Part shown: piece after piece, positions 1 through 64,000 of the stretch
Layout of the letters: each line of letters opens with the position of its first letter
Numbering within the stretch: the stretch's first letter is position 1
DNA from: Bacillota bacterium
GTDB taxonomy: Bacteria > Bacillota > Clostridia > Lachnospirales > Lachnospiraceae
Assembly (NCBI GenBank): GCA_029224465.1
Contig: JAQXUQ010000010.1
Span: forward strand, 62,001 to 126,000
Length of the DNA: 64,000 bases
Direction of reading: 5' to 3'
The notes under the pieces: generated by a model
The model's input: only the letters and a program-made list of their open reading frames with translations
Database searches by the model: none
Told to the model about the DNA's origin: nothing
Made by a program: the position numbers and the translations under genes

Positions 1-205
1 CAGCAGCGCCGCGCAGCAGTTCATCCTGTAAAAACAGATCATGACAGGTGTATCCGGTAATGCACAGCTCCGGGAAAACAATGATCTTCGCGCCGTTTTC
101 CAATGCTTCCTTATAAAGCGCGATGATCCGCTCCGCGTTACAGGCGGGGTCCGCAACCTTGATGGCAGGGACAGCAGCCGCCGCCTTAATGAATCCGTCT
201 TTCAT
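1..205 (-). CDS. nadE: NAD+ synthetase, N-terminal part (cut by window edge)
   Basis: The first 68 codons are present and the rest lies beyond the left edge. The N-terminus (MKDGFIKAAAAVPAI..., then an IIVFPELCITGYTCHD block) is the start of the nitrilase-type glutaminase domain of glutamine-dependent NAD+ synthetase. In this family that domain releases ammonia from glutamine for the amidation of deamido-NAD in the cytoplasm. The Glu of FPELCITGY matches the position of the nitrilase catalytic Glu. The ATG at 205 is preceded by GGAG at suitable spacing. The next gene upstream on this strand ends at 246, so the two may be co-transcribed. A stand-alone carbon-nitrogen hydrolase cannot be excluded without the C-terminal half. 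Confidence 0.8.
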   Translation of the reverse strand, partial: MKDGFIKAAAAVPAIKVADPACNAERIIALYKEALENGAKIIVFPELCITGYTCHDLFLQDELLRGAA

Positions 206-245
206 GAAATCCCATTCTCCTTATCCGGCAGTGCAGAGCGTCCGT

Positions 246-737
246 TTACCGGACAGCACCGACTCCTGCCGCCACCGCGCCGCTGAGCACTGCCATGATC
301 ACGCCGGCAAGCGCGACGCCGCCCATGACCGCGACGATACTTTTCTTAAAATCCATGTCGAGGAAAGAAGACGCAAGCGTACCGGTCCATGCGCCGGTTC
401 CCGGAAGCGGAATGCCGACAAATATAAGAAGCGCCCAGTAAAGTCCGCGTCCCGCGGAGCTCTTGAGCTTCTCGCCGCCTTTGTGTCCTTTCTCAAGACA
501 GAAGGTGAAGAACTTTCCGATCACCCGTTTGTCCTTTCCCCACTCCAGAACTTTACGGGCAAAGAAGAAAATAAACGGTACCGGAAGCATGTTGCCGATG
601 GCAATCAGGACATAGGCAAGCGGCAGGCTGAATGACGGGTCCGCCGCGTGATATGCCGTCGCGATGGGAACCGCGCCGCGCAGCTCTACAATCGGCACCA
701 TCGAAATGAAAAATACGTATAAATAATGTTTCAGCAT
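246..737 (-). CDS. Small multidrug-export family membrane protein
   Basis: This 163-residue hydrophobic protein has about four membrane segments. It opens with a re-entrant-looking ELRGAVPIA segment and has a FVGIPLPGTGAWTG motif near residue 110. Both are typical of the COG2426 / Sm_multidrug_ex family. The export role in the family name is weakly supported in general, so the substrate is unknown. The start overlaps the 3' end of hisC by 7 bp, which suggests translational coupling. The stop lies about 40 bp before nadE. Confidence 0.75.
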   Translation of the reverse strand: MLKHYLYVFFISMVPIVELRGAVPIATAYHAADPSFSLPLAYVLIAIGNMLPVPFIFFFARKVLEWGKDKRVIGKFFTFCLEKGHKGGEKLKSSAGRGLYWALLIFVGIPLPGTGAWTGTLASSFLDMDFKKSIVAVMGGVALAGVIMAVLSGAVAAGVGAVR

Positions 738-1852
738 AAAATCTCCTTGAGTGCTGTAATCACCGCGTCCATCTGCTCGTCGGTTCCGATCGTGATGCGC
801 AGATAATCGTCAATGCGCGGTCTGTCAAAACGCCGCACGATGATTTTTCTCTCCCGCAGTTTTAAAAACAGTTCTTTCCCTGCCATTTTCGGATGCCTTA
901 CAAAAACAAAGTTCGTCATGGAATCCGGGAATACAAAACCAAGCTCCCGCAGCTGCGCTTGAAAGCGTTCTCTTGTACGGACAATCTTCTTTGTTGTCCC
1001 GTGGAAATATGTATCGTCCTTTACCGCGGCTGTACCAAGGAGGATTGACGGCAGATTCATTGTATAGGAATTAAACGAAAACTTCACGTCTTTCAGGCAG
1101 CGGATCAGCTTCTCCTGTCCGAGCGCGAATCCGATCCGCATGCCGGCCATCGCCCGCGATTTCGAAAACGTCTGCACAACCAGCAGGTTGTCGTACCGGT
1201 CAATCAAAGCCTGCGCGCTTGTCCCTCCAAAATCAATGTAAGCTTCATCGACAATGACGACGCAGTCCCTGTTCGCGCCGACAATCCGCTCGATTTCAGA
1301 AAGCGGCAGTTCTACACCGGTCGGCGCATTCGGATTCGGGAAAACAATCCCGCCGCAGCCCTTTTCCAGCAGATACCCGCCGTTCGCGGTGCAGGGCGCG
1401 TCTCCCGCGTAAGCCGCGCTTCCCGGAATATAATTTTCGGGATCAATCGTGAAATCTTCCCGCAGCGGCGCCAGCGTATACGGAATCCTGTACAGATCCG
1501 CCCACACATCATAAAAAGAATAGGTAATATCCGGAAACAGAATCTTCCGCCCGTTGGTAAAGAACGTCAGAAAGCTCATGGAAAGAACATCATCCGAGCC
1601 TACGCCGACAAAGACCTGTTCCGGTCTCACATGATAGCAGTCCGCGAGGGATTCCACAAGCATCGACGCGTCCATATCCGGATAGAGGCGCAGATCCGGC
1701 ATTTCGTTCTGGAAAACAGCCAGTGCTGTTTTGACGGCCGGAGAGGGCGGATACGGACACTCGTTTGTATTCAGCTTGATGACTGTCCGGTCCTTCGGCT
1801 GTTCTCCCGCGGTATAAGGCTCCACTTTACGTACAAGATTTTCCCACGACAT
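731..1852 (-). CDS. hisC: Histidinol-phosphate aminotransferase
   Basis: This is a 373-residue fold-type I PLP aminotransferase. It starts with the HisC-like NTNECPYPPSP segment, has an NPNAPTGVEL motif and a DEAYIDFGG motif, and carries the PLP lysine in TFSKSRAMAG (about K230). HisC converts imidazole-acetol phosphate and glutamate into histidinol phosphate in histidine synthesis; some homologues also act on aromatic amino acids. The ATG at 1852 has AGAGGA upstream. No other histidine gene is adjacent, and the only other one in the window is hisA near 40 kb. An amino-acid ABC transporter lies just upstream on the same strand, but a stem-loop in the 82 bp gap may separate them. Confidence 0.9.
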   Translation of the reverse strand: MSWENLVRKVEPYTAGEQPKDRTVIKLNTNECPYPPSPAVKTALAVFQNEMPDLRLYPDMDASMLVESLADCYHVRPEQVFVGVGSDDVLSMSFLTFFTNGRKILFPDITYSFYDVWADLYRIPYTLAPLREDFTIDPENYIPGSAAYAGDAPCTANGGYLLEKGCGGIVFPNPNAPTGVELPLSEIERIVGANRDCVVIVDEAYIDFGGTSAQALIDRYDNLLVVQTFSKSRAMAGMRIGFALGQEKLIRCLKDVKFSFNSYTMNLPSILLGTAAVKDDTYFHGTTKKIVRTRERFQAQLRELGFVFPDSMTNFVFVRHPKMAGKELFLKLRERKIIVRRFDRPRIDDYLRITIGTDEQMDAVITALKEILC

Positions 1853-1875
1853 ATGTTTTCCTCTTTATACAGAAA

Positions 1876-1919
1876 TATCCGGCGGAAAACAAGCCCGCCC
1901 GCGCGGGTGCCTTCGCCGG
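1876..1919 (-). terminator. Stem-loop between ABC operon and hisC
   Basis: CCGGCG at 1879-1884 pairs with CGCCGG at 1914-1919. A GC-rich inner segment (CCCGCGCGGG) is followed on the minus strand by a GTTTTCC tract. It may end the transporter transcript. The U-run is short and inside the outer stem, so this is tentative. Confidence 0.35.
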
Positions 1920-1934
1920 AATATGTTCTATTCC

Positions 1935-2675
1935 CTACGCCAGAACCTTGGACAGGAAATCCTGGAGCCTCTGGTTCTTCGGATGTCCGAAGAATTCTTC
2001 CGGCGTATTCTCCTCCTGGATCAGACCGCCGTCAATGAAGATGACCTTGCTCGCCACCTGACGGGCAAACGCCATTTCATGCGTGACAACGACCATCGTC
2101 ATGCCTTCTTCCGCAAGTTCCTTCATAACCTGCAGTACCTCGCCGACCATCTCCGGATCAAGTGCTGAAGTCGGCTCATCAAAGAGCATAACCTCGGGAT
2201 TCATCGCAAGCGAACGCACAATCGCGATCCGCTGCTGCTGACCGCCCGAAAGAGAGTGCGGATAAGCATCCGCTTTGTCGGCAAGATTGACACGCTTCAG
2301 CAACTCCAGCGCCTTTTCGCCGGCCTCCTCTTTATTCATCAGGCCGAGCTTCACAGGAGCCAGTGTCAGATTGTCGATGATTTTCAGGTTCTGGAACAGG
2401 TTGAAGTGCTGGAAAACCATGCCCATGCGCTGGCGGACCTTATTGATGTCTGTCTTCGGGTCGTTGACCTTGATGTCATCAAGCCATACCTCGCCCGACG
2501 TCGGCGTTTCCAGAAGATCCAGGCAGCGCAGGAACGTGCTCTTGCCGCAGCCGGAAGGCCCGACCAGTACGATCTTCTGCCCTTTCTGTATTTCATAATT
2601 GATTCCGCGCAAAACATGATTCTGCCCGAAATCCTTGTGCAGATCCTTGACGCGGATCATTGCTGTATCACTCAT
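1935..2675 (-). CDS. Polar amino-acid ABC transporter, ATP-binding subunit
   Basis: The 246-residue ATPase has Walker [10 protein letters not shown] (about residue 39), a Q-loop in VFQHFNLF, the signature LSGGQQQR (about residue 143), Walker B VMLFDEP and the switch His in VVVTHE. This set is diagnostic of the GlnQ/HisP-type polar amino-acid importer ATPase. It couples ATP hydrolysis to uptake through the permease encoded immediately upstream (38 bp gap). The ATG at 2675 has GGAGGA upstream. Which amino acid is imported cannot be read from the ATPase. Confidence 0.93.
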
Positions 2676-2713
2676 GATTTCCTATCCTCCATAATATAAA
2701 CGGGCAGTTTCTG

Positions 2714-3400
2714 TTATCGGTTGTCACTCTCGCGGAGCTTCTTCTCCACCTTGCCGAAAACCAGAGACAGGAATTTGACAACCGCAAAATACATAACGGC
2801 AGCGCCCATCAGCGGCATCAGATAGGAGAACGTCGCGCTGGAGATCTGGTCGGACGCATGCGTCAGCTCCGCCAGTCCGACCGCTCCCGCAATAGAGGTT
2901 TCCTTTAATAGTGTAATGAACTCATTCAGTAGCGACGGAAAACAGTTCTTGAACGCCTGCGGCAGAATGATGCTCTTCATCGTCATGATTCTGGTGAGTC
3001 CGAGAGAGCGTCCTGCTTCCATCTGCCCGGGATCGACGGACTGAATACCGCCTCTGATAATCTCGGCGACATACGCGCCGGAGTTGATGCCGAAAGCCAG
3101 GCTCGCGACCAGAATCTTGTTCTTGCTGGCAGCCATGATCACGTTCCACATGATGAGCAGCTGGATCATGGTAGGGGTCCCGCGGATGACATCAATGTAG
3201 ATATAAGCAATCCCCGAGAGTACCGTGCGCTTTCCGGTTCTGCTTCGCTGCATGTTCAGGAGGCACGCGATTGTGCCGAGAACAAGGCCCAGCATTGCCG
3301 CGAAAAACGTGACTTCGATTGTCTTGCCAAGGCCCTGCAGGTAAAGCTGCCATCTGTTGTTTTTAATAAATGCCGAGTAAAACTGCTCTGATAGCGACAT
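2714..3400 (-). CDS. Polar amino-acid ABC transporter, permease subunit
   Basis: This is a 228-residue HisMQ-type permease with five predicted membrane helices. The EAA cytoplasmic loop that contacts the ATPase is seen around QMEAGRSLGLTRIMTMKSIILPQA (residues about 125-150). Only one permease gene is present, so the channel is probably a homodimer. The gene sits between the binding-protein gene and the ATPase gene. The start at 3400 is preceded by GAGGAG. Confidence 0.92.
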   Translation of the reverse strand: MSLSEQFYSAFIKNNRWQLYLQGLGKTIEVTFFAAMLGLVLGTIACLLNMQRSRTGKRTVLSGIAYIYIDVIRGTPTMIQLLIMWNVIMAASKNKILVASLAFGINSGAYVAEIIRGGIQSVDPGQMEAGRSLGLTRIMTMKSIILPQAFKNCFPSLLNEFITLLKETSIAGAVGLAELTHASDQISSATFSYLMPLMGAAVMYFAVVKFLSLVFGKVEKKLRESDNR

Positions 3401-3504
3401 CTTGCTCTCCTCTTCTGCGGTTGATCCGCGGATACACTTATGACTGCATTATACGACGCGGCGGCCCGATTGAAAACGCCTGATTGCGCCGGTATACATC
3501 ACAA

Positions 3505-3558
3505 CGGGGCTGTCGCGCCTCGCGGCCATATTTCATGGTCACGGAAGCGGCAGCCCCG
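3505..3558 (-). other. Stem-loop between binding-protein and permease genes
   Basis: CGGGGCTG at 3505-3512 pairs with CAGCCCCG at 3551-3558 in the 189 bp gap after the binding-protein gene. Hairpins here are common in ABC operons. They trim transcription or protect the upstream message so that the binding protein is made in excess. No U-run follows on the minus strand, so a processing or stability element fits better than a full terminator. Confidence 0.45.
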
Positions 3559-3589
3559 GAAGATCCGTCCGAACAGAACTGTTCAGAAC

Positions 3590-4537
3590 TTACTGTGCTT
3601 CGTAATTATTGATGTACTTCTCAACAAGGGTATCATAGGTTCCGTCCGCCTTTATTGCTTCCAAGGCTCCGTTGACCGCTCCAAGCATTACGTCATCATC
3701 CTTGGGCATCGCGATACCATACTGTTCCGTATCGAACTTGAACTGAGAGCCGGGCAGGAGCTTGAGCTTGTCCGGGTTCTGGGAAAGGAATGCCTCTCCG
3801 GTAGACTGGTCAACGATAACCGCGTCGTTCTTGCCGTTCATCAGATCCGCAACAGCCTGATTGAAGCTCTTCACCGAAACGGTAGCGGCATCGTTGATAC
3901 CGCGTGCGATGTTATCACCGGTCGTTCCCTGCTGCACACCGATGGAAGAAGCCTTTTTCAGGTCATCCTCTGTAGCGATGGACGAATCCTTCGTTAACAG
4001 TACCGCCTGCGTCGCGTCATAATACGGATCAGAGAAATTTACGGATTTCTTACGCTCATCATTGATGGTCATGCCGGTCGCCGCGACATCGGCTTTCGTG
4101 CCGATTGCTGCGATGATGCCGTCAAAGTCCATATCTTCGATTTCCACCTTTACGCCGAGACGCGTGCCGATTTCATTGACGAGCGCCACATCAAAGCCGG
4201 TCACCTGCGTCGGGTTCGAGGTAATTGCGGAGAAGTCATCCGAACCGTCACCGAGGTACTCGAACGGAGGGAAGGTCGAGTTTAACGCTACGGTCATGAC
4301 GCCGTCGGAAAGATACTTGGATCCGGAAAGATCTGTCTGCTGCGCAGCCGCCTCGGTTGCCGCCGCAGCCGCCTCGGTTGCCGCGCCGCCCGCTTCTGTG
4401 GATGCGCCTGTCGCTTCGGTAGTGCTCGTCTGCGCTGCACTTGACTGCGCTGCAGAATCCGTGCTCTTGGATGATCCGCATGCTGCGAGTGCGGCAGCCA
4501 TGCTTCCTGCGAGTAATACTGCTAATACCTTTTTCAT
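3590..4537 (-). CDS. Polar amino-acid ABC transporter, substrate-binding lipoprotein
   Basis: This is a 315-residue family-3 solute-binding protein. It has a lipoprotein signal with lipobox LAAC and acylated Cys at residue 20. A low-complexity Ala/Thr/Glu linker (residues about 21-75) tethers the two-lobed binding domain. FPPFEY, GFDVALVNEIG and the DVAATGMTIN segment are typical of the glutamine/arginine/histidine-binding group. I chose the ATG at 4537 because it has GGAGGATATT upstream and starts the signal peptide. The longer reading frame has no signal at its start. The gene leads the transporter operon and has a good promoter at 4629-4657. The ligand is not identifiable from sequence alone. 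Confidence 0.92.
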   Translation of the reverse strand: MKKVLAVLLAGSMAAALAACGSSKSTDSAAQSSAAQTSTTEATGASTEAGGAATEAAAAATEAAAQQTDLSGSKYLSDGVMTVALNSTFPPFEYLGDGSDDFSAITSNPTQVTGFDVALVNEIGTRLGVKVEIEDMDFDGIIAAIGTKADVAATGMTINDERKKSVNFSDPYYDATQAVLLTKDSSIATEDDLKKASSIGVQQGTTGDNIARGINDAATVSVKSFNQAVADLMNGKNDAVIVDQSTGEAFLSQNPDKLKLLPGSQFKFDTEQYGIAMPKDDDVMLGAVNGALEAIKADGTYDTLVEKYINNYEAQ

Positions 4538-4628
4538 AATATCCTCCCATCCGGATCCTGCCGGGAATGCTCCTTTGTTTTCTGTGAGCGTCTTCGGCAA
4601 GGATCGTTCTTCCGTTGTTATGCTCCTA

Positions 4629-4657
4629 ATAATATGCACTTTAACGCGGGAATGCAA
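4629..4657 (-). promoter_or_regulatory. Promoter of the amino-acid ABC transporter
   Basis: On the minus strand TTGCAT (4657-4652) and TATTAT (4634-4629) are 17 bp apart, close to the sigma-A consensus. Transcription would start near 4622, about 85 bp before the ATG. Confidence 0.7.
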
Positions 4658-4686
4658 GTGGAAATCTGACTAAATATTCGATTTGT

Positions 4687-4754
4687 ATGCATTAAATGTC
4701 GTCAAATTGGCTACATTATGCAATTATATGCATTTTATGCATCTGCAAATGCAT
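4687..4754. promoter_or_regulatory. Cluster of ATGCAT hexamers upstream of the transporter promoter
   Basis: ATGCAT occurs at 4687, 4728, 4737 and 4749, with ATGCAA at 4718. The last four are spaced 9-12 bp, near one helical turn, in a markedly AT-rich stretch 30-100 bp upstream of the -35. This looks like an operator array for a regulator of the transporter. The ATGCA(A/T) core also recurs in the dispersed palindromes of this window, so it could instead be a decayed relative of those. Confidence 0.4.
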
Positions 4755-4932
4755 ATTAACGGTGTTGGTGTTTAGGGAAGCGGTGTTTCGGGCAGCTTTC
4801 GGGAAGCCGGCGCCGAAACATGCGGGCAGCGGTGCACCGCAGACTGCCGGGCAGCGGCGGACTGTTGACCGTTGCACATCGCAGACTGTTTGCGGCACGG
4901 ACTATTGCCGGCTGCGCCGCAAACAGCCGCAT
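4755..4932. other. Gene-free stretch downstream of the EFR1 gene
   Basis: No plausible gene is present. The GC-rich part repeats short GCAGACTG/GGGCAGC words. It ends with a perfect 11 bp stem (CTGTTTGCGGC at 4886-4896, GCCGCAAACAG at 4916-4926) just after the EFR1 stop. No U-run follows the stem, so it is only a candidate transcript end. Confidence 0.4.
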
Positions 4933-5718
4933 TCAGAGTATATCCAGCTTTGTGTTCGGATTCAGGTACTGGCCGTGCAGCACGGTTTTTTCGCTTGTTC
5001 CGTAATGGATGGCGGCTTTCGGGCAGCGGTGCAGGCAGCCAAGGCACAGCGTACATTTGTCCTTCACCCAGACAGGCTTTCCGTTTTCCAGACGGATCGC
5101 GTTCACCGGACACTGCCGCTCACAGAGTCCGCAGGAAATGCACTCGTCTGTCACCGAAAATTTCTTTGTCCTGCGCGCATGTTCATACAGAAGCTGTGCC
5201 GCGGGCCACAGGAGCGCCCATGCACCCCTGTCGAAATTATGCTCTCCCGGCTCTCTTACCCTGATCTTCTCCGCTGCTTCAAGAATCGCAGGTTCCGCTG
5301 CCGCAAGAACCGCTGCGTTCTTTTTCCGATCGGAACAGTCATACAGCGGTGTGTAATTATCTACCATACGGATGGCGAAGGTTGCAGACAGCATCAGACC
5401 GAAGTTCTTGCGGAGAGCGTTCATCAGCATTGCGTTCGCACCGCCTGTGACGCTTCCGAACGTAACCACGTGATAGATGTACCGGTCCGTGCCATGCCCG
5501 TCCAGCCGGACATGCTGCAGGAATTCATAGACGATGTCCGGAATTCCCCAGTAGTATACCGGCGTGACGAAACCGATGTCCTCATGTTCGCCGATTTCGT
5601 AGTGCAGTTCATTGTTCTTCATGGCCTTGCCTATGGAAACAAGTCTGTCACCGTTCATCCCGGCGATCTTTTCGGCTGCGTATTTGGAATTTCCTGTTGA
5701 AGAAAAGTAAAATATCAT
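4933..5718 (-). CDS. EFR1-type flavodoxin-ferredoxin fusion protein
   Basis: The 261-residue cytoplasmic protein begins with a flavodoxin-like FMN site (IFYFSSTGNSKYAA). Near its C-terminus it has two 4Fe-4S motifs, CISCGLCERQCP and CTLCLGCLHRCP. This is the arrangement of the EFR1 family, presumed electron carriers in anaerobes whose partners are mostly unknown. The ATG at 5718 is nine bases from AGGAGG and begins the FMN motif. An earlier ATG (5723) runs into a stop at once. It is a single-gene unit with its own promoter. Confidence 0.88.
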   Translation of the reverse strand: MIFYFSSTGNSKYAAEKIAGMNGDRLVSIGKAMKNNELHYEIGEHEDIGFVTPVYYWGIPDIVYEFLQHVRLDGHGTDRYIYHVVTFGSVTGGANAMLMNALRKNFGLMLSATFAIRMVDNYTPLYDCSDRKKNAAVLAAAEPAILEAAEKIRVREPGEHNFDRGAWALLWPAAQLLYEHARRTKKFSVTDECISCGLCERQCPVNAIRLENGKPVWVKDKCTLCLGCLHRCPKAAIHYGTSEKTVLHGQYLNPNTKLDIL

Positions 5719-5740
5719 GACATGAGACCTCCTGCAGCAC

Positions 5741-5770
5741 ATTATAGCTTTGTTGACCTGCGGCAGACAA
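5741..5770 (-). promoter_or_regulatory. Promoter of the EFR1 gene
   Basis: On the minus strand TTGTCT (5770-5765) and a consensus TATAAT (5746-5741) are 18 bp apart. The start site would lie only about 15 bp before the ATG, giving a very short leader. Confidence 0.55.
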
Positions 5771-5817
5771 GGCCGGGCGTTCGCATCCGGCACGCCAAAA
5801 CAGACCCCCGGCGAATC

Positions 5818-5990
5818 AATACAATATGCGCAGATAGTTCTGTTTTGCATAAAAATTTAAAGACATATGCAGCCGGTAAAGCCGTATTGCCTGAAAAACA
5901 AAGATTCTCAGGCAATACGGGCTTTACTGCGCGATCCGTCTTGAATAATTCATGCAATCCGGTTCGCTGCCGCGCTATTGCATAGAGCAG
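5818..5990. repeat. Dispersed nested palindrome, copy A
   Basis: The core runs 5846-5960. Outer arms are TTTTGCATAAAAATTTAAAGAC and GTCTTGAATAATTCATGCAA (imperfect). The inner hairpin is nearly perfect: GTAAAGCCGTATTGCCTGA pairs with TCAGGCAATACGGGCTTTAC around a short loop at about 5900. A third pair (AATACAATATGCGC left, GCGCTATTGCATAGA right) flanks the core. The element lies in the divergent gap between the EFR1 and glutathione peroxidase genes. Five related copies occur elsewhere in the window. Confidence 0.8.
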
Positions 5991-6042
5991 GCGCGGCGCC
6001 GCCCGCAGACACGGGAAAACTTCCTGCAGCATCAAATTCATG

Positions 6043-6071
6043 TTGACAAATTTAATTGCATGCAATATATT
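6043..6071 (+). promoter_or_regulatory. Promoter of glutathione peroxidase, with dyad in the spacer
   Basis: A perfect TTGACA (6043-6048) and TATATT (6066-6071) are separated by 17 bp. The spacer holds the 12 bp palindrome ATTGCATGCAAT (6055-6066), placed where a bound repressor would block RNA polymerase. Confidence 0.75.
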
Positions 6072-6121
6072 AAAAGCAGTCAGGAAAACTTATTACCATC
6101 AATATAGATCGGAGGCACGAT

Positions 6122-6703
6122 ATGGCAGGTTTTTATGATTATTCCGTAAAAGATTCCAAGGGAAACGAAGTTCCTATGAGCAGCTTTCAGGGAAAGGTCG
6201 TTCTTGTCGTGAACACGGCGACCGGCTGCGGATTCACGCCGCACTACGCTCCTATGGAAGAAATGTATGAGAAATATCACGATCAGGGTCTTGAAATTCT
6301 GGATATCCCCTGCAATCAGTTCGCGGGTCAGACCCCCGGCACTGATGATGAAATTCATGAGTTCTGCCAGCTGAAATACAAGACACAGTTCCCGCAGATG
6401 CACAAAACCTGTGTCAACAACAATGAAGCAGCAGGTGAAAAGGAAGAGGCGCTTTACACCTTCCTCAAGAGTCAGCAGGGTTTTGAGGGCTTTGAGAAAG
6501 ACGCGAAGGGAATTAAAGAGAAGGCCACCTGCGCCGCTATGAACACGCTTCTTAAGAAGATCGATCCGGATTTCAGGAATAATTCGAACATTAAATGGAA
6601 CTTCACGAAGTTTGTTGTTGACAGACAGGGAAATGTTGTCAGACGTTTCGAGCCGACAGCGGATATGGGTGAGGTTGAAAAGTTCGTCGCAGGACTGCTC
6701 TGA
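6122..6703 (+). CDS. Glutathione peroxidase-family thiol peroxidase
   Basis: This 193-residue protein is of the GPx family. The peroxidatic residue is Cys (C36 in NTATGCGFT) rather than selenocysteine. CNQFAGQ and KWNFTKF supply the conserved Gln, Trp and Asn. Bacterial Cys-GPx proteins reduce hydrogen peroxide or lipid peroxides and usually take electrons from thioredoxin rather than glutathione. C64 in the PCNQF loop may be the resolving Cys. The ATG has GGAGG upstream, and a strong promoter makes this a single-gene unit. Confidence 0.93.
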   Translation: MAGFYDYSVKDSKGNEVPMSSFQGKVVLVVNTATGCGFTPHYAPMEEMYEKYHDQGLEILDIPCNQFAGQTPGTDDEIHEFCQLKYKTQFPQMHKTCVNNNEAAGEKEEALYTFLKSQQGFEGFEKDAKGIKEKATCAAMNTLLKKIDPDFRNNSNIKWNFTKFVVDRQGNVVRRFEPTADMGEVEKFVAGLL

Positions 6704-6763
6704 TAGCGTGTTACGGAAAAAACACAAACGGCTGGCCGGAAACATATGGACAGCCGGAAATAG

Positions 6764-6802
6764 CGGAAAAGCGGGAAAGCTTCATGCCTTCCCGCTTTTC
6801 CG
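6764..6802. terminator. Stem-loop between convergent gpx and yibE/F genes
   Basis: A perfect 14 bp stem, CGGAAAAGCGGGAA (6764-6777) with TTCCCGCTTTTCCG (6789-6802), overlaps the end of the minus-strand gene. Neither side has a good U-run, so efficiency is uncertain. Confidence 0.45.
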
Positions 6803-7915
6803 TGCCCTGTACCCCGGCAGAATGAGTCCTGCCGCGAGCGCCGTAAACGGTGCTACCGTCACAAGGCCGAAGCTGCCCGCCACTGTATGCAGCACTTCCG
6901 ACGCCACATAACGGTAATTCAGAATATGATCTACGGGCGTCCCCTGCGCCATGAACACCATCATCTGCGTGACATAGCTTCCGGAATAAGCAAGAAGCAA
7001 TGTCGTTGTCATCGTTCCCATCGCCGCTCTGCCGACATTCATCCCCGAACGAACGGCTTCTCTTCCGGAAATATCCGGTTTCTTCTGCACCACTTCCCAT
7101 ACTGCCGATGTGATGTCCACGGACAGGTCCATCATGGAGCCGCTGGCGCCGATGAAAATCCCCGCCATATAGATTCTGGTCAGATTCAGATTCTGATAGC
7201 CCGCGTAGAGAAGCGATTCGGCGCCGGGCATAATCGCTCCGTGAATATTCAGCCAGGAGGTAAAAATCATACCGAGCACCGCCGTTGTCAGAATGCCGAG
7301 GACAGACCCGGCGCTCGCGACGAGCGTACGCATGTCAATGCCGTACACAAAATAGATGATCATGAGCGTCAGCAGCGCCGAAAGGATGATGCCGGCCGCA
7401 ATCGGATCGCATCCGCGCAGATACGCGGGAATCAGAATTTTCCAGATTGCCAGCACGGTAATGATAAACGAGAAAATCGCCTGAATGGAATTCTTCCCCG
7501 CGAACAGGAGCAGAAAGCCGAAAAACAGAACCAGCAATACCGCTTCCTTGCCCAGTCTGAAATGGTCGGTCATGACTGCCTGTGTCACACGGTCGCCCTG
7601 ATGGCTGATCGTAACGTAAGCGCGGTCTCCTGTTTTATAGATTTTATCACGCTCCAGGGAGCCGCTTAAAAAGTTGACTCCCTGAATTGTTTTTCCTTTA
7701 AACATCCCCTCTGTCACATACAGCTCGCAGGACTGCTCGCCGCTCATGATCAGCCCGGATTTGAGAATACTGGAGTTATCCGTTGCCGTAACGATTACGA
7801 CGGCACGCTCCGCGTTCTGATAGATTACCACATCCTCATATCCGGTAGGAATCAGAAGAAGGACCGCGATCAGAAGGATACCTGCGAAAAGCTGCAGGAG
7901 ATAGTTTTTCTTCAT
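6782..7915 (-). CDS. YibE/F-like membrane protein
   Basis: The protein is 377 residues long. A signal-anchor helix leads into an extracytoplasmic domain of about 115 residues, followed by seven or so hydrophobic segments. These include the glycine-rich MAGIFIGASGSMMDLSVDITSA block characteristic of YibE/F (PF07907). The function is unknown; a transport role has been proposed for the family. I placed the start at ATG 7915, which has GGAG at seven bases. The longer frame would overlap the alkaline phosphatase gene. The 19 bp gap to that gene suggests co-transcription. Confidence 0.8.
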   Translation of the reverse strand: MKKNYLLQLFAGILLIAVLLLIPTGYEDVVIYQNAERAVVIVTATDNSSILKSGLIMSGEQSCELYVTEGMFKGKTIQGVNFLSGSLERDKIYKTGDRAYVTISHQGDRVTQAVMTDHFRLGKEAVLLVLFFGFLLLFAGKNSIQAIFSFIITVLAIWKILIPAYLRGCDPIAAGIILSALLTLMIIYFVYGIDMRTLVASAGSVLGILTTAVLGMIFTSWLNIHGAIMPGAESLLYAGYQNLNLTRIYMAGIFIGASGSMMDLSVDITSAVWEVVQKKPDISGREAVRSGMNVGRAAMGTMTTTLLLAYSGSYVTQMMVFMAQGTPVDHILNYRYVASEVLHTVAGSFGLVTVAPFTALAAGLILPGYRARKSGKA

Positions 7916-7934
7916 TTGCTGCTCCGGGCGGATT

Positions 7935-9551
7935 TTACCGAACACCTGTCAGCTCCGCCATTTTGTCATAAATTTCGGTATTGTCGTAGTAACCGGTGAA
8001 TTCATCCTGCCCCGCGCCCTGCGCCAGAACTTCGACCGGAAGGCCGGTATGCGCGTACGAGCCGAAGTTAACGCCGGACTTGTTGTTCAGGATGTGGGTG
8101 ATGGTTACGGTAAACGGTTCATAGCTTCCGTAAGCCACATACTCTTCCTGCGAAAACTCTGTTTCTTCTCCTGTCCTCGACATTGTCACTTCATAAGCCT
8201 TTTTCAGCTGATCATACTCGTACTGCGTCATCGCAAGCGTCCCGTCGTCTTCAGACTCCGGATGCAGATCCGCGCTGTCTTTTCCGTTCTCCGCCTGCGC
8301 GCTGCCGTCCGGAGCCGTCAGGCCGAACAGAGCCGTTACATCTTTCATCGCATCGTCGAACGGGGTCTTGTTTTCCTTGTACTTCGCGACATAGTCCTCG
8401 TCAAATTTCGCGTAGGAAATCTTCTGGTTCTTGAAATTTTTCAGGAATGTATCATAGTCCGTACCCGCATAGCCGATCGTCAGACCGCCCGTTTCATGAT
8501 CGCCGGTAACAAGGATCAGCGTTTCATCCGGATGCTGATTGTAAAACTTCACTGCTTCGGCAACCGCGTTGTCCAAAGCGAGCGTATCACCGATTGTGGA
8601 AGCGCCGTCGTTCGCGTGGCAGGCCCAGTCGATTTTGCCGCCCTCGACCATCATGAAAAAGCCTTTCTCATTGTTCAGAAGATCGATTCCCTTGGAAACA
8701 TAGTCAGCCAGCGCATATTCATTTTTCGTTCTGTCAACTTCATAGTTCATCGCGTCGCTGTCCGCCAAGTGTTCATCAATGACGATGACCTTGCCGTCGT
8801 CTTTTTTCAGTTTTCCGACTTCGTCCTGCTTCATGACAACCTTGTAGCCCGCCTTCTTTGCAAGGTCGTACAGGTTCTCTTTGTTTTCTTCCGGACCTGT
8901 CACCTTCTTGAGGCCGCCGCCGGCAAAATAATCAAACCCGCTGTCAATCAGTTCCTGCCCGATTTCATAGTAATTGTTGCGGGATTCCTGATGCGCGTAG
9001 AATGCGGCAGGTGTTGCGTGATTGAGATTTACCGTGGAAAGGATACCGATTTTGTAACCTTTCTGTTTTTTAAGCTTTTCGGCGATCGTCTCATACTTTT
9101 TACTGAAATCCAAAGACACATTGACCGAACCGCTCCAGGTCTTGTTGCCGGTCGCAATCGCTGTCGCCGTCGAGGCGCTGTCCGGTGCGAAACTCGTGCT
9201 GTCATAAGTCTGCGCCGATCCGGAAACGGGGAAATCCATCATGACGAGATTGTTTTTACTGGTCAGTTCGGTTTTCTTCTCGTCACCGGTCTGCACCGTT
9301 TCCGCTCCCTGCTGGTTCTGCGCACTCAGGTAGTAGTTCGTCAGCTGAATCTGGGGATAGCTCATACCGTCGCCGATAAACAGGAAAATGTACTTCGGCA
9401 GCTTTTCCTTCCGGTCTGTGGCAGAAGCCGCAGTCTTCTGCGCAGTCTGCGTTGTCTCCGCTTCCACTGTCCTCGGAACTGTGCCGATAGCTGTAAAAGC
9501 AGCCGCTCCGATAGCAGCCGTGAGCGTGATCAGTGCGAGTTTTTTCTTCAT
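7935..9551 (-). CDS. Secreted alkaline phosphatase
   Basis: This is a 538-residue PhoA-superfamily enzyme with a cleavable signal peptide (MKKKLALITLTAAIGAAAF...). Metal ligands and nucleophile are seen in FIGDGM, PDSASTATAIATG (the nucleophile Ser is in the DSAST segment), TGDHETGG and the late YAHTGLPVEV His. It would release phosphate from phosphomonoesters outside the membrane. There is no obvious lipobox. The ATG at 9551 follows AGGAGG. I see no convincing Pho-type box in the 130 bp upstream. Confidence 0.92.
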   Translation of the reverse strand: MKKKLALITLTAAIGAAAFTAIGTVPRTVEAETTQTAQKTAASATDRKEKLPKYIFLFIGDGMSYPQIQLTNYYLSAQNQQGAETVQTGDEKKTELTSKNNLVMMDFPVSGSAQTYDSTSFAPDSASTATAIATGNKTWSGSVNVSLDFSKKYETIAEKLKKQKGYKIGILSTVNLNHATPAAFYAHQESRNNYYEIGQELIDSGFDYFAGGGLKKVTGPEENKENLYDLAKKAGYKVVMKQDEVGKLKKDDGKVIVIDEHLADSDAMNYEVDRTKNEYALADYVSKGIDLLNNEKGFFMMVEGGKIDWACHANDGASTIGDTLALDNAVAEAVKFYNQHPDETLILVTGDHETGGLTIGYAGTDYDTFLKNFKNQKISYAKFDEDYVAKYKENKTPFDDAMKDVTALFGLTAPDGSAQAENGKDSADLHPESEDDGTLAMTQYEYDQLKKAYEVTMSRTGEETEFSQEEYVAYGSYEPFTVTITHILNNKSGVNFGSYAHTGLPVEVLAQGAGQDEFTGYYDNTEIYDKMAELTGVR

Positions 9552-9680
9552 GCATTCCTCCTCATAAGTGCTGTAATGATAAGGCCGGGCGCTCCCGATC
9601 CTTAAAGCCACAACCTGATTTTATGGCTGCATGAGAAAGCGGACTATCCTGCCGGTATTAAATCTTTGCAAAACACATGT

Positions 9681-9723
9681 AAAACAAAAAGCGGGTTTGT
9701 AAATTTTACTTTACAAACCCGCT
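9681..9723 (-). terminator. Rho-independent terminator of addBA
   Basis: A perfect 14 bp stem (9690-9703 with 9710-9723) and a 6 base loop are followed on the minus strand by TTTTTGTTTT. It lies 20 bp past the addA stop. Confidence 0.93.
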
Positions 9724-9743
9724 TCGTCCGGAAAATGTACTGG

Positions 9744-12700
9744 TTACACTTCAATTAATTGCTGCAGCCGGAAGGAATAGATCAGCTTCTGGGCCACAGG
9801 AAATCCGATCGTGCGCTCCAGCGCTTCTTTATAGTAATCCAGCTGAACACTGTATCTGCTGATCAGCTCCTGCGGTGTCTTTACATAATCTGTTTTGTAA
9901 TCAAGCAGTATGACCTTTTTTCCATCCACTCCGTCTTCCATAAAGAACACGTCGATCATTCCCTGAATCAGGATCGTTTCCGTTTCCGGGAAACCGCTCC
10001 CCAGCCTCGACGCCGGGACGCCGATGACAAACGGCTGCTCTCTTCGAAGCTCCCCCCGTGCGTCCGCGGCTGCCATCCGCGCCGCTGCCTCCGAATGCAG
10101 GAACGGCTGCAGCACCTCCGGCGTCAGAACATCACCGTACGCCGCCGGTATCTCCTTCCGGTCAATTTTTTCTCTGACAAACGCGATGATTTCATCGTCC
10201 GTAACCCGTGACGGCACCGGCCAGCGGCCAAAATCGATCAGCTCGCAGGCGCGGTGAATCGCGGTGCCGCGGCGCGCGCCCTTCAGCGTGCCGCCTGCCG
10301 CGGCCGTTCCGCTCCCGGCAGCAAACCGCGGTACCGGAATATCCGGGTCTTCCTCCGGATACAACTGCACGGCGCCGTCAAGCGAAGTCGCACTCTCCTC
10401 CATGGTACCGGCATTTTCTTCCTCAGAAACGCGTTTCAGTTCGGTGACCGTTGTTTTGGTAAAAAGCTCCCTTAAATTTTCATACGGGTATCGGAAGGAA
10501 AAACGCTCGTCCAGTTCCATCGCAAGCGCCGGGAGCGGAAGCTTCGTAATGCCGCCTTCCCTCGCTGCACGAAGCGTTTCTTTCCGGACGCCCAGTGTCA
10601 GTTTTTCTTCGACTTCATGCAGTTCAAGATCCGTGATATCCTGCTTTTTCACAAGAAAGTCCCGCTGCTGCGCCGGCGTCATCGCGGCAAAGGCCAGCTG
10701 GATCAGATCAAGATAACTGCTGACGCCGCGGATGACAGGTACCGGCAGAGGACCGGCGCCCGTAGCAGTCCCTGCCGCGGCTTTCTGCAGCTGCTTCTCC
10801 CTCGCGCTGTGCTGCCGCACATACCCCGTGATGATCAGTTTCTCTTTTGCCCGCGTGAGTGCGACATACAGAACGCGCAGCTCTTCTCCCAGGCTGTCAC
10901 GTTCTATCTTATCCCGTACAGCGAGTCCCCGGAGCGTTGCAAGCTCGCTCCGGTAAACCGGATCGATATAGTCAATTCCAAAGCCCAGATCGCTGTCAAT
11001 GATCACGGAGCCCTGCGAATCTTTGCCTTTAAATGCCAGCCTCCCTGCTGTTCCGCAGACAAAACAAACCGGAAACTCCAGTCCTTTGCTCTTATGGATG
11101 GTCATGATGCGGACGACGTCCGCGTTTTCATCCAGGACGTTCGCCTCTCCGTAATCGACTTTTCGCTCCCGCATCTGATCAATATAACGGATGAAATTGA
11201 AAAGTCCGGTAAACGCCGTCTTTTCGTAGTCCATCGCGCGCACAGTGAGCGCCTGCAGATTTGCCCGGCGCTGCTCCCCTGCGGGCAGCGCCGTAACGTA
11301 ATCATCGTACCCGGTCTGTGTAATCAGCTGTTCCAGCAGTGTATGAACCGGCATGATCTTCGCACGGTCCCGCCACGTCCCGAGAAAGGCAAGGAACGCG
11401 GCGCATTTTCTGCCGGCTTCGTTGTTTTGTCCGGCATACGAAGTCACCGCGTCCAGCAGGAACTGGTTCTCTCCATCAAAGGTATAAGCTTTCTCCCCGC
11501 TCTGCTCATTATCCGCGGCCCCGGTTCCGCTGTCTTCGCCGGGCTTGAAGGATGCGCGGATTCTTCCGATTTCATCTTCCGAAAAGCCGCCGAAATATCC
11601 ACGCAGCGTTCCATACAGCGCGATATCCTGCCGGGGGTTGTCGATGACCCGCAGCAGCTGCAGCACTTCCCGGATCTCCTCGGCAGCAAAGTATCCGGTT
11701 TTATTGTCCACATACAGGGGAATCCCCTGCAGCTCGAAGATCTCGCGGAACGCGTCATACCAGCTCCCGCCCGAACGCAGCAGAATCACGATGTCACTGT
11801 ATCGTACCGGCCGGAGCTGCCCCGTCTCTTTGTCGGTCACGAGCTCATAGCCTGCCATCCTGCGGATACGCTGCGCCACGGCAAGCGCCTCTTTCTTATG
11901 GCTGGACAGCGATGCCACATCATCCTCATCCCCGGAGGTTTCTCCGGCAGATTCCGCGCCGTCCGGAAATGTTTTTGCGGCGGCTTTCCCGGCGTCTTCT
12001 TCCGTATCTTCATCCGGCATGCCCGCAACAAGGATCAGTTCCGCCGTATCCGTCATCCCTTCCGGCAGCGGCGGATAGACAGCGCCGGCTTTGAGTTCGG
12101 CAGCTGCGTCATAATCGACGCCGCCAGCTTCCCTCCGCATAATTTTCCGGAATATATCATTGACTGCGTCCAGCACTTCGGGACGGCTCCGGAAATTCTG
12201 ATCCAGGTCGATCCGTTCACACTGCGGATCATCCGGCTTGTAGGTATCGAACTTCCGGACAAAGATCTCGGGGCGGGCATTTCGGAAACGATAGATGCTC
12301 TGTTTGACATCACCGACCATAAACCGCGCGAAGCGCCCATCCGCCTCGCCCGCAATCGTCGACAGGAGAAGCTCCTGCACTTCGTTGCTGTCCTGATATT
12401 CGTCGATCAGCACCTCGTCGAAATACTTCTCATACGCCTTCGCGCCGCTCCTCGGCACATAGCTGACTGTTCCGTCCGCATTCTCTCTGCGCTCCAGAAG
12501 AACCAGAAGCGCAAAACGTTCAAGATCGGAGAAATCGATAAGGCCGCGGTCTTTTTTAACCTGCGTGTACATATCGATAAAAGAAATCGTCGTATCGACG
12601 AGCGCCCGCAGCGCGGCATCCGCCCTGTTCATCCTCGAAACGAGCGTCCGCAGGTCAGCTGCGAAAATCTCCGTATTGTATTTCTGCAGCTGCTCTTTCA

Positions 12701-13694
12701 CCGATTTCCGGAGGTCGCCGGCAAGCTTTTTCTTCTCATCGCTGACGGTCGTCATCTTTTTGGTAATGGAAGGGAGTTTCGTAAAGGATGAAGGGGCCGC
12801 GCAGCTGGCTGCCAGTTTCTGAAAAACATCCCGCAGCGCAGCCGTATCCGCGCTCTCATCAAGTAAAACTCCGCGTGCCTGCTTCAATCCTTTTTCCGGA
12901 TCCGTAATGCCAAACGGAGCAAATACCGCATCCTGATCCGGCTCCAGAATATCCGCGTACGGATACGGACCGTCCGGCTGCGCGCAGATCGAAGCAATCG
13001 CGCGATAAATTTCCTTCGTATCTTCGATCGTATCCAGCGAGTCCAGAAGAAGCCTGCGGAACCACGGTTTATGCAGCAGGTCTTCCTCTCCCTGCACGCT
13101 GTAGTCTTCCCTGTGCGCAAGCAGCCAGTCTTTCTGCGAAGGATGGGAATTGGAAGCCGAATAAAGCCGTCCGATCAGTTCTTCCAGCCTGCCGTCTCCT
13201 TCCGCCGCAAAATACTCTGCCGCCGCAAGAAACGCAGGATCGTTCTTTTCGTGCTGCTGCTCTGCAAATTTGTCCAGCGTGTCGCTGCGCAGCAGTTTTT
13301 CTTCGGTGTCATCCATCTGCCGGCAGCCCGGGTCAAGTCCGATATCACTGAAATTATTGCGCAGGAGAAAGCTGCAGAAGCTGTCAATCGTCGTGATCTG
13401 CGCGTGGTGCAGAAGCGTTTCCTGCCGCTGCAGGTGCCTGTTGTCCGGCTCTTTCTCAATACGGTCCGAAATGGCTCTGCCGATTCTCTCGCGCATTTCC
13501 GCCGCGGCGGCCCGTGTGAACGTCACGACAAGAAGCCGGTCGATGTCAAGCGGCTTTTCTCCCTCGCTGATCATCCGGATAATACGTTCGACGAGGACGG
13601 CTGTTTTGCCGCTGCCTGCCGCCGCCGAGACCAGAATGTTATGATTTCTGGCGTTCAGCACCTTTGTCTGGTTCTGTGTAAAATGAATTCCCAT
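9744..13694 (-). CDS. addA: AddA helicase-nuclease subunit
   Basis: AddA, 1316 residues, is the UvrD-type helicase and nuclease subunit of AddAB. The complex processes double-strand breaks to load RecA. Visible motifs are Walker A SAAAGSGKT (residues 22-31), Walker B with DEYQDSN (431-437), the helicase VGDVKQSIYRFR motif, MTIHKSKGLEFP, and the C-terminal RecB-type nuclease motif LLDYKTD (D1265, K1267). The length is near the usual 1200-1250. A roughly 50-residue acidic insertion at about 555-605 and a low-complexity stretch near residue 1120-1150 may account for the excess. It follows addB by 6 bp. Confidence 0.97.
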   Translation of the reverse strand: MGIHFTQNQTKVLNARNHNILVSAAAGSGKTAVLVERIIRMISEGEKPLDIDRLLVVTFTRAAAAEMRERIGRAISDRIEKEPDNRHLQRQETLLHHAQITTIDSFCSFLLRNNFSDIGLDPGCRQMDDTEEKLLRSDTLDKFAEQQHEKNDPAFLAAAEYFAAEGDGRLEELIGRLYSASNSHPSQKDWLLAHREDYSVQGEEDLLHKPWFRRLLLDSLDTIEDTKEIYRAIASICAQPDGPYPYADILEPDQDAVFAPFGITDPEKGLKQARGVLLDESADTAALRDVFQKLAASCAAPSSFTKLPSITKKMTTVSDEKKKLAGDLRKSVKEQLQKYNTEIFAADLRTLVSRMNRADAALRALVDTTISFIDMYTQVKKDRGLIDFSDLERFALLVLLERRENADGTVSYVPRSGAKAYEKYFDEVLIDEYQDSNEVQELLLSTIAGEADGRFARFMVGDVKQSIYRFRNARPEIFVRKFDTYKPDDPQCERIDLDQNFRSRPEVLDAVNDIFRKIMRREAGGVDYDAAAELKAGAVYPPLPEGMTDTAELILVAGMPDEDTEEDAGKAAAKTFPDGAESAGETSGDEDDVASLSSHKKEALAVAQRIRRMAGYELVTDKETGQLRPVRYSDIVILLRSGGSWYDAFREIFELQGIPLYVDNKTGYFAAEEIREVLQLLRVIDNPRQDIALYGTLRGYFGGFSEDEIGRIRASFKPGEDSGTGAADNEQSGEKAYTFDGENQFLLDAVTSYAGQNNEAGRKCAAFLAFLGTWRDRAKIMPVHTLLEQLITQTGYDDYVTALPAGEQRRANLQALTVRAMDYEKTAFTGLFNFIRYIDQMRERKVDYGEANVLDENADVVRIMTIHKSKGLEFPVCFVCGTAGRLAFKGKDSQGSVIIDSDLGFGIDYIDPVYRSELATLRGLAVRDKIERDSLGEELRVLYVALTRAKEKLIITGYVRQHSAREKQLQKAAAGTATGAGPLPVPVIRGVSSYLDLIQLAFAAMTPAQQRDFLVKKQDITDLELHEVEEKLTLGVRKETLRAAREGGITKLPLPALAMELDERFSFRYPYENLRELFTKTTVTELKRVSEEENAGTMEESATSLDGAVQLYPEEDPDIPVPRFAAGSGTAAAGGTLKGARRGTAIHRACELIDFGRWPVPSRVTDDEIIAFVREKIDRKEIPAAYGDVLTPEVLQPFLHSEAAARMAAADARGELRREQPFVIGVPASRLGSGFPETETILIQGMIDVFFMEDGVDGKKVILLDYKTDYVKTPQELISRYSVQLDYYKEALERTIGFPVAQKLIYSFRLQQLIEV

Positions 13695-13700
13695 ATCCGA

Positions 13701-16700
13701 TTACTGCTCCCTGTCCTCTTTCGGGATCTTTTCAAAAATCTGATAGTAGCGGCAGCCCGGCAGTTTCCTGTCAAAACCGCACACATCCTGATAATCGCAG
13801 AACGTGCAGGCGCTTCTTCCGCCTTCGAGGGCTACCGGATCCGCCTGGATGTTTCCTTCCATGATCTGCAGAGCAAGCTCCAGAATTCTTCTTTTCATCG
13901 CTTCTGTCAGGGCGTTAAATTCCACTTCGTCGAAGGTCCTGGCTGCTGATGTTTTGGCGACCTGCTGCGGTGCCTTTTTCGTCAGCCTGACCGGAATGAC
14001 CGCACTGTCCGCTTCTTCCGAACGGTCCAGCAGGTGAATGACCGACGGATCGGCGTTCACCATTCCTTTCGGACATAGACTTTTCCGGATTGCCCGGAGA
14101 TGCGCTTTCCGCAGCTCGTCTGCCGTATTCCCGTCAACGCACGGATCATCCGGCAGCAGCGTTTCGCTCCTGATCAGAGGATCGGCAAAATGATAGTACA
14201 GAAGTGCCGCCGGTATAACGTTTTTACCCGGGTGCAGCTTTTCCAGAAGTTCCTTTTCGGCATCCATGTACAGCAGAAGCTGCAGCTGCAGGCCCGCGGC
14301 CATCTTGTTTTTGTCAAGATCCGGATTCCCGGACTTGTAATCAATGATCTTGATATACAGGTTTCCCTCGTCTCCGCAAAGGTCCACGCGGTCGATGCGC
14401 CCTGTCAGGGAGAGGCTGCGGCCGTCGGAAAGCCGGAAGTTCATGGCGTTGCCATAGCCGAAATCAACCTCAAAATATGCCGGCACAAACTCCCCTTGCT
14501 GCAGCTGATACTGGAGCGTCTCAATCGTGCGTTCGAGTATTTTCTCCATCCTTCCAAGCCTGTACGCATCCCTCGCGGACGCGTATACAAGACCGTGGTT
14601 ATACTGTCCGGCTGTTTCGGAAAGCGCTTCCCTGATGAATGTTTTTCCCTCTTCTTCCGAAAAATCATTCCAGGAAAGGTGATGCTCCCGCAGCTTCCTG
14701 CTGAAGCTCTCAATGCTGCCATGCAGAATGGTGCCGGAATCCGCGGGCTCGAAAGTAAAATTGCCGCGCCTGCGCAGCCGCAGACCGTATTGGAGATACT
14801 GTTTCAGGTAGCACTGCGCGGCGGTCTCAAGTCTTGTTACGGAGCCTCTGATGATATCGCCGTAAACAAGAGCCGCGGTTTCCGCCGAGAGCCGCATCGG
14901 CGTATATCGCGCAAAAGCCGTTTCGGAAAGTCTTCTCACCGCGGCCGCCTGCGGCCTTCCCGCGCCGCAGCAAAGGCCGTATACCGTAAGAAACCGGTCT
15001 TTCTCCTCCAGTTTTCTGTCATAAAGTCCGTCCGCAAACTCCCGAAGTCCCTCGGCCAGGAAATGAACAGAATCCTTATCGGATACCAGTTGCTGTTCCA
15101 TCGGACGAAGCTGCGGTGTCCGCACCTTCACCGCGGGGAACATGCGGCGCAGCAGATCGATCAGATAGGAAGGGCGAAGTGCCGATCCGTCCGGAGCTGC
15201 GGCGGCGAAGGATACAATGAGGCGCGCGGTTTGTTTTGTCAGATTCAGATAAAGATAATAGCGCTGAATATACATCTGCTGCCGCGGCGTCGGCGCAAGC
15301 TCCAGTCCCGACTCCTGCAGAAATTCGCGGTCAAGGTCGGAAATGAGGCCGCCCTTCGAGGTCGCGCGCGGGATGCTTCCGTCGTTTGCCCCGATGAAAA
15401 ACAGCACTTTCACCTCGGAAAGTCTGGTCCGTTCGATGTCACCTGCGAGGACGCGGTCCGCTTTCTGCGGCAAAGTACCAAGCTTGATCTCCTGCAGTCC
15501 GGCGTCAACCAGTTCCGCATAATCCGCGGCGGAAACCGGTTCATCGCCTAAAAGCTCATAGAGCTGATCCAGGAGCACGATCAGCGCGCGGTAAATCTGG
15601 TCATATTCCTTTTCGCGAACCGGATCACCTTCCTTTTCGAATTTGGCCGCAAGTACCTGCATCTTCTCCGCCGCATGAATGCGCAGCAGGAATTCATACA
15701 AAGCCCCGGTCCTTGCGGCTGCGCTTTTGTCCGCGCTGATCAAAGGCTCCAGTTCATAGAGGAACTTCCGGCGAAGTATTTCGAAATCACCTTCAAACGG
15801 TTCCATCCATTTCCCTTTGGAACGGATGCCTCGTGCCAGGCAGTAGTTCTCCAGCCGGTCTGTCTCTTCAGGAAGAAGATTCGACAGGCCGCTCCGCAGA
15901 TACCGGAAAACAGACCCGTACGCGAAACTCTCCGAGATTACAAGAAGGACGCTCCGCACGGCTTCGGTCAGGGGATTCTGGATCACGGCCCTCGTCCGGT
16001 CGACATAAACCGGAATGTCGTAGCGGGCTGCCTGCAGCTCCAGCTCGTCGGCATAGGCGGCAAGATCCCCGGCCACGATGCCGAAGTCACGGAAAGCATA
16101 TCCTTCCGAACGCACCAGCTCCCGGATACGGATGCAGACCTGACGGACTTCTTCCGCGATGGAGTCAGCCTGCATGATTTCGACCGGGAAATCTCCGCTT
16201 CGTGGAACTGCGGGGCGCTGTCCGTCTGCGGCGCCTGCGGACCGGGCGCTGCCGGACGGAGCGGCTCCGGCAGCCGCTCTGCGGCTGCTCTCTTCCTGTT
16301 CAAAGGGCTTTAACGGGAAGCGGAACAGCGTCTTCTCCAGATGCGCAAAGGCCGCTCTGCCGGAAAAACGGCCGGGCGTACCCTCTCCAAACGTCACATC
16401 CTTGTCGTGAGGCACCCCCGCTTTTGCGGCAAGCATTGTGATGTCACGGATTGTTTTGCGCGGAAGATAAAAGAGATCCTGCTCGTCCAGCAGCACGTGC
16501 GGATCCTCACATTCGGCCGCGGAAGGTCCTCCGTCCTCACCGATCGTCAGGCTGAAAATCACCTTTTCCGCCCGCTCCATCAAAGCAGTCAGCACCCTGT
16601 ACTGCACCGGCGTAAACCCCGTAAAACCGTCGAAAATCAGAATGCTGGGCGGAATTAAGCGGGACTGTGGTATCACCTGCGCAAGCCGGTCCATCGTCTC

Positions 16701-17240
16701 CTCATTTGTAATAAAACGCTCTTTCTCGTAAGCAAGAAAAGCCCGATACAAAATCTGGACATCCCGCAGTCTTGCAGCCAGCGCGCCCTGTCCATGCTCT
16801 TTGGCATACCGGATGAGGTCGTCGACGTCGGACACCCCGACTCCATATTGCATGAACTCGGAAATCACCGACTTGATTTCGCTGATCATGCCGAGCTTGT
16901 CCAGCTGCCCCTTCAAGACAGAAAGGTCCTTCGAACAGCCTGCTGCCGCTTTGCGAAGAATCAGGCTTTTTCCTACATCATCCAGCAGTGTTCTGTCATC
17001 GGTTCCGACTTCCGCGAAGATGCGGTGCGCCAACCTTCCAAAGGACAAAACATCGACATTCATGATTCCATGATTTGGCGATGCCAGGACAAGCTCCTTC
17101 TGTGTCTGCATCGTGTACTGCTCCGGCACAATGTACATGGCATACCGGCCGATGGAACCGCTTGTGTATTGAATGACTTTTTTATGAAGCTCACTGCTTT
17201 TTCCGGCGCCGGAGGCGCCTGTATAAAAAGAATAGCTCAT
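13701..17240 (-). CDS. addB: AddB helicase-nuclease subunit
   Basis: AddB is 1179 residues long. It has Walker A GASGAGKSSE near the N-terminus. The second nuclease domain has the IIDYKSGN motif. The iron-sulfur staple cysteines are in CTFCDYQDVC...C (C1145, C1148, C1154), with a distal Cys in QCYLKQYLQYGL. AddB recognises Chi-like sites and cuts the second strand. A poorly conserved Ala/Ser/Gly-rich insertion lies near residues 308-345. A TATAAT-like -10 lies at 17292-17287, but no good -35 precedes it, so the promoter is uncertain. Upstream is the repeat block. Confidence 0.97.
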   Translation of the reverse strand: MSYSFYTGASGAGKSSELHKKVIQYTSGSIGRYAMYIVPEQYTMQTQKELVLASPNHGIMNVDVLSFGRLAHRIFAEVGTDDRTLLDDVGKSLILRKAAAGCSKDLSVLKGQLDKLGMISEIKSVISEFMQYGVGVSDVDDLIRYAKEHGQGALAARLRDVQILYRAFLAYEKERFITNEETMDRLAQVIPQSRLIPPSILIFDGFTGFTPVQYRVLTALMERAEKVIFSLTIGEDGGPSAAECEDPHVLLDEQDLFYLPRKTIRDITMLAAKAGVPHDKDVTFGEGTPGRFSGRAAFAHLEKTLFRFPLKPFEQEESSRRAAAGAAPSGSARSAGAADGQRPAVPRSGDFPVEIMQADSIAEEVRQVCIRIRELVRSEGYAFRDFGIVAGDLAAYADELELQAARYDIPVYVDRTRAVIQNPLTEAVRSVLLVISESFAYGSVFRYLRSGLSNLLPEETDRLENYCLARGIRSKGKWMEPFEGDFEILRRKFLYELEPLISADKSAAARTGALYEFLLRIHAAEKMQVLAAKFEKEGDPVREKEYDQIYRALIVLLDQLYELLGDEPVSAADYAELVDAGLQEIKLGTLPQKADRVLAGDIERTRLSEVKVLFFIGANDGSIPRATSKGGLISDLDREFLQESGLELAPTPRQQMYIQRYYLYLNLTKQTARLIVSFAAAAPDGSALRPSYLIDLLRRMFPAVKVRTPQLRPMEQQLVSDKDSVHFLAEGLREFADGLYDRKLEEKDRFLTVYGLCCGAGRPQAAAVRRLSETAFARYTPMRLSAETAALVYGDIIRGSVTRLETAAQCYLKQYLQYGLRLRRRGNFTFEPADSGTILHGSIESFSRKLREHHLSWNDFSEEEGKTFIREALSETAGQYNHGLVYASARDAYRLGRMEKILERTIETLQYQLQQGEFVPAYFEVDFGYGNAMNFRLSDGRSLSLTGRIDRVDLCGDEGNLYIKIIDYKSGNPDLDKNKMAAGLQLQLLLYMDAEKELLEKLHPGKNVIPAALLYYHFADPLIRSETLLPDDPCVDGNTADELRKAHLRAIRKSLCPKGMVNADPSVIHLLDRSEEADSAVIPVRLTKKAPQQVAKTSAARTFDEVEFNALTEAMKRRILELALQIMEGNIQADPVALEGGRSACTFCDYQDVCGFDRKLPGCRYYQIFEKIPKEDREQ

Positions 17241-17449
17241 GCTGCTCTAAACTCCTTTTCACTGCGATCGCCAGTCGCGATGATTTATTATACATCGAAG
17301 CGGGGGCAGCCGGGGATGGGGAAACTTGTACGCGCGGTGCTCACTTTGGCTCTCCGGAGGCTCCGCCGCGCGGCAATATTCTCCGGCTCTTCAGTGCCTT
17401 CGCCGCGCGGCTCGATTTATTCCGAGCGGTGGTGCGGCGGGGCGGGCGC

Positions 17450-17630
17450 TATCTATGCAATGGCACATTTATTCCCGCTTTTGCATGGATTATTCAAGAC
17501 ATCTTCGGCGAACACGCGCGTATTGCATGGATTTCTTCGTTTTTCAGGCAATACCGCGCCGGCCGCCGGATTCGTTTTGGATTATCTATGCATCCCGGCG
17601 CGGTTCTTCCATATTGCATGGAACTGATCC
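17450..17630. repeat. Dispersed nested palindrome, copy B
   Basis: The core runs 17482-17595. The left outer arm TTGCATGGATTATTCAAGAC mirrors the right arm GTTTTGGATTATCTATGCAT. The inner arms are GTATTGCATG and CAGGCAATAC. The third pair is CTATCTATGCAATGG on the left and CCATATTGCATGG on the right. Confidence 0.85.
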
Positions 17631-17721
17631 AATCTTGTCCGCGCGGTGTTCACTCCGGCTCTTCGAAGGCTTCGCCGCGCGGCCTGATTTATTCCGGGCG
17701 GTGGTGCGGCGGGTCGGGCGC

Positions 17722-17902
17722 TATCTATGCAATGGCACATTTATTCCCGCTTTTGCATGGATTATTCAAGACATCTTCGGCGAACACGCGCGTATTGCAT
17801 GGATTTCTTCGTTTTTCAGGCAATACCGCGCCGGCCGCCGGATTCGTCTTGGATTATCTATGCAATCTGGCGCGGTTCTTCCATATTGCATGGAACTGAT
17901 CC
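17722..17902. repeat. Dispersed nested palindrome, copy C
   Basis: The core runs 17754-17867. It is copy B displaced by 272 bp with few changes; the right arm reads GTCTTGGATTATCTATGCAA and so pairs better than in copy B. Confidence 0.85.
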
Positions 17903-18048
17903 AATCTTGTCCGCGCGGTGTTCACTCCGGCTCTTCGAGGGCTTCGCCGCGCGGCTCGATTTATTCGGTGCGGCTCGCTCTCATTCTTCTTCACCGATAG
18001 GATGCATCTATTCTATAATCACAGCAGTGACATGCTCTTCGTCTTCTG

Positions 18049-18664
18049 ATGAACGCCGGCTTGTGCCGGTCCTGTCTTTCTATCACTTCTGTTCATTCGA
18101 ACGAATCTCATGCACGCAGACTTTTTCATCCGCAGGAGATTGCCGCAGTCCGCATTTCCTCTATCGAAAGTATCCGGACTGAGGATACAATAGAAGCAGG
18201 ACCGGACTCGAAAAGTGTTCAACTGGATATCCTCTGCTCTTCCGAAAACGGCAATTACTATGACATCGAAATGCAGGCGCAGGATACCGGGGAACTCCCG
18301 AAAAGGAGCCGCTACTACAGTTCGATGATGGCTTTCCTCGACTACGTAGGCGAAAAACCAGCCGGCAGATCAGACGATTCCTATGTTCAGCAGATTGACA
18401 GAGCGGTCCGAAGGGCTAAGAAAAATGCTGTCTGGAGGAAACAATATATGGATTGGGAAATGGAGAAGAAAGAGATCGAGTGGACAGCCCGTAAGGAGGG
18501 GCGAGCTGAAAGGCAAGGCTGAAGGCAAAGCTGAGGGCAAGGCTGAGAAACTTGCTGAGAACACTAAAACCCTCGCCGCTTACCTGAAATCCCTGGATGA
18601 CTCCCTTACAATGGAACAGGCGATGCGCAAGGCTTCCGAAATCCTGCAGAGGGTCTCAGAATAA
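18049..18664 (+). pseudogene. Degenerate Rpn-family (PD-(D/E)XK) nuclease gene
   Basis: Frame 1 carries SVQLDILCSSENGNYYDIEMQAQD...LPKRSRYYSSM. This is the catalytic core of Rpn/PD-(D/E)XK transposase-like nucleases (LD...EMQ motif). The frame then jumps straight to the C-terminal RRAKKNAVWRKQYM region, so the middle of the protein is missing. The N-terminal start is also missing. Near 18500 a frameshift moves the Lys/Glu/Gly/Ala-rich tail (KGKAEGKAEGKAE, from a 12 bp repeat) into frame 2, which ends at 18664. Intact Rpn proteins are around 300 residues and promote recombination. This one should be non-functional. Confidence 0.8.
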
Positions 18665-18797
18665 TAAATCACTGTTCCAGCCGCGGTGCCTTAAACAGCC
18701 AATTTTAATGCAGCAGCAAATGCAAATGAACCGACGGCACACCACATCGCCGGGCGCACCACACCGCCGACGAACCACACCGCCGACACACCAATAA

Positions 18798-18827
18798 GAG
18801 CGGCCAGACGCTAAAGTCCGGCCGCTC
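18798..18827. terminator. Stem-loop after the Rpn pseudogene
   Basis: GAGCGGCC(A)GAC at 18798-18809 pairs with GTC(C)GGCCGCTC at 18816-18827 around a 6 base loop. A CTTCTACTATTTT tail follows on the plus strand. It lies between convergent units. Confidence 0.5.
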
Positions 18828-18847
18828 CCTTCTACTATTTTGTCTGT

Positions 18848-19016
18848 CGGATCACATCCCTTGCCTGCTTCATCTGCAAGGCTATTTCTGTGATGCAATT
18901 CAGAGCTGCATCTTTTCCCGAATTCATCCGCAAAGCTTCGCTCTGATATAACCCCTGACACAACTCAAGGTCACGCCTTTTTGTCAGCCTCATCCGCAAA
19001 GTTTTCACCCTGATGA
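18848..19016. repeat. Degenerate tandem repeats at the 3' end of the permease gene
   Basis: Three diverged copies of a 54-66 bp unit share the core TCATC(C/T)GCAA(A/G)G, at 18871, 18925 and 18991, followed by a TGAT(G/A) word. The first (right-most) copy encodes the last permease residues (ENFADEADKKA). The other two lie beyond the stop codon and, read in one frame, still give FADEFGKRC and LADEAGKGC. The permease tail therefore seems to have been duplicated and lost. Confidence 0.6.
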
Positions 19017-20362
19017 ATCTCCAGATCCACACCTGTATCATTCGGCTCATTCTCCGAGAAGTTATAATCCTTGCCCGGCAGAATCGCGTTCAGCACAATG
19101 CCGACCAGAGATCCTGTCGCAAGGCCGGAGAAGGTGATTGTAGCCGCGCCGGCATGGAACACAAGACCGCCATCCGCCGAGAAATTCAGGCCAATCGCCA
19201 GAACCAGAATCAGCGCCGCGATAAGGACATTACGGCTCTTGGAGAAATCGCAGTGCGTCTCAACCAGATTTCTGACTCCGACCGCGGAAATCATACCATA
19301 CAGAACCAGCGAAATACCGCCGATCGTAGCAGCCGGCATGACTTCAATAATTGCGGCAAACTTCGGGCAGAAGGACAGCACAACCGCGATCACCGCTGCC
19401 AGACGGATAACCATCGGATCATATACTTTTGTGAGTGTGAGGACACCGGTGTTTTCGCCGTAAGTTGTATTTGCAGGTGCGCCAAACAGTGAAGCGAGCG
19501 TCGTCGCGAGGCCGTCACCGGTCAGCGTTCTGTGCAGGCCGGGATCCTGAATATAATTGATGCCGGCCGTCGATGAAATCGCGGAAATGTCACCGATATG
19601 CTCCATCATTGTCGCGAACGCAATCGGAACGATCGTAATCACCGCTGTTACCAGAAGCCCGGTATCCGCGCCTTCGGTGAAGATGGAAAAAACAGTCCTG
19701 TTATAGGATAACGGAAGTCCGATCCATGCGGCTTCCTTCACCGGTGTGAAATCGATCAGCCCGGAAAAAGCAGCAACAACATAGGAGGCAATGACACCGA
19801 GAAGGATCGGGACGATTTTTACCATTCCGCGGCCCCATATGTTACAGATAATGACAACCACGATCGCTACTAGCGCGACGAACCAGTTTGTCTCACAGTT
19901 ATTGATTGCCGATGTCGAAAGGTTCAGGCCAATCGCAATGATGATCGGACCGGTGACAACCGGCGGGAAAAACTTCATAACCTTGTTTGCGCCAAAAGCT
20001 CTGAACAGCGCCGCAAGCACCAGATAAGCCAGACCCGCGACCGCTACGCCAAAACAGGCATACCGCAGAAGCTCCGGCTCTTTATTCGGCGCAATTGCCG
20101 CATAGCCCGCAAGAAACGCGAAGGACGAGCCAAGGAATGCCGGCACTTTTTTCTTTGTAATCAGATGAAACAGCAGTGTCCCGAGGCCTGCCCAAAGCAG
20201 GGTCGCCGAAACGCTGAGTCCTGTCAGAATCGGTACAAGTACCGTTGCGCCGAACATCGCAAAAACATGCTGGAACCCGAGGATTCCGATCTGGCCGGCT
20301 GTCAGTTCTTTTCTGGCGTCATAAATCGCATGATCGCCGACGGATGACTTCAATTTACTCAT
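18971..20362 (-). CDS. Uracil/xanthine permease family (NCS2) transporter
   Basis: This is a 463-residue integral membrane protein of the nucleobase:cation symporter-2 family, with about 12-14 membrane segments. It has the PAFLGSSFAF motif and the signature NTTYGENTGVLTLTKV, which is closer to UraA (uracil) than to xanthine or uric-acid carriers. It probably imports uracil with protons. The ATG at 20362 has GGAG nine bases upstream; a GTG 15 bp earlier overlaps that site and is unlikely. The C-terminus ends in an acidic tail that belongs to a tandem DNA repeat. Confidence 0.88.
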   Translation of the reverse strand: MSKLKSSVGDHAIYDARKELTAGQIGILGFQHVFAMFGATVLVPILTGLSVSATLLWAGLGTLLFHLITKKKVPAFLGSSFAFLAGYAAIAPNKEPELLRYACFGVAVAGLAYLVLAALFRAFGANKVMKFFPPVVTGPIIIAIGLNLSTSAINNCETNWFVALVAIVVVIICNIWGRGMVKIVPILLGVIASYVVAAFSGLIDFTPVKEAAWIGLPLSYNRTVFSIFTEGADTGLLVTAVITIVPIAFATMMEHIGDISAISSTAGINYIQDPGLHRTLTGDGLATTLASLFGAPANTTYGENTGVLTLTKVYDPMVIRLAAVIAVVLSFCPKFAAIIEVMPAATIGGISLVLYGMISAVGVRNLVETHCDFSKSRNVLIAALILVLAIGLNFSADGGLVFHAGAATITFSGLATGSLVGIVLNAILPGKDYNFSENEPNDTGVDLEIHQGENFADEADKKA

Positions 20363-20404
20363 ACTTACTATCTCCACCCTTTCTTAAAACACTTAAGACA
20401 AAAG

Positions 20405-20456
20405 CTTCCGGCGCGGCGCTGATCTTTCCTTTGCGTCACGCAAAAGATGCCGGAAG
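20405..20456 (-). terminator. Double hairpin between acidic-protein gene and permease
   Basis: On the minus strand CTTCCGGC (20456-20449) pairs with GCCGGAAG (20412-20405), followed by CTTTTGTCTT. Inside is a second stem, TTTGCG-TGA-CGCAAA (20444-20430), with extra ATCTTT/AAAGAT pairing. It can end the upstream transcript. Because it sits about 45 bp before the permease ATG it could also act as an attenuator. No PyrR-type motif or purine riboswitch was recognised. Confidence 0.6.
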
Positions 20457-20494
20457 GCAGTCACTGCACTCCCAGCATCTTATCAACATATGTA

Positions 20495-21139
20495 TTACCG
20501 ATTGCTGTCGGCATCATCGAAGAACTTCTCAACTTCTTCCGCTTTCTTCACAAATTCTGCATCTTCGGAAGTGTCTTCGCTCTGCTGCGCATCCGCAGGC
20601 TCCTCTTCCTCCGGAAACTTCCCGTCCTCAGAAGGTGTCCCATCATCCGCAGGTGCCTGCTCGCTATCTGCAGGCGCTTCCCGGTGACTTTCTTCAGCTC
20701 CTGAAGGAATTTCCGCATCCGCAGAATTTTCATCTGCAGGAACTTTTTCTTCATTTGCAGAAGCCTCGGCCTCAGCTGAAGGGGCATCTGCCGATGCTGT
20801 TGTTTTCACTTCTGCGGCTGCTGCCTCTTCCGGTGCCTTATCCGCTGACGCTTCGTCTTCGGTTTCCTCAACCTCAATGTCGATGTCGTCGTCATCTGCT
20901 TCATCAGCCTTGGGCGTAATCGCGTCCTTTACCTTTGACCAGGTCTCATCTGTTCCATGCTTAATAGTTGTATAGGCTCTGTTCGCGGCCTTCTTTACGT
21001 TCTCGGGATCAAATGCACCACCGTTCTCTTCGCCTTCTTCTGCAGATTCTCTGGAAGTCTTCTCCAGATAATAGTAGACCCCTGCAGCTGCAGCACCGAT
21101 CAGGGCAGCCCCAAATAACGCCTTACCGAATGCACTCAT
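20495..21139 (-). CDS. Membrane-anchored acidic low-complexity protein
   Basis: The family is not recognised. The protein is 214 residues: a short N-terminus, one hydrophobic helix (ALFGAALIGAAAAGVYYYL), then a hydrophilic tail of about 180 residues. The tail is very rich in Glu, Ala, Asp, Ser and Pro and built from loose EEAPADE-like repeats visible in the DNA as GC-rich triplet repeats. It resembles YtxH-type anchored proteins only in layout. The tail is probably disordered. I chose ATG 21139 over an ATG six bases earlier that is too close to GGAGG. The reverse frame is not coding-like. Confidence 0.7.
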   Translation of the reverse strand: MSAFGKALFGAALIGAAAAGVYYYLEKTSRESAEEGEENGGAFDPENVKKAANRAYTTIKHGTDETWSKVKDAITPKADEADDDDIDIEVEETEDEASADKAPEEAAAAEVKTTASADAPSAEAEASANEEKVPADENSADAEIPSGAEESHREAPADSEQAPADDGTPSEDGKFPEEEEPADAQQSEDTSEDAEFVKKAEEVEKFFDDADSNR

Positions 21140-21431
21140 CTCCATACCTCCGCGAATAATCTTTGTACCTGCCGCGCAAGCAAATTCATTCTGCAAATGC
21201 CCGGACACTTAAGCAGTATATTACTCCGTTTAACTGGAAAAAGGAAGAAAAAACTGCGGCGGTGCTGCATCCGCCGCAACTGTTTTATCACCTGCCTCTG
21301 TGCTGTGCAATATGAGCACTTTCAAAGCTCGTTTTCGTCATAATGACAAGATGAAAATCCATAAATGTTATTGTCGCATAATTCTATTTATGGTAAAGTA
21401 ATAGATAGACTGATTTGGTCAAAGAGGGGTT
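21140..21431. other. Divergent gap before the tetR-like gene
   Basis: It holds the tetR promoter at its right end. The left half (21230-21330) is GC-rich and shows no gene or strong hairpin. Confidence 0.5.
21359..21399 (+). promoter_or_regulatory. Promoter and probable operator of the tetR-like gene
   Basis: TTGTCG (21371-21376) and TAAAGT (21394-21399) are 17 bp apart. CCATAAAT (21359-21366) and ATTTATGG (21386-21393) form a dyad that brackets the -35, a position suited to autorepression by the TetR-family product. Confidence 0.65.
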
Positions 21432-22037
21432 ATGAACGAAAAGTTTTTTGATTTGAAAAAGGAAAAACAAGACCGCATGATCAATGCCGGCCTCAAAGTA
21501 TTCGCGCAGAACGGCTACCGCCACGCCAGCACCGATGAAATTGTAAAGGAAGCCGGCATCAGCAAGGGCCTGCTCTTTCATTACTTTGTCAGCAAGGCAG
21601 GTTACTACGCTTTTCTGTACGATTATATCACCCGATTCACGATTCTGGAACTGACCAGCGAAATCAGGGATACGGCTATCGATTACTTTGACCTGCAGAA
21701 GAAAATTCTGGATGTGGAAGCTGATCTGATGGAGCAGTATCCGTTTCTTTTCCTGTTCCTGGAATCCGTCAGACTCGAGGATGATCCGGAGGGGCTTACG
21801 GTCCTTCTGGGACAGGGGAAAAATGTGACGGCATATTACGATGAGATGCTTGGAAGTGCCGACATTGCAGGCTATCTGCGCATTGATGATGCGCAGAGTG
21901 TGTCGGATATCATCCATTTCGTCAAAACAGGTACCATGCGTGAAATTCTGACCGGCCGCAAGGGTAAAGTTTCGGAGTATACGAAAAAGATGCAGGCTGT
22001 GCTTTCCCAGCTCCGGCATCTTGCGGGCAACCTCTGA
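21432..22037 (+). CDS. TetR/AcrR-family transcriptional regulator
   Basis: The 201-residue protein has a TetR N-terminal helix-turn-helix (residues about 12-58: MINAGLKVFAQNGYRHASTD, then EAGISKGLLFHYF) and a variable all-helical C-terminal ligand domain. GAGGGG precedes the ATG. No efflux pump or enzyme gene lies beside it, so the target is unclear. The dyad in its own promoter suggests autoregulation. Confidence 0.9.
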   Translation: MNEKFFDLKKEKQDRMINAGLKVFAQNGYRHASTDEIVKEAGISKGLLFHYFVSKAGYYAFLYDYITRFTILELTSEIRDTAIDYFDLQKKILDVEADLMEQYPFLFLFLESVRLEDDPEGLTVLLGQGKNVTAYYDEMLGSADIAGYLRIDDAQSVSDIIHFVKTGTMREILTGRKGKVSEYTKKMQAVLSQLRHLAGNL

Positions 22038-22069
22038 TACAGCAGGTATTCATAAGACGGATAGCTTAT

Positions 22070-22121
22070 AAAGCGGGCAGACAACCGGTTATGATGCCGG
22101 TTGTCTGCCCGCTTTATTTTA
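22070..22121. terminator. Bidirectional terminator between tetR-like and mocR-like genes
   Basis: A perfect 19 bp stem (22070-22088 with 22097-22115) and an 8 base loop are followed by ATTTTAC on the plus strand. The A-rich left flank gives a weaker U-tract on the minus strand. It ends both convergent genes. Confidence 0.92.
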
Positions 22122-22146
22122 CGGGTCGCCGCACGCACAGCCTTGA

Positions 22147-23739
22147 TTACCGGCAGACGCCGGGCAGTCTCTGCAGCCCGTCCCGGATCTCATCTTCTGT
22201 CAGTGCCGCGTAGCCGATCATCCATGTCGGCGCATCATACGGCAGCGGCTCCCCCGGGATACACTGTTCATATAAAGGATAGATTTTAACCCCCGCGGCC
22301 GCGGCTTTTCCGCACAGCGCCCGTTCCCTGTCGATGATCCAGCTCTTGCTCGAATTCTGTCCGGGCAGCCGGTCATTGCGGACTGCAGACTCTTTCCGTG
22401 TTTCATCTCCGCTATGCATTATCCGTTCCCGGAGCAGTACGTGCAGGCCGGCACCGCTGCCAAGCACATCAAACCGTGTCCGGCAGGGAGCAAGAAGAGA
22501 AAGCGTAAGGTCATGTTTTGCCTTATAGATCTTCCGCATCCTGTTCAGATAGCGCTCATAGAAACCGTTCCTGATAAACTCGTCCAGAATACTCTGATCA
22601 ATCCGGGAAACCGTAGAGGAAAGGTAGCGGCAGGTTTCGTGATAACGGGACATGAGCCTTACAGGAAGAATCATAAAACTGATCCGGATGGCCGGCGCGA
22701 TCGATTTGGAAAAGGTTCCGATATAAATGACGTTTCCGTTTGTGTCGAGCGACTGCAGGGATTTTACGGGTCTTCCGGTATATTTGAACTCGGAATCGTA
22801 GTCGTCTTCAAGGATATAACGTTCCTGTCCGTCCTTCTCGGACTGTGCCCACTGCAGCAGTTCTGTCCGTCTCGGATAAGACATCCGGATACCGCAGGGA
22901 TACTGGTGGGCGGGCATCACGTAGGCCAGTGTGCAGTCCGTCCGTGACAAAGCGCGGACATCGATGCCGGCACTGTCCATCGGAACCGTCACAACTTCGT
23001 ATTCCATGGAATGAAAAATGTGATATGCACGCAGGTAAGTCGGATTTTCCATCGCGATCTTCCTGCCATCTCCCAGAATCTGACGGAGAAGCATCAGAAG
23101 ATAGTCGTTTCCCGCGCCGATCACGATCTGCTGCGGCGAACATTGAACGCCGCGGGAAAGATGCAGGTGATGCGCAATCGTCTGCCGGAGCGGGAGGTCT
23201 CCCTGCGGATCACCCCGCGTAAAAACATCCGCGTTCCCATACGCCATAATCCCGCGGACAATTCTTCTCCATGTCGCATAGGGAAAAGAACGCATTTCAA
23301 TGCTGCGTGGTGAAAAATCAATCAGGCCGCCCTCTTCCGCGGACTGCGGTACTGAGGATACATCCGGCAGGCCGCCGGCAGACGGTAAGCCGGGCGCAGG
23401 CGGCAAAGCAGCGGCGGAAGACAGGCCGGGGGGCAAACCGGCGTCAGACGACATGGCGGCGGGCACCGGACCGGCTTCCGGCGGCAGCAGGTCCGCGATT
23501 TCACAGACATACGCGCCGCTCCCGCGCCGCAGCTCAATATATCCCTCTTCCGCGAGCATATCGTAAGCCAGCTGCGTCGTGCTTCTGGAAATGTTCAGAT
23601 AGGATGCAAGAGATCTTGTCGAAGGGAGCTTCTCTCCTGCGGTCAGACTCCCGCTCCTGATTTCACCGCGGATATAGTCGTAAATCTGCAGGTAGAGATG
23701 CTCTTTCTCCGACAAATTCAGTTGAATGTTCAGATCCAT
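22147..23739 (-). CDS. MocR-type GntR/aminotransferase regulator
   Basis: The 530-residue protein has a GntR winged helix (residues about 12-78, with LPSTRSLASYLNISRSTTQLAYDML). A linker of about 55 residues is unusually rich in GLP(P/S)A repeats. A fold-type I aminotransferase domain follows, with the PLP lysine in GTFSKSIAPAIR. MocR proteins such as PdxR and GabR use PLP or an imine as effector. The gene starts 7 bp after glnS and has no clear ribosome site of its own, so it is probably coupled to glnS. No pdxST or gabT genes are adjacent, so its target is unknown. Confidence 0.88.
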   Translation of the reverse strand: MDLNIQLNLSEKEHLYLQIYDYIRGEIRSGSLTAGEKLPSTRSLASYLNISRSTTQLAYDMLAEEGYIELRRGSGAYVCEIADLLPPEAGPVPAAMSSDAGLPPGLSSAAALPPAPGLPSAGGLPDVSSVPQSAEEGGLIDFSPRSIEMRSFPYATWRRIVRGIMAYGNADVFTRGDPQGDLPLRQTIAHHLHLSRGVQCSPQQIVIGAGNDYLLMLLRQILGDGRKIAMENPTYLRAYHIFHSMEYEVVTVPMDSAGIDVRALSRTDCTLAYVMPAHQYPCGIRMSYPRRTELLQWAQSEKDGQERYILEDDYDSEFKYTGRPVKSLQSLDTNGNVIYIGTFSKSIAPAIRISFMILPVRLMSRYHETCRYLSSTVSRIDQSILDEFIRNGFYERYLNRMRKIYKAKHDLTLSLLAPCRTRFDVLGSGAGLHVLLRERIMHSGDETRKESAVRNDRLPGQNSSKSWIIDRERALCGKAAAAGVKIYPLYEQCIPGEPLPYDAPTWMIGYAALTEDEIRDGLQRLPGVCR

Positions 23740-23746
23740 GAAGGAA

Positions 23747-25456
23747 TCACTTCTTCGGCAGCTTGAACGAACTCTTCAAAGATACAATTCTGTTATAAAC
23801 CGGCGCGCCGTCTTTCGAATCTTTGCAGTCAACGCAGAAGAAGCCGTTCCGGATGAACTGGAAACGGTCAAAGGGCTTCGCCCGAAGCAGCGCCGGCTCC
23901 ACATACGCTCTGACCTCGGTCAGGGAATGCGGGTTCAGATTCAGCTCGCCGGTCTCCGGATCGTATACACCTTTTGCTTCATCGATGATGTTTTCGTACA
24001 GTCTTGCAGTAACCGTCCCCGCATCGGCTGCATTTACCCAGTGTATTGTTCCCTTCACCTTGCGGCCGTCCGGCGCGTCACCGCCGCGCGTTGCGGGATC
24101 GTAAGTACAGTGAATCACGGTTACTTTTCCGGTCTCATCGGTTTCATACGAAGTGCAGGTCACAAAGTACGCGTACATCAGGCGCACTTCGTTGCCGGGA
24201 TAGAGCCTTTTATACTTCGGTACCGGCTCCGCCATGAAGTCATCACGCTCGATATAAAGCTCACGGCTGAACGTCAGTTTTCTGCTGCCGAGGGCTTCGT
24301 TCTCGAGGTTGTTCGGCGCCTCCAGTTCTTCGCTCTGTCCCTGCGGATAATTGTCGATCACGAGTTTCACGGGATCAAGAACCGCCATCATCCGGGGTGC
24401 CTTCGGCTTAAGATCTTCACGGATGCAGTATTCGAGAGCCGCGTAATCGTTGACTGCCTGACTCTTGGAAACTCCTGCCATCTCGACAAACATTTTGATT
24501 GATTCCGGCGTGAAGCCACGGCGGCGGAGGCCCGAGATTGATACGATCCGGGGGTCGTCCCAGCCGTCGACGATGTTCTGCTCGACAAGCTTCTTGATAT
24601 AGCGCTTGCCGGTCACAACGTTGTTCAGATAGAGCTTCGCAAACTCGATCTGACGGGGCGGCATTTCGAATTCCGCTTCCCGCACCACCCAGTCGTAGAG
24701 AGGTCTGTGATCCTCGAATTCCAGTGTGCAGATCGAATGTGTGATGTGCTCGATGCCGTCTTCGATCGGGTGCGCGAAATCATACATCGGATAAATGCAC
24801 CACTTGTCGCCGGTTCTCTGGTGGGACAGATGGGCAACACGGTAAATGATCGGATCGCGCATGTTGATGTTGGGCGAGGCCATGTCGATTTTGGCGCGGA
24901 GTGTCTTTTCGCCGTCGGCAAACTCCCCGTTCTTCATCCGCTCGAACAGATCGAGGTTCTCTTCCACGGACCGGTCTCTGTTCGGATCATTTTTGCCGGG
25001 CTCTGTCAGTGTCCCGCGGTATTCGCGCATTTCGTCCGCCGTCAGATCGGAGACGTAAGCGTGGCCCTTTCGTATGATCTTGACCGCAATCTCATACATC
25101 TCGTCAAAATAATCGCTGGCATAATAAATCCTGTCTCCGAAATCCGCGCCGAGCCAGCGCACGTTGTCGATAATCGCGTCGACAAACTCGGATTTTTCCT
25201 TGGTCGGATTGGTGTCGTCAAAGCGCAGGTTGAACTTCCCGCCATACTCTTTGGCAAGGCCGTAGTTCAAGAGGATGCTCTTGGCATGGCCGATATGAAG
25301 ATAGCCGTTCGGTTCCGGCGGAAAACGTGTATGTACATGGTCGTACACGCCTTCTGCAAGGTCCTTGTCGATCTCCAGCTCGATGAAATTCTTGTTCTCT
25401 CCGTTCAGGGGCGCGGCGCAGCCGTTCTCGTCCCGCTTTACTGCATCTGTACTCAT
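23747..25456 (-). CDS. glnS: Glutaminyl-tRNA synthetase
   Basis: This is a 569-residue class I synthetase. The N-terminal catalytic domain has [15 protein letters not shown] (HIGH motif) near residue 43. The GWDDPR and [13 protein letters not shown] region and a C-terminal anticodon-binding beta-barrel match GlnRS. The KMSKS-equivalent reads [11 protein letters not shown], with Gly in place of the usual Ser. It charges tRNA-Gln directly, so this organism need not rely on GatCAB for glutamine. The ribosome site begins right after the guaB terminator, leaving no room for a separate promoter. Confidence 0.96.
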
Positions 25457-25472
25457 AACAATTCTTTCCTGT

Positions 25473-25540
25473 CAAAACAAAACCCCGCGCAGGACCGCCG
25501 CGGCACAGAGAATCTGTGTCCGCAGAAGCGGCCTGCGCGG
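25473..25540 (-). terminator. Terminator-like hairpin between guaB and glnS
   Basis: CCGCGCAGG (25485-25493) pairs with CCTGCGCGG (25532-25540). An inner CACAG/CTGTG stem lies within, and GGGGTTTTGTTTTG follows on the minus strand. It ends 17 bp before the glnS ATG, so glnS must be reached by read-through or regulated antitermination. Confidence 0.85.
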
Positions 25541-25596
25541 TTCTGCTTGCCCGAACCGGCGCGTCAAAAGACGCAGCCGGATTCCCGGCAGCAGTA

Positions 25597-27069
<1,473 letters not shown>

Positions 27070-27094
27070 TCATTGCAAATATGTTGTCACTCTA

Positions 27095-27607
27095 TCAGAA
27101 CGCCGCGACTTTGCGGGGGGCGAACGTCCGGACTGCCGTAAGGAGTTTACGCGCTTCCGCGCTGTCCGCAGGAAGCGTTAATATAAGTCTCGTATTGCCT
27201 GCGAGGAACAGATACCATGTGTCCTTCCTGTTGTCTCTGTTCCCGTCCGAGTAATCAATGACGTTGTCCTGACGGTTTTTCAGATATGCAATATCACCGG
27301 AATCCACAGGAGCGAGCATTTCCATCTTTTCAAGGTCGTAGGTCGCAAGATGTTTTCTCCTGGATTTTTTCAGGATTCTCGCTATGCGGAGCTCTTTGTC
27401 CACGAGCGCGTACTCGTAATCAACATAGGTATAAAGATCCGCGAAGTACGCGCCTGCCGCAGCCGCCACTCCCGGAAGCAGCAGGATAAAGTTTCCGATG
27501 CCAAGCAGAATGCAGGCGGCGGAAACGGCGACAAGAATTGTCTTGACGGCAGAAAGTGCCTTGTTCTTCTGCCTTTTCGCAACTACTTCAATACAGCCGA
27601 AATCCAA
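27095..27607 (-). CDS. Small membrane protein, probably DUF6106 family
   Basis: The start is a TTG at 27607, eight bases from GGAGG, giving 170 residues that begin MDFGCIEVVAKRQK. The only upstream ATG has no ribosome site and a leader of unlikely composition. Two hydrophobic segments (residues about 18-60) are followed by a soluble beta-rich domain ending in TLPADSAEARKLLTAVRTF. The function is unknown. It lies 40 bp before guaB and shares its promoter. Confidence 0.65.
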   Translation of the reverse strand: MDFGCIEVVAKRQKNKALSAVKTILVAVSAACILLGIGNFILLLPGVAAAAGAYFADLYTYVDYEYALVDKELRIARILKKSRRKHLATYDLEKMEMLAPVDSGDIAYLKNRQDNVIDYSDGNRDNRKDTWYLFLAGNTRLILTLPADSAEARKLLTAVRTFAPRKVAAF

Positions 27608-27650
27608 AGCTGTCCCCTCCTCATTGGTTGAATTTGTCCGGTTTTTGATA

Positions 27651-27679
27651 ATAATATCCCAGAAGAAAGGATAATGCAA
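27651..27679 (-). promoter_or_regulatory. Promoter of the DUF6106-like gene and guaB
   Basis: TTGCAT (27679-27674) and TATTAT (27656-27651) are 17 bp apart on the minus strand. Confidence 0.7.
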
Positions 27680-27729
27680 ACCGAATTGCACTGTCTCCGC
27701 GGATCAGTGCCGGGCCGCACGCGGCATGC

Positions 27730-28521
27730 TCACTTATATAAATATTCGAGGAAACGGAGCGCGTTTTCTTTGTTTTTCCCCTGCGAAGCAAAGCCCAGTA
27801 TTGCCACCGTCTCCGGATACAGTTCATTATTCCGAATATAGGGCGCGTCAGTCACGATAATGCCGAGCGGCAGCGGATCCTGCATTTTCGACGGGTCCGG
27901 CCTCCGGAAGCTGTCTTTCTTCTCATAAGCTGCCGCCGCTTCATAATCCGGCTTCGCGTTCACGGCATCGTCGGTTTCCGCGTAAGCCTGCCTTTCTTCA
28001 ATATCTTTGCGGTCGACGTAGTATATGCTGTCTTTATATTGTTCCAGCTCCCTGCTCGTCAAAACATCCCGCAAATCCGCAAAAAGATCCGTATCCGAAT
28101 AGTAGTAGAAATTGTAGGCATCGGCGATGAAGACGTCAATGTCTCCATTGGCAGCATATACGGTAACTTTTTCGGCTGCCGCCATGTCGTTTGAGTTCGC
28201 GATTCCGCCCGGTGTCAGGTAAGCGATGTCATCGAAAATCACCTGCTGCTTATTCCGGTCAAGTCCGTTTTCTTCCATGAATTTCGATGCTTCTGCGTCG
28301 GTATTATACTGCGCGCCGGCAGCGTTGAGCATAAAGACATTCAGCACATTGTCTTTTCTGGTAACTGCCATGTTGATGATGTATGCGGCAAGGAAAATCA
28401 CACAGGCCGCAGCGAACAGCCAACCCTTATAATACTCGAAGATATAGTCAAGATGCGCCCTGACTCCTTTTCCTTTGAGCTTGTTCCATTGCTTTCTGGC
28501 ATTGCGCATGCTCTCATTCAA
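27730..28521 (-). CDS. Membrane-anchored extracytoplasmic protein, unknown function
   Basis: The family is not recognised. A TTG at 28521, eight bases from GGGGAGG, gives 263 residues. Residues about 1-35 are basic and cytoplasmic. One membrane helix (GWLFAAACVIFLAAYIINMAV) follows, then an outside domain with VTVYAANGDIDVFIADAYNFYYYSDTDLF and LPLGIIVTDAP. These echo the hinge regions of periplasmic binding proteins, but no transporter is adjacent. ATGs further upstream lack ribosome sites. The C-terminus (NALRFLEYLYK) resembles the end of extracellular solute-binding proteins. Confidence 0.6.
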   Translation of the reverse strand: MNESMRNARKQWNKLKGKGVRAHLDYIFEYYKGWLFAAACVIFLAAYIINMAVTRKDNVLNVFMLNAAGAQYNTDAEASKFMEENGLDRNKQQVIFDDIAYLTPGGIANSNDMAAAEKVTVYAANGDIDVFIADAYNFYYYSDTDLFADLRDVLTSRELEQYKDSIYYVDRKDIEERQAYAETDDAVNAKPDYEAAAAYEKKDSFRRPDPSKMQDPLPLGIIVTDAPYIRNNELYPETVAILGFASQGKNKENALRFLEYLYK

Positions 28522-28719
28522 TCCTGTGTCCTCCCCGGAATTCATCTGCCATTTCCATGATAATGGATTTTTGGAGAAAAGCAACATGGCCTTGCGGTGC
28601 GCGCGAGGCCGCTTCGCCGCGCGGGGCGGGCTTTTCATGCGGAGCGCGGGCACTTCGCCGTGCGTCCGCGGCTTTCATGCAGGGCGTCACAGGCGCACCA
28701 CCGTGCCGTCCGCGGCTTC
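28522..28719. other. GC-rich gene-free stretch left of palindrome copy D
   Basis: It holds repeated GC-rich words such as CTTCGCCGCGCGG and GGCTTT(T)CATGC, related to the GC-rich module beside copies B, C and F. No gene is supported. Confidence 0.5.
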
Positions 28720-28895
28720 TCAATGCAATACGCGCGCGCACCGCCGTTTTGCATTGATATTCCAAGACGAAAACAACAATTCCCCTCGTATTGCCTGAAA
28801 ATCTTACTTTTTCAGGCAATACGAGGGGATGCTAGTAATTTGTCTTGAATTTTTCATGCAATGCCGGGAAATTTTCCGCTATTGCATAGATCTGC
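28720..28895. repeat. Dispersed nested palindrome, copy D
   Basis: The core runs 28750-28863. Outer arms are TTGCATTGATATTCCAAGAC and GTCTTGAATTTTTCATGCAA. The inner hairpin is perfect over CCCCTCGTATTGCCTGAAAA and TTTTCAGGCAATACGAGGGG (28782-28828), with a short loop. The third pair is CAATGCAATACGCG on the left and CCGCTATTGCATAGA on the right. It lies upstream of the membrane-protein gene and downstream of lysC. Confidence 0.88.
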
Positions 28896-28973
28896 CGCGC
28901 AGCAGGCTTTTATCCGTGCGTGGCAGGCGATCTGCATGGCCGCGAGCGACTGGCCGCGCCCCGGGCACCCGCG

Positions 28974-30293
28974 TCACAGCTGGGTCACGACAAAAATATC
29001 ATAAATCGCGCGGATCGCCGTCTCGAAGTCCTTGTTCTCCACACCGATGATGATGTTGAGCTCGGAGGAGCCCTGATCGATCATGCGGACATTGACATGT
29101 GCGTGCGCAAGAGCCGCGAAAATCCTGCCCGCTGTACCGCGCTGCGCTTTCATGCCGCGGCCCACGACCGCGATGAGCGCCAGATCGGACTCGATTTCGA
29201 TCGCGTCCGGATCCGCGAGACGGTGGATCGTAGAGACGACCTGCTGCTCTTTGTCCATGAATTCCGACTCATGGACAACAACCGTCATGGTATCAATGCC
29301 GGAAGGCATATGTTCGAAGGAAATACCGCTTTCCTCAAAGGCCTGCAGCACTTTTCTGCCGAACCCCACCTCCGAGTTCATCATATCCTTGGAGATCAGA
29401 ACCGCACAGAAATCTTTCTTTCCCGCGATACCTGTGATTGTGTAACCGGATTTCTGGCAGGTGCTCTCCACAATCCAGGTGCCGTCATCCTCCGGCCGGT
29501 TTGTATTGCGGATGTTAATCGGAATTCCCTCTCTGCGGACTGGAAAGATCGCATCCTCATGCAAAACACCCGCGCCCATATAAGACAGCTCGCGCAGTTC
29601 CTTGTAGGTGATCGTCTTGATCGCCGCAGGGTTGTCCACAATTCTGGGGTCCGCGACAAGAAAGCCGGAAACATCCGTCCAGTTCTCATACACATCCGCT
29701 CTGCAGGCGCCGGCAACAATCGAGCCTGTGATGTCGGAGCCGCCGCGGGAGAATGTTTTGACCCTGCCGTCAAAGCCCTGCCCGAAGAAGCCGGGAATTA
29801 CCGCTTTCTTCACCTGCTGCAGGCGCTGCCCCAGGATCTGTTTTGTTTTACGGGAATCAAGCGAACCTTCCTCCGTAAAGAAAATCACTTCCGAAGGATC
29901 GATGAATTCATATCCGAGGTACGCGGCCATCAGAATGCCGTTGAGATACTCGCCGCGGGAAGCCGTGTAATCCTTGTCCGGATTTGAAGTCAGGCTTTTC
30001 TCGATTTCCGCGAACTTGTCATCGAGCGAAACGGAAAGGCCGAGGCCCTTGATAATCTCATTATATCTTGAACGGATGTCGTTCAAGGGATCGCGGAAGC
30101 TCTTCCCTTCCTTCGCCGCGTCATAGCAGCGGTACAGAAGATCCGTCACCTTCGTGTCTCCGGAGAAACGTTTGCCGGGGGCGGAAGGAACTACATATAC
30201 GCGGGACTCATCCGCGCGGATGATATCGCCGACTTTACGGAACTGCTTTGCGTCGGCAAGGGAGCTGCCGCCGAATTTAACTACTTTGACCAT
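28974..30293 (-). CDS. lysC: Aspartate kinase
   Basis: Monofunctional aspartokinase, 439 residues, phosphorylates aspartate at the head of lysine, threonine and methionine synthesis. VVKFGGSSLAD near the start is the ATP-binding motif. FSRGGSDITGS and the C-terminal pair of ACT domains (residues about 305-439) are clear. The ACT domains imply end-product inhibition. It is the last gene of the pheB-hom-lysC unit, 23 bp after hom. Confidence 0.95.
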   Translation of the reverse strand: MVKVVKFGGSSLADAKQFRKVGDIIRADESRVYVVPSAPGKRFSGDTKVTDLLYRCYDAAKEGKSFRDPLNDIRSRYNEIIKGLGLSVSLDDKFAEIEKSLTSNPDKDYTASRGEYLNGILMAAYLGYEFIDPSEVIFFTEEGSLDSRKTKQILGQRLQQVKKAVIPGFFGQGFDGRVKTFSRGGSDITGSIVAGACRADVYENWTDVSGFLVADPRIVDNPAAIKTITYKELRELSYMGAGVLHEDAIFPVRREGIPINIRNTNRPEDDGTWIVESTCQKSGYTITGIAGKKDFCAVLISKDMMNSEVGFGRKVLQAFEESGISFEHMPSGIDTMTVVVHESEFMDKEQQVVSTIHRLADPDAIEIESDLALIAVVGRGMKAQRGTAGRIFAALAHAHVNVRMIDQGSSELNIIIGVENKDFETAIRAIYDIFVVTQL

Positions 30294-30316
30294 AATCTGA
30301 TTCCCCGGAAAACTCT

Positions 30317-31531
30317 TTACAGAAGACGGATGCTGTGCTCATAGGTGGAGAGCTCGCGCACCTTAGACTCAAACGCGGCTGCGCTGATCATGGGTGTTAC
30401 AAACGCGAACGCATCCGGCAGTTCTTTATTTTCGACTTCGCTGATTCCGTCGCCGAAAAGTCTGCAGGCCTTCTCGCGCTCGCTTCTGTTTACGCGGACA
30501 AAGAACTGATTTACGACTTCCGAAGGGTCCTCGAGAATGGCGTCCGTATTCTTGAGACCGATGTCGATATTGCGGCCCCGGTTCTGGATGCACTCAATCA
30601 CGTCCGATACAACCGCGCTCGCGGTCGGAAGCTTACCAGCGCCGCTGCCGTAGAACATCAGATCGCCGACCATGTTTCCGCGGACCAGAATCGCGTTGAA
30701 AACACCACTTACGCTGTACAGCGGATGCCCCTTCGGCACCAGATACGGCGCTGTGCGGACATAGACCTTATTTGTCTTCTGATCATGGTGGCAGACGCCC
30801 AGAAGCTTGACCGCGCGTCCCAGCCTTTCCGCATAGGCAAAATCTTCGCGGTCGATCTTCGTGATTCCCTCGCAGGGAACCTGCTGGTACTTGACGTTGC
30901 CGCCGGTAACAAGAGAAGCCAGAATCGCGATTTTACGGCAGGGATCATAGCCTTCGATATCCGCTTCCGGATTTCTTTCCGCGAATCCGTTCTCCTGCGC
31001 CTGCCGGAGCGCGGTTTCGAAATCCAGTCCTTCCGTCTCCATCTTCGTCAGAATGTAGTTCGTGGTGCCGTTTAAAATGCCGATGACATCGGTAATGAAT
31101 TCCTGGGAAAATGAAGTGCGCAGCGGACGCAGAATCGGAATGCCGCCACCGACACTCGCTTCGAAAAGATAGCTGCAGTTGTGCTGTTTTGCGATCACGG
31201 CGAGCTCTCCGCCGAGCGCGTCGACCAGTTCCTTATTCGATGTGCAGACGCTCTTGCCGGCTTCAAGGGCCATTTTGGAAAATTCATAGGCAGGCTTCTT
31301 GCCTCCCATGGTTTCGCAGACGACCTCTACTTCCGGGTCACTGATAATAACATTGATGTCATGCACGACGCGGTCCGTGTACGGACTGTCCGGAAAATCA
31401 CGCAGATCCAGAATGTATTTCACGTGAATGCCGACCGGGAAATCACGCCGGATGGCGTCCTGATTTCTGTCTATGACTTCCGCTATGCCGCTGCCGACGG
31501 TACCAAAACCCAGAATCGCTATCTCAACCAT
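30317..31531 (-). CDS. hom: Homoserine dehydrogenase
   Basis: The 404-residue enzyme reduces aspartate semialdehyde to homoserine. It has the Rossmann motif ILGFGTVGSGIAE at the N-terminus and the family block GGGIPILRPLR...ILNGTTNYIL. The C-terminal region after residue 320 is shorter than a full ACT domain, so direct threonine inhibition may be weak or altered. It starts 1 bp after the pheB stop. Confidence 0.95.
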   Translation of the reverse strand: MVEIAILGFGTVGSGIAEVIDRNQDAIRRDFPVGIHVKYILDLRDFPDSPYTDRVVHDINVIISDPEVEVVCETMGGKKPAYEFSKMALEAGKSVCTSNKELVDALGGELAVIAKQHNCSYLFEASVGGGIPILRPLRTSFSQEFITDVIGILNGTTNYILTKMETEGLDFETALRQAQENGFAERNPEADIEGYDPCRKIAILASLVTGGNVKYQQVPCEGITKIDREDFAYAERLGRAVKLLGVCHHDQKTNKVYVRTAPYLVPKGHPLYSVSGVFNAILVRGNMVGDLMFYGSGAGKLPTASAVVSDVIECIQNRGRNIDIGLKNTDAILEDPSEVVNQFFVRVNRSEREKACRLFGDGISEVENKELPDAFAFVTPMISAAAFESKVRELSTYEHSIRLL

Positions 31532-31532
31532 G

Positions 31533-31979
31533 TCAAAAGCCCTGCCTTCCTGTAACTCTTAATTTGCGAACGCCGGGAAGCCTTTCGAGGCTGTCCAGCA
31601 TCATGTTGGAAACATTGTCCGTGCCGCCGATGATCTGCACGCTGATCGAAACATTGGCAATGCCGCTCATCGGTATGGACTGATGGATCGTCAGGATATT
31701 CGCGCCGCCGTCCGCGATGATCTTTAATATATCGCAGAGAACGCCCTGCTCATCGTTGATGTCCATAGTGAGCGTCAATGTTTTGCCGGCGATGCTGTCA
31801 TGAAACTCCTGAATATCATCCTTGAATTTATAATAAGAACTCCTGCTGATACCGATTCTGGAAGCCGCTTCTCCGACCGTTCTGACCTGTCCGCTTTCAA
31901 GAAGCTTGTTGACTTCCACGACCTTCTGGAGGACTTCCGGTACCGCGCTCTTCCGGATCAGATAATACTCTGTGCTCAT
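31533..31979 (-). CDS. PheB-type ACT-domain regulatory protein
   Basis: This is a 148-residue UPF0735 protein. A short helix-turn-helix-like segment (VGEAASRIGISRSSYYKF, residues about 37-54) is followed by an ACT domain that probably binds an amino acid. Such proteins sit beside hom or aromatic genes in Firmicutes; the precise role is not established. The ATG at 31979 has AGAGG upstream, and the longer frame starts in a divergent leader. First gene of the pheB-hom-lysC operon. Confidence 0.88.
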   Translation of the reverse strand: MSTEYYLIRKSAVPEVLQKVVEVNKLLESGQVRTVGEAASRIGISRSSYYKFKDDIQEFHDSIAGKTLTLTMDINDEQGVLCDILKIIADGGANILTIHQSIPMSGIANVSISVQIIGGTDNVSNMMLDSLERLPGVRKLRVTGRQGF

Positions 31980-32068
31980 GCGTGCCTCTGTTCCCTGTGC
32001 CTGTTTCACCTTGACGCGCGGCAGATGTAAGTCTTTTTACGGCGGACATCTGTGCGCTCATAGCGGAT

Positions 32069-32097
32069 ATCTTAACATTATCGGGCGACGCGTGCAA
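32069..32097 (-). promoter_or_regulatory. Promoter of pheB-hom-lysC
   Basis: TTGCAC (32097-32092) and TAAGAT (32074-32069) are 17 bp apart on the minus strand. Confidence 0.6.
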
Positions 32098-32155
32098 CCG
32101 GAAGTCTGCGATTTTGCGCAAATCCGTGAATATGTACAAACGGCTCCTCCGGAGC

Positions 32156-32184
32156 TTTACTTTCTTACGTTAAAATGCTAAAAT
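32156..32184 (+). promoter_or_regulatory. Promoter of the TrpR-like gene
   Basis: TTTACT (32156-32161) and TAAAAT (32179-32184) are 17 bp apart, with TGC before the -10 (extended -10). Confidence 0.65.
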
Positions 32185-32235
32185 ATGCCGTCGGAAGGTT
32201 TTCATGACAAGGGTTTTCAGACAGGGAGACTGCAT

Positions 32236-32544
32236 ATGAATAAAAAGATCAGAACAGACGCCGTGGACCACCTTTTTGGCGCGGTTCTCGAGCTGAAGGA
32301 TAAAGAAGAATGTTACAGGTTCTTCGAGGACCTGTGCACGGTGAACGAGCTGCTGTCGCTTTCGCAGCGTTTCGAGGTCGCGACCATGCTGCGCGCGCAT
32401 GAAACTTATTTGAAAATCGCCGAGGAAACCGGCGCTTCGACCGCTACAATCAGCCGCGTGAACCGCTCGCTCAATTACGGCAACGATGGCTATGATATGG
32501 TACTGGACCGGATGGAAAATGAGAACACTGACAAACAAGCATAA
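32236..32544 (+). CDS. YerC/YecD family TrpR-related protein
   Basis: The 102-residue protein has a Trp-repressor-like fold: helices around ELLSLSQRFEVATML and a helix-turn-helix TGASTATISRVNRSLNYGNDGY. YerC proteins are presumed DNA-binding regulators without a settled target. The ATG at 32236 has GGGAG upstream. The earlier in-frame ATG lies almost on the -10 of the promoter and is not used. Confidence 0.9.
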   Translation: MNKKIRTDAVDHLFGAVLELKDKEECYRFFEDLCTVNELLSLSQRFEVATMLRAHETYLKIAEETGASTATISRVNRSLNYGNDGYDMVLDRMENENTDKQA

Positions 32545-35125
32545 GATCACCTTCGGAAAGGTGTTTTTCACCGGAGTACTGCTGTACCTGATAGCGGTAC
32601 TCCCTTTTATTATTTACCATGGCGGATATTTTTTCTATTACGGCGACTACAACGTACAGCAGGTTCCGTTTTACATTCTTGCGACACGCGCTGTGCGGAG
32701 CGGGATGCTGTTCTGGAATCCGAAGGTCGACCTCGGCTCCAGCATGGGCGGCTCCTTCGCGTTCTATCTGTGGGGCAGCCCGTTCTTCTGGCTGGCCTGC
32801 CTGTTTCCGGAGAAGGCGATCCCGTACATCCTTCCGTTTCTGATGTCGCTCAAGTACGGGACAGCGCTCACATGTTCTTTCGCATGGCTCCGCCGCCGCG
32901 TCAAAACAGACCGCGCCGCGCTCCTCGGCGCCCTCCTGTACAGCTTCTCCGGCTTCAGTGCCTGCAACATCGTCTTCCAGCATTTCCATGAGGCGATCGC
33001 GTTCTTCCCGCTGTATCTGCTTGCGTTCGACGATTTTGTTCAGAAGAGGCGGCGGATTCCCTTCGCGCTCATGACGGCGTTCATGGCGGTGCTCAACTAT
33101 TTCTTCTTTTACGGAGAAGTAGTGTTCATTGTCATCTATTATTTTATCTATTATGCGGGCGGCGCGGGACTTCGAAGGCGTGCTTTTTGCATGGCGGCGC
33201 CGCCGGAGCGCGCAGCGGGCGAAGCGGCCGCCGGGTCGCTTTCCGCGGATGTCATTCCCGCCGGAGAGCGCGCCGCGGAGGAAGCGGCGCCCCGTTTTGG
33301 CGAAAATCTCCGCGCGGCACTCCTCGAAATCCTGTCGCTTCTTCTGTACGGCGCGCTCGGGCTCTGCCTTGCCGCCTTTTTCCTGATTCAGGTTTTCGAT
33401 ACGGTTTCCGGCAACACGCGGCTGTCCGATGTGCTTCTGGGCTACGACATGCTGGCTTACTCCGAGCCGGTGACGCCGCTTGCGATCATCCGCTCCATGT
33501 TTATGGTTCCGGATATCGTCGGGCGCGCTTCCATGTTCGCAAGCGAGCAGATCCGAAACAGTTCGCTGTCCGCGTATCTGCCGGGCTTCGCACTTGCGGG
33601 TGTGATTGCCTATCTTCGAAGGACCGCAGGTCCGCGGCGCAGCGACCGGCTCAGAAGACTTCTTCTGTCCTGCCTTGTCATCGCGTTTGTTCCGGTCCTG
33701 AACTCGGTCTTCTCCGCGTTCAATTCCGAATACTACGCGAGGTGGTTTTTCATGCCGATCCTGTTCATGGCGCTTGCGACCGCGATCGAACTCGAAGAAC
33801 AGGATTACAGGGAGCTGCGGGTCGGCGCCGCGGTCTGTTTTGCCGCGGATCTGATCTTTGCGCTGATTGCCGTTCTGCCTTCCAAGGCAAAAGACGGCAC
33901 TGTTGCATGGTTCAAGATCATGGAATATCCGGAACTGTTCTGGGTCGAGATGATTTTCACGCTGGTGCAGGTACCGTTCGTCGTTTATCTGCTCTGGATC
34001 TATCCGCTGCGCAGAAAGGCTCCGGAGCGTGCGGCGGCAGATCCGGCACCGGCAGATGAAGCCGGAGCGGAGGAGTCCGAAAGCGCTGCGGCTGCCGCAA
34101 GTGCGGCGGCAGCGCAGAACAGCGAAATGCTGCCCCGCCGCTTCGTTGCCCTGACTGCTCTCATGTGCCTGATCACAACGATGGGCGTGGTATTCAACGG
34201 CAACACACTGATTGCGCGTTCGGGCGGTACAAAATGGCATGACCAGCTCTCTGACGCGCCGGTTCTGCCGGAGAGCACGGAGCCTTCGGAGGGCGGCGTT
34301 TTTGCGAGGGCTGAAGCAGACGGTTCCTCGACCAACTACGAGATGGTCTGGGGATATCCTACGCTGCACTGCTTCCAGAGCACAGTCAATCCGTCCATCT
34401 TCCGCTTCTATGAAGCGATCGGTGTTTCCAGAACCGTGGATTCCAAGATGGATCTGTCGAGGGCAGGCGCGCGGGCGCTACTGTCCGGCCGCTATTACCT
34501 CGAAAATGCGCAGATCAGCCAGAAAAACAGCTACACGGACAAAGGCGGCATCAAGGGTTATGTCTATGCCGGTAATTCGAACGGCTTCAATATTTACGAA
34601 AATACGAACTTCATTCCGATGGGCTTTACGTTTGATTCGTATATAACCGAGGACGAATACATGGGGATTGCGGACAGAACGCTTGCGGACAGAATTCTCA
34701 CAAGAGAGCTGATTCTGGATGCGGACGACGCGGAGACCTACGGCCATCTGCTGCGAAAGGGAAGTCCGGATCTTCCTGTATCCGATCAGGCGTTTGCGGA
34801 AAACTGCACGGCCCGTGCCGGAACCGCCTGCACCGCGTTTTCCTTCACAAAGAACGGTTTTACCGCAGCGGCAAAGCTTGATAAGGAAAATCTTGTCTTC
34901 TTCTCGGTTCCGTATGACAAGGGCTTTACCGCTTACGTCGACGGTGTCAAAACACCGCTCATCCGCGCAGATTTCGGACTGATGGCAATTGATGTTCCCG
35001 CCGGGGAGCACAACATCGAATTCCGGTATTTCCCGGCAGGCATGAGGGCCTGCATCGGAATTTCGGCAGCCGCGGCGCTCGTTCTTGTGATCCTTGCACG
35101 GAAAGCAAAACAGACTGAAAATTAG
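32519..35125 (+). CDS. YfhO-family large membrane protein
   Basis: The 868-residue protein has some 12-13 membrane helices. It has the YfhO hallmarks YYGDYNVQQVPFY near the start, a WNPKVDLGSSMGGSF loop and a C-terminal beta-domain ending in VPYDKGFTAYVDGVKTP...AGEHNIEFRY. YfhO is related to GT-C glycosyltransferases and helps glycosylate lipoteichoic acid in Bacillus. Two Ala/Glu-rich cytoplasmic insertions (near residues 222-265 and 510-540) are unusual. The start overlaps the TrpR-like gene by 26 bp and has only a weak ribosome site, so coupling is likely. Confidence 0.9.
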   Translation: MRTLTNKHKITFGKVFFTGVLLYLIAVLPFIIYHGGYFFYYGDYNVQQVPFYILATRAVRSGMLFWNPKVDLGSSMGGSFAFYLWGSPFFWLACLFPEKAIPYILPFLMSLKYGTALTCSFAWLRRRVKTDRAALLGALLYSFSGFSACNIVFQHFHEAIAFFPLYLLAFDDFVQKRRRIPFALMTAFMAVLNYFFFYGEVVFIVIYYFIYYAGGAGLRRRAFCMAAPPERAAGEAAAGSLSADVIPAGERAAEEAAPRFGENLRAALLEILSLLLYGALGLCLAAFFLIQVFDTVSGNTRLSDVLLGYDMLAYSEPVTPLAIIRSMFMVPDIVGRASMFASEQIRNSSLSAYLPGFALAGVIAYLRRTAGPRRSDRLRRLLLSCLVIAFVPVLNSVFSAFNSEYYARWFFMPILFMALATAIELEEQDYRELRVGAAVCFAADLIFALIAVLPSKAKDGTVAWFKIMEYPELFWVEMIFTLVQVPFVVYLLWIYPLRRKAPERAAADPAPADEAGAEESESAAAAASAAAAQNSEMLPRRFVALTALMCLITTMGVVFNGNTLIARSGGTKWHDQLSDAPVLPESTEPSEGGVFARAEADGSSTNYEMVWGYPTLHCFQSTVNPSIFRFYEAIGVSRTVDSKMDLSRAGARALLSGRYYLENAQISQKNSYTDKGGIKGYVYAGNSNGFNIYENTNFIPMGFTFDSYITEDEYMGIADRTLADRILTRELILDADDAETYGHLLRKGSPDLPVSDQAFAENCTARAGTACTAFSFTKNGFTAAAKLDKENLVFFSVPYDKGFTAYVDGVKTPLIRADFGLMAIDVPAGEHNIEFRYFPAGMRACIGISAAAALVLVILARKAKQTEN

Positions 35126-35136
35126 AGCAGAATTGC

Positions 35137-35165
35137 TTTACTTTTAAAAAAACGTATGTTAAATT
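35137..35165 (+). promoter_or_regulatory. Promoter of the cold-shock gene
   Basis: TTTACT (35137-35142) and TAAATT (35160-35165) are 17 bp apart, immediately after the YfhO gene. Confidence 0.5.
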
Positions 35166-35177
35166 TGATGTGTATAG

Positions 35178-35199
35178 GTACTTTAATACTCTAAAGTAC
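35178..35199 (+). promoter_or_regulatory. Hairpin in the cold-shock mRNA leader
   Basis: GTACTTTA (35178-35185) pairs with TAAAGTAC (35192-35199) around ATACTC, near the 5' end of a leader of about 70 bases. This AT-rich stem could fold only at low temperature and affect mRNA stability or translation. Confidence 0.5.
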
Positions 35200-35242
35200 A
35201 GATACCAAGAAATTCTTCATTCATGCATTTGGAGGTATTAGA

Positions 35243-35443
35243 ATGAACAAGGGTACTGTTAAGTGGTTTAACAACCAGAAGGGCTATGGATTCATTTCCG
35301 ATTCTGAAGGAAACGATGTATTCGTTCATTACTCCGGACTGAACATGGAAGGCTTCAAGTCTCTCGACGAGGGCCAGGCTGTTGAGTACGATGTAATTCA
35401 GGGTCAGAAGGGACCGCAGGCCGTTAACGTAACAAAGCTCTGA
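35243..35443 (+). CDS. Cold-shock protein, CspA family
   Basis: The 66-residue single cold-shock domain has RNP1 (KGYGFI) and RNP2 (VFVHYS). It binds single-stranded RNA and DNA and keeps mRNA unfolded in the cold. GGAGG lies seven bases before the ATG. It has its own promoter, a structured leader and downstream hairpins. Confidence 0.97.
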
Positions 35444-35457
35444 TTCGAGCCGGTTAC

Positions 35458-35493
35458 GCACTAATAGATCAAGTGCAAAGTGCCTTTTCTTTT
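35458..35493 (+). terminator. Weak terminator after the cold-shock gene
   Basis: GCACT (35458-35462) can pair with AGTGC at 35472-35476 or 35479-35483. The latter is followed directly by CTTTTCTTTT. The stem is short. Confidence 0.4.
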
Positions 35494-35584
35494 ATATAGA
35501 TTATCAAACGATAGATTGAACAGATCTTTTTCGTCAGACTTATATAGAGTATCGCAGTTTCGTACATGAGCTGATTAGTAAAGA

Positions 35585-35630
35585 AAGTCTCCCCCGGTGC
35601 AGGCAGCTGCCCGGGGGAGACTTTTTATCA
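35585..35630 (+). terminator. Strong hairpin terminator in the crp/fnr-like leader
   Basis: AAAGTCTCCCCCGG (35585-35598) and CCGGGGGAGACTTT (35612-35625) form a perfect 14 bp stem followed by TTATC. It ends only 23 bases before the ATG of the Crp/Fnr gene, leaving no space for a promoter. CCGGGAGAC in the ribosome-site region (35641-35649) repeats the right arm and could pair with the left arm instead. It may serve as terminator for the cold-shock gene, as attenuator for the regulator, or both. Confidence 0.85.
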
Positions 35631-35653
35631 CATATTATTACCGGGAGACATTT

Positions 35654-36322
35654 ATGAATCTGACATTTCTGACCGGCACAGCCTTGTTTCAGGGAATCCG
35701 GGAGACAGAACTTATGCGTCTTCTCTCCTGCCTGCAGGCGCGGGAGCGCTCATATACAAAAGACGAGACGATCCTCTTTGCAGGAACTGCTGTGACGGAC
35801 ATCGGACTTGTTCTATCCGGCAGTGTGAACATTGTACTCAATTTTTACTGGGGCAGCAGTCATATTCTGGGACATATAGACCGGGGGTCTATCTTCGCAG
35901 AAAACTATGCGGCGATCCCCGGGCAGGAGCTTCTGTGCGATGTCGTCGCGGCAGAAGAAACAACGGTTTTGTTTTTAAACATGAACAAGCTGATGACAAG
36001 CTGTGAAAAAGGCTGTTCCTTCCACCAGCAGCTGATCCGCAACATGCTGCGGATCTCCGCTCGCAAGAATCTGGGACTCTCGACCCGCATGATGCACATC
36101 GCCCCGAAAACAATCCGCGACCGGGTTCTTTCCTATCTGTCCGCACAGGCGCTGGAAAACGGCAGCCCGCATTTCCGGATTCCTTTTGACCGCAGAGAAC
36201 TTGCCGAATATCTGGGTGTCGACCGCAGCGCGCTGTCAAAGGAACTGGGCAAAATGCAGCGGGAAGGCCTGATCCTCTGCCGTAAAAACGAATTTACGCT
36301 GCAGGTCCGCCCGCCGTTCTGA
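35654..36322 (+). CDS. Crp/Fnr-family transcriptional regulator (possible HcpR-like)
   Basis: The 222-residue protein has an N-terminal cyclic-nucleotide-binding-like fold and a C-terminal winged helix with RRELAEYLGVDRSALSKELGKMQREG. Five Cys are present, including a CEKGC pair (residues about 117-121) that could hold a cofactor or sense redox state. The sequence type is the one often found near hcp in Clostridia, where it senses nitric oxide or redox stress; that link is inference. The ATG at 35654 has GGGAG upstream. It lies tail to tail with the DUF438 gene, with only 2 bp between stops. Confidence 0.85.
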   Translation: MNLTFLTGTALFQGIRETELMRLLSCLQARERSYTKDETILFAGTAVTDIGLVLSGSVNIVLNFYWGSSHILGHIDRGSIFAENYAAIPGQELLCDVVAAEETTVLFLNMNKLMTSCEKGCSFHQQLIRNMLRISARKNLGLSTRMMHIAPKTIRDRVLSYLSAQALENGSPHFRIPFDRRELAEYLGVDRSALSKELGKMQREGLILCRKNEFTLQVRPPF

Positions 36323-36324
36323 TC

Positions 36325-37956
36325 TTATTCCGCTTTCTGAAAATGCTCTTTGGCAAATTCCATATCCTGTACGAATTCGGCGGTACCGACATAGTTACCA
36401 TCCGCGTCCCGGACCGCCATATAGGTTACAAGCATGGTCTTTCCGCCCTTTTCCATCCAGACGGGAACGCTGTCTCTTCTGCCCTCCCGGAAATCTTCAA
36501 TGATCCGGCGGACCATCGGCTCGATTTTAGGCGGATGGCAGGAGAAGACTTCGCGGTCAATTGCCATGCCCGGACGTTTGAATACCTTCGGTCCTTCATT
36601 GAAGAACCGGTTGATATTGTCCGCGTCGACAAAACTGATTTCCAAAGGGATCGTGTTCAGCAGAGCCCGCAGCTGGTCCGGTGTCATGTGTCCGCCCGGT
36701 AAAACAATCTCGCCGCTGCCCGATGACGCGGAAACAGAGGATCCCGCTTTCTCCGCTTCGCTCCAGACTTCCCCGGTCACGCCAAAGCATACCGCATAGT
36801 CCTTCGCGTCCCGATAAATCTCTTTCCATTCCTCTTCCGAGAAATAGACCGCACAGATCGGGAACAGAATATTCTGCTCTTTATAAATCATTTCGCCGGC
36901 GCGCGTCAAAACCGCGTCCAGCCTCTCAAACCATGCGTCGTCACGATCCGCGCTTTTGAACAAATCTCCCAGCGCATCCCGGATCTCATCGTCTACGGAC
37001 CACATAACATTGGACGGTCCGGAAATATCATATTTCACTTTCAGGAGCGGATAGAGAAGATCGCCTTTCTTCGCATAGTGGACGGAAAGATCACGGATCT
37101 TTGAAACAAGGGAAAGATCCTTTGTCTTCTTATATTCGTCCAGAAGTGCGGTGAGTGCGTTGTTTTCACGCGTCAGTGTCTGCAGCGGGTGTCCCTGCTC
37201 AGCTTCCAGTGCTGCCGCCTTCGCGTTCTTGTCTATGTACGGGTTTGCTGCCGGGTTCGCAGTCTTGTCTGCGTGCAGGCCCGCCGCCGGGTTCGCAGTC
37301 CTGTCTGCGTGCAGGCCCGCCGCCGGGTTTACGTTCTCATGCGCAGACGCGGAAGATTCCGCCTTGTCTTTCCGTTTCAGTCTCTGCATCAGCAGCGACT
37401 GCTGCACGGCTTTTTCCGCATTTTCAATCTGTTCCTGCTTCGTTGCTCCATGAAACAGAGCGGAATGAATGTCACAGAGCTTCTGTACTTCTGTAACCGG
37501 CATGCCTTCCTGCATCAGTGCCTGCTCGGCCTTCATGATTTCTGCCGCATCAACCGCCTGGAACTTTTCCACAAAATCGGCGCGGACACTTTCAAGATCT
37601 TCACCGTCCGCGAGCCGGCGAAGGTACCCTTTGAGCTGTTCCAGACGTTCCCGGGATTCCGGATCCTCCTGCAGTTTTGCGCGGGGCATGGGAACCGGCT
37701 TATTGTCCGGTATCTGAATAGCAGGCATTTCGCCTGTCAGCTCAAAGCCATTGGAAAGAAGTGCCGTGACAACATCCGTCATCGGAATATTCTTCAGCTT
37801 CGCTCCTTTGGGGATTGTCATTATTTTGCCGGCAGACATCAGCATGGGCTTTTTCGTGATTTCCGTGAAGCCAAGCTTTGCCATTATCTGTATCAGTTCA
37901 GGATATTCCTGTGTAAGTTCATATACGGTACGGTTAAGATCAATTCTCTTTGCCAT
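36325..37956 (-). CDS. DUF1858-DUF438 protein with PAS-like C-terminus
   Basis: This 543-residue protein has three regions. Residues about 1-75 form a DUF1858 domain (IDLNRTVYELTQEYPELIQIMAKLGF). Residues about 90-170 form the DUF438 domain, followed by a hemerythrin-like helical region (about 250-390) with HYAKKGDLLYPLLK and YKEQNILFPI. A PAS-type sensory domain lies at about 430-540. A 12-residue repeat NPAAGLHAD(R/K)TA occurs two to three times at about 211-246. The family is linked to nitric-oxide or redox stress in anaerobes but is biochemically poorly known. Its promoter has a Crp/Fnr-type dyad at -41.5. Confidence 0.88.
   Translation of the reverse strand: MAKRIDLNRTVYELTQEYPELIQIMAKLGFTEITKKPMLMSAGKIMTIPKGAKLKNIPMTDVVTALLSNGFELTGEMPAIQIPDNKPVPMPRAKLQEDPESRERLEQLKGYLRRLADGEDLESVRADFVEKFQAVDAAEIMKAEQALMQEGMPVTEVQKLCDIHSALFHGATKQEQIENAEKAVQQSLLMQRLKRKDKAESSASAHENVNPAAGLHADRTANPAAGLHADKTANPAANPYIDKNAKAAALEAEQGHPLQTLTRENNALTALLDEYKKTKDLSLVSKIRDLSVHYAKKGDLLYPLLKVKYDISGPSNVMWSVDDEIRDALGDLFKSADRDDAWFERLDAVLTRAGEMIYKEQNILFPICAVYFSEEEWKEIYRDAKDYAVCFGVTGEVWSEAEKAGSSVSASSGSGEIVLPGGHMTPDQLRALLNTIPLEISFVDADNINRFFNEGPKVFKRPGMAIDREVFSCHPPKIEPMVRRIIEDFREGRRDSVPVWMEKGGKTMLVTYMAVRDADGNYVGTAEFVQDMEFAKEHFQKAE
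37253..37324. repeat. 36 bp tandem repeat inside the DUF438 gene
   Basis: Two nearly identical 36 bp units (37253-37288 and 37289-37324) and a decayed third encode NPAAGLHAD(R/K)TA in the linker between the DUF438 and hemerythrin-like regions. The period keeps the frame, so copy number can vary without breaking the gene. Confidence 0.85.
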
Positions 37957-37987
37957 TTCTTCGTCCTCCTTGTTACGTTCTGAGAGT

Positions 37988-38031
37988 GTTATATCATGGG
38001 ACGTCCGGCAAATATGTTGTCAGGACAACAT
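37988..38031 (-). promoter_or_regulatory. Class II Crp/Fnr-type promoter of the DUF438 gene
   Basis: The perfect dyad ATGTTGTC-AG-GACAACAT (38014-38031) is followed on the minus strand, 21 bp after its 16 bp core, by TATAAC (37993-37988). The dyad centre therefore sits at -41.5 from the predicted start, and no -35 is present. This is the textbook layout of a promoter activated by a Crp/Fnr protein. Confidence 0.75.
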
Positions 38032-38059
38032 TTGTGCGAATAACTTGAGTTTATGTGCC

Positions 38060-38212
38060 GGCCGGAGTTTATGCAATACGCCAAAACTGTATCGCATTGT
38101 ATTGATATTTAAAGACATTTCTATCGCACATCGCGGTATTGCCTAGATCCGGGCCGAATCCAGACAATAGACTCCGTGCCTTGTCAAATGTCTTGGATTA
38201 TCTATGCAAATC
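38060..38212. repeat. Dispersed nested palindrome, copy E (degenerate)
   Basis: The core runs about 38093-38212. The left outer arm GCATTGTATTGATATTTAAAGAC and the right arm TGTCTTGGATTATCTATGCAA are recognisable. The inner hairpin is decayed (GTATTGCCTAGAT against AGACAATAG). The left third arm is TTATGCAATACGCC. It lies upstream of the DUF438 promoter. Confidence 0.65.
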
Positions 38213-38337
38213 TATGCCCACCGCCGTTATTTCATTGGACAGGCCGCCGCTGGCGGCATAAAAGACATATCAAGGGTGGAAATGCAGTTTGGAAGGTACG
38301 CCGCGGCAAGTAAAACCGGTCGTCCTGCAAATCACGA
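38213..38337. other. Gene-free stretch between palindrome copy E and the glutaredoxin terminator
   Basis: No gene, promoter or strong hairpin is evident. Confidence 0.5.
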
Positions 38338-38375
38338 AAGCTGCAGCTCCGAAAACATCTCCGGAGCGGCAGCTT
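38338..38375 (-). terminator. Terminator of the glutaredoxin-like gene
   Basis: On the minus strand AAGCTGCcGCTCCG (38375-38362) pairs with CGGAGCtGCAGCTT (38351-38338), followed by TCGTGATTT. One mismatch lies mid-stem. Confidence 0.55.
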
Positions 38376-38426
38376 CGCTAATTCTTCTTATAAAGCAATA
38401 TTGCAACGATAAGGTGGCGCTGCGTC

Positions 38427-38705
38427 TTACGCCATCGCAGCTTCGAGCACCTGCTTTACATGCGCCTTGCACTCGTCATACTTCTCGCCGACATGTGCCT
38501 CATAGATCTTGTCCTTCCCGATAAACATGGACGGGCAAGCCATATAATCGTACTCGTTCGCGATTTCCGGATGCTCCATCTCATTGATTTCTTCAAATTC
38601 CACCTTTGCGTATTCCGGATTCTCCGAAACCAGCTCCTTCAGCGCCTTTCTTGCCTGCGCGCAGTAGGGGCATCCTGTGATGACAAATACTGTGACTTTT
38701 TTCAT
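38427..38705 (-). CDS. Glutaredoxin-like thiol protein
   Basis: The 92-residue protein has a thioredoxin fold with the glutaredoxin-type active site CPYC (residues 12-15, in FVITGCPYCAQARKAL) and a cis-Pro in ACPSMFIG. It probably reduces disulfides or mixed disulfides in the cytoplasm. The partner is unknown, as no reductase gene is adjacent. It is divergent from the HAD gene. Confidence 0.88.
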   Translation of the reverse strand: MKKVTVFVITGCPYCAQARKALKELVSENPEYAKVEFEEINEMEHPEIANEYDYMACPSMFIGKDKIYEAHVGEKYDECKAHVKQVLEAAMA

Positions 38706-38733
38706 ACTTGTTTACCTCTTTCCTATTATTTTC

Positions 38734-38762
38734 TTGCGTTTGCCTGACACTTTTACTATGAT
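38734..38762 (+). promoter_or_regulatory. Promoter of the HAD phosphatase gene
   Basis: TTGCGT (38734-38739) and TATGAT (38757-38762) are 17 bp apart. Confidence 0.6.
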
Positions 38763-38799
38763 GGTCAGAAACAGAGCTGTAACAAATGAAAGGATAGCT

Positions 38800-39465
38800 A
38801 TGATCAGCAATATTATACTCGATGTTGACGGCACAATCTGGGACAGCGCGCCGCAGGTTACAAATGCCTGGAACGAAGTGCTTGCCGCGCACAGAGACCT
38901 CACGAATCTGGTGCTTACCGTCAGTGATACTTATTCCCAGATGGGCAAAACAATGACCGACATCGCGCTAAGCCTTTTCCCCGCGGTTTCCGATACGGAG
39001 CGTGCGCTCCTCATGGACGAGTGCATGTCGCATGAAAATGAATATCTTTCGGCGCACCCCGGCGTAATTTATCCCGGATTAAAAGAGACGGTGCATGCCA
39101 TGATCTCGTCCAGAACAAACCCTTGCCGCTTCTATATCGTCAGCAACTGCCAGGAAGGATATATCGAGGCAATGCTTGCCGATAAGGAGATGGCGGAAAT
39201 GATTACGGATTATGATTGTTTCGGCAGGACGAAGCTGCCGAAAGGAGACACCATCCGCATCCTGATGGAACGCAATCATCTGAGTCAAAGCACCTGTCTG
39301 TACCTCGGCGACACGCGGATGGACGAAATTGCCGCGGACAAGGCGGGAATTCCTTTTATTCACGTTTCCTACGGTTTTGGCAGCGCGCAGCACCCGGCGG
39401 CTGTTATAAGCGATATCCGGGAACTGCCTGAAGCGGTTCGGACAGTATCCGGCAAGGGTGCGTGA
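38800..39465 (+). CDS. HAD-superfamily phosphatase (phosphoglycolate phosphatase-like)
   Basis: The 221-residue protein has HAD motif I DVDGT (residues about 9-13), motif II SNCQ, the motif III Lys in TKLPKGD and motif IV GDTRMDEIAADKAG. A helical cap between motifs I and II places it in subfamily IA, which includes phosphoglycolate phosphatases. The substrate is not predictable. The ATG at 38800 has AAAGGA upstream. The longer frame would run back through the divergent promoter. Confidence 0.88.
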   Translation: MISNIILDVDGTIWDSAPQVTNAWNEVLAAHRDLTNLVLTVSDTYSQMGKTMTDIALSLFPAVSDTERALLMDECMSHENEYLSAHPGVIYPGLKETVHAMISSRTNPCRFYIVSNCQEGYIEAMLADKEMAEMITDYDCFGRTKLPKGDTIRILMERNHLSQSTCLYLGDTRMDEIAADKAGIPFIHVSYGFGSAQHPAAVISDIRELPEAVRTVSGKGA

Positions 39466-39493
39466 TCCGGACAAGTTACGCACGCCGCAGATC

Positions 39494-39522
39494 GCTAAAT
39501 CTCCCCCCGCAGTGCCGGGAGA
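39494..39522. terminator. Weak stem-loop between convergent HAD and hisA genes
   Basis: TCTCCC (39500-39505) pairs with GGGAGA (39517-39522), with TTTAG following on the minus strand. It overlaps nothing coding but is short. Confidence 0.35.
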
Positions 39523-39523
39523 C

Positions 39524-40402
39524 TCAGCTGTCTGCCCGGCGGACCAGCTCGTCCAGCGGCAGATTTCCTCCGAAAATATCGAGAGCGCTGCCGACCGTGA
39601 CATCCATCCTTCCCGATGACAGCCTTTTAATTTCATCCAGATCGGAAGCCGCGTGTACACCTCCCGCGTAAGTAACCGGAAAACCGCTCTTTCTCTGCCA
39701 TTCTCCCAGCATCGTAACAAGCGGTTTCTCAATACCGGAACGTTTCCCCTCTACATCCGCGGCATGAATCAGAAATTCATCACACTTCTGCGAAAGTCTG
39801 TCCAGCAGGCCGTCTTCTATTGTCCTCTTTGAAAGAATCATCTCCGTACGCTTCTGCCATCTGTCTGTCACGACGGCATATCGCGGCGCATCTTCCTCCG
39901 CGCAGTTCTCTCCGGTACAGTGCGCGGAGATGCTTCTGCAGGAAAGATCCAGAACCAGCCTCTTTCTGCCGACCGCGGCAAGCATTTCCGCAAGGCGCTC
40001 TTCATCCAGCTTCCCGTCCCGGAAAACATACGAAGTGACAATGACATGGGAAGCGCCGGCATCCAGAAAACCGCCCGCGTTTCGGGGCGTAATGCCGCCT
40101 CCGACCTGCATTCCCATAGGATAGGCGCGCAGAGAAGAAAGCGCCTGCTGCCGGTCCAGCTCATACATGGCGGGATCCGCAGAGGCGCTGTTCAAAAGTA
40201 TGATATGTCCGCCGGAAAGCCTCTTTTGTCTGTAAAGATCCGCGTACCAGGCGGCATCTTTTCCGGATACAAAATTCTGCTGCGCACGGCTTTCGGATTC
40301 CGCCCCGGTCAGAGATGCATTCCCGTCACGAAGCGTACCACCGACGATCTGCTTCACTTTCCCGTTATGAATATCAATACAAGGTCTGATTTTCATACGC
40401 AT
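39524..40402 (-). CDS. hisA: ProFAR isomerase of the eukaryotic HIS6 type
   Basis: This 292-residue protein matches the long HIS6-like HisA group rather than the usual 240-residue bacterial form. It has PCIDIHNGKVKQIVGGT with the catalytic Asp, MQVGGGI, VIVTSYVF, a central VLDLSCR segment, FLIHAADVEG and GSALDIFGGNL. It isomerises ProFAR to PRFAR in histidine synthesis. It lies 40 bp after dapB without a recognisable ribosome site; either of the two first Met codons (40402 or 40396) is possible. No other his gene is adjacent. Confidence 0.88.
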   Translation of the reverse strand: MRMKIRPCIDIHNGKVKQIVGGTLRDGNASLTGAESESRAQQNFVSGKDAAWYADLYRQKRLSGGHIILLNSASADPAMYELDRQQALSSLRAYPMGMQVGGGITPRNAGGFLDAGASHVIVTSYVFRDGKLDEERLAEMLAAVGRKRLVLDLSCRSISAHCTGENCAEEDAPRYAVVTDRWQKRTEMILSKRTIEDGLLDRLSQKCDEFLIHAADVEGKRSGIEKPLVTMLGEWQRKSGFPVTYAGGVHAASDLDEIKRLSSGRMDVTVGSALDIFGGNLPLDELVRRADS

Positions 40403-40442
40403 TCAAATTATATGCCGCCGGCGGACTATGCCGGCAGATGCT

Positions 40443-41198
40443 TTATGCAAGAACATCCTGCATGTCATAGAGGCCCGCAGGCTTGCCCGAAAGGAATTTC
40501 GCAGCAGCGACCGCCCCTTTTCCGAAAATCGCGCGGCTGTACGCTCTGTGGGAAAAGGTTACAACTTCGTCTTCTCCGGCGAAAATCACATCGTGATCCC
40601 CCGGAATCGTGCCTCCGCGGATAGCGGAAATACCGATCTCCTTCTGCGGGCGCGCTTCTCTTCTGCCGCTTCGGTCATAAACATACGCATAGGGCTCCGG
40701 GAGAGCTTCGTTGACGGCATCCGCCAGCGCAATTGCCGTTCCGCTGGGCGCGTCCAGTTTCTGGTTGTGATGTTTTTCCAGGATCTCGATATCAAAGCCG
40801 GCAGCCGCCAGCTTGGGTGCCGCTTCCTTCAGAATATTCAGCAGCAGATTGATCCCGACGGACATATTTGCCGAGCGCAGGACCGGGATAACCTTCGAAG
40901 CATCACGCAGATGGGTCAGCTGATCCGCAGAAAGGCCTGTTGTGCAGATGACTGCAGGGAGCCTTTTGGAGACGCAGTAGTCAATTACATGATCTGTCAC
41001 TTTGCTGTTTGAAAAATCAACAAGGACGTCTCCCTGTTCGGTGACTTCCTCCAGTGTTTTGTAAAGCGGAAAGTCCGAAGGTGCGTTCTGGAACGCGTCG
41101 ACGCCCGCGACAATCACCGCATCTTCATCTTTCCCTACAATATCTGTGATCATACGGCCCATGCGGCCGCAGGCGCCATGCAGTATAATTTTCGTCAT
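40443..41198 (-). CDS. dapB: 4-hydroxy-tetrahydrodipicolinate reductase
   Basis: DapB, 251 residues, is the NAD(P)H-dependent second step of the lysine/DAP branch. It has the nucleotide-binding GACGRMGRM near the N-terminus, VDFSNSKVTDH, and the substrate-binding EKHHNQKLDAPSGTA motif (residues about 150-165). The ATG at 41198 has GGAG five bases upstream; the GTG six bases earlier overlaps that site. It follows dapA by 47 bp. Confidence 0.96.
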   Translation of the reverse strand: MTKIILHGACGRMGRMITDIVGKDEDAVIVAGVDAFQNAPSDFPLYKTLEEVTEQGDVLVDFSNSKVTDHVIDYCVSKRLPAVICTTGLSADQLTHLRDASKVIPVLRSANMSVGINLLLNILKEAAPKLAAAGFDIEILEKHHNQKLDAPSGTAIALADAVNEALPEPYAYVYDRSGRREARPQKEIGISAIRGGTIPGDHDVIFAGEDEVVTFSHRAYSRAIFGKGAVAAAKFLSGKPAGLYDMQDVLA

Positions 41199-41245
41199 AG
41201 TCACTCCATTGATGATTTGCTGTGGCCGTCCGGGACAACCGCGGC

Positions 41246-42139
41246 TTAAATCAGGCCGAACGCCTCCATCGCTTTTTTCAGTTCCTGCGCTGCGTCCTCT
41301 GACATTTCCGTCAGAGGCATGCGCAGAGGTCCTGCATTGAAGCCAAGGAGATTAACCGCTTTCTTGACAGGAATCGGGTTGACCTCGCTGAACAGATTCT
41401 TAAACAGCGCGTGCGTATCTCTCTGCAGCTTTGCGGCTCCCGCAATATCTCCCGCAAAGAACTTCGCGCAAAGGTCATGCATCGCCTGCGGAGCAATATT
41501 GGAAACAACCGAAATGACGCCCAGACCGCCCATCGACATGAGAGGGACAACCTGATCATCGTTGCCTGAATAAAGCTCGATCTTACCATCCGTATCCGTC
41601 ATCAGTTCGACAATCTGGCTGATATTTCCGGACGCTTCCTTGATTCCTGTAATGTTCGGAACATCCTTGACAAGTCTTGCGACCGTTGCCGGCAGAATGT
41701 TTCCGCCCGTTCGCGACGGCACATTATACAGGATGATGTCTGTGTCCGGCACTTCCTGCGCCACCGAGCGGAAATGGCGGTACATACCTTCCTGTGTTCC
41801 CTTGTTATAATACGGAGTCACAAGAAGCAGCGCGTCCGCGCCGTATCCGGCCACCTCACGGGAAAGCTCGATTGCGGTTCTCGTGCAGTTGGAGCCGGTT
41901 CCCGCGATGACCGGAACTCTTTTCTTCACGTAGTCGATGACAAAACGGCAGGCAGCCAGATGCTCCTCTTCGGTCATGGTTGCCGCTTCTCCTGTAGATC
42001 CGCAGACAACAATCGCGTCCGTACCGTGTTCAATCTGATAATCAATCAGATCCGCAAAAACATCATAATTTATTGTTTTGCCCGCGTCATCATGAAAAGG
42101 TGTAATGATGGCAACCGCGGCGCCCTTGAATACTGACAT
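41246..42139 (-). CDS. dapA: 4-hydroxy-tetrahydrodipicolinate synthase
   Basis: DapA, 297 residues, condenses pyruvate with aspartate semialdehyde. The TIM barrel carries STGEAATMTEEEH, the YNVPSRTG loop with the proton-relay Tyr, and the Schiff-base Lys in GIKEASGN (about K160). The ATG at 42139 has GAGGTG upstream. It is the first gene of dapA-dapB-hisA. I found no lysine riboswitch in the leader. Confidence 0.97.
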   Translation of the reverse strand: MSVFKGAAVAIITPFHDDAGKTINYDVFADLIDYQIEHGTDAIVVCGSTGEAATMTEEEHLAACRFVIDYVKKRVPVIAGTGSNCTRTAIELSREVAGYGADALLLVTPYYNKGTQEGMYRHFRSVAQEVPDTDIILYNVPSRTGGNILPATVARLVKDVPNITGIKEASGNISQIVELMTDTDGKIELYSGNDDQVVPLMSMGGLGVISVVSNIAPQAMHDLCAKFFAGDIAGAAKLQRDTHALFKNLFSEVNPIPVKKAVNLLGFNAGPLRMPLTEMSEDAAQELKKAMEAFGLI

Positions 42140-42168
42140 ATCGTCACCTCGCAGCATATATTTAGTTT

Positions 42169-42197
42169 AACTTATCACTTTTTACGGGGATTGTAAA
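42169..42197 (-). promoter_or_regulatory. Promoter of dapA-dapB-hisA
   Basis: TTTACA (42197-42192) and TAAGTT (42174-42169) are 17 bp apart on the minus strand, giving a leader of only about 25 bases. Confidence 0.65.
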
Positions 42198-42314
42198 TTA
42201 CGGGAATGGAGCTTTTCCGGCGTAATAAAAAGAAGCCTGACCGGCGCCGCAGAGCAGGTTTCCCGAATCCTTCCTGGGAATCCTGATGACATGCGGGGTG
42301 CTGCCCGGCACCTG

Positions 42315-42343
42315 TAGACTTTCCCGTATGCACCCGTTACAAT
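42315..42343 (+). promoter_or_regulatory. Promoter of the DUF6020-like gene
   Basis: TAGACT (42315-42320) and TACAAT (42338-42343) are 17 bp apart; the leader is short. Confidence 0.5.
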
Positions 42344-42365
42344 GGGGAAAGATACGGAGGTCTTT

Positions 42366-44198
42366 ATGTTGTTCGTGAAATCTCATTTAAAATTTCATTC
42401 CGTTCTGCACGCGTTTCTTTCGGCGTGCGCTGTTTCCATCGCCGGACAAATGAGCAGCAGGAGCCTTATTCCTGCGCTGGTTCTTCCGGCACTGATTCTT
42501 CTTTTTTATTCCGTCTACCGTTTCTTCGGACATTCTGCCACACCCGGCAGTTCCGCGGCCTCCGGACATGAAATTGTTTCTTTTGATCTTGTAAGCCTTC
42601 TGTTCGCCGCATGTTTCTGCGCATATGGACGGAAACGCTATACCGGGAGCTTCCGTTCCCCGCTTTTCAAGGCGGCGGCACTCGGTATTGTTTTCGCGGG
42701 CATGTTTCTTCTTGCGCGCGTACTGCTTCTGCTGCTTTTCTCTCTCTTGCCAGGAGACACGAAAGACAAGGCAGCCGCCGCGCCTGCCGGAAGCCCCCTG
42801 AGAGAATTCGTACGGAAGCATATCGCAGGCATAACGTTCGTTCTATGTGTGCTCTTCGATCTTCCCTATTTTCTTTACGAGTATCCGGGTATCATTTCAC
42901 CGGACGGCGTCAACCAGATCATGCAGATCGTCGGTGTATCGCCATGGTCAAATCATCATCCTGTCGCGCATACACTGGTGATCTCTTTGTTTTACCATCT
43001 GGGAAGACTTTTCACAGAAGATATCAGCACAGCGATCAGTTTTTACACACTGTTTCAAATGCTCTTTCTGGCTTTCTGCTGCAGCGTGGCCATGCGGACG
43101 ATCCGGCAGTTTTCGCGGCGCCTGTGCGTTTTGATTCCCTGCATGCTCTTTTTCAGCGTACTGCCGTTTATGAACGTCTTTTCGGTCTATGTGCTGAAAG
43201 ATTCGTTCTTTTCCGGCGTATTCCTGCTGTTTTGCTGCAGTCTGCTGCGGCTTCTGCAAGACTGCGGGGAGAGTATCCGTAAAAGCATCACCGGATGGAT
43301 CGTTTTCGGCATTCTTTCATTTTCGATCTGCCTTCTGCGTTCCAACGGCTGGTACGCCTTCCTTGTTATGGCGCCGTTTCTGATCGCCGGCATGAAAGGA
43401 CAGCGGAAAAAGCTTCTTCTGACAATTCTGCCGGTCATTCTTCTTGCAGGCATCCTCCGGGGTCCCGTCATGCGTGCAGCCGGGGTAAGGCAGCCGGATA
43501 CAATCGAATCCCTCTGCGTTCCCCTGCAGCAGGTATCCCGCGTCCTTGCTGACAAAAAGGAAATTTCAGAGGAACAGAAAGAGCTGCTCTCCCAGGTTGT
43601 TGACCTTGACGCTGTTCCTGCTCTCTACAACGCGGGTTTTGCCGACAACATGAAAGAACTGGTACGCGCGGGCCATGAAGAATACCTTGACGGACATAAA
43701 GCGGAATTCTTCCGGCTCTGGCTGGATCTCGGGCGCCGTTATCCCGGCATTTATCTTAGCGCGCTCGCGGACCTGACCGAAGGATACTGGTTCCCGGAAA
43801 ACAATTATGAGACAGTTACAATTGACGGGATTTTCGGAAATGACATCGGGCTGTCCTGGCAGCCGAAACTCGGCGGACCGTTTGTAAAGTTCAAAGAGAT
43901 TTCTTTAAAGCTCGGCACTTTTGTTCCGGTTTATTCGCTGCTCTGGAGCGCGGGAACCTATACGTGGCTTCTTGTCATCTGCGCAGCGCTGCTGTTGGAA
44001 ATGAATAAAACGCGTGCAGCCGGGCAGAAGGGGCTGCTCCTGTTCCTTCCTTGTTTTGCGCTGCTGCTCACGCTTTTTATTGCGGTGCCTTCCGCGTCGG
44101 AGTTCCGTTATGAGCTCCCGGTCGTAATGGCATCCCCGCTGTTTATCGTATTCACATATAAAGGAGGAATTCCATGCGGTTATTCGCTGAAAAAGTAA
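42366..44198 (+). CDS. DUF6020-family polytopic membrane protein
   Basis: The 610-residue protein has about 12 membrane helices. A loop with DLPYFLYEYPGIISPDGVNQIMQIVG and WSNHHPVAHTLVI (residues about 165-210) resembles the first extracytoplasmic loop of GT-C type glycosyltransferases and is typical of DUF6020. A second large outside loop (about 370-500) follows. A role in cell-surface polysaccharide modification is likely but unproven. The ATG at 42366 has GGAGG upstream. The 3' end overlaps the next gene by 25 bp. Confidence 0.75.
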   Translation: MLFVKSHLKFHSVLHAFLSACAVSIAGQMSSRSLIPALVLPALILLFYSVYRFFGHSATPGSSAASGHEIVSFDLVSLLFAACFCAYGRKRYTGSFRSPLFKAAALGIVFAGMFLLARVLLLLLFSLLPGDTKDKAAAAPAGSPLREFVRKHIAGITFVLCVLFDLPYFLYEYPGIISPDGVNQIMQIVGVSPWSNHHPVAHTLVISLFYHLGRLFTEDISTAISFYTLFQMLFLAFCCSVAMRTIRQFSRRLCVLIPCMLFFSVLPFMNVFSVYVLKDSFFSGVFLLFCCSLLRLLQDCGESIRKSITGWIVFGILSFSICLLRSNGWYAFLVMAPFLIAGMKGQRKKLLLTILPVILLAGILRGPVMRAAGVRQPDTIESLCVPLQQVSRVLADKKEISEEQKELLSQVVDLDAVPALYNAGFADNMKELVRAGHEEYLDGHKAEFFRLWLDLGRRYPGIYLSALADLTEGYWFPENNYETVTIDGIFGNDIGLSWQPKLGGPFVKFKEISLKLGTFVPVYSLLWSAGTYTWLLVICAALLLEMNKTRAAGQKGLLLFLPCFALLLTLFIAVPSASEFRYELPVVMASPLFIVFTYKGGIPCGYSLKK

Positions 44199-44485
44199 AA
44201 ATATTCGAAGCAAAGGGTCAAAAGAATCAGTACAAAGAAGTGAAAAAGACACTCAGTGAAAAAGGCATCCGCTGCTACGGATCCGTCTGGCAGGATGAGC
44301 CGCCGGTCTGCGGGTGCGGCGCAAAGCTCGACAACCGCGACTTCGGGCCGAATGGCAGAATTGACCGCGATATCTATACAATCCGGGTGCTGAAGGAAGA
44401 CGAAGCGGCAGCCTGCAGCATTGTAAAATCGCTGCTCCCGGACTACAAGCCTTATGTGAAAAGGGAAAACCAGCTTCACTTTTAA
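44174..44485 (+). CDS. Small protein of unknown family
   Basis: Not recognised. The 103-residue basic soluble protein begins MRLFAEKVKIFEAKG. It has an alternating Cys/Gly patch (PPVCGCGAKLDNRDFG) at about 37-53 and an RVLKEDEAAACSIVKSLLP helix near the end. The strong ribosome site (AAAGGAGG, six bases) and its overlap with the preceding membrane-protein gene indicate real, coupled translation. The three Cys could bind a metal. Codon use looks like that of its neighbours. Confidence 0.7.
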   Translation: MRLFAEKVKIFEAKGQKNQYKEVKKTLSEKGIRCYGSVWQDEPPVCGCGAKLDNRDFGPNGRIDRDIYTIRVLKEDEAAACSIVKSLLPDYKPYVKRENQLHF

Positions 44486-44490
44486 GGCCT

Positions 44491-44516
44491 GCAGCCCCGG
44501 GGAGCTGCTGTTTTTA
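44491..44516 (+). terminator. Terminator after the small unknown gene
   Basis: GCAGC (44491-44495) pairs with GCTGC (44504-44508) across a CCCGGGG core and is followed by TGTTTTT. It overlaps the argS stop codon. Confidence 0.65.
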
Positions 44517-46289
44517 CATGCGCTCCGGAGCGCTGAAGCCCAGAACGTCGATACAGGTGTTCAGAATCCGCTCCGTAAGAGCAAGAAGGGCGATCCAGCC
44601 TTTCTTCGTATTCTCATCCTCTTCCGAGAGAATTCTTGTGCCATGATAAAAGCTGTTGAAATCATTGGACAGCTGATAAATATAGGCGCAGATTTTGTGG
44701 GGAGCCAGCTCCTCATACGCGTTTTCCATCATGGCGCCAAAGCCCGCAAGATCACGCATCAGTGCCTTTTCCGCACTGCTTTTCGGCTCCGCGACCGCAT
44801 CCGGCAGAGCCGCTGCCGCATTCTGTAAAGACTCCTGATATTTCTTCAGGATGGATTTGATCCGGACAATCGTATAAAGAATGTAAGGGCCGGTATCCCC
44901 TTCAAAAGATGTAAATTTATCCGTGTCGAAGATATAATCTTTCGACGCCTGATTGGAGAGGTCACCGTATTTGATGGCGGCGAGGGCTACCTGCTTCGCC
45001 GTTTTTTCCGCTTCCTCTTCCGGGATATCTTTGTTGGTGCGGATCTTTTCCAGCATCTGTTCATCTATGTCGCGGATCAGCGTTTCCAGGCGCATGACAC
45101 CGCCGTCTCTTGTCTTGAACGGCTTTCCGTCCTTGCCGTTCACCGTGCCGAAGCCAAGGAACGTGAGTTTCGCCTCGTCCCCGATCAGCCCGCACTTTCT
45201 CGCTGCGCGGAACGTCTGTACGAAATGCAGCTCCTGCCGCTTGTCAACGACGTAGATAATCTGATCCGGATCATCCATGTCCTTCCGCATCTTGATCGTA
45301 GCAAGATCCGTCGTCGTATAAAGCGCGGCGCCGTCGGACTTTAAAATCATGCAGGGCGGAACTTCCTTCGTATCGTCCGGCTCGCTGACATCAACAACAA
45401 GCGCGCCCTGACTTTCATGCGCGAAGCCGCCGTCCTTCATCTGCCGCACCATGACCGGAATAATGTCATTGACCGTGGACTCGCCGTTCCAGAGATCAAA
45501 ATCAACATTTAATGCAGCATAGTTGCGTTTCATATCCGCGACGGAAACGTTAATGATATGTTTCCAGAGAGCGCGCAGGCCGCGTTTTCCTTCCTGCAGC
45601 GCGTGCGTATTCGCGAGCGCCTCCGCGTGATACGCTTCATCGGTTTTGGAAATTCCGCTTGCGTACGGGTAGATTTCCTCAAGATCGCTGACGGTAAACG
45701 GAGCTTCCTTCGGATATTCGCCGGTATAACTCTCATCAAAATAAGGCAGCTCCGGATGCCGGTGCTGCAGCTCGGTAATGACAAGTCCCATCTGCAGTCC
45801 CCAGTCGCCAAGATGGATATCACCGATCGCCGTGTCGCCGTGATAACGGACAATTCTTTTGACCGCCTCGCCGATCACCGCCGAACGAAGATGACCTACA
45901 TGGAGAGGTTTTGCGACATTCGGCCCGCCGTAGTCAATGATAACCTTGCGGGGCTTTTCCGGCTGCGCCATGCCGAACTTCTGTTCCTTCTGCATCTGCA
46001 GAAGCCATGACTGCAGGAAACTCCCTTTTACATTCAGGTTAATGAAGCCGGGCTTTACGACATTTACATCCGCAAAAACATCGCTGCCCTGCAGCTTCTG
46101 TGCAACCTCCTGCGCAATCATAAACGGCGCCTTATGATACCGCTTTGCGCCTGCCATCGCGCCGTTGCACTGATACTCCGCAAGATCCGGTCTCGCGGAT
46201 ACGCTCACCTTTCCGAGCGCAGCATCGTAACCTGCGGCGGCAAACGCCTTTCCCGTTTCCTCTGATAAGTAATCAAAAAACTGTTTCAT
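44514..46289 (-). CDS. argS: Arginyl-tRNA synthetase
   Basis: ArgRS, 591 residues, has the N-terminal Add-1 domain, the HIGH-type motif GGPNVAKPLHVGHLRS (residues about 125-140) and a C-terminal DALR anticodon-binding domain. The KMSKS region is degenerate (GGVMRLETLI), as in many ArgRS. It is the last gene of carA-carB-queH-orf-argS, 30 bp after the small gene upstream. No T-box leader precedes it. Confidence 0.97.
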   Translation of the reverse strand: MKQFFDYLSEETGKAFAAAGYDAALGKVSVSARPDLAEYQCNGAMAGAKRYHKAPFMIAQEVAQKLQGSDVFADVNVVKPGFINLNVKGSFLQSWLLQMQKEQKFGMAQPEKPRKVIIDYGGPNVAKPLHVGHLRSAVIGEAVKRIVRYHGDTAIGDIHLGDWGLQMGLVITELQHRHPELPYFDESYTGEYPKEAPFTVSDLEEIYPYASGISKTDEAYHAEALANTHALQEGKRGLRALWKHIINVSVADMKRNYAALNVDFDLWNGESTVNDIIPVMVRQMKDGGFAHESQGALVVDVSEPDDTKEVPPCMILKSDGAALYTTTDLATIKMRKDMDDPDQIIYVVDKRQELHFVQTFRAARKCGLIGDEAKLTFLGFGTVNGKDGKPFKTRDGGVMRLETLIRDIDEQMLEKIRTNKDIPEEEAEKTAKQVALAAIKYGDLSNQASKDYIFDTDKFTSFEGDTGPYILYTIVRIKSILKKYQESLQNAAAALPDAVAEPKSSAEKALMRDLAGFGAMMENAYEELAPHKICAYIYQLSNDFNSFYHGTRILSEEDENTKKGWIALLALTERILNTCIDVLGFSAPERM

Positions 46290-46319
46290 AATTACCTTTT
46301 CTTTCTGTTACCGCGGTCC

Positions 46320-46655
46320 TTATCTTTCAAACCGGAAATAAACAATGATGGCATCATCATCCCGGTGAATCCAGACGGTGTTGTCCTCGCCGTCCTGTGC
46401 CGGCAGACCGCAGATATCGTAGCAGCCGTATTCATGGCCTTTGACCTCAAGTCTGCCCCGGCTCTGCGCAAGGCCGAACGCTCCCTTCTGAAACCCGTCT
46501 ACCGCAGTAATAATCTTCTGAATGTTGTCCCCGTCAAGGAAAAACTCCCGGATACCTCTGGACAGATACACCGGATCTCCATTGATATTCCCGTACAGTG
46601 CGGTACCAAATCCTCTTCTTCCGACTAGCTCCTGCAATTCTTTAAAATCTTTCAT
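46320..46655 (-). CDS. Small protein of unknown function
   Basis: Not recognised. This is a 111-residue soluble alpha/beta protein, from MKDFKELQELVGRRGFGTALYGN to a VWIHRDDDAIIVYFRFER end. Its start overlaps the queH stop by 4 bp (ATGA), a clear sign of coupled translation. No catalytic motif stands out. Confidence 0.75.
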   Translation of the reverse strand: MKDFKELQELVGRRGFGTALYGNINGDPVYLSRGIREFFLDGDNIQKIITAVDGFQKGAFGLAQSRGRLEVKGHEYGCYDICGLPAQDGEDNTVWIHRDDDAIIVYFRFER

Positions 46656-47371
46656 GCCTTTGCTCCTGTTGTCATGCCGCTTTCTCCGGACGCTCTCTCT
46701 TTACGTCTTCTCTCCGACTCCTCTTTACTGAATCTGCAGCCGCAGTAATCCTGCCTGTACAGCCCGAACCGTTTCGAGAGCTCTATGCTCCTTTTATATC
46801 CGTCTTTCTTCTTGAAATCCGACGGCAGAAACGGGATGCCGTACTTTTCTCCCATCGCTTCGCCGATCTTGTTCAGCCTGTCCGCGTCCTTTAAAGGTGA
46901 AATCGTAAGGGTCGTGGTGAAATAGTCAAAGCCTTGTTTCTTCGCCTCCGCAGCTGTTTTTTCCAGACGCAGCGCAAAACATCTGGTACACCGCTCGCCG
47001 CCCTCCGGAATGTTTTCCATTCCTCTGGCTGCGGCTTCAAAAACAGCTCCGTCGTAATCGCAGTCACGAATTGCAATCCGGTTCGCCCTCTTCGTGGAAA
47101 GCATACCGTCATAGCTTTCTTCGTCGACCTGACGGTTATACGCATGGATCAGCCGCACGAGCTCGGCCTTTCGTTTCTCGTATTCAAGGGTCTCCGAAAT
47201 ATTCGGGTTATAAAAGAATACCGTGACATGGAAATCCTCCCGCAGCCGTTCGAGGCAGGCACTGGAGCAGGGTGCGCAGCAGCACTGCAGCAGGAGGGTC
47301 GGAACCCTTCCCTCCTTCTGCAGTCCTTCGGTTATCGCATCCAGTTCCTTCGCGTAATTTCTTTTATTCAA
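46652..47371 (-). CDS. queH: Epoxyqueuosine reductase QueH
   Basis: QueH performs the last step of queuosine synthesis on tRNA, replacing QueG. The CCCAPC motif (about residues 28-33), a CTRCF pair and YCGCRFS supply the Cys ligands for the iron-sulfur cluster and metal site. The start is uncertain: the TTG at 47371 gives NKRNYAKELDAI at the N-terminus, as I recall for homologues, and an in-frame TTG at 47389 is possible. Both overlap the carB 3' end, and neither has an ideal ribosome site. It ends in a 4 bp overlap with the next gene. Confidence 0.88.
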   Translation of the reverse strand: MNKRNYAKELDAITEGLQKEGRVPTLLLQCCCAPCSSACLERLREDFHVTVFFYNPNISETLEYEKRKAELVRLIHAYNRQVDEESYDGMLSTKRANRIAIRDCDYDGAVFEAAARGMENIPEGGERCTRCFALRLEKTAAEAKKQGFDYFTTTLTISPLKDADRLNKIGEAMGEKYGIPFLPSDFKKKDGYKRSIELSKRFGLYRQDYCGCRFSKEESERRRKERASGESGMTTGAKA

Positions 47372-50300
47372 GTCCTTTTGCTTTCTCAATATTACTGTCC
47401 AGCTTCGCGATATCGATCACGGAAAGGTTGGTTTCCTCCGCCTGATGCTCCAGCGAAGAAACAAGAGCCTTCGCCGTATCCAGCGATGTGATCGTTGTAA
47501 CGCCGGTTTCAATCGCCGTGCGCCGGATCAGGAAGCCGTCCCGGTTCTTGTCGCGCCCCTGTGTCGGCGTATCAATAACCAGATCGATCTTATGTCCCAG
47601 CAGCAGGTCCATGACGGTCGGAGATTCCTGATCAATACGGTTGACTCTCCTGCAGGGAATATTGTTTTCCTGCAGGACCGCAGCGGTGCCGAGGGTCGAA
47701 TAAATAATGTATCCGAGGTTTGCGTAGCGTCTGGCGATATCGATAATTTCTCCCTTGTCGGCATCTTTCACTGTGATAATCATCTGTCTGTGCCTGGGCA
47801 GATCGACACCGGCGCCCATAAATGCCTTGTACAAAGCTTCGTTGAAGTCCCTGGAAATGCCAAGGCACTCGCCGGTGGACTTCATCTCGGGGCCGACCGA
47901 AATCTCTGCGCCGCGGATCTTCTCCGTGGAGAAAACAGGCATCTTGATCGCAATCGTACCCGCCTCGGGCGCGAGGCCAGGCTTATAACCGAACTCTGTG
48001 ATTTTATGGCCCAGCATACAGCGTGCCGCAAGATCCACAATCGGAATACCGGTCACCTTGCTGATATATGGCACGGTTCTCGACGAGCGGGGGTTTGCCT
48101 CGATGATATAAACCTCTTCGCCGACCGCGATGAACTGCACGTTGATAAGACCTACGATATGCAGCTCCATTGCCAGCCGTCTTGTATATTCGGCGATTGT
48201 CTCCTTCACTTTCGTTGAAAGCGACTGCGCGGGATAAACGGAAATCGAGTCTCCCGAATGTACGCCCGAACGTTCGATATGCTCCATAATGCCCGGAATC
48301 AGGATATTCTCGCCGTCACAGACCGCGTCAACCTCGGTTTCGGTACCCTGCAGATATTTGTCGACAAGGATCGGGTGCTCCTGTGTATAGCGGTTGATAA
48401 CCGCCATGAACTGCTCGATTTCCTCGTCGGAAATCGCAATCTGCATGCCCTGGCCTCCGAGTACGTAGGAAGGGCGTACAAGCACGGGATAGCCCAGACG
48501 GTGTGCGACTGCCTTTGCTTCCTCCGCCGTAAATACGGTAGCGCCTTCCGCTCTCTTAATGCCGGTTTTCTGCAGCACCTGGTCAAAGATTTCGCGGTCT
48601 TCCGCCGCGTCCACATCCTTTGCGTCCGTGCCGAGAATCGGCACGCCGAATTTTGTCAGCGCCGCAGTCAGCTTGATGGCGGTCTGTCCGCCGAACTGCA
48701 CGACAGCGTAGTCGGGATGTTCGATGTCGATGATGTTTTTCACGTCTTCCGGCGTCAGCGGCTCAAAATAGAGCTTGTCCGCAATGTCAAAGTCCGTGGA
48801 AACCGTCTCGGGGTTGTTGTTGATGATAATTGTCTCGAACCCTGCCTTCGAAAAAGCCCAGGTAGCGTGAACAGAACAATAGTCAAACTCAATGCCCTGG
48901 CCGATGCGGATCGGACCGGAGCCGAGAACCAGAATCTTTCTGCGTTTCGTCACTCTTTCCGCGGCCTCATCCGCATCATTCCGGTTATAAACCGAATAGA
49001 AGTACGGCGTCTGCGCCTCGAACTCAGCGGCACAGGTGTCTACCATTTTATACCTGGCTGTAATGCCGCAGGCATAGCGTCTCTTCGCGATCTCTTCTTC
49101 GGAGATGCCGGTATAACGAGAAATCACGCTGTCAGGAAACTCGAGTCTTTTAGCCTGCGCAAGCAGTTCATCCGTCAGCTTGCCCTTGCGGAGCTTCTCT
49201 TCCATACGGACCAGCGTGTGGATTCTGTCGATAAACCACTCGTCGATCATCGTGATTTCATGGATCGTCGATTTGGATATGCCTTTTCGCAGAGCTTCCG
49301 CAATGACCCAGATCCTCTGGTCGTCCACAACGGTCAGACGCACGAAGAGCTCTTCCTTGGACAGATGGCTGAAATCATAACTGTCCAGCGCGTCGACATG
49401 CTGCTCGAGCGAACGGATCGCCTTCATCAGGCCGCCTTCAAAACACGAGCTGATCGCCATGACTTCGCCTGTTGCCTTCATCTGTGTCGTCAGAGTTCTC
49501 TTGGCGGTGATGAACTTGTCAAAAGGCAGCCGCGGCATCTTGACGACACAGTAGTCGAGCGCGGGTTCGAAGGACGCGTATGTTTTGCCGGTAACTGCGT
49601 TTCTGATCTCATCGAGCGTAAAGCCGAGCGCAATCTTGGCCGCAACCTTCGCAATCGGATAACCGGTCGCCTTGGAAGCCAGTGCGGAAGAACGGGACAC
49701 ACGCGGGTTAACCTCAATGACACAATATTCAAAGCTTGTCGGATGAAGCGCGAACTGCACGTTGCAGCCGCCCGTAATCTGCAGCTCGTTGATGATGTTG
49801 AGCGCCGCGGTACGCAGCATCTGATATTCCTTGTCGGAGAGCGTCTGGGAAGGCGCGACAACAATCGAATCGCCGGTGTGCACGCCGACCGGATCAATGT
49901 TCTCCATGTTGCAGACGGTGATGCAGTTGCCGGCGCCATCGCGCATAACTTCGTATTCGATTTCCTTCCAGCCGGAAATGCAGCGTTCCACCAGCACCTG
50001 GCCGACACGGGAAAGGCGGAGTCCGTTTTCGAGGATCTTGCGAAGTTCCTGAACCGAATGCGCAATACCGCCGCCCGAACCGCCAAGCGTGTAAGCCGGA
50101 CGGAGTACGACCGGATACCCGATCTTTTCGGCAAATTTTACGCCGTCTTCGACATTCTCCACGACTTCGGAAGCCGCGACCGGCTCCCCGATTTTCTCCA
50201 TGGTTTCCTTGAACATTTCACGGTCTTCGGCCTTTTTGATGGTCAGTGCCGTAGTACCGAGAAGCTTTACGCCGTGCGCGTCAAGGAAACCGGATTCCGC

Positions 50301-50606
50301 AAGCTCCATGCCGAGGTTCAGACCTGCCTGTCCGCCCAGTGTCGGCAGAAGGCTGTCGGGTTTTTCCTTCTCAATGATCTTTTCCAGAACAGGCACCGTC
50401 AGAGGCTCGATGTAGACTTCGTCCGCAATGTCCTTGTCGGTCATAATCGTCGCGGGATTGGAATTGACGAGGCAGACTTCCACGCCCTCTTCCTTGAGGG
50501 AGCGGCATGCCTGCGTGCCCGCATAATCGAATTCGGCGGCCTGTCCGATGACAATCGGCCCGGAACCGATCACCATGACTTTATGTACATCTTTATTCTT
50601 CGGCAT
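47364..50606 (-). CDS. carB: Carbamoyl-phosphate synthase, large subunit
   Basis: CarB, 1080 residues, uses ammonia from CarA, bicarbonate and two ATP to make carbamoyl phosphate for arginine and pyrimidines. The two homologous halves each begin with a GSGPI(V/R)IGQ motif (residues about 13-22 and 558-566) and contain ATP-grasp domains. The C-terminal MGS-like allosteric domain (about 935-1080) is present. It follows carA by 2 bp. The 3' end overlaps queH. Confidence 0.98.
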   Translation of the reverse strand: MPKNKDVHKVMVIGSGPIVIGQAAEFDYAGTQACRSLKEEGVEVCLVNSNPATIMTDKDIADEVYIEPLTVPVLEKIIEKEKPDSLLPTLGGQAGLNLGMELAESGFLDAHGVKLLGTTALTIKKAEDREMFKETMEKIGEPVAASEVVENVEDGVKFAEKIGYPVVLRPAYTLGGSGGGIAHSVQELRKILENGLRLSRVGQVLVERCISGWKEIEYEVMRDGAGNCITVCNMENIDPVGVHTGDSIVVAPSQTLSDKEYQMLRTAALNIINELQITGGCNVQFALHPTSFEYCVIEVNPRVSRSSALASKATGYPIAKVAAKIALGFTLDEIRNAVTGKTYASFEPALDYCVVKMPRLPFDKFITAKRTLTTQMKATGEVMAISSCFEGGLMKAIRSLEQHVDALDSYDFSHLSKEELFVRLTVVDDQRIWVIAEALRKGISKSTIHEITMIDEWFIDRIHTLVRMEEKLRKGKLTDELLAQAKRLEFPDSVISRYTGISEEEIAKRRYACGITARYKMVDTCAAEFEAQTPYFYSVYNRNDADEAAERVTKRRKILVLGSGPIRIGQGIEFDYCSVHATWAFSKAGFETIIINNNPETVSTDFDIADKLYFEPLTPEDVKNIIDIEHPDYAVVQFGGQTAIKLTAALTKFGVPILGTDAKDVDAAEDREIFDQVLQKTGIKRAEGATVFTAEEAKAVAHRLGYPVLVRPSYVLGGQGMQIAISDEEIEQFMAVINRYTQEHPILVDKYLQGTETEVDAVCDGENILIPGIMEHIERSGVHSGDSISVYPAQSLSTKVKETIAEYTRRLAMELHIVGLINVQFIAVGEEVYIIEANPRSSRTVPYISKVTGIPIVDLAARCMLGHKITEFGYKPGLAPEAGTIAIKMPVFSTEKIRGAEISVGPEMKSTGECLGISRDFNEALYKAFMGAGVDLPRHRQMIITVKDADKGEIIDIARRYANLGYIIYSTLGTAAVLQENNIPCRRVNRIDQESPTVMDLLLGHKIDLVIDTPTQGRDKNRDGFLIRRTAIETGVTTITSLDTAKALVSSLEHQAEETNLSVIDIAKLDSNIEKAKGLE

Positions 50607-50608
50607 AC

Positions 50609-51853
50609 TCAGGCCTCCTTCCTGCCGGCTTGCGGGTTCGCGAAAACACTTTTCCCCTGCCGGATGCTGTCAATAAATCTGTCAAAGAGGAATCCTGTGT
50701 CCTGCGGTCCGGGGCAGGCTTCCGGATGGAACTGCACCGTAAAAATGTTCTTGTCCTTATACAGCAGGCCTTCATTCGTTCCGTCATTTACATTTTCAAA
50801 CAGCGGAACCGCGACCGAGGGATCCAGTGATTTTTCATCCACCGCGTAGCCGTGATTCTGCGAGGAAATGTAAACGCGTCCGCTCGAAAGATCCCTGACC
50901 GGGTGATTACCGCCGCGGTGGCCGTATTTGAGCTTGTAAGTGTCCGCTCCCGTCGCGAGCGCAAGGAGCTGATGTCCGAGGCAGATCGCAAAAATCGGGA
51001 TATCGCTGTCATAGAGCTTTCTGACTTCACGAATGACCGAGGTGCATTCCTTCGGGTCTCCGGGGCCGTTGCTGAGCATGATGCCGTCCGGGTTCGAGGC
51101 GATAATGTCCTCCGCTCTGGTCATGGCAGGCCATACCGTCACATCACAGCCGCGGTGCGCAAGCTCGAGAGCAATGTTTTTCTTCGCGCCGACATCCAGA
51201 AGCGCGATCGCAAGGCCGGTGCCGTTCAGGGCGGTTACAAGAGAAGGCCTTTTCTCTTTGCGTCCCTTGTCGCCTTCCAGATACGCTTCATAGCTTTCCT
51301 CATCAAAGACGGCATGCCCGGAAAGCGGTCCGTTCTCCGAAAGATCCTTCGAACCGGAGACCAGATATTTCTCGCGGCAGCTGACCTTTGCCACCACCTT
51401 TCCGCAGGAATACGCCTTGAGCCTTGGCAGAATCTCATCCAGCTGATAGTTCTCATTGGTTGTAATCATGCCGTTCATGGTGCCCTTCTCCCGAAGGAGC
51501 TTGGTCAGCGCGCGGGTATCAATTCCTTCGATCCCGGGCACGTCGTATTTTTCAAGGAAAGTGTGCAGCGGCATATCCGAGCGGAAATTGCTGGGAACCG
51601 CGCAGGCTTCCCTTACGATAAGCGCATCCGGCCAGGGGCGCTGCGATTCCATATCTTCGGTGCATACGCCGTAATTGCCGATGAGCGGATAGGTCATGCA
51701 GACAGCCTGCCCCGCATAGCTGGGATCTGTCAGGACTTCCGGATATCCGGCCATGGAGGTGTTGAAAACAATCTCGCTCACGACTTCTTTCTGCGAGCCG
51801 AAATTTTTCCCCTCGAAGACCGTTCCGTCTTCCAGTATCAGAAATGATTTCAT
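50609..51853 (-). CDS. carA: Carbamoyl-phosphate synthase, small subunit
   Basis: CarA, 414 residues, is the glutaminase subunit. The N-terminal CPSase domain (FLILEDGTVFEGKNFG) is followed by a class I glutamine amidotransferase with the nucleophile Cys in IFAICLGHQLLAL and the His/Glu pair in FHPEACPGP. About 40 residues in the middle (near 165-205) include a KGRKEKRPS insertion. The ATG at 51853 has GGAG upstream. First gene of the carAB-queH-orf-argS run. I found no convincing promoter or Arg box in the 132 bp upstream. Confidence 0.97.
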   Translation of the reverse strand: MKSFLILEDGTVFEGKNFGSQKEVVSEIVFNTSMAGYPEVLTDPSYAGQAVCMTYPLIGNYGVCTEDMESQRPWPDALIVREACAVPSNFRSDMPLHTFLEKYDVPGIEGIDTRALTKLLREKGTMNGMITTNENYQLDEILPRLKAYSCGKVVAKVSCREKYLVSGSKDLSENGPLSGHAVFDEESYEAYLEGDKGRKEKRPSLVTALNGTGLAIALLDVGAKKNIALELAHRGCDVTVWPAMTRAEDIIASNPDGIMLSNGPGDPKECTSVIREVRKLYDSDIPIFAICLGHQLLALATGADTYKLKYGHRGGNHPVRDLSSGRVYISSQNHGYAVDEKSLDPSVAVPLFENVNDGTNEGLLYKDKNIFTVQFHPEACPGPQDTGFLFDRFIDSIRQGKSVFANPQAGRKEA

Positions 51854-51934
51854 TCGCTTCTCCTTTGCATATGATGACCCGGACACTCTGTGGACGGGCT
51901 CATAACTGTGAAAAACTCATGGGTTCTTATATAC

Positions 51935-51967
51935 ACCGAAAGCCAGGGCGCACTCCGTGCGCTCCGG
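51935..51967 (-). terminator. Hairpin after purL
   Basis: GCC..GGCGCAC (51942-51953) pairs with GTGCGC..GGC (51957-51967). TTTCGG follows close behind on the minus strand. It lies about 20 bp after the purL stop. Confidence 0.5.
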
Positions 51968-51985
51968 CTGCAGGTGATAACAAAA

Positions 51986-54900
51986 TTATTGGAAATAACG
52001 CACGCCGGAAGCGAAGATCCCAAGATCCTGCTCGCCGTAAATATTGACCGCAATGTGGTCGCCGCGTCTTTCCGAATGGCACATCTTGCCCAGCACTCTT
52101 CCGTCCGGACTCGTGATACCTTCAACCGCGAGATAAGAGCCGTTGATATTCCACTCTTCATCCATCGACACATTTCCTTCGGGATCACAGTACTGCGTGG
52201 CAACCTGACCGTTTTCAAAGAGCTTGTCCAGCCACTCCTTCGGCGCTACAAAACGGCCTTCACCGTGGGATGCGGGGTTGACATATACGCCGCCGGGCTG
52301 AGCACCGGCAAGCCAGGGAGACTTGTTGCTGACGACCTTGATATAGGCTTCCCTTGAAATATGTCTGCCGATCGTGTTAAACGTCAGCGTCGGCGCATTT
52401 TCATCCTGTCCGCAGAGGCGTCCGTTCGGAACAAGTCCCAGCTTGATGAGCGCCTGGAAACCGTTGCAGATGCCCAGGACCAGGCCGTCTCTGTTTTCCA
52501 GAAGATCCGTAACCGCCTCTTTCATCTTTTCGTTCCGGAAGCTTGCCGCGAAGAACTTCGCCGATCCGTCCGGTTCATCGCCTGCCGAGAAACCGCCCGG
52601 GAACATGATCATCTGAGACTGCTCAATTGCCTCTTTAAAGGAATCCACCGACTCGCGGATGCCTTCCGGCGTAATATTGCGGAATACCCGTACAATCGTT
52701 CTCGCGCCCGCTTCCTCAAAGGCCGCTGCCGAATCATATTCGCAGTTTGTTCCGGGGAAGACCGGGATAAATACGGTCGGCTGTCCGATCTTGTGCGTGC
52801 ATACATGCACTTCCTTCGCGCTATAAAGCGGAGAAGGAACCGGCTCTTTGGAATCTGTGGAAACCGTCGGGAAAACGCTTTCCAGTGTCTTCTTCCATGC
52901 GTCCAGCGCACAGGAAACGGAAACAGAAGCGCTGCCGTAGGTAAACTGCCCGTCATCCGTAACCGCGCCGACAATATCATAGTCAACGTCTTCGAGCGAT
53001 GCAAGGCTTTCCACGTCATCTGCCGCGACTTCTACAAGAAGATCTCCTGTCGCGTTCTCGAAAAGAGCTCTTGTCGGAATCGTCTTTTCAAATGCTACGC
53101 CCAGCTGATTGCCAAACGCCATCTTCGCAGCAGCCGGTGCAACGCCGTACGCATCCAGTGCGTAAGCGGCAATCGCAACTTTCGAACGGATGAGCCCCGT
53201 AATCTTCCGGTACAGATCGATTACCTTGTCATACACCGGGATATCATACTCGTCCTTAGGAATATAGAAGCGGACAAGAACGTCTCCCGCGTTCTTGAGC
53301 TCCGGTGTCAGCACCTCGTCCTGCTCCCCGAGATCGACCGCGAAGGAAACCAGTGTCTGCGGTACATCGATCACGGTTCCGTCCTTTTCGTCAAAGGTTC
53401 CCGAGCTCGAATCCTTACCGCCGATCGACGCGATGCCGTATCCGATCTGCGCGTCGTAGGCGCCGAGGAGCGCGCAGAACGGTGAGCTCCAGCGCTTCGG
53501 GTCAGACGAAACTCTCGGATTGAATTCCTGAAACGTAAAATGCAGTCTGTCAAAGTCACCGCCGGACGCGATGATCTTCGCGATGGACTGTGTAACCGCG
53601 TAAATCGCGCCGTGATACGGGCTCCACGAAGACAGGTACGGATCAAAGCCGAAGCTCATCATTGTAACCGCATTCGTATGTCCATGCAAAACAGGGACTT
53701 TCGCAGTCATCGCCTGCGTTTCGGTCAGCTGATAGCGACCGCCGTACGGCATCGTGACCGTACCCGCGCCGATGGAGGAGTCGAAGCGTTCCACCAGACC
53801 TTTCTGCGAGCAGACGTTCAGATCCGACAAGACCGCCCTGAACGCTTCCGGAAATACTTCCGGTTCCACTGCTGTATCTTCGAGAGGATCGATGTACTTC
53901 GCCACGCCTTCGGAAGCAATCTTGTACAGATAGCAGTCTTCCTGCTTCGGCGCAAGCACATCCACATCATTTTCCTGATGCGCGCCGTTGGTATCGAGGA
54001 AGTCTCTGGAAAGATCGACAATCGCCTTTCCTCTCCATCTGAGCACAAGGCGTGCAGACTCGGTTACCACAGCGACATGCGTTGCCTCCAGATTCTCCTG
54101 CGCGGCCAGAGCAAGGAAACGATCCTTGTTCTCCGGTGCGACAACAACAGCCATGCGCTCCTGTGATTCGGAAATTGCAAGCTCTGTCCCGTCAAGGCCT
54201 TCATACTTCTTCGGTACAAGATCAAGGTTGATATCAAGGCCTCTTGCCAGCTCTCCGATTGCGACGGAGACGCCGCCGGCGCCGAAATCATTGCATTTCT
54301 TGATAAGATGCGCGGCTTCCGGACGGCGGAACAGACGCTGGAGCTTGCGCTCTGTAGGAGCATTGCCCTTCTGTACTTCGGCGCCGCAGGTCTCCAGCGA
54401 CTGCTCGGTATGTACCTTGGATGAGCCGGTCGCGCCGCCGCAGCCGTCGCGGCCGGTGCGGCCGCCGAGCAGAATGATCACATCTCCGGGTACGGGATCT
54501 TCCCGGACAACATTCTTTCTTGGCGCAGCGCCCATGACAGCACCGATCTCCATGCGCTTCGCAACGTAGCCCGGATGATAAATTTCCTTGACTTCACCTG
54601 TAGCAAGACCGATCTGATTGCCATAGCTCGAATATCCCTGCGCGGCACCCAGAACCAGCTTCTTCTGCGGAAGCTTCCCCTCGAGCGTCTGCGATACCGG
54701 GACCGTCGGATCTGCCGCGCCCGTCACACGCATTGCCTGATAAACGTAACCTCTGCCGGAAAGCGGGTCGCGGATGGCGCCGCCAAGGCAGGTCGCCGCA
54801 CCGCCGAACGGCTCGATTTCCGTCGGATGATTGTGTGTCTCGTTCTTGAAGAAGATCAGCCACTCCTCGCGTTCGGGACCATTGCCGTAATCAGTCTCAA

Positions 54901-55840
54901 CGGGCACGATGACCGTGCAGGCATTGTCTTCATGCGACTCCTCGCGGTCTGTCAGCTTGCCGTCCGCCCTGAGCTTCTTCATGCCGATAACCGCGAGATC
55001 CATAAGGCACGGGAATTTGTCCGGACGGTCTTTGTAAAGCTCCTGTCTGGTGTCACAGTAGCTCTGATAGGACGTTTCCATCGGGACTTTATAGTATCCG
55101 TCCTCGAAGGTAACATTCTTTAATTCCGTATTATACGTTGTATGGCGGCAGTGATCCGACCAGTAAGTGTCCAGTACGCGGATTTCCGTCATCGAAGGAT
55201 CTCTGGGTGCGCTTCCGTCAAATTTTCCCGCGAAATAGTCCTGAATCCAGCGGAAATCCGCGAAAGTCATCGCGAGGCCGAGCGAATCATAGAGCTTCCT
55301 CAGTTCATCTTCCGGCATTGTGTGGAAGCCTTTAAAAATGATGACGTCCGCTGGCTCCGGATATGACTCCGTAAGTGTCTCCGGCTTTTCCGCGGCAGCT
55401 TCTCTCGAATCCACGGGATTGATGATATCCGCCTTGATTCTTTCAAATTCCGCATCGGTAATATCACCCGTAATGATATAAGTCTGCGCGGTATGAATAA
55501 CGACACCGGAATCCGGGTTTAACAGCTGGATGCACTGCACCGCGGAATCCGCACGCTGATCAAACTGTCCCGGAAGCGCTTCTACGCTGAAAACGCGCGC
55601 GCCTTCCGGAATCTCCGGTGTTTCCCTGTACAGAATGTCCACCGGCGGTTCCGAGAATACACATCTGGCAGCTGTCTCAAATACATCCTCTTTGATATTC
55701 TCTATGTCATACCGGATCAGAAGCCGCAGATCGCGGATTCCCGTAATTCCGAGGAATGTCCTGATCTCCTCCAGCTGCTGTGCAGCCTTGACCGCATATG
55801 GCTTCTTTTTCTCTACGTAGACTCGTCTGACTCCGCTCAT
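51986..55840 (-). CDS. purL: Phosphoribosylformylglycinamidine synthase (single chain)
   Basis: The protein is 1284 residues. It carries the PurS-like N-terminal region, two AIRS-related halves (TYWSDHCRHTTY and ETHNHPTEIEPFGGAATC in the first) and a C-terminal glutaminase with the Cys in LGICNGFQALIKLG (about C1123) and a SHGEGRF His. It converts FGAR to FGAM in purine synthesis. This fused form is the clade found in many Clostridia, unlike the split PurSQL of Bacillus. It is a single-gene unit with a clear promoter upstream and a hairpin after it. Confidence 0.97.
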   Translation of the reverse strand: MSGVRRVYVEKKKPYAVKAAQQLEEIRTFLGITGIRDLRLLIRYDIENIKEDVFETAARCVFSEPPVDILYRETPEIPEGARVFSVEALPGQFDQRADSAVQCIQLLNPDSGVVIHTAQTYIITGDITDAEFERIKADIINPVDSREAAAEKPETLTESYPEPADVIIFKGFHTMPEDELRKLYDSLGLAMTFADFRWIQDYFAGKFDGSAPRDPSMTEIRVLDTYWSDHCRHTTYNTELKNVTFEDGYYKVPMETSYQSYCDTRQELYKDRPDKFPCLMDLAVIGMKKLRADGKLTDREESHEDNACTVIVPVETDYGNGPEREEWLIFFKNETHNHPTEIEPFGGAATCLGGAIRDPLSGRGYVYQAMRVTGAADPTVPVSQTLEGKLPQKKLVLGAAQGYSSYGNQIGLATGEVKEIYHPGYVAKRMEIGAVMGAAPRKNVVREDPVPGDVIILLGGRTGRDGCGGATGSSKVHTEQSLETCGAEVQKGNAPTERKLQRLFRRPEAAHLIKKCNDFGAGGVSVAIGELARGLDINLDLVPKKYEGLDGTELAISESQERMAVVVAPENKDRFLALAAQENLEATHVAVVTESARLVLRWRGKAIVDLSRDFLDTNGAHQENDVDVLAPKQEDCYLYKIASEGVAKYIDPLEDTAVEPEVFPEAFRAVLSDLNVCSQKGLVERFDSSIGAGTVTMPYGGRYQLTETQAMTAKVPVLHGHTNAVTMMSFGFDPYLSSWSPYHGAIYAVTQSIAKIIASGGDFDRLHFTFQEFNPRVSSDPKRWSSPFCALLGAYDAQIGYGIASIGGKDSSSGTFDEKDGTVIDVPQTLVSFAVDLGEQDEVLTPELKNAGDVLVRFYIPKDEYDIPVYDKVIDLYRKITGLIRSKVAIAAYALDAYGVAPAAAKMAFGNQLGVAFEKTIPTRALFENATGDLLVEVAADDVESLASLEDVDYDIVGAVTDDGQFTYGSASVSVSCALDAWKKTLESVFPTVSTDSKEPVPSPLYSAKEVHVCTHKIGQPTVFIPVFPGTNCEYDSAAAFEEAGARTIVRVFRNITPEGIRESVDSFKEAIEQSQMIMFPGGFSAGDEPDGSAKFFAASFRNEKMKEAVTDLLENRDGLVLGICNGFQALIKLGLVPNGRLCGQDENAPTLTFNTIGRHISREAYIKVVSNKSPWLAGAQPGGVYVNPASHGEGRFVAPKEWLDKLFENGQVATQYCDPEGNVSMDEEWNINGSYLAVEGITSPDGRVLGKMCHSERRGDHIAVNIYGEQDLGIFASGVRYFQ

Positions 55841-55951
55841 GCCTTCTCCTTTATGATACGTTCATCACATTAAGTCATTCCAGCGCTCCGGCTGTCCCTG
55901 CAGCAAAGCAGCGGTGCCGAGGTCCGGGAACAGTGCGGGCGATTTCAATTG

Positions 55952-55960
55952 ATTATAGCA
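55952..55960 (-). promoter_or_regulatory. Extended -10 promoter of purL
   Basis: On the minus strand TGC-TATAAT (55960-55952) is a perfect extended -10. The -35 is weak (TTTCAA at 17 bp). The leader of about 105 bases has GC-rich stems around CAGCAAAGCAGC but matches no riboswitch I know. Confidence 0.6.
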
Positions 55961-55994
55961 TAGCGGATACGTTCTTGAAATGAGGAAAGCAGGA

Positions 55995-56049
55995 CAGAAA
56001 AACTGCCGCGGCAGGTGCACGGGACAAAGCCGTTCACCTGCCGCGGCAG
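55995..56049 (-). terminator. Rho-independent terminator of hcp
   Basis: A perfect 15 bp stem (56003-56017 with 56035-56049) is followed by TTTTTCTG on the minus strand. Confidence 0.9.
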
Positions 56050-56105
56050 CGCGGGATATTATCTATGAAGAATTGCCAGGGTGCCGCGGATGCGGCGCCA
56101 CTGTA

Positions 56106-57752
56106 TTAAGCTTCTCCAAAGAAGATCTTCATATCATTGTCAACATCGGTGATGCCGGCAATGCCGAAGTTCTTCACGAGGACATTCGCAACGTTCGGAG
56201 AAAGGAACGCAGGCAGTGTCGGTCCGAGGTGAATATTCTTGACGCCGAGGTACAGCAGAGCAAGCAGAACAATGACCGCCTTCTGCTCATACCACGCGAT
56301 GTTATACGCGATCGGAAGCTCATTGACATCGGAAAGCCCGAAGATTTCCTTGAGTTTGAGCGCGATCAGGGCAAGAGAATAGGAATCATTGCACTGGCCC
56401 GCGTCGAGAACTCTCGGGATGCCGCCGATATCGCCAAGGTCCAGCTTATTGTACTTGTACTTCGCGCAGCCTGCTGTCAGGATAACCGTGTCCTTCGGCA
56501 GAGCCTTCGCGAAATCTGTATAGTAGGAACGGCTCTTCATTCTGCCGTCGCATCCTGCCATAACAACAAACTTGCGGATCGCGCCGCTCTTGACGGCGTC
56601 CACGATCTTGTCAGCAAGTGCGAAGACCTGTTCGTGCGCAAAGCCGCCGACGATCGTGCCGTGCTCGATTTCCTTCGGGGGCTCGCACTGTTTTGCCTGC
56701 GCAATGATTTCACTGAAATCTTTGACTTCTCCATACGCGCCATCAATATGACGGCAGCCGGGAACACCGACAGCACCGGTTGTCCAGAGTCTGTCTTTGT
56801 AGCTTGCCTTCGGCGGAACAACGCAGTTTGTCGTCATCAGGATCGGTCCGTTGAAGCTTTCAAATTCCGTTGCCTGCTTCCACCACGCGTTGCCGTAGTT
56901 ACCTGCGAAATTCGGGTATTTCTTGAATGCCGGATAATAGTGCGCGGGCAGCATCTCGGAGTGGGTGTAAACATCAACGCCGATACCCTGCGTCTGCTCG
57001 AGCAGCATCTCAAGGTCGCGCAGATCGTGACCGGAAACAAGAATGCCGGGATTCTTGCGGACACCGATATCAACCTTTGTGATTTCCGGATTTCCATAAG
57101 CCTGCGTGTTGGCCTTGTCGAGAAGAGCCATGCCCTGTACGCCGTATTTACCGGTTTCAAGGGTCAGGGCAACAAGGTCGTCAACCGTCAGAGAATCATC
57201 CAGCGTCTTTGCAAGAGCGCTCTGGATGAATGCGTCTACTTCCGGATCATCCTGCAGCAGCGCGTTTGCGTGCTTGGAATAAGCAGAGAGTCCCTTCAGG
57301 CCATATGTGATCAGCTCTCTGAGGGAGCGGATATCTTCATCCTTTGTGGAAAGAACGCCGACTTCATCGGAAGCGGCCTTCGCCGCAAAAACAATTCTGT
57401 TCCCGCTCCATACCGCTGCATCCGGCAGATTGTCCTTATTGCTAAGCTTTTCAAGGAGCTGCGCCTTCACTGCAAGCGTATGCTCAATATCGTCTTCAAT
57501 CGCTTCGATGTCGAAGTTCGCGTTCGTGATTGTTGTAAACAGATTGACTGTCACTAAGTGGTTGACTTCGGCGGGAATTGTCTTTCCCTCTTCGCGGAGT
57601 CTTGTTGCAACAAAAGACAAACCCTTTGTCACATAGACGAGAAGGTCCTGCATTGCAGCCACTTCCGCCGATTTTCCGCATACACCGGCAACAGTACAGC
57701 CGGTCCCCCTTGCTGTTTCCTGACACTGAAAGCAAAACATCTTGTTATCCAT
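56106..57752 (-). CDS. hcp: Hybrid-cluster protein (hydroxylamine reductase)
   Basis: Hcp, 548 residues, has N-terminal Cys ligands C7, C10, C19 and C25 for the cubane cluster ([15 protein letters not shown]...C). Further ligands for the hybrid cluster lie in [26 protein letters not shown] and [12 protein letters not shown]. Hcp acts in nitrosative stress as a nitric-oxide or hydroxylamine reductase. No hcr reductase gene follows; anaerobe Hcp proteins often use other electron donors. The ATG at 57752 has AGAGG upstream. Its promoter has a Crp/Fnr-type dyad at -41.5. Confidence 0.96.
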
Positions 57753-57795
57753 AACGACCTCTTTTATTGTATGTTGTTTTTCGTTTACTGATATC

Positions 57796-57838
57796 ATCAT
57801 AGCGGAGACCCGTACAGAAATCCGTAACAGATGTTACA
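57796..57838 (-). promoter_or_regulatory. Class II Crp/Fnr-type promoter of hcp
   Basis: The 16 bp site TGTAACATCTGTTACG (57838-57823, perfect dyad GTAAC-N4-GTTAC) is followed by 21 bp and then TATGAT (57801-57796). The dyad centre is at -41.5 and no -35 is present. The layout is the same as at the DUF438 promoter. Confidence 0.78.
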
Positions 57839-57839
57839 T

Positions 57840-59018
57840 TTACATCTGATCCAGAATATACTTTTTCACTTTTTCAAGGCGGCTCCGCTTCCAGTCGCCT
57901 TTTGCTTCTTCTGCGGCGATTTCCGTGATGATCTTAAAATCCAGTGCCTCGCCTTCCACTCTGCCACTTCTTCGCGGATTCGCAAAATGCTCTTTCCATA
58001 CGTCTTCGTCCGCATTCTCAAATTCCTTCGGATTCAGATAGATCTGCTGCCGTTTCGTCGCCGCGATAAACATTTTGGCAGCGAGCGGTTCCAACAGCCG
58101 GTATTCTTCTTCGGGAACATTCTCGAAAATGTCCGGGACAGCATCCTTTACAATCCGCTCATTCTGCCTGTCAATCCGGATGCCGAAAGGTTCAAAAGAC
58201 CAGCCTTCCGGTGACAGAAGGAGTTTCAGCAAAACACCGCGCTCCGTATTGTACTGTGCCCTCTGATAATCCGTATCGAAGATGAAATTTCCGAGGGAAT
58301 AGAAAATCGCCTTTTCACCGGCCAGCTCGTAATTCATCGGAACGTGCGGATGATGCGCCACTACAATGTCCGCTCCCATCTGCAGATACTGCAGATAACG
58401 GTCTCTGGTATAAGGCGACGGGAGCGAGGTGAATTCTTCTCCCGCGTGCGCGACAATGATGCACCAGCGGCATTTCGACCGGATCAGATTGATGGAATGC
58501 TGAATCGATTCCATATCATTCCAGTTAAGACAGCCTCCCTTTTCTTCTCCTGCCGGTTTGCAGCCTCTCTGATATCCGACGCCGAAAAGACCGATGCCGC
58601 CCGCTTCCCGCAGGATCTTCGGTTCCCGTGCCTCATAGATGTTCATGCCGGCGCCGATTGTGGAGGCACCGGCTTCCCGCGCTTCCCTGATCGTAGCGGC
58701 AAGTCCCTTCTCGCCCGCGTCCATGATGTGATTGTTGCAGATATTCCAGATGTCCGCGCGCATCGCCTTCAGCACCTTCACCGCAGCCGGATTCATGGTA
58801 TGCAGAAGCTGTGCCGTACCCTGCGCCTTTCCGGCGGGTGCGGAAAGACCGGACGGCGCAGCTGACAGAAGCGGTCCCTCTACATTTGCGATCACATGGT
58901 CCGCGCTGTGTAAAAAATCCAGGATCTCCGGTGAGAGAAGATTTTCATCCTCCCATTTTCCATCCATATATTTGTCAAAACCGATGTCCCCGGTAAAGAT
59001 TAATGACGTCTCATTCAT
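57840..59018 (-). CDS. CapA-family (PGA_cap) metallophosphatase-like protein
   Basis: The 392-residue protein has the CapA fold motifs FTGDIGFD, ANVEGPL, NNHIMDAGEKGL, AHAGEEF, ADIVVAHHPHVP and YSLGNFIF. These are the metal and active-site positions of the PGA_cap family. Family members act in poly-gamma-glutamate or other surface-polymer metabolism. No signal peptide or capBC partners are present, so a cytoplasmic phosphoesterase role is equally possible. It lies 2 bp after the exonuclease gene stop-to-start and forms a unit with it. Confidence 0.85.
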   Translation of the reverse strand: MNETSLIFTGDIGFDKYMDGKWEDENLLSPEILDFLHSADHVIANVEGPLLSAAPSGLSAPAGKAQGTAQLLHTMNPAAVKVLKAMRADIWNICNNHIMDAGEKGLAATIREAREAGASTIGAGMNIYEAREPKILREAGGIGLFGVGYQRGCKPAGEEKGGCLNWNDMESIQHSINLIRSKCRWCIIVAHAGEEFTSLPSPYTRDRYLQYLQMGADIVVAHHPHVPMNYELAGEKAIFYSLGNFIFDTDYQRAQYNTERGVLLKLLLSPEGWSFEPFGIRIDRQNERIVKDAVPDIFENVPEEEYRLLEPLAAKMFIAATKRQQIYLNPKEFENADEDVWKEHFANPRRSGRVEGEALDFKIITEIAAEEAKGDWKRSRLEKVKKYILDQM

Positions 59019-59020
59019 GA

Positions 59021-60238
59021 TCAGTGTCCGTGCCTTTTGCGATGTTTTTCCTTTGTGCCGGGATCGTGAATGTTCCCGAGCCCCCGCAGAAGCTGCAGGT
59101 TGTTTGCGTGATGCAGGATCGCGGGATCAATGACCGGTGCCGCGCCGAACTTTTTCTGATACGCGGGAAGCAGCCTGCAAAACAGTTCCGCCGTCACATC
59201 GGCATCCGTCCGCGCGTCATGAAACGAGTCCACGGAGCATCGGATTCCCGCAATATCTGCCGCTTTTTCGAGGCTGGTCGGATTGTCCAGTTCAAAAACA
59301 CCCTGCAGCATTACTTCGGTATCGATAATCCGCTGCCGCCGCAGTACCGGGGGTTCCTGAATATCCGGAGCACCTGCGTGAGAATAGCGCTGCCGCAGCA
59401 TCTCGATATCCCCGTTCACCGCCTGGCCGCAGACAATATCGGCTTCCCATAAAAAGGCGGCAATTCTGCGCAGAGCTTCTTCCTCGCAGATGCCCAGGGC
59501 TTCCAGCATTTCATCGGTCTGCCCGGTGACTCTCTTTACGTTTTTCGTCAGTTTCTTTCCCTTGGGAAGACGGACGTACATATCCAGCGCCCCGGTCCGG
59601 ACATACTCCGTTCCGCGCTTTTCAAGGAGAATGCCGGCAAACTGCGTCGGATACACAAACAGCATTTCCGTGTCAAAGACAACAATCTTTTTCCATTCGC
59701 CCATACAGTCGCGCGCAGAGAGATTTTTAATCGTTTCCCCGTCTGCCGCGGGATTCCGCAAAAGATCCGCGGCTTCCTGTTCTTCCTGCCTTGCCCGCAC
59801 CGCAGCCGAGGACGGGAGCATATATTTGTTTCTGTTGGCAGCGCGGAAACTCTTCAGCGTCCTGTACACTCTGTCAAGAGAAGGATTGGACGGAATCACA
59901 ATGTGATTGATGCCGCAGGGCATGTCCATATGCAGGTCATTGCCGTCAAGCCCCAGGAAAAACAGATACTCCCCGCTGAGAGGATCTTTGAAGCGGCTGA
60001 CGCAGAGAATCGCATTTGCCGGAGTCAGAAGGATCCCGTCCGGATTGCGGCTGTCATAATACACCGAATTCTCTTCATCAAAGATCAGTGTCGTTCCGGA
60101 CATTCTCTCGCTGCACCTGCCGGGCTTTCCGTACTCCTGCGCGATACGGTAAAACAGCACAAAAAGCGGTGCCGGAAGATGGTTGATCCTGCTGCCGTAG
60201 AACATGATTCTGTTGCTGATAAAATCTTTCTGTTTCAC
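59021..60238 (-). CDS. DEDDh 3'-5' exonuclease-like protein
   Basis: The 405-residue protein has an N-terminal domain of about 170 residues of unknown type (ISNRIMFYGSRINHLPAPLF...). A DnaQ-type exonuclease domain follows with VFDTEM (metal-binding D and E), a central GQAVNGDIEML segment and HDARTDADVTAELF. It should remove nucleotides from 3' ends, but the substrate is unknown. The start is uncertain. GTG 60238 is preceded closely by AGGA and gives MKQKDFISNR. An ATG at 60205 has no ribosome site. The hairpin at 60309-60332 lies just upstream. Confidence 0.75.
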   Translation of the reverse strand: MKQKDFISNRIMFYGSRINHLPAPLFVLFYRIAQEYGKPGRCSERMSGTTLIFDEENSVYYDSRNPDGILLTPANAILCVSRFKDPLSGEYLFFLGLDGNDLHMDMPCGINHIVIPSNPSLDRVYRTLKSFRAANRNKYMLPSSAAVRARQEEQEAADLLRNPAADGETIKNLSARDCMGEWKKIVVFDTEMLFVYPTQFAGILLEKRGTEYVRTGALDMYVRLPKGKKLTKNVKRVTGQTDEMLEALGICEEEALRRIAAFLWEADIVCGQAVNGDIEMLRQRYSHAGAPDIQEPPVLRRQRIIDTEVMLQGVFELDNPTSLEKAADIAGIRCSVDSFHDARTDADVTAELFCRLLPAYQKKFGAAPVIDPAILHHANNLQLLRGLGNIHDPGTKEKHRKRHGH

Positions 60239-60295
60239 TTCCTGCCTGTTTTGCCGCAGAGGTCTTTTACGCCGCCTGCCGCTTCTGCCTGTTCC

Positions 60296-60332
60296 TGAAA
60301 ACAAGAAAGCGCGCTGCCCGAAGGCAGCGCGC
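60296..60332 (-). terminator. Rho-independent terminator of purA
   Basis: GCGCGCTGCC and GGCAGCGCGC (60309-60318, 60323-60332) form a perfect 10 bp stem with a UUCG tetraloop on the minus strand, followed by TTTCTTGTTTTC. Confidence 0.93.
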
Positions 60333-60348
60333 AGATTCCTCTTACTGC

Positions 60349-61644
60349 TTACTTCTTCAGCGGAGATTCTCTGTAAATGATATCTTCCCGCGCGGGTCCG
60401 TTGGATACCATAGTAATCGGGAAACCGATCTGCTGTTCGATGAAGTTGACATAATCCTTCGCTTCCTGCGGGAGATCCTCGAATCTGCGGATTCCGCGGA
60501 TGTCACACTTCCAGCCTTTGAAAGTCTTATAAACCGGCTTGCATCTCTTAAGATCCTTCGTTACCGGAAATTCGGTAATCTGTTTCCCGTCCAGTTCATA
60601 CGCAACGCAGACCGGGATCTCATCCAGATATCCGAGATCATCAAGGACTGTGAAAGCAACATCTGTTGCGCCCTGGACTCTGCAGCCGTATTTGGAAGCG
60701 ACACAGTCATACCAGCCGACTCTTCTGGGGCGGCCGGTCGTAGCGCCGTACTCGCCGCCGTCGCCGCCATGATTACGAAGCGACACAGCCTCATCTCCGA
60801 AAATCTCGGATACAAACTCTCCTGCGCCGACCGCGGACGAATATGCCTTCGAAACGACGACGATCTGCCCGATCGCATACGGAGGAATGCCGCAGGAAAC
60901 CGCGCCGAAAGCCGCAAGCGGGCTCGAGGAGGTTACCATCGGATAAATTCCGTTGTCCGGGTCTTTCATCGTGCCGAGCTGACCTTCGAGCAGGATTGTT
61001 TTATCTTCCCTGATCGCGTGATACAGATATTCGGAAACATTGCCAAGATAGGGCTTCACTTCTTCGCGGACCGTTTTGATCCAGTTTAAAAGTCCTTCCC
61101 TGTCAATCGGATCGGTGTGATAAAGGTTGACAAGCAGAGCGTCCTTGATATCGGCAACCCGGTTGATCTTCTCCATCAGAACATCATCGTCCTGATAAAA
61201 CTCATTGATCTGCCAGCCGATTTTCGCGTATTTGTCGGAGTAGAACGGCGCAATGCCCGACTTGGTTGAGCCGAAGGATTTTCCGGCTAGTCTTGCCTCC
61301 TCGAGCGTATCAAACAGAACATGATACGGCATCATAACCTGCGCTCTGTCGGAGATCATGATCTGCGGCTGCGGAACGCCCTTGCTCATGATGTCCTTCA
61401 GCTCAGCCATGAACTTCTCAATATCAAACGCTACGCCGGAGCCCATGATATTCATGATGTTCTGATGAAAAACACCGGACGGAACCGTATGAAGCGCAAA
61501 CTTGCCATACTTGTTCACAATTGTATGGCCGGCATTCGCGCCTCCCTGAAAGCGGATGACAACGTCTGCGCTGTCTGCCAGCGTATCCGTGATCTTTCCT
61601 TTTCCTTCGTCGCCCCAGTTGGCACCGACTACTGCTTTAACCAT
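60349..61644 (-). CDS. purA: Adenylosuccinate synthetase
   Basis: PurA, 431 residues, joins aspartate to IMP with GTP on the way to AMP. It has GANWGDEGKGKITD at the N-terminus (the family P-loop, WGDEGKGK), the FQGGANAGHTI segment, and a C-terminal NFIEQQIGFPITMVSNGPAR block. Ala replaces the usual Gln before the first Gly-rich loop (GANWG), as in some Firmicutes. The ATG at 61644 follows AGGAGG. Single-gene unit with a strong promoter and terminator. Confidence 0.97.
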   Translation of the reverse strand: MVKAVVGANWGDEGKGKITDTLADSADVVIRFQGGANAGHTIVNKYGKFALHTVPSGVFHQNIMNIMGSGVAFDIEKFMAELKDIMSKGVPQPQIMISDRAQVMMPYHVLFDTLEEARLAGKSFGSTKSGIAPFYSDKYAKIGWQINEFYQDDDVLMEKINRVADIKDALLVNLYHTDPIDREGLLNWIKTVREEVKPYLGNVSEYLYHAIREDKTILLEGQLGTMKDPDNGIYPMVTSSSPLAAFGAVSCGIPPYAIGQIVVVSKAYSSAVGAGEFVSEIFGDEAVSLRNHGGDGGEYGATTGRPRRVGWYDCVASKYGCRVQGATDVAFTVLDDLGYLDEIPVCVAYELDGKQITEFPVTKDLKRCKPVYKTFKGWKCDIRGIRRFEDLPQEAKDYVNFIEQQIGFPITMVSNGPAREDIIYRESPLKK

Positions 61645-61720
61645 TTCGTGATCCTCCTGTAATCAATCCGTTACAAGGCAGGACAGCTTCTGCATGAAAC
61701 TGTCTGCCAGACCATCAGTC

Positions 61721-61749
61721 AGTATACGTTATTTCGGCAAAGTTGTAAA
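61721..61749 (-). promoter_or_regulatory. Promoter of purA
   Basis: TTTACA (61749-61744) and TATACT (61726-61721) are 17 bp apart on the minus strand. The leader of about 70 bases holds a stem, GGCAG.ACAG with CTGT.CTGCC (61673-61709). Confidence 0.72.
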
Positions 61750-61823
61750 ATCAATAATTCCATTCTTCCCGTAAAACCTTCTGTCCGTGAGCAGAAGCTG
61801 CCGCAGCGTTTTTCGTCTGCCCT

Positions 61824-61852
61824 TTGCGGAGAACCGCTTTTCGCGGTATTGT
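61824..61852 (+). promoter_or_regulatory. Promoter of the ClC transporter gene
   Basis: TTGCGG (61824-61829) and TATTGT (61847-61852) are 17 bp apart; a CCGC/GCGG hairpin falls in the spacer. Confidence 0.45.
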
Positions 61853-61884
61853 ATAAGTATTACGTTACGAGGGGAGAATGTTCT

Positions 61885-63162
61885 ATGTTGCAGGAATTCA
61901 ACGCATACGCGCGTCACGTGCTTCATACTGCGAAAGGCGCGGTTTCATGGTTTCTTTTCAGCGTTCTGTGCGGTGCCCTCATCGGCACGGTTTCCGCAGC
62001 CTTCGCAAAGCTGATCGCTCTGGCAACCGGTTTTCGGATGGCGCACGGCGAAATCATCTATTTTCTGCCGCTGGCAGGTCTTCTGATTATCTTCATCTAT
62101 CACAAGGCAAACGTTGTAACATCCCGCGGCACGAATCTTGTTATCCATTCGATCCGCCACGACGAGCCGATTCCGTTCCGCATGGCTCCGCTGATCTTTG
62201 TCTCTACGGTCATTACACATCTGTTCGGCGGTTCGTCCGGCCGGGAAGGAGCGGCGCTGCAGATTGGCGGGAGCCTTGGTAACTTTCTCGGTGAAAAGCT
62301 GAAAATGACATCAGCGGAAAGCGCGAGACGCCGCTCGATTATGGTCGGCATGTCCGCTTCCTTCTCAGCCCTCTTCGGCACTCCGCTCGCGGCTACGATT
62401 CTGCCGCTCGAGATCAGTACCGTCGGCATTGTCTACTATTCAAGTTTTATGCCCTGCGCGATCGCTTCCTTAATCGCGCATTACATCGCGGGTCTGTTCG
62501 GTTTGCAATCAGAAGCGGTCAGCCTCGATCTGCCCGCGTTCGATCTGCGTCTGTTTGCCTTCATAACGCTTCTTGCGGCACTCAGCGGCATTGTCAGTGT
62601 TCTGTTCTGTGTCAGCATGCACCGTGCAAACCAATATATGCCAAAACTGATCAAGAATCCATATGTACGTGTTTTTGCCGGCGGCGCGATTATTGTTCTC
62701 CTGACATTTCTTGTGGGAAACCAGACGTATAACGGCACCGGATCAGACATCATCGCTGCCTGCATCTCCGGAAACGTGATGGAAGGGTCGCTCCCCGGTT
62801 ATGCTTTTCTCCTAAAAATCCTGTTCACCGCGATCACACTCAGCGTCGGTTACAAAGGCGGCGAACTGGTCCCTACGATGTTTATCGGCGCCACGCTGGG
62901 GCACGCGTTTGGTGTCCTGACGGGGATTGATCCGATGCTCGCTTCCTGCATCGGTCTTGGCTGCTGCTTCTGCGCAGTCCTGAATCTGCCGATGACAGCC
63001 CTTCTTCTCTGTTTTGAGATGTTCGGTTTCAAGGCAATGCCGTACTTCCTGTACGCGCTCGCGATTTCCTACATTTTTTCCGGCAATTACGGGCTTTACA
63101 AGGATCAGCTGATCCGTTACGACAAGTACGGCACCGGGCTCATTGACAAGTTTACACACTGA
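61885..63162 (+). CDS. ClC-family anion transporter
   Basis: This 425-residue ClC protein has about ten membrane helices. The anion-path motif reads GGSSGREGAALQIGGS (GKEGP in classical ClC). The second motif reads GYKGGELVPTMFIGATLG in place of GGxFxPxLxxGA. The GGE(V/L)xP form is shared with the fluoride-exporting ClC-F branch and with some uncharacterised Firmicute ClCs, so chloride and fluoride are both possible. No fluoride riboswitch is visible upstream. The C-terminus has no CBS domains. The ATG at 61885 follows GGGGAG. Confidence 0.85.
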   Translation: MLQEFNAYARHVLHTAKGAVSWFLFSVLCGALIGTVSAAFAKLIALATGFRMAHGEIIYFLPLAGLLIIFIYHKANVVTSRGTNLVIHSIRHDEPIPFRMAPLIFVSTVITHLFGGSSGREGAALQIGGSLGNFLGEKLKMTSAESARRRSIMVGMSASFSALFGTPLAATILPLEISTVGIVYYSSFMPCAIASLIAHYIAGLFGLQSEAVSLDLPAFDLRLFAFITLLAALSGIVSVLFCVSMHRANQYMPKLIKNPYVRVFAGGAIIVLLTFLVGNQTYNGTGSDIIAACISGNVMEGSLPGYAFLLKILFTAITLSVGYKGGELVPTMFIGATLGHAFGVLTGIDPMLASCIGLGCCFCAVLNLPMTALLLCFEMFGFKAMPYFLYALAISYIFSGNYGLYKDQLIRYDKYGTGLIDKFTH

Positions 63163-63280
63163 CAATTGTCCGCGCGGCACCCGCTCCGGCTCCCCGGTGA
63201 CTTCGCCGCGCGGCTCGATTTATTCGGAGCGGCGCTTTTCGGCGTTTTCATGTGCCGCAACAGGCACTTCCCGGTGTTTT
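63163..63280. repeat. GC-rich CCGCGCGG module beside palindrome copy F
   Basis: It contains CCGCGCGGCACCCGCTCCGG and CTTCGCCGCGCGGCTCGATT (positions about 63171-63230), which match the GC-rich module of the 17.3-18.0 kb block. It lies on the left side of a nested palindrome here as there. Confidence 0.75.
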
Positions 63281-63423
63281 CATACAATAATATCTCATTC
63301 GCCGCTGCTGCATAGATTTGTCAAGACGTTTCCGGCGGCCGCGCGCGTATTGCATGGATTTTCTCGTTTTTCAGGCAATGCCGCGCGGTCTGCCGGATTC
63401 GTCTTGAATTATCTATGCAATCC
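63281..63423. repeat. Dispersed nested palindrome, copy F
   Basis: The core runs 63309-63423. Outer arms are TGCATAGATTTGTCAAGAC and GTCTTGAATTATCTATGCAA; inner arms are GTATTGCATG and CAGGCAATGC. It is closest to copies B and C. It lies between convergent clc and purB. Confidence 0.82.
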
Positions 63424-63449
63424 GGCTAAAACCTTATGCGGAATTGCTG

Positions 63450-63494
63450 TAAAAGCTCCGGGCTGCCGCACCACAACATATGGTGCGACAGCCC
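63450..63494 (-). terminator. Terminator of purB
   Basis: GGGCTGcCGCACCA (63460-63473) pairs with TGGTGCGaCAGCCC (63481-63494) with one mismatch. GGAGCTTTTA follows on the minus strand, so the U-run is slightly distant. Confidence 0.65.
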
Positions 63495-63501
63495 CCTTGT
63501 A

Positions 63502-64000
63502 TTATACGTTGATCTGCGCAGTTACCCCGAGCTGATCCTTATTCGCCTCGAGCATAGGCTGAACAACTTCCCGCAGGTAACGTTCCACCTGATGCGGTGC
63601 CGCGCCGACAAAGAGATGCGGATCAATATATTTATTGAGCTCTTCTCTGGTCATATGGAACTTCGGATCCGCGGCAATCAGGTCCAGAAGGTCATTGTCT
63701 TTTCCCTCTTCCTTGACATGCTTTCCCGCGATCATGGAAAGCTCTCTGATCTCTTCATGAAATTCCTGCCGGTTGCCGCCCATTTTGACTTCATCCATCA
63801 TGATGTTCTCGGTCGCCATAAACGGAAGCTCCGCCTGCAGATGTTTTTCGATCACCTTCGGATAAACCTTGAGTCCATCGGTTACATTCAGGCAAAGATC
63901 GAGCACACCGTCAATCGCAAGAAAGCCTTCCGGTATAGACAGCCGCTTGTTTGCCGAATCATCGAGTGTTCTCTCCATCCACTGTGTGCCGGAGGTTACT
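63502..64000 (-). CDS. purB: Adenylosuccinate lyase, C-terminal part (cut by window edge)
   Basis: The last 165 codons are present and the start lies beyond the right edge. The segment VTSGTQWMERTLDDSANKR at the edge is the conserved tail of the fumarase-superfamily active-site region. MGGNRQEFHEEIRELS and the C-terminal domain match PurB. It makes AMP from adenylosuccinate and acts at two purine steps. purA lies nearby, about 2 kb to the left on the same strand. Confidence 0.93.
   Translation of the reverse strand, partial: VTSGTQWMERTLDDSANKRLSIPEGFLAIDGVLDLCLNVTDGLKVYPKVIEKHLQAELPFMATENIMMDEVKMGGNRQEFHEEIRELSMIAGKHVKEEGKDNDLLDLIAADPKFHMTREELNKYIDPHLFVGAAPHQVERYLREVVQPMLEANKDQLGVTAQINV

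Follow-up and report, generated by a model that had tools for sequence, protein, structure and literature searches.

The window, i.e., the whole stretch of 64,000 nucleotides analyzed here, comes from the draft genome (95.9% complete, 34 contigs) of an uncultured Lachnospiraceae-type bacterium and contained six copies of an intergenic repeat. With strand assigned by the T-rich orientation, these were copy A on the minus strand (5814..5988), which was weakly asymmetric (8.7 bits between strands), and, on the plus strand, copies B (17450..17624), C (17722..17896), D (28718..28892), E (38066..38240), and F (63277..63455), the last with a degenerate right end. All six places reported in an earlier note on this DNA were borne out, being alignable over about 171 bp and having better-strand scores of 103–152 bits under a covariance model trained on 28 copies from this genome, with four of the six window copies among the training set. 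They were not all independent: B and C were the first and second copies within one tandem duplication (17381..17924), the two 272-bp copies of which shared 96% identity and each comprised one element plus a GC-rich palindrome, leaving five independent window copies. Chance was excluded, since the 11-bp motif TATTGCATAGA, with at most one mismatch, had 14 matches in the window, all within the six copies, versus 0.7 expected from base composition.

The unit was approximately 171 bp long, almost indel-free, and held six copies of TATTGCAT(A/G)GA in the orientations − + + − − +, with centre spacings of 24, 42, 25, 42, and 24 bp. Across 29 aligned copies, these six motifs stood at fixed spacing and the linkers were nearly unconserved; seven of 36 hits were excluded from the copy set (six partial or split, plus tandem twin B), and alignment A2 omitted copy F, the letters of which were not found whole. 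In copy D, the layout comprised arm 0 (28723..28730, minus strand, ATGCAATA), arm 1 (28747..28768, plus, TTTTGCATTGATATTCCAAGAC), a left inner linker of free sequence, with partial complementarity to its right-hand counterpart (28769..28788), arm 2 (28789..28796, plus, TATTGCCT), arm 3 (28814..28821, minus, AGGCAATA), arm 4 (28842..28863, minus, GTCTTGAATTTTTCATGCAATG), and arm 5 (28880..28887, plus, TATTGCAT). The third arm pair, described earlier as flanking several copies, was genuine, with a degenerate last arm in copy F, so that the full unit spans ATGCAATA to TATTGCAT.

The element consisted of two half-modules (− 24 + 42 +), usually inverted, and arms 1 and 4 were adjoined by CAAGAC/GTCTTG. 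The right half-module was reversed in six of 68 copies, giving direct halves with the spacing kept, all 176 long, while exactly 175 bases filled the 175-column unit in 35 of the 40 canonical copies of this genome. Arm spacing was conserved, as previously proposed, although a core of 113–120 bp proved too loose a description: arm 1 TGCAT to arm 4 ATGCA measured 111 bp in nine of nine copies outside this genome, found by a pattern search that permitted 96–126 bp between the two.

Distribution and genomic context

The earlier note would have been refuted by a genome-wide search without further copies; instead, the whole model matched 44 places in this genome and 23 in one same-genus relative (G029). 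The family was present in two of 37 sampled same-genus genomes and was not found in the other 35, making any function dispensable in the genus. Neither was it found in 24 genomes of other families or, when the scan was filtered more strictly, in 298 further genomes of the host's own family. The assembly RUG409 had a single place, on a 5.4-kb contig 96% identical to G029 over 1059 bp; this copy is either a binning error or a transfer and was excluded from claims about function.

Viral carriage was rejected, in that the stretches returned by three pattern scans (4, 2, and 2) did not support the element. The first four lacked the inner arms (by eye) and any model match, and the other four had no half-module match, two of them showing just a 33-base match of 14 bits. 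Plasmids and phages yielded no match to copy D, the sole copy used as query. An analogous family in another genome, G014, was also rejected: a k-mer scan of 12 mostly small contigs totaling 149 kb returned scattered words along with one local tandem repeat, and no such element by eye.

Intergenic placement, another earlier claim, held against the predictions of a home-made gene caller, with gene overlap in just one of 68 catalogued copies. Copies were dispersed beside unrelated genes, and no neighbor gene family was shared, any one Pfam family among the 25 commonest of 144 accounting for at most two of 75 neighbors in this genome (76 were listed, and a contig-start fragment was omitted). At least one gene 3′ end adjoined 51 of the 61 copies having both neighbors called, and divergent gaps held 10 of these 61. 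Because tandem, convergent, and divergent gaps all hold copies, the earlier objection to a simple terminator role was fair.

Constraint, pairing, and orientation

The two species carrying the family are approximately 90% identical and have orthologous copies in common. Among 15 orthologous pairs, differences occurred at 48 of 930 arm positions and 145 of 930 linker positions. These pairs were drawn from the 23 G029 copies after exclusion of eight: two were truncated, one was a mosaic, one differed in the left flank, one had its match at another side, and three lacked a counterpart. A repeat test of 13 pairs, with columns picked from 29 copies outside the pairs and direct-type pairs excluded, gave 29 differences in 858 for arms versus 114 in 702 for linkers. 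Arm divergence was therefore 3–5%, as against approximately 16% in linkers and 21% at fourfold sites between the two species (1870 of 8793). Indel events were also about seven times rarer within the element than beside it (seven per 2503 aligned bases inside versus 52 per 2785 outside; p = 1e-8). Arms conserved in place, together with scarce indels, are the signature of binding sites held a set distance apart. Several places in G029 showed copies lost or truncated, with only the right part retained at the place orthologous to copy D and only the left part of copy E.

Stem covariation had been proposed earlier from a comparison of copies A and D. This stood for the inner linkers, which were complementary within copies, beating mispairing across the 24 of 63 copies that were non-redundant (z 7.2), and showed a register offset. 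It did not stand for the arms, where covariation was not in excess (the score was reached in 102 of 500 shuffles and the percentage paired in 41 of 500), ruling out arm pairing as a selected structure. Outer linkers were rejected as stems, having no complementarity. The absence of arm covariation and the spacing kept in the six reversed copies indicate that the arms behave as binding sites, not stem halves. Such behavior favors the third of the three options that the earlier note had offered, a cruciform or protein-binding site; mobility had neither a clear target-site duplication nor a Y1 transposase in its favor.

Of 44 copies, 36 had their T-rich strand on the C-rich strand, and 30 of the 32 clearly asymmetric copies followed GC skew, with two exceptions. 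The same was true of 14 of the 16 copies that exceeded 15 bits and lay in divergent or convergent gaps and, with copies within 3 kb merged and counted by hand, of 25 of 27 orientation-clear places; in G029 the bias was weaker (9 of 11). Orientation was partly confounded with the coding strand: of the 32 clear copies, 28 had the T-rich strand opposite the majority coding strand. The bias could also in part be a product of strand composition: intergenic AT skew on the G-rich strand was +0.054, and the linkers of oriented copies were likewise T-rich (T−A skew 0.31).

Interpretation and alternative explanations

Motif distances that evolution has preserved resemble a protein landing pad, not random debris, and our best reading is of a REPIN/BIME-like yet separate repeat with arms that bind a putative protein. 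To the fuller form of this proposal we assign about even confidence, namely, that these are lineage-restricted extragenic repeats in which the working part is DNA. A sequence-specific protein, probably a dimer, would bind the arms and fold the 171 bp into a single complex. Arms would be read as sequence and linkers would matter mainly through length, while the inner linkers may aid pairing or extrusion of the hairpin-capable centre and the half-modules may stand inverted or direct. T-tract asymmetry would give the complex a direction, set with GC skew and perhaps with replication, from which the coding strand is not fully separated. Copies would multiply by duplication and swap tracts with each other, and both duplication and exchange were observed, in the 272-bp tandem and in one mosaic copy with its switch point at arm 1. 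That conversion produced this mosaic is our inference, as is any benefit to the cell. Two points weigh on the preferred reading: exchange between copies may help keep the arms alike, and a plain double-strand binding model has no need of inner-linker complementarity. The logic would be that of REPIN/BIME minus that family's transposase; PU-BIME repeats, too, have inverted modules as building blocks.

No partner gene was found among neighbor Pfam families, Y1 transposases, and PDDEXK_2/Rpn proteins. The search for a RAYT-type Y1 transposase (PF01797) gave no match at E ≤ 0.001 in this draft genome, 95.9% complete, with matches in five of 14 control genomes, and a RAYT partner was rejected. Both genome matches to PDDEXK_2/Rpn adjoin elements, yet that family occurs in 22 of the 37 sampled same-genus genomes and so is not co-distributed with the element.

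A non-autonomous mobile element (MITE- or REPIN-like) is possible, although we judge it somewhat unlikely. Here, each half-module would serve as one end of a transposon and carry three sites for the transposase, like the ends of Mu or Tn7-type elements, and copies would have been moved in trans by a transposase perhaps since lost or diverged. This would fit the dispersal beside unrelated genes, the patchy distribution, the subfamilies with common linkers, and the present/absent differences between the two species, and an orientation bias with GC skew is one that replication-coupled elements may show. One present/absent place also had a 5-base imperfect edge overlap (GCGGC/GCCGC), attributable either to target duplication or, the DNA being GC-rich, to chance. 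However, orthologous gaps with and without the element, which the earlier note had proposed to compare for target-site duplications, gave none that was clear at four places read base by base, and these places differed in extent (310, 320, and 382 bp, and approximately 1.4 kb) with no common boundary. Similarity between copies ended at varying distances past 171 bp, and the sharp terminal inverted repeats plus target-site duplication of a DDE-transposon MITE were not seen. The lack of a Y1 transposase match and the retention of arms and length after speciation, unexpected for old insertions, likewise count against mobility, and no autonomous copy was noticed among 114 half-module matches in the draft genome, viewed unsystematically.

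A structured RNA, in which the element is transcribed and the hairpin acts in the transcript, e.g., by forming a 3′ end or conferring stability, seems improbable. The low folding energies of either strand (z −4 to −10 for the three copies folded), the offset complementarity of the inner linkers, and the frequent adjacency to gene 3′ ends would suit it, as would the tandem gaps of this genome, where the T-rich strand lay opposite both neighbors in 16 cases and along them in five (hand count). Against it stand the arms without covariation, the arm 1/arm 4 stem broken in direct variants, the copies in divergent gaps, the roughly equal folding of both strands (the A-rich strand was better in 24 of 44, with DNA parameters), and the absence of Rfam matches at gathering scores in the window and six loci. 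Moreover, RNA loops seldom hold an exact length while their sequence is free.

Finally, quasi-palindromes are known to undergo template-switch correction, and the inner-linker complementarity might be a by-product of such switching during replication in an otherwise decaying repeat; the direct variant and the mosaic do show rearrangement inside elements, but we find this explanation very improbable, as it accounts for neither the in-place arm conservation nor the indel shortage.

Relation to described repeats and significance

Among the literature matches listed, from open-access papers, there was no description of this six-site family. REPINs are extragenic, many-copy REP doublets that form hairpins, in which the spacer keeps its length and its capacity to form a hairpin rather than its sequence and shows compensatory changes (PMC3116915). 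The repeat herein is similarly an inverted doublet in extragenic space, with conserved arms and a length-kept, hairpin-capable spacer, apart from the six of 68 copies with direct halves. Unlike REPINs, it has three motifs per half, direct variants, a 171-bp unit, no Y1 transposase, in-place constraint at orthologous copies, and an orientation bias that follows GC skew. Neither "strand bias" nor "leading strand" turned up when the REPIN paper was searched for these words (PMC3116915). PU-BIME repeats of E. coli are likewise palindromic and extragenic, and are reported to interact with DNA gyrase and IHF (PMC2267715), but differ in module anatomy and host, being set apart here by description, not by sequence.

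GTAG- and CGTC-tagged REPs are hairpins, often in head–head or tail–tail dimers and some with complementary spacers, with stems mostly of 6–9 bp (extremes 5–13) and mostly short loops, and the CGTC families are apparently without a dedicated transposase (PMC3733652). Many copies here carry (C/T)GTC within GTCTTG, as a likeness to the CGTC type, but 18-base linkers part arms 0/1 and 4/5, and no GTAG/CGTC tag is present at the hairpin foot, (C/T)GTCTTG sitting approximately 12 bases from the next arm. The bcr1, ERIC, and YPAL repeats measure about 100–170 bp, number at least in the tens, lie mainly between genes, and in most cases have a predicted fold (PMC2267715); they are alike in size, copy number, placement, and folding, but belong to other hosts and, in the descriptions available, have no six-site fixed geometry. 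AIMS are polar chromosome sequences with a replication strand bias and a gradient towards the terminus, argued to be under selection (PMC5993296); they share the strand bias but are 8-bp sequences, as opposed to a 171-bp composite element. Integron attC sites, a class marked by core boxes and an accompanying integron integrase, were also considered; the copies here lie scattered next to ordinary genes.

Palindromic repeats outside genes are common, and it has long been asked whether they benefit the host or themselves; orthologous copies in two approximately 90% identical species make this question measurable. Since the family is in just two of the 37 sampled same-genus genomes, co-distribution should make it possible to find the partner protein. 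We also put forward, as rather unlikely, a young lineage-specific directional chromosome-site system, with a newly acquired putative protein, approximately 45 replication-oriented six-site platforms of 171 bp, and selection on arm sequence and spacing. If this were true, the chromosome would be organized or marked in a manner unlike any described repeat, and should closed chromosomes bear out the orientation bias, a repeat of this kind would be tied to replication direction.

Copies and anatomy of the element

All six intergenic palindromes that the earlier note had reported from the window (copies A-F) were present, and each was matched by R1, a covariance model of the whole 171-bp element trained on 28 copies from the window's genome, four of them from the window. 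With one mismatch allowed, TATTGCATAGA had 14 matches in the window, every one inside the six copies, where base composition predicts 0.7. Copies B and C are contained in a 272-bp tandem duplication (96% identical). In the host genome (draft, 2.55 Mb, 34 contigs), R1 returned 88 matches corresponding to 44 places, with the whole model matched, on both strands, at each. Isolated half-modules at C31:5989-6057, C14:36056-36117, and C16:43444-43509 in this genome are apparently decayed or truncated elements.

A first alignment of 29 copies was nearly gap-free, and most columns of the six motif copies (arms 0-5) carried >1 bit, many of them 2, with columns of the intervening linkers mostly <0.5. 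The motifs are oriented - + + - - +, and their centers are spaced by 24, 42, 25, 42, and 24 bp, by arithmetic from that alignment. Among 68 catalogued copies (44 + 23 + 1, from this genome, its same-genus relative G029, and the assembly L060), 63 comprised 174-176 bases in a 175-column frame, and 35 of the 40 canonical copies in the window's genome had exactly 175. Six copies, four from the window's genome and two from G029, had a direct arrangement, (- + +)(- + +), in which the right half is a second left half and scores from R2, a half-module model, fall on the opposite strand. Each element is thus built from two half-modules, in most copies inverted and in some direct.

Distribution, gain or loss, and exchange

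R1 matched only two of 61 genomes (the window's own, 36 sampled from the same genus, and 24 from other families of the order), namely the window's genome and G029, which had 46 matches at 23 places; R2 agreed, with two of the 37 same-genus genomes in this sample. Across 299 genomes of the family, R2 was positive only in the window's genome itself, in a draw from which G029 was absent, in which one of the other 298 was from the same genus, and for which 15 candidates were scored per genome under stricter filters. A sequence pattern that fits 16 of the 28 training copies was scanned against a genome collection excluding the window's own genome, and found eight contigs of uncultured Lachnospiraceae bacterium isolate RUG304 (the G029 assembly) and one of uncultured Clostridiales bacterium isolate RUG409 (L060), both presumably of rumen origin. 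The L060 copy (4297-4471) is the sole family member in that assembly and lies on a 5.4-kb contig, where the 1059 bp between the left end of the element and the contig end are 96% identical to G029.

No clear target duplication was found at four places differing, in an unpolarized comparison, in element presence between G029 and the window's genome. Two have short gaps in G029 versus about 310 and 320 bp, element included, in the window's genome. At the third, 382 bp are absent from G029 and the edges show a 5-base imperfect overlap, GCGGC/GCCGC, which could be read as a target duplication; at the fourth, G029 lacks about 1.4 kb with two elements and retains a remnant of one. Copies D and E survive only partially in G029. 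The G029 copy at C28:69009 resembles its orthologue as far as arm 1 and then another subfamily, so tracts pass between copies. Similarity between copies extends beyond the 171 bp to varying distances.

Constraint and pairing

Orthologous copies are common to the two genomes, with flanks mostly 85-95% identical and, in some pairs, recognized on one side only. In 15 orthologous pairs, drawn from the 23 G029 copies, the proportion of differing sites was 48/930 for arms and 145/930 for linkers, with arms lower in 13 pairs, equal in one, and higher in one. Because arms should not be chosen from the copies compared, the test was repeated with columns picked from 29 copies outside the pairs, excluding two direct-type pairs, giving 29/858 differences in conserved columns versus 114/702 in variable ones. 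The changes in conserved columns fell on both lineages (14 G029, 10 window's genome, five unclear). Coding divergence was 1870/8793 at fourfold sites and 1267/37466 at codon positions 1+2; 60-bp flanks diverged by 32.7%, an upper bound given the forced global alignments. Indel events numbered seven per 2503 aligned bases within the element versus 52 per 2785 in still-aligning flanks. Linker letters are therefore about as free as their surroundings, and linker length is seldom altered.

Arm pairs were 90.1% complementary versus 89.4% when shuffled, a value reached in 41 of 500 shuffles, and no excess arm covariation was found (score 0.110 versus 0.105, reached in 102 of 500). In a pairing scan of all registers, the largest excess was between the inner linkers, offset by one base. 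Using 24 non-redundant copies out of 63, inner linkers matched the partner from their own copy better than partners taken from other copies (6.48 versus 4.51, z 7.2), outer linkers did not (z -1.5), and the other linker pairs tested yielded one weak positive, left inner with right outer (z 2.3). Both strands of the element fold well, including with DNA parameters.

Strand orientation and neighborhood

A T-rich and an A-rich strand can be assigned in every copy, though only weakly in some. With GC skew as a proxy for the leading strand, the T-rich strand lay on the C-rich strand of its surroundings in 36 of 44 copies: 30 of the 32 with >20 bits between strands, and six of the 12 with ≤20 bits, as expected if these copies cannot be oriented. 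For copies in convergent or divergent gaps the count was 15/19 (14/16 at >15 bits). The coding strand is a confounder of this rule, as the T-rich strand lay opposite the majority coding strand in 32/44 copies overall, 28/32 at >20 bits, and 12/16 convergent or divergent copies at >15 bits; GC skew predicts orientation better, with the two factors incompletely separated. G029 followed the rule in 9/11 and 7/12, counts dependent on those of the window's genome since many copies are orthologous. In the largest subfamily, 11 of 12 copies orientable without T-tracts, chosen by eye via outer-linker scores, obeyed it. The leading strand of Firmicutes can reportedly have more A than T (PMC3174206), so some composition effect on orientation is possible. 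Intergenic AT skew in the window's genome was 0.054, and linkers of oriented copies were also T-rich (0.31 versus 0.09 in their own flanks).

Only one of the 68 copies overlapped a predicted gene. Element-bearing gaps were tandem (18), convergent (11), and divergent (6), compared with 44, 6, and 20 among gaps of at least 100 bp without an element; convergent gaps were thus over-represented. Neighbors were ordinary genes, and among the matches listed no Pfam family occurred in more than two of 75. Left of copies B and C is an AddB-type nuclease-helicase gene (13701-17240; ADDB_N and PDDEXK_1 domains), itself adjoining a 1316-aa frame (9744-13694) that may be AddA. Beside both copies is a second, GC-rich palindromic repeat (17322-17374, 17631-17683, and 17903-17955), reading CCGCGCGG...CCGCGCGGC then GATTTATT or similar, and they adjoin a stretch of a PDDEXK_2 gene (Rpn-like, recombination-promoting nuclease; 18151-18333). 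The sole other PDDEXK_2 match in the genome (C6:71044-71394) likewise adjoins an element, which belongs to the same subfamily as B and C and shares their relative orientation. A similar GC-rich stretch adjoins copy F, and past it at the corresponding G029 place the sequence, by eye, resembles the region upstream of the B/C Rpn-like stretch before the contig ends.

Interpretation

The hairpin-capable center and modular doublet recall REPINs (PMC3116915). The element is set apart from these because no Y1 transposase was found in the window's genome and because its tags and stems differ from those of REPIN/REP repeats. Constrained arm sequence, linkers constrained in length and free in sequence, and tolerance of a turned half-module together fit putative protein sites on double-stranded DNA.
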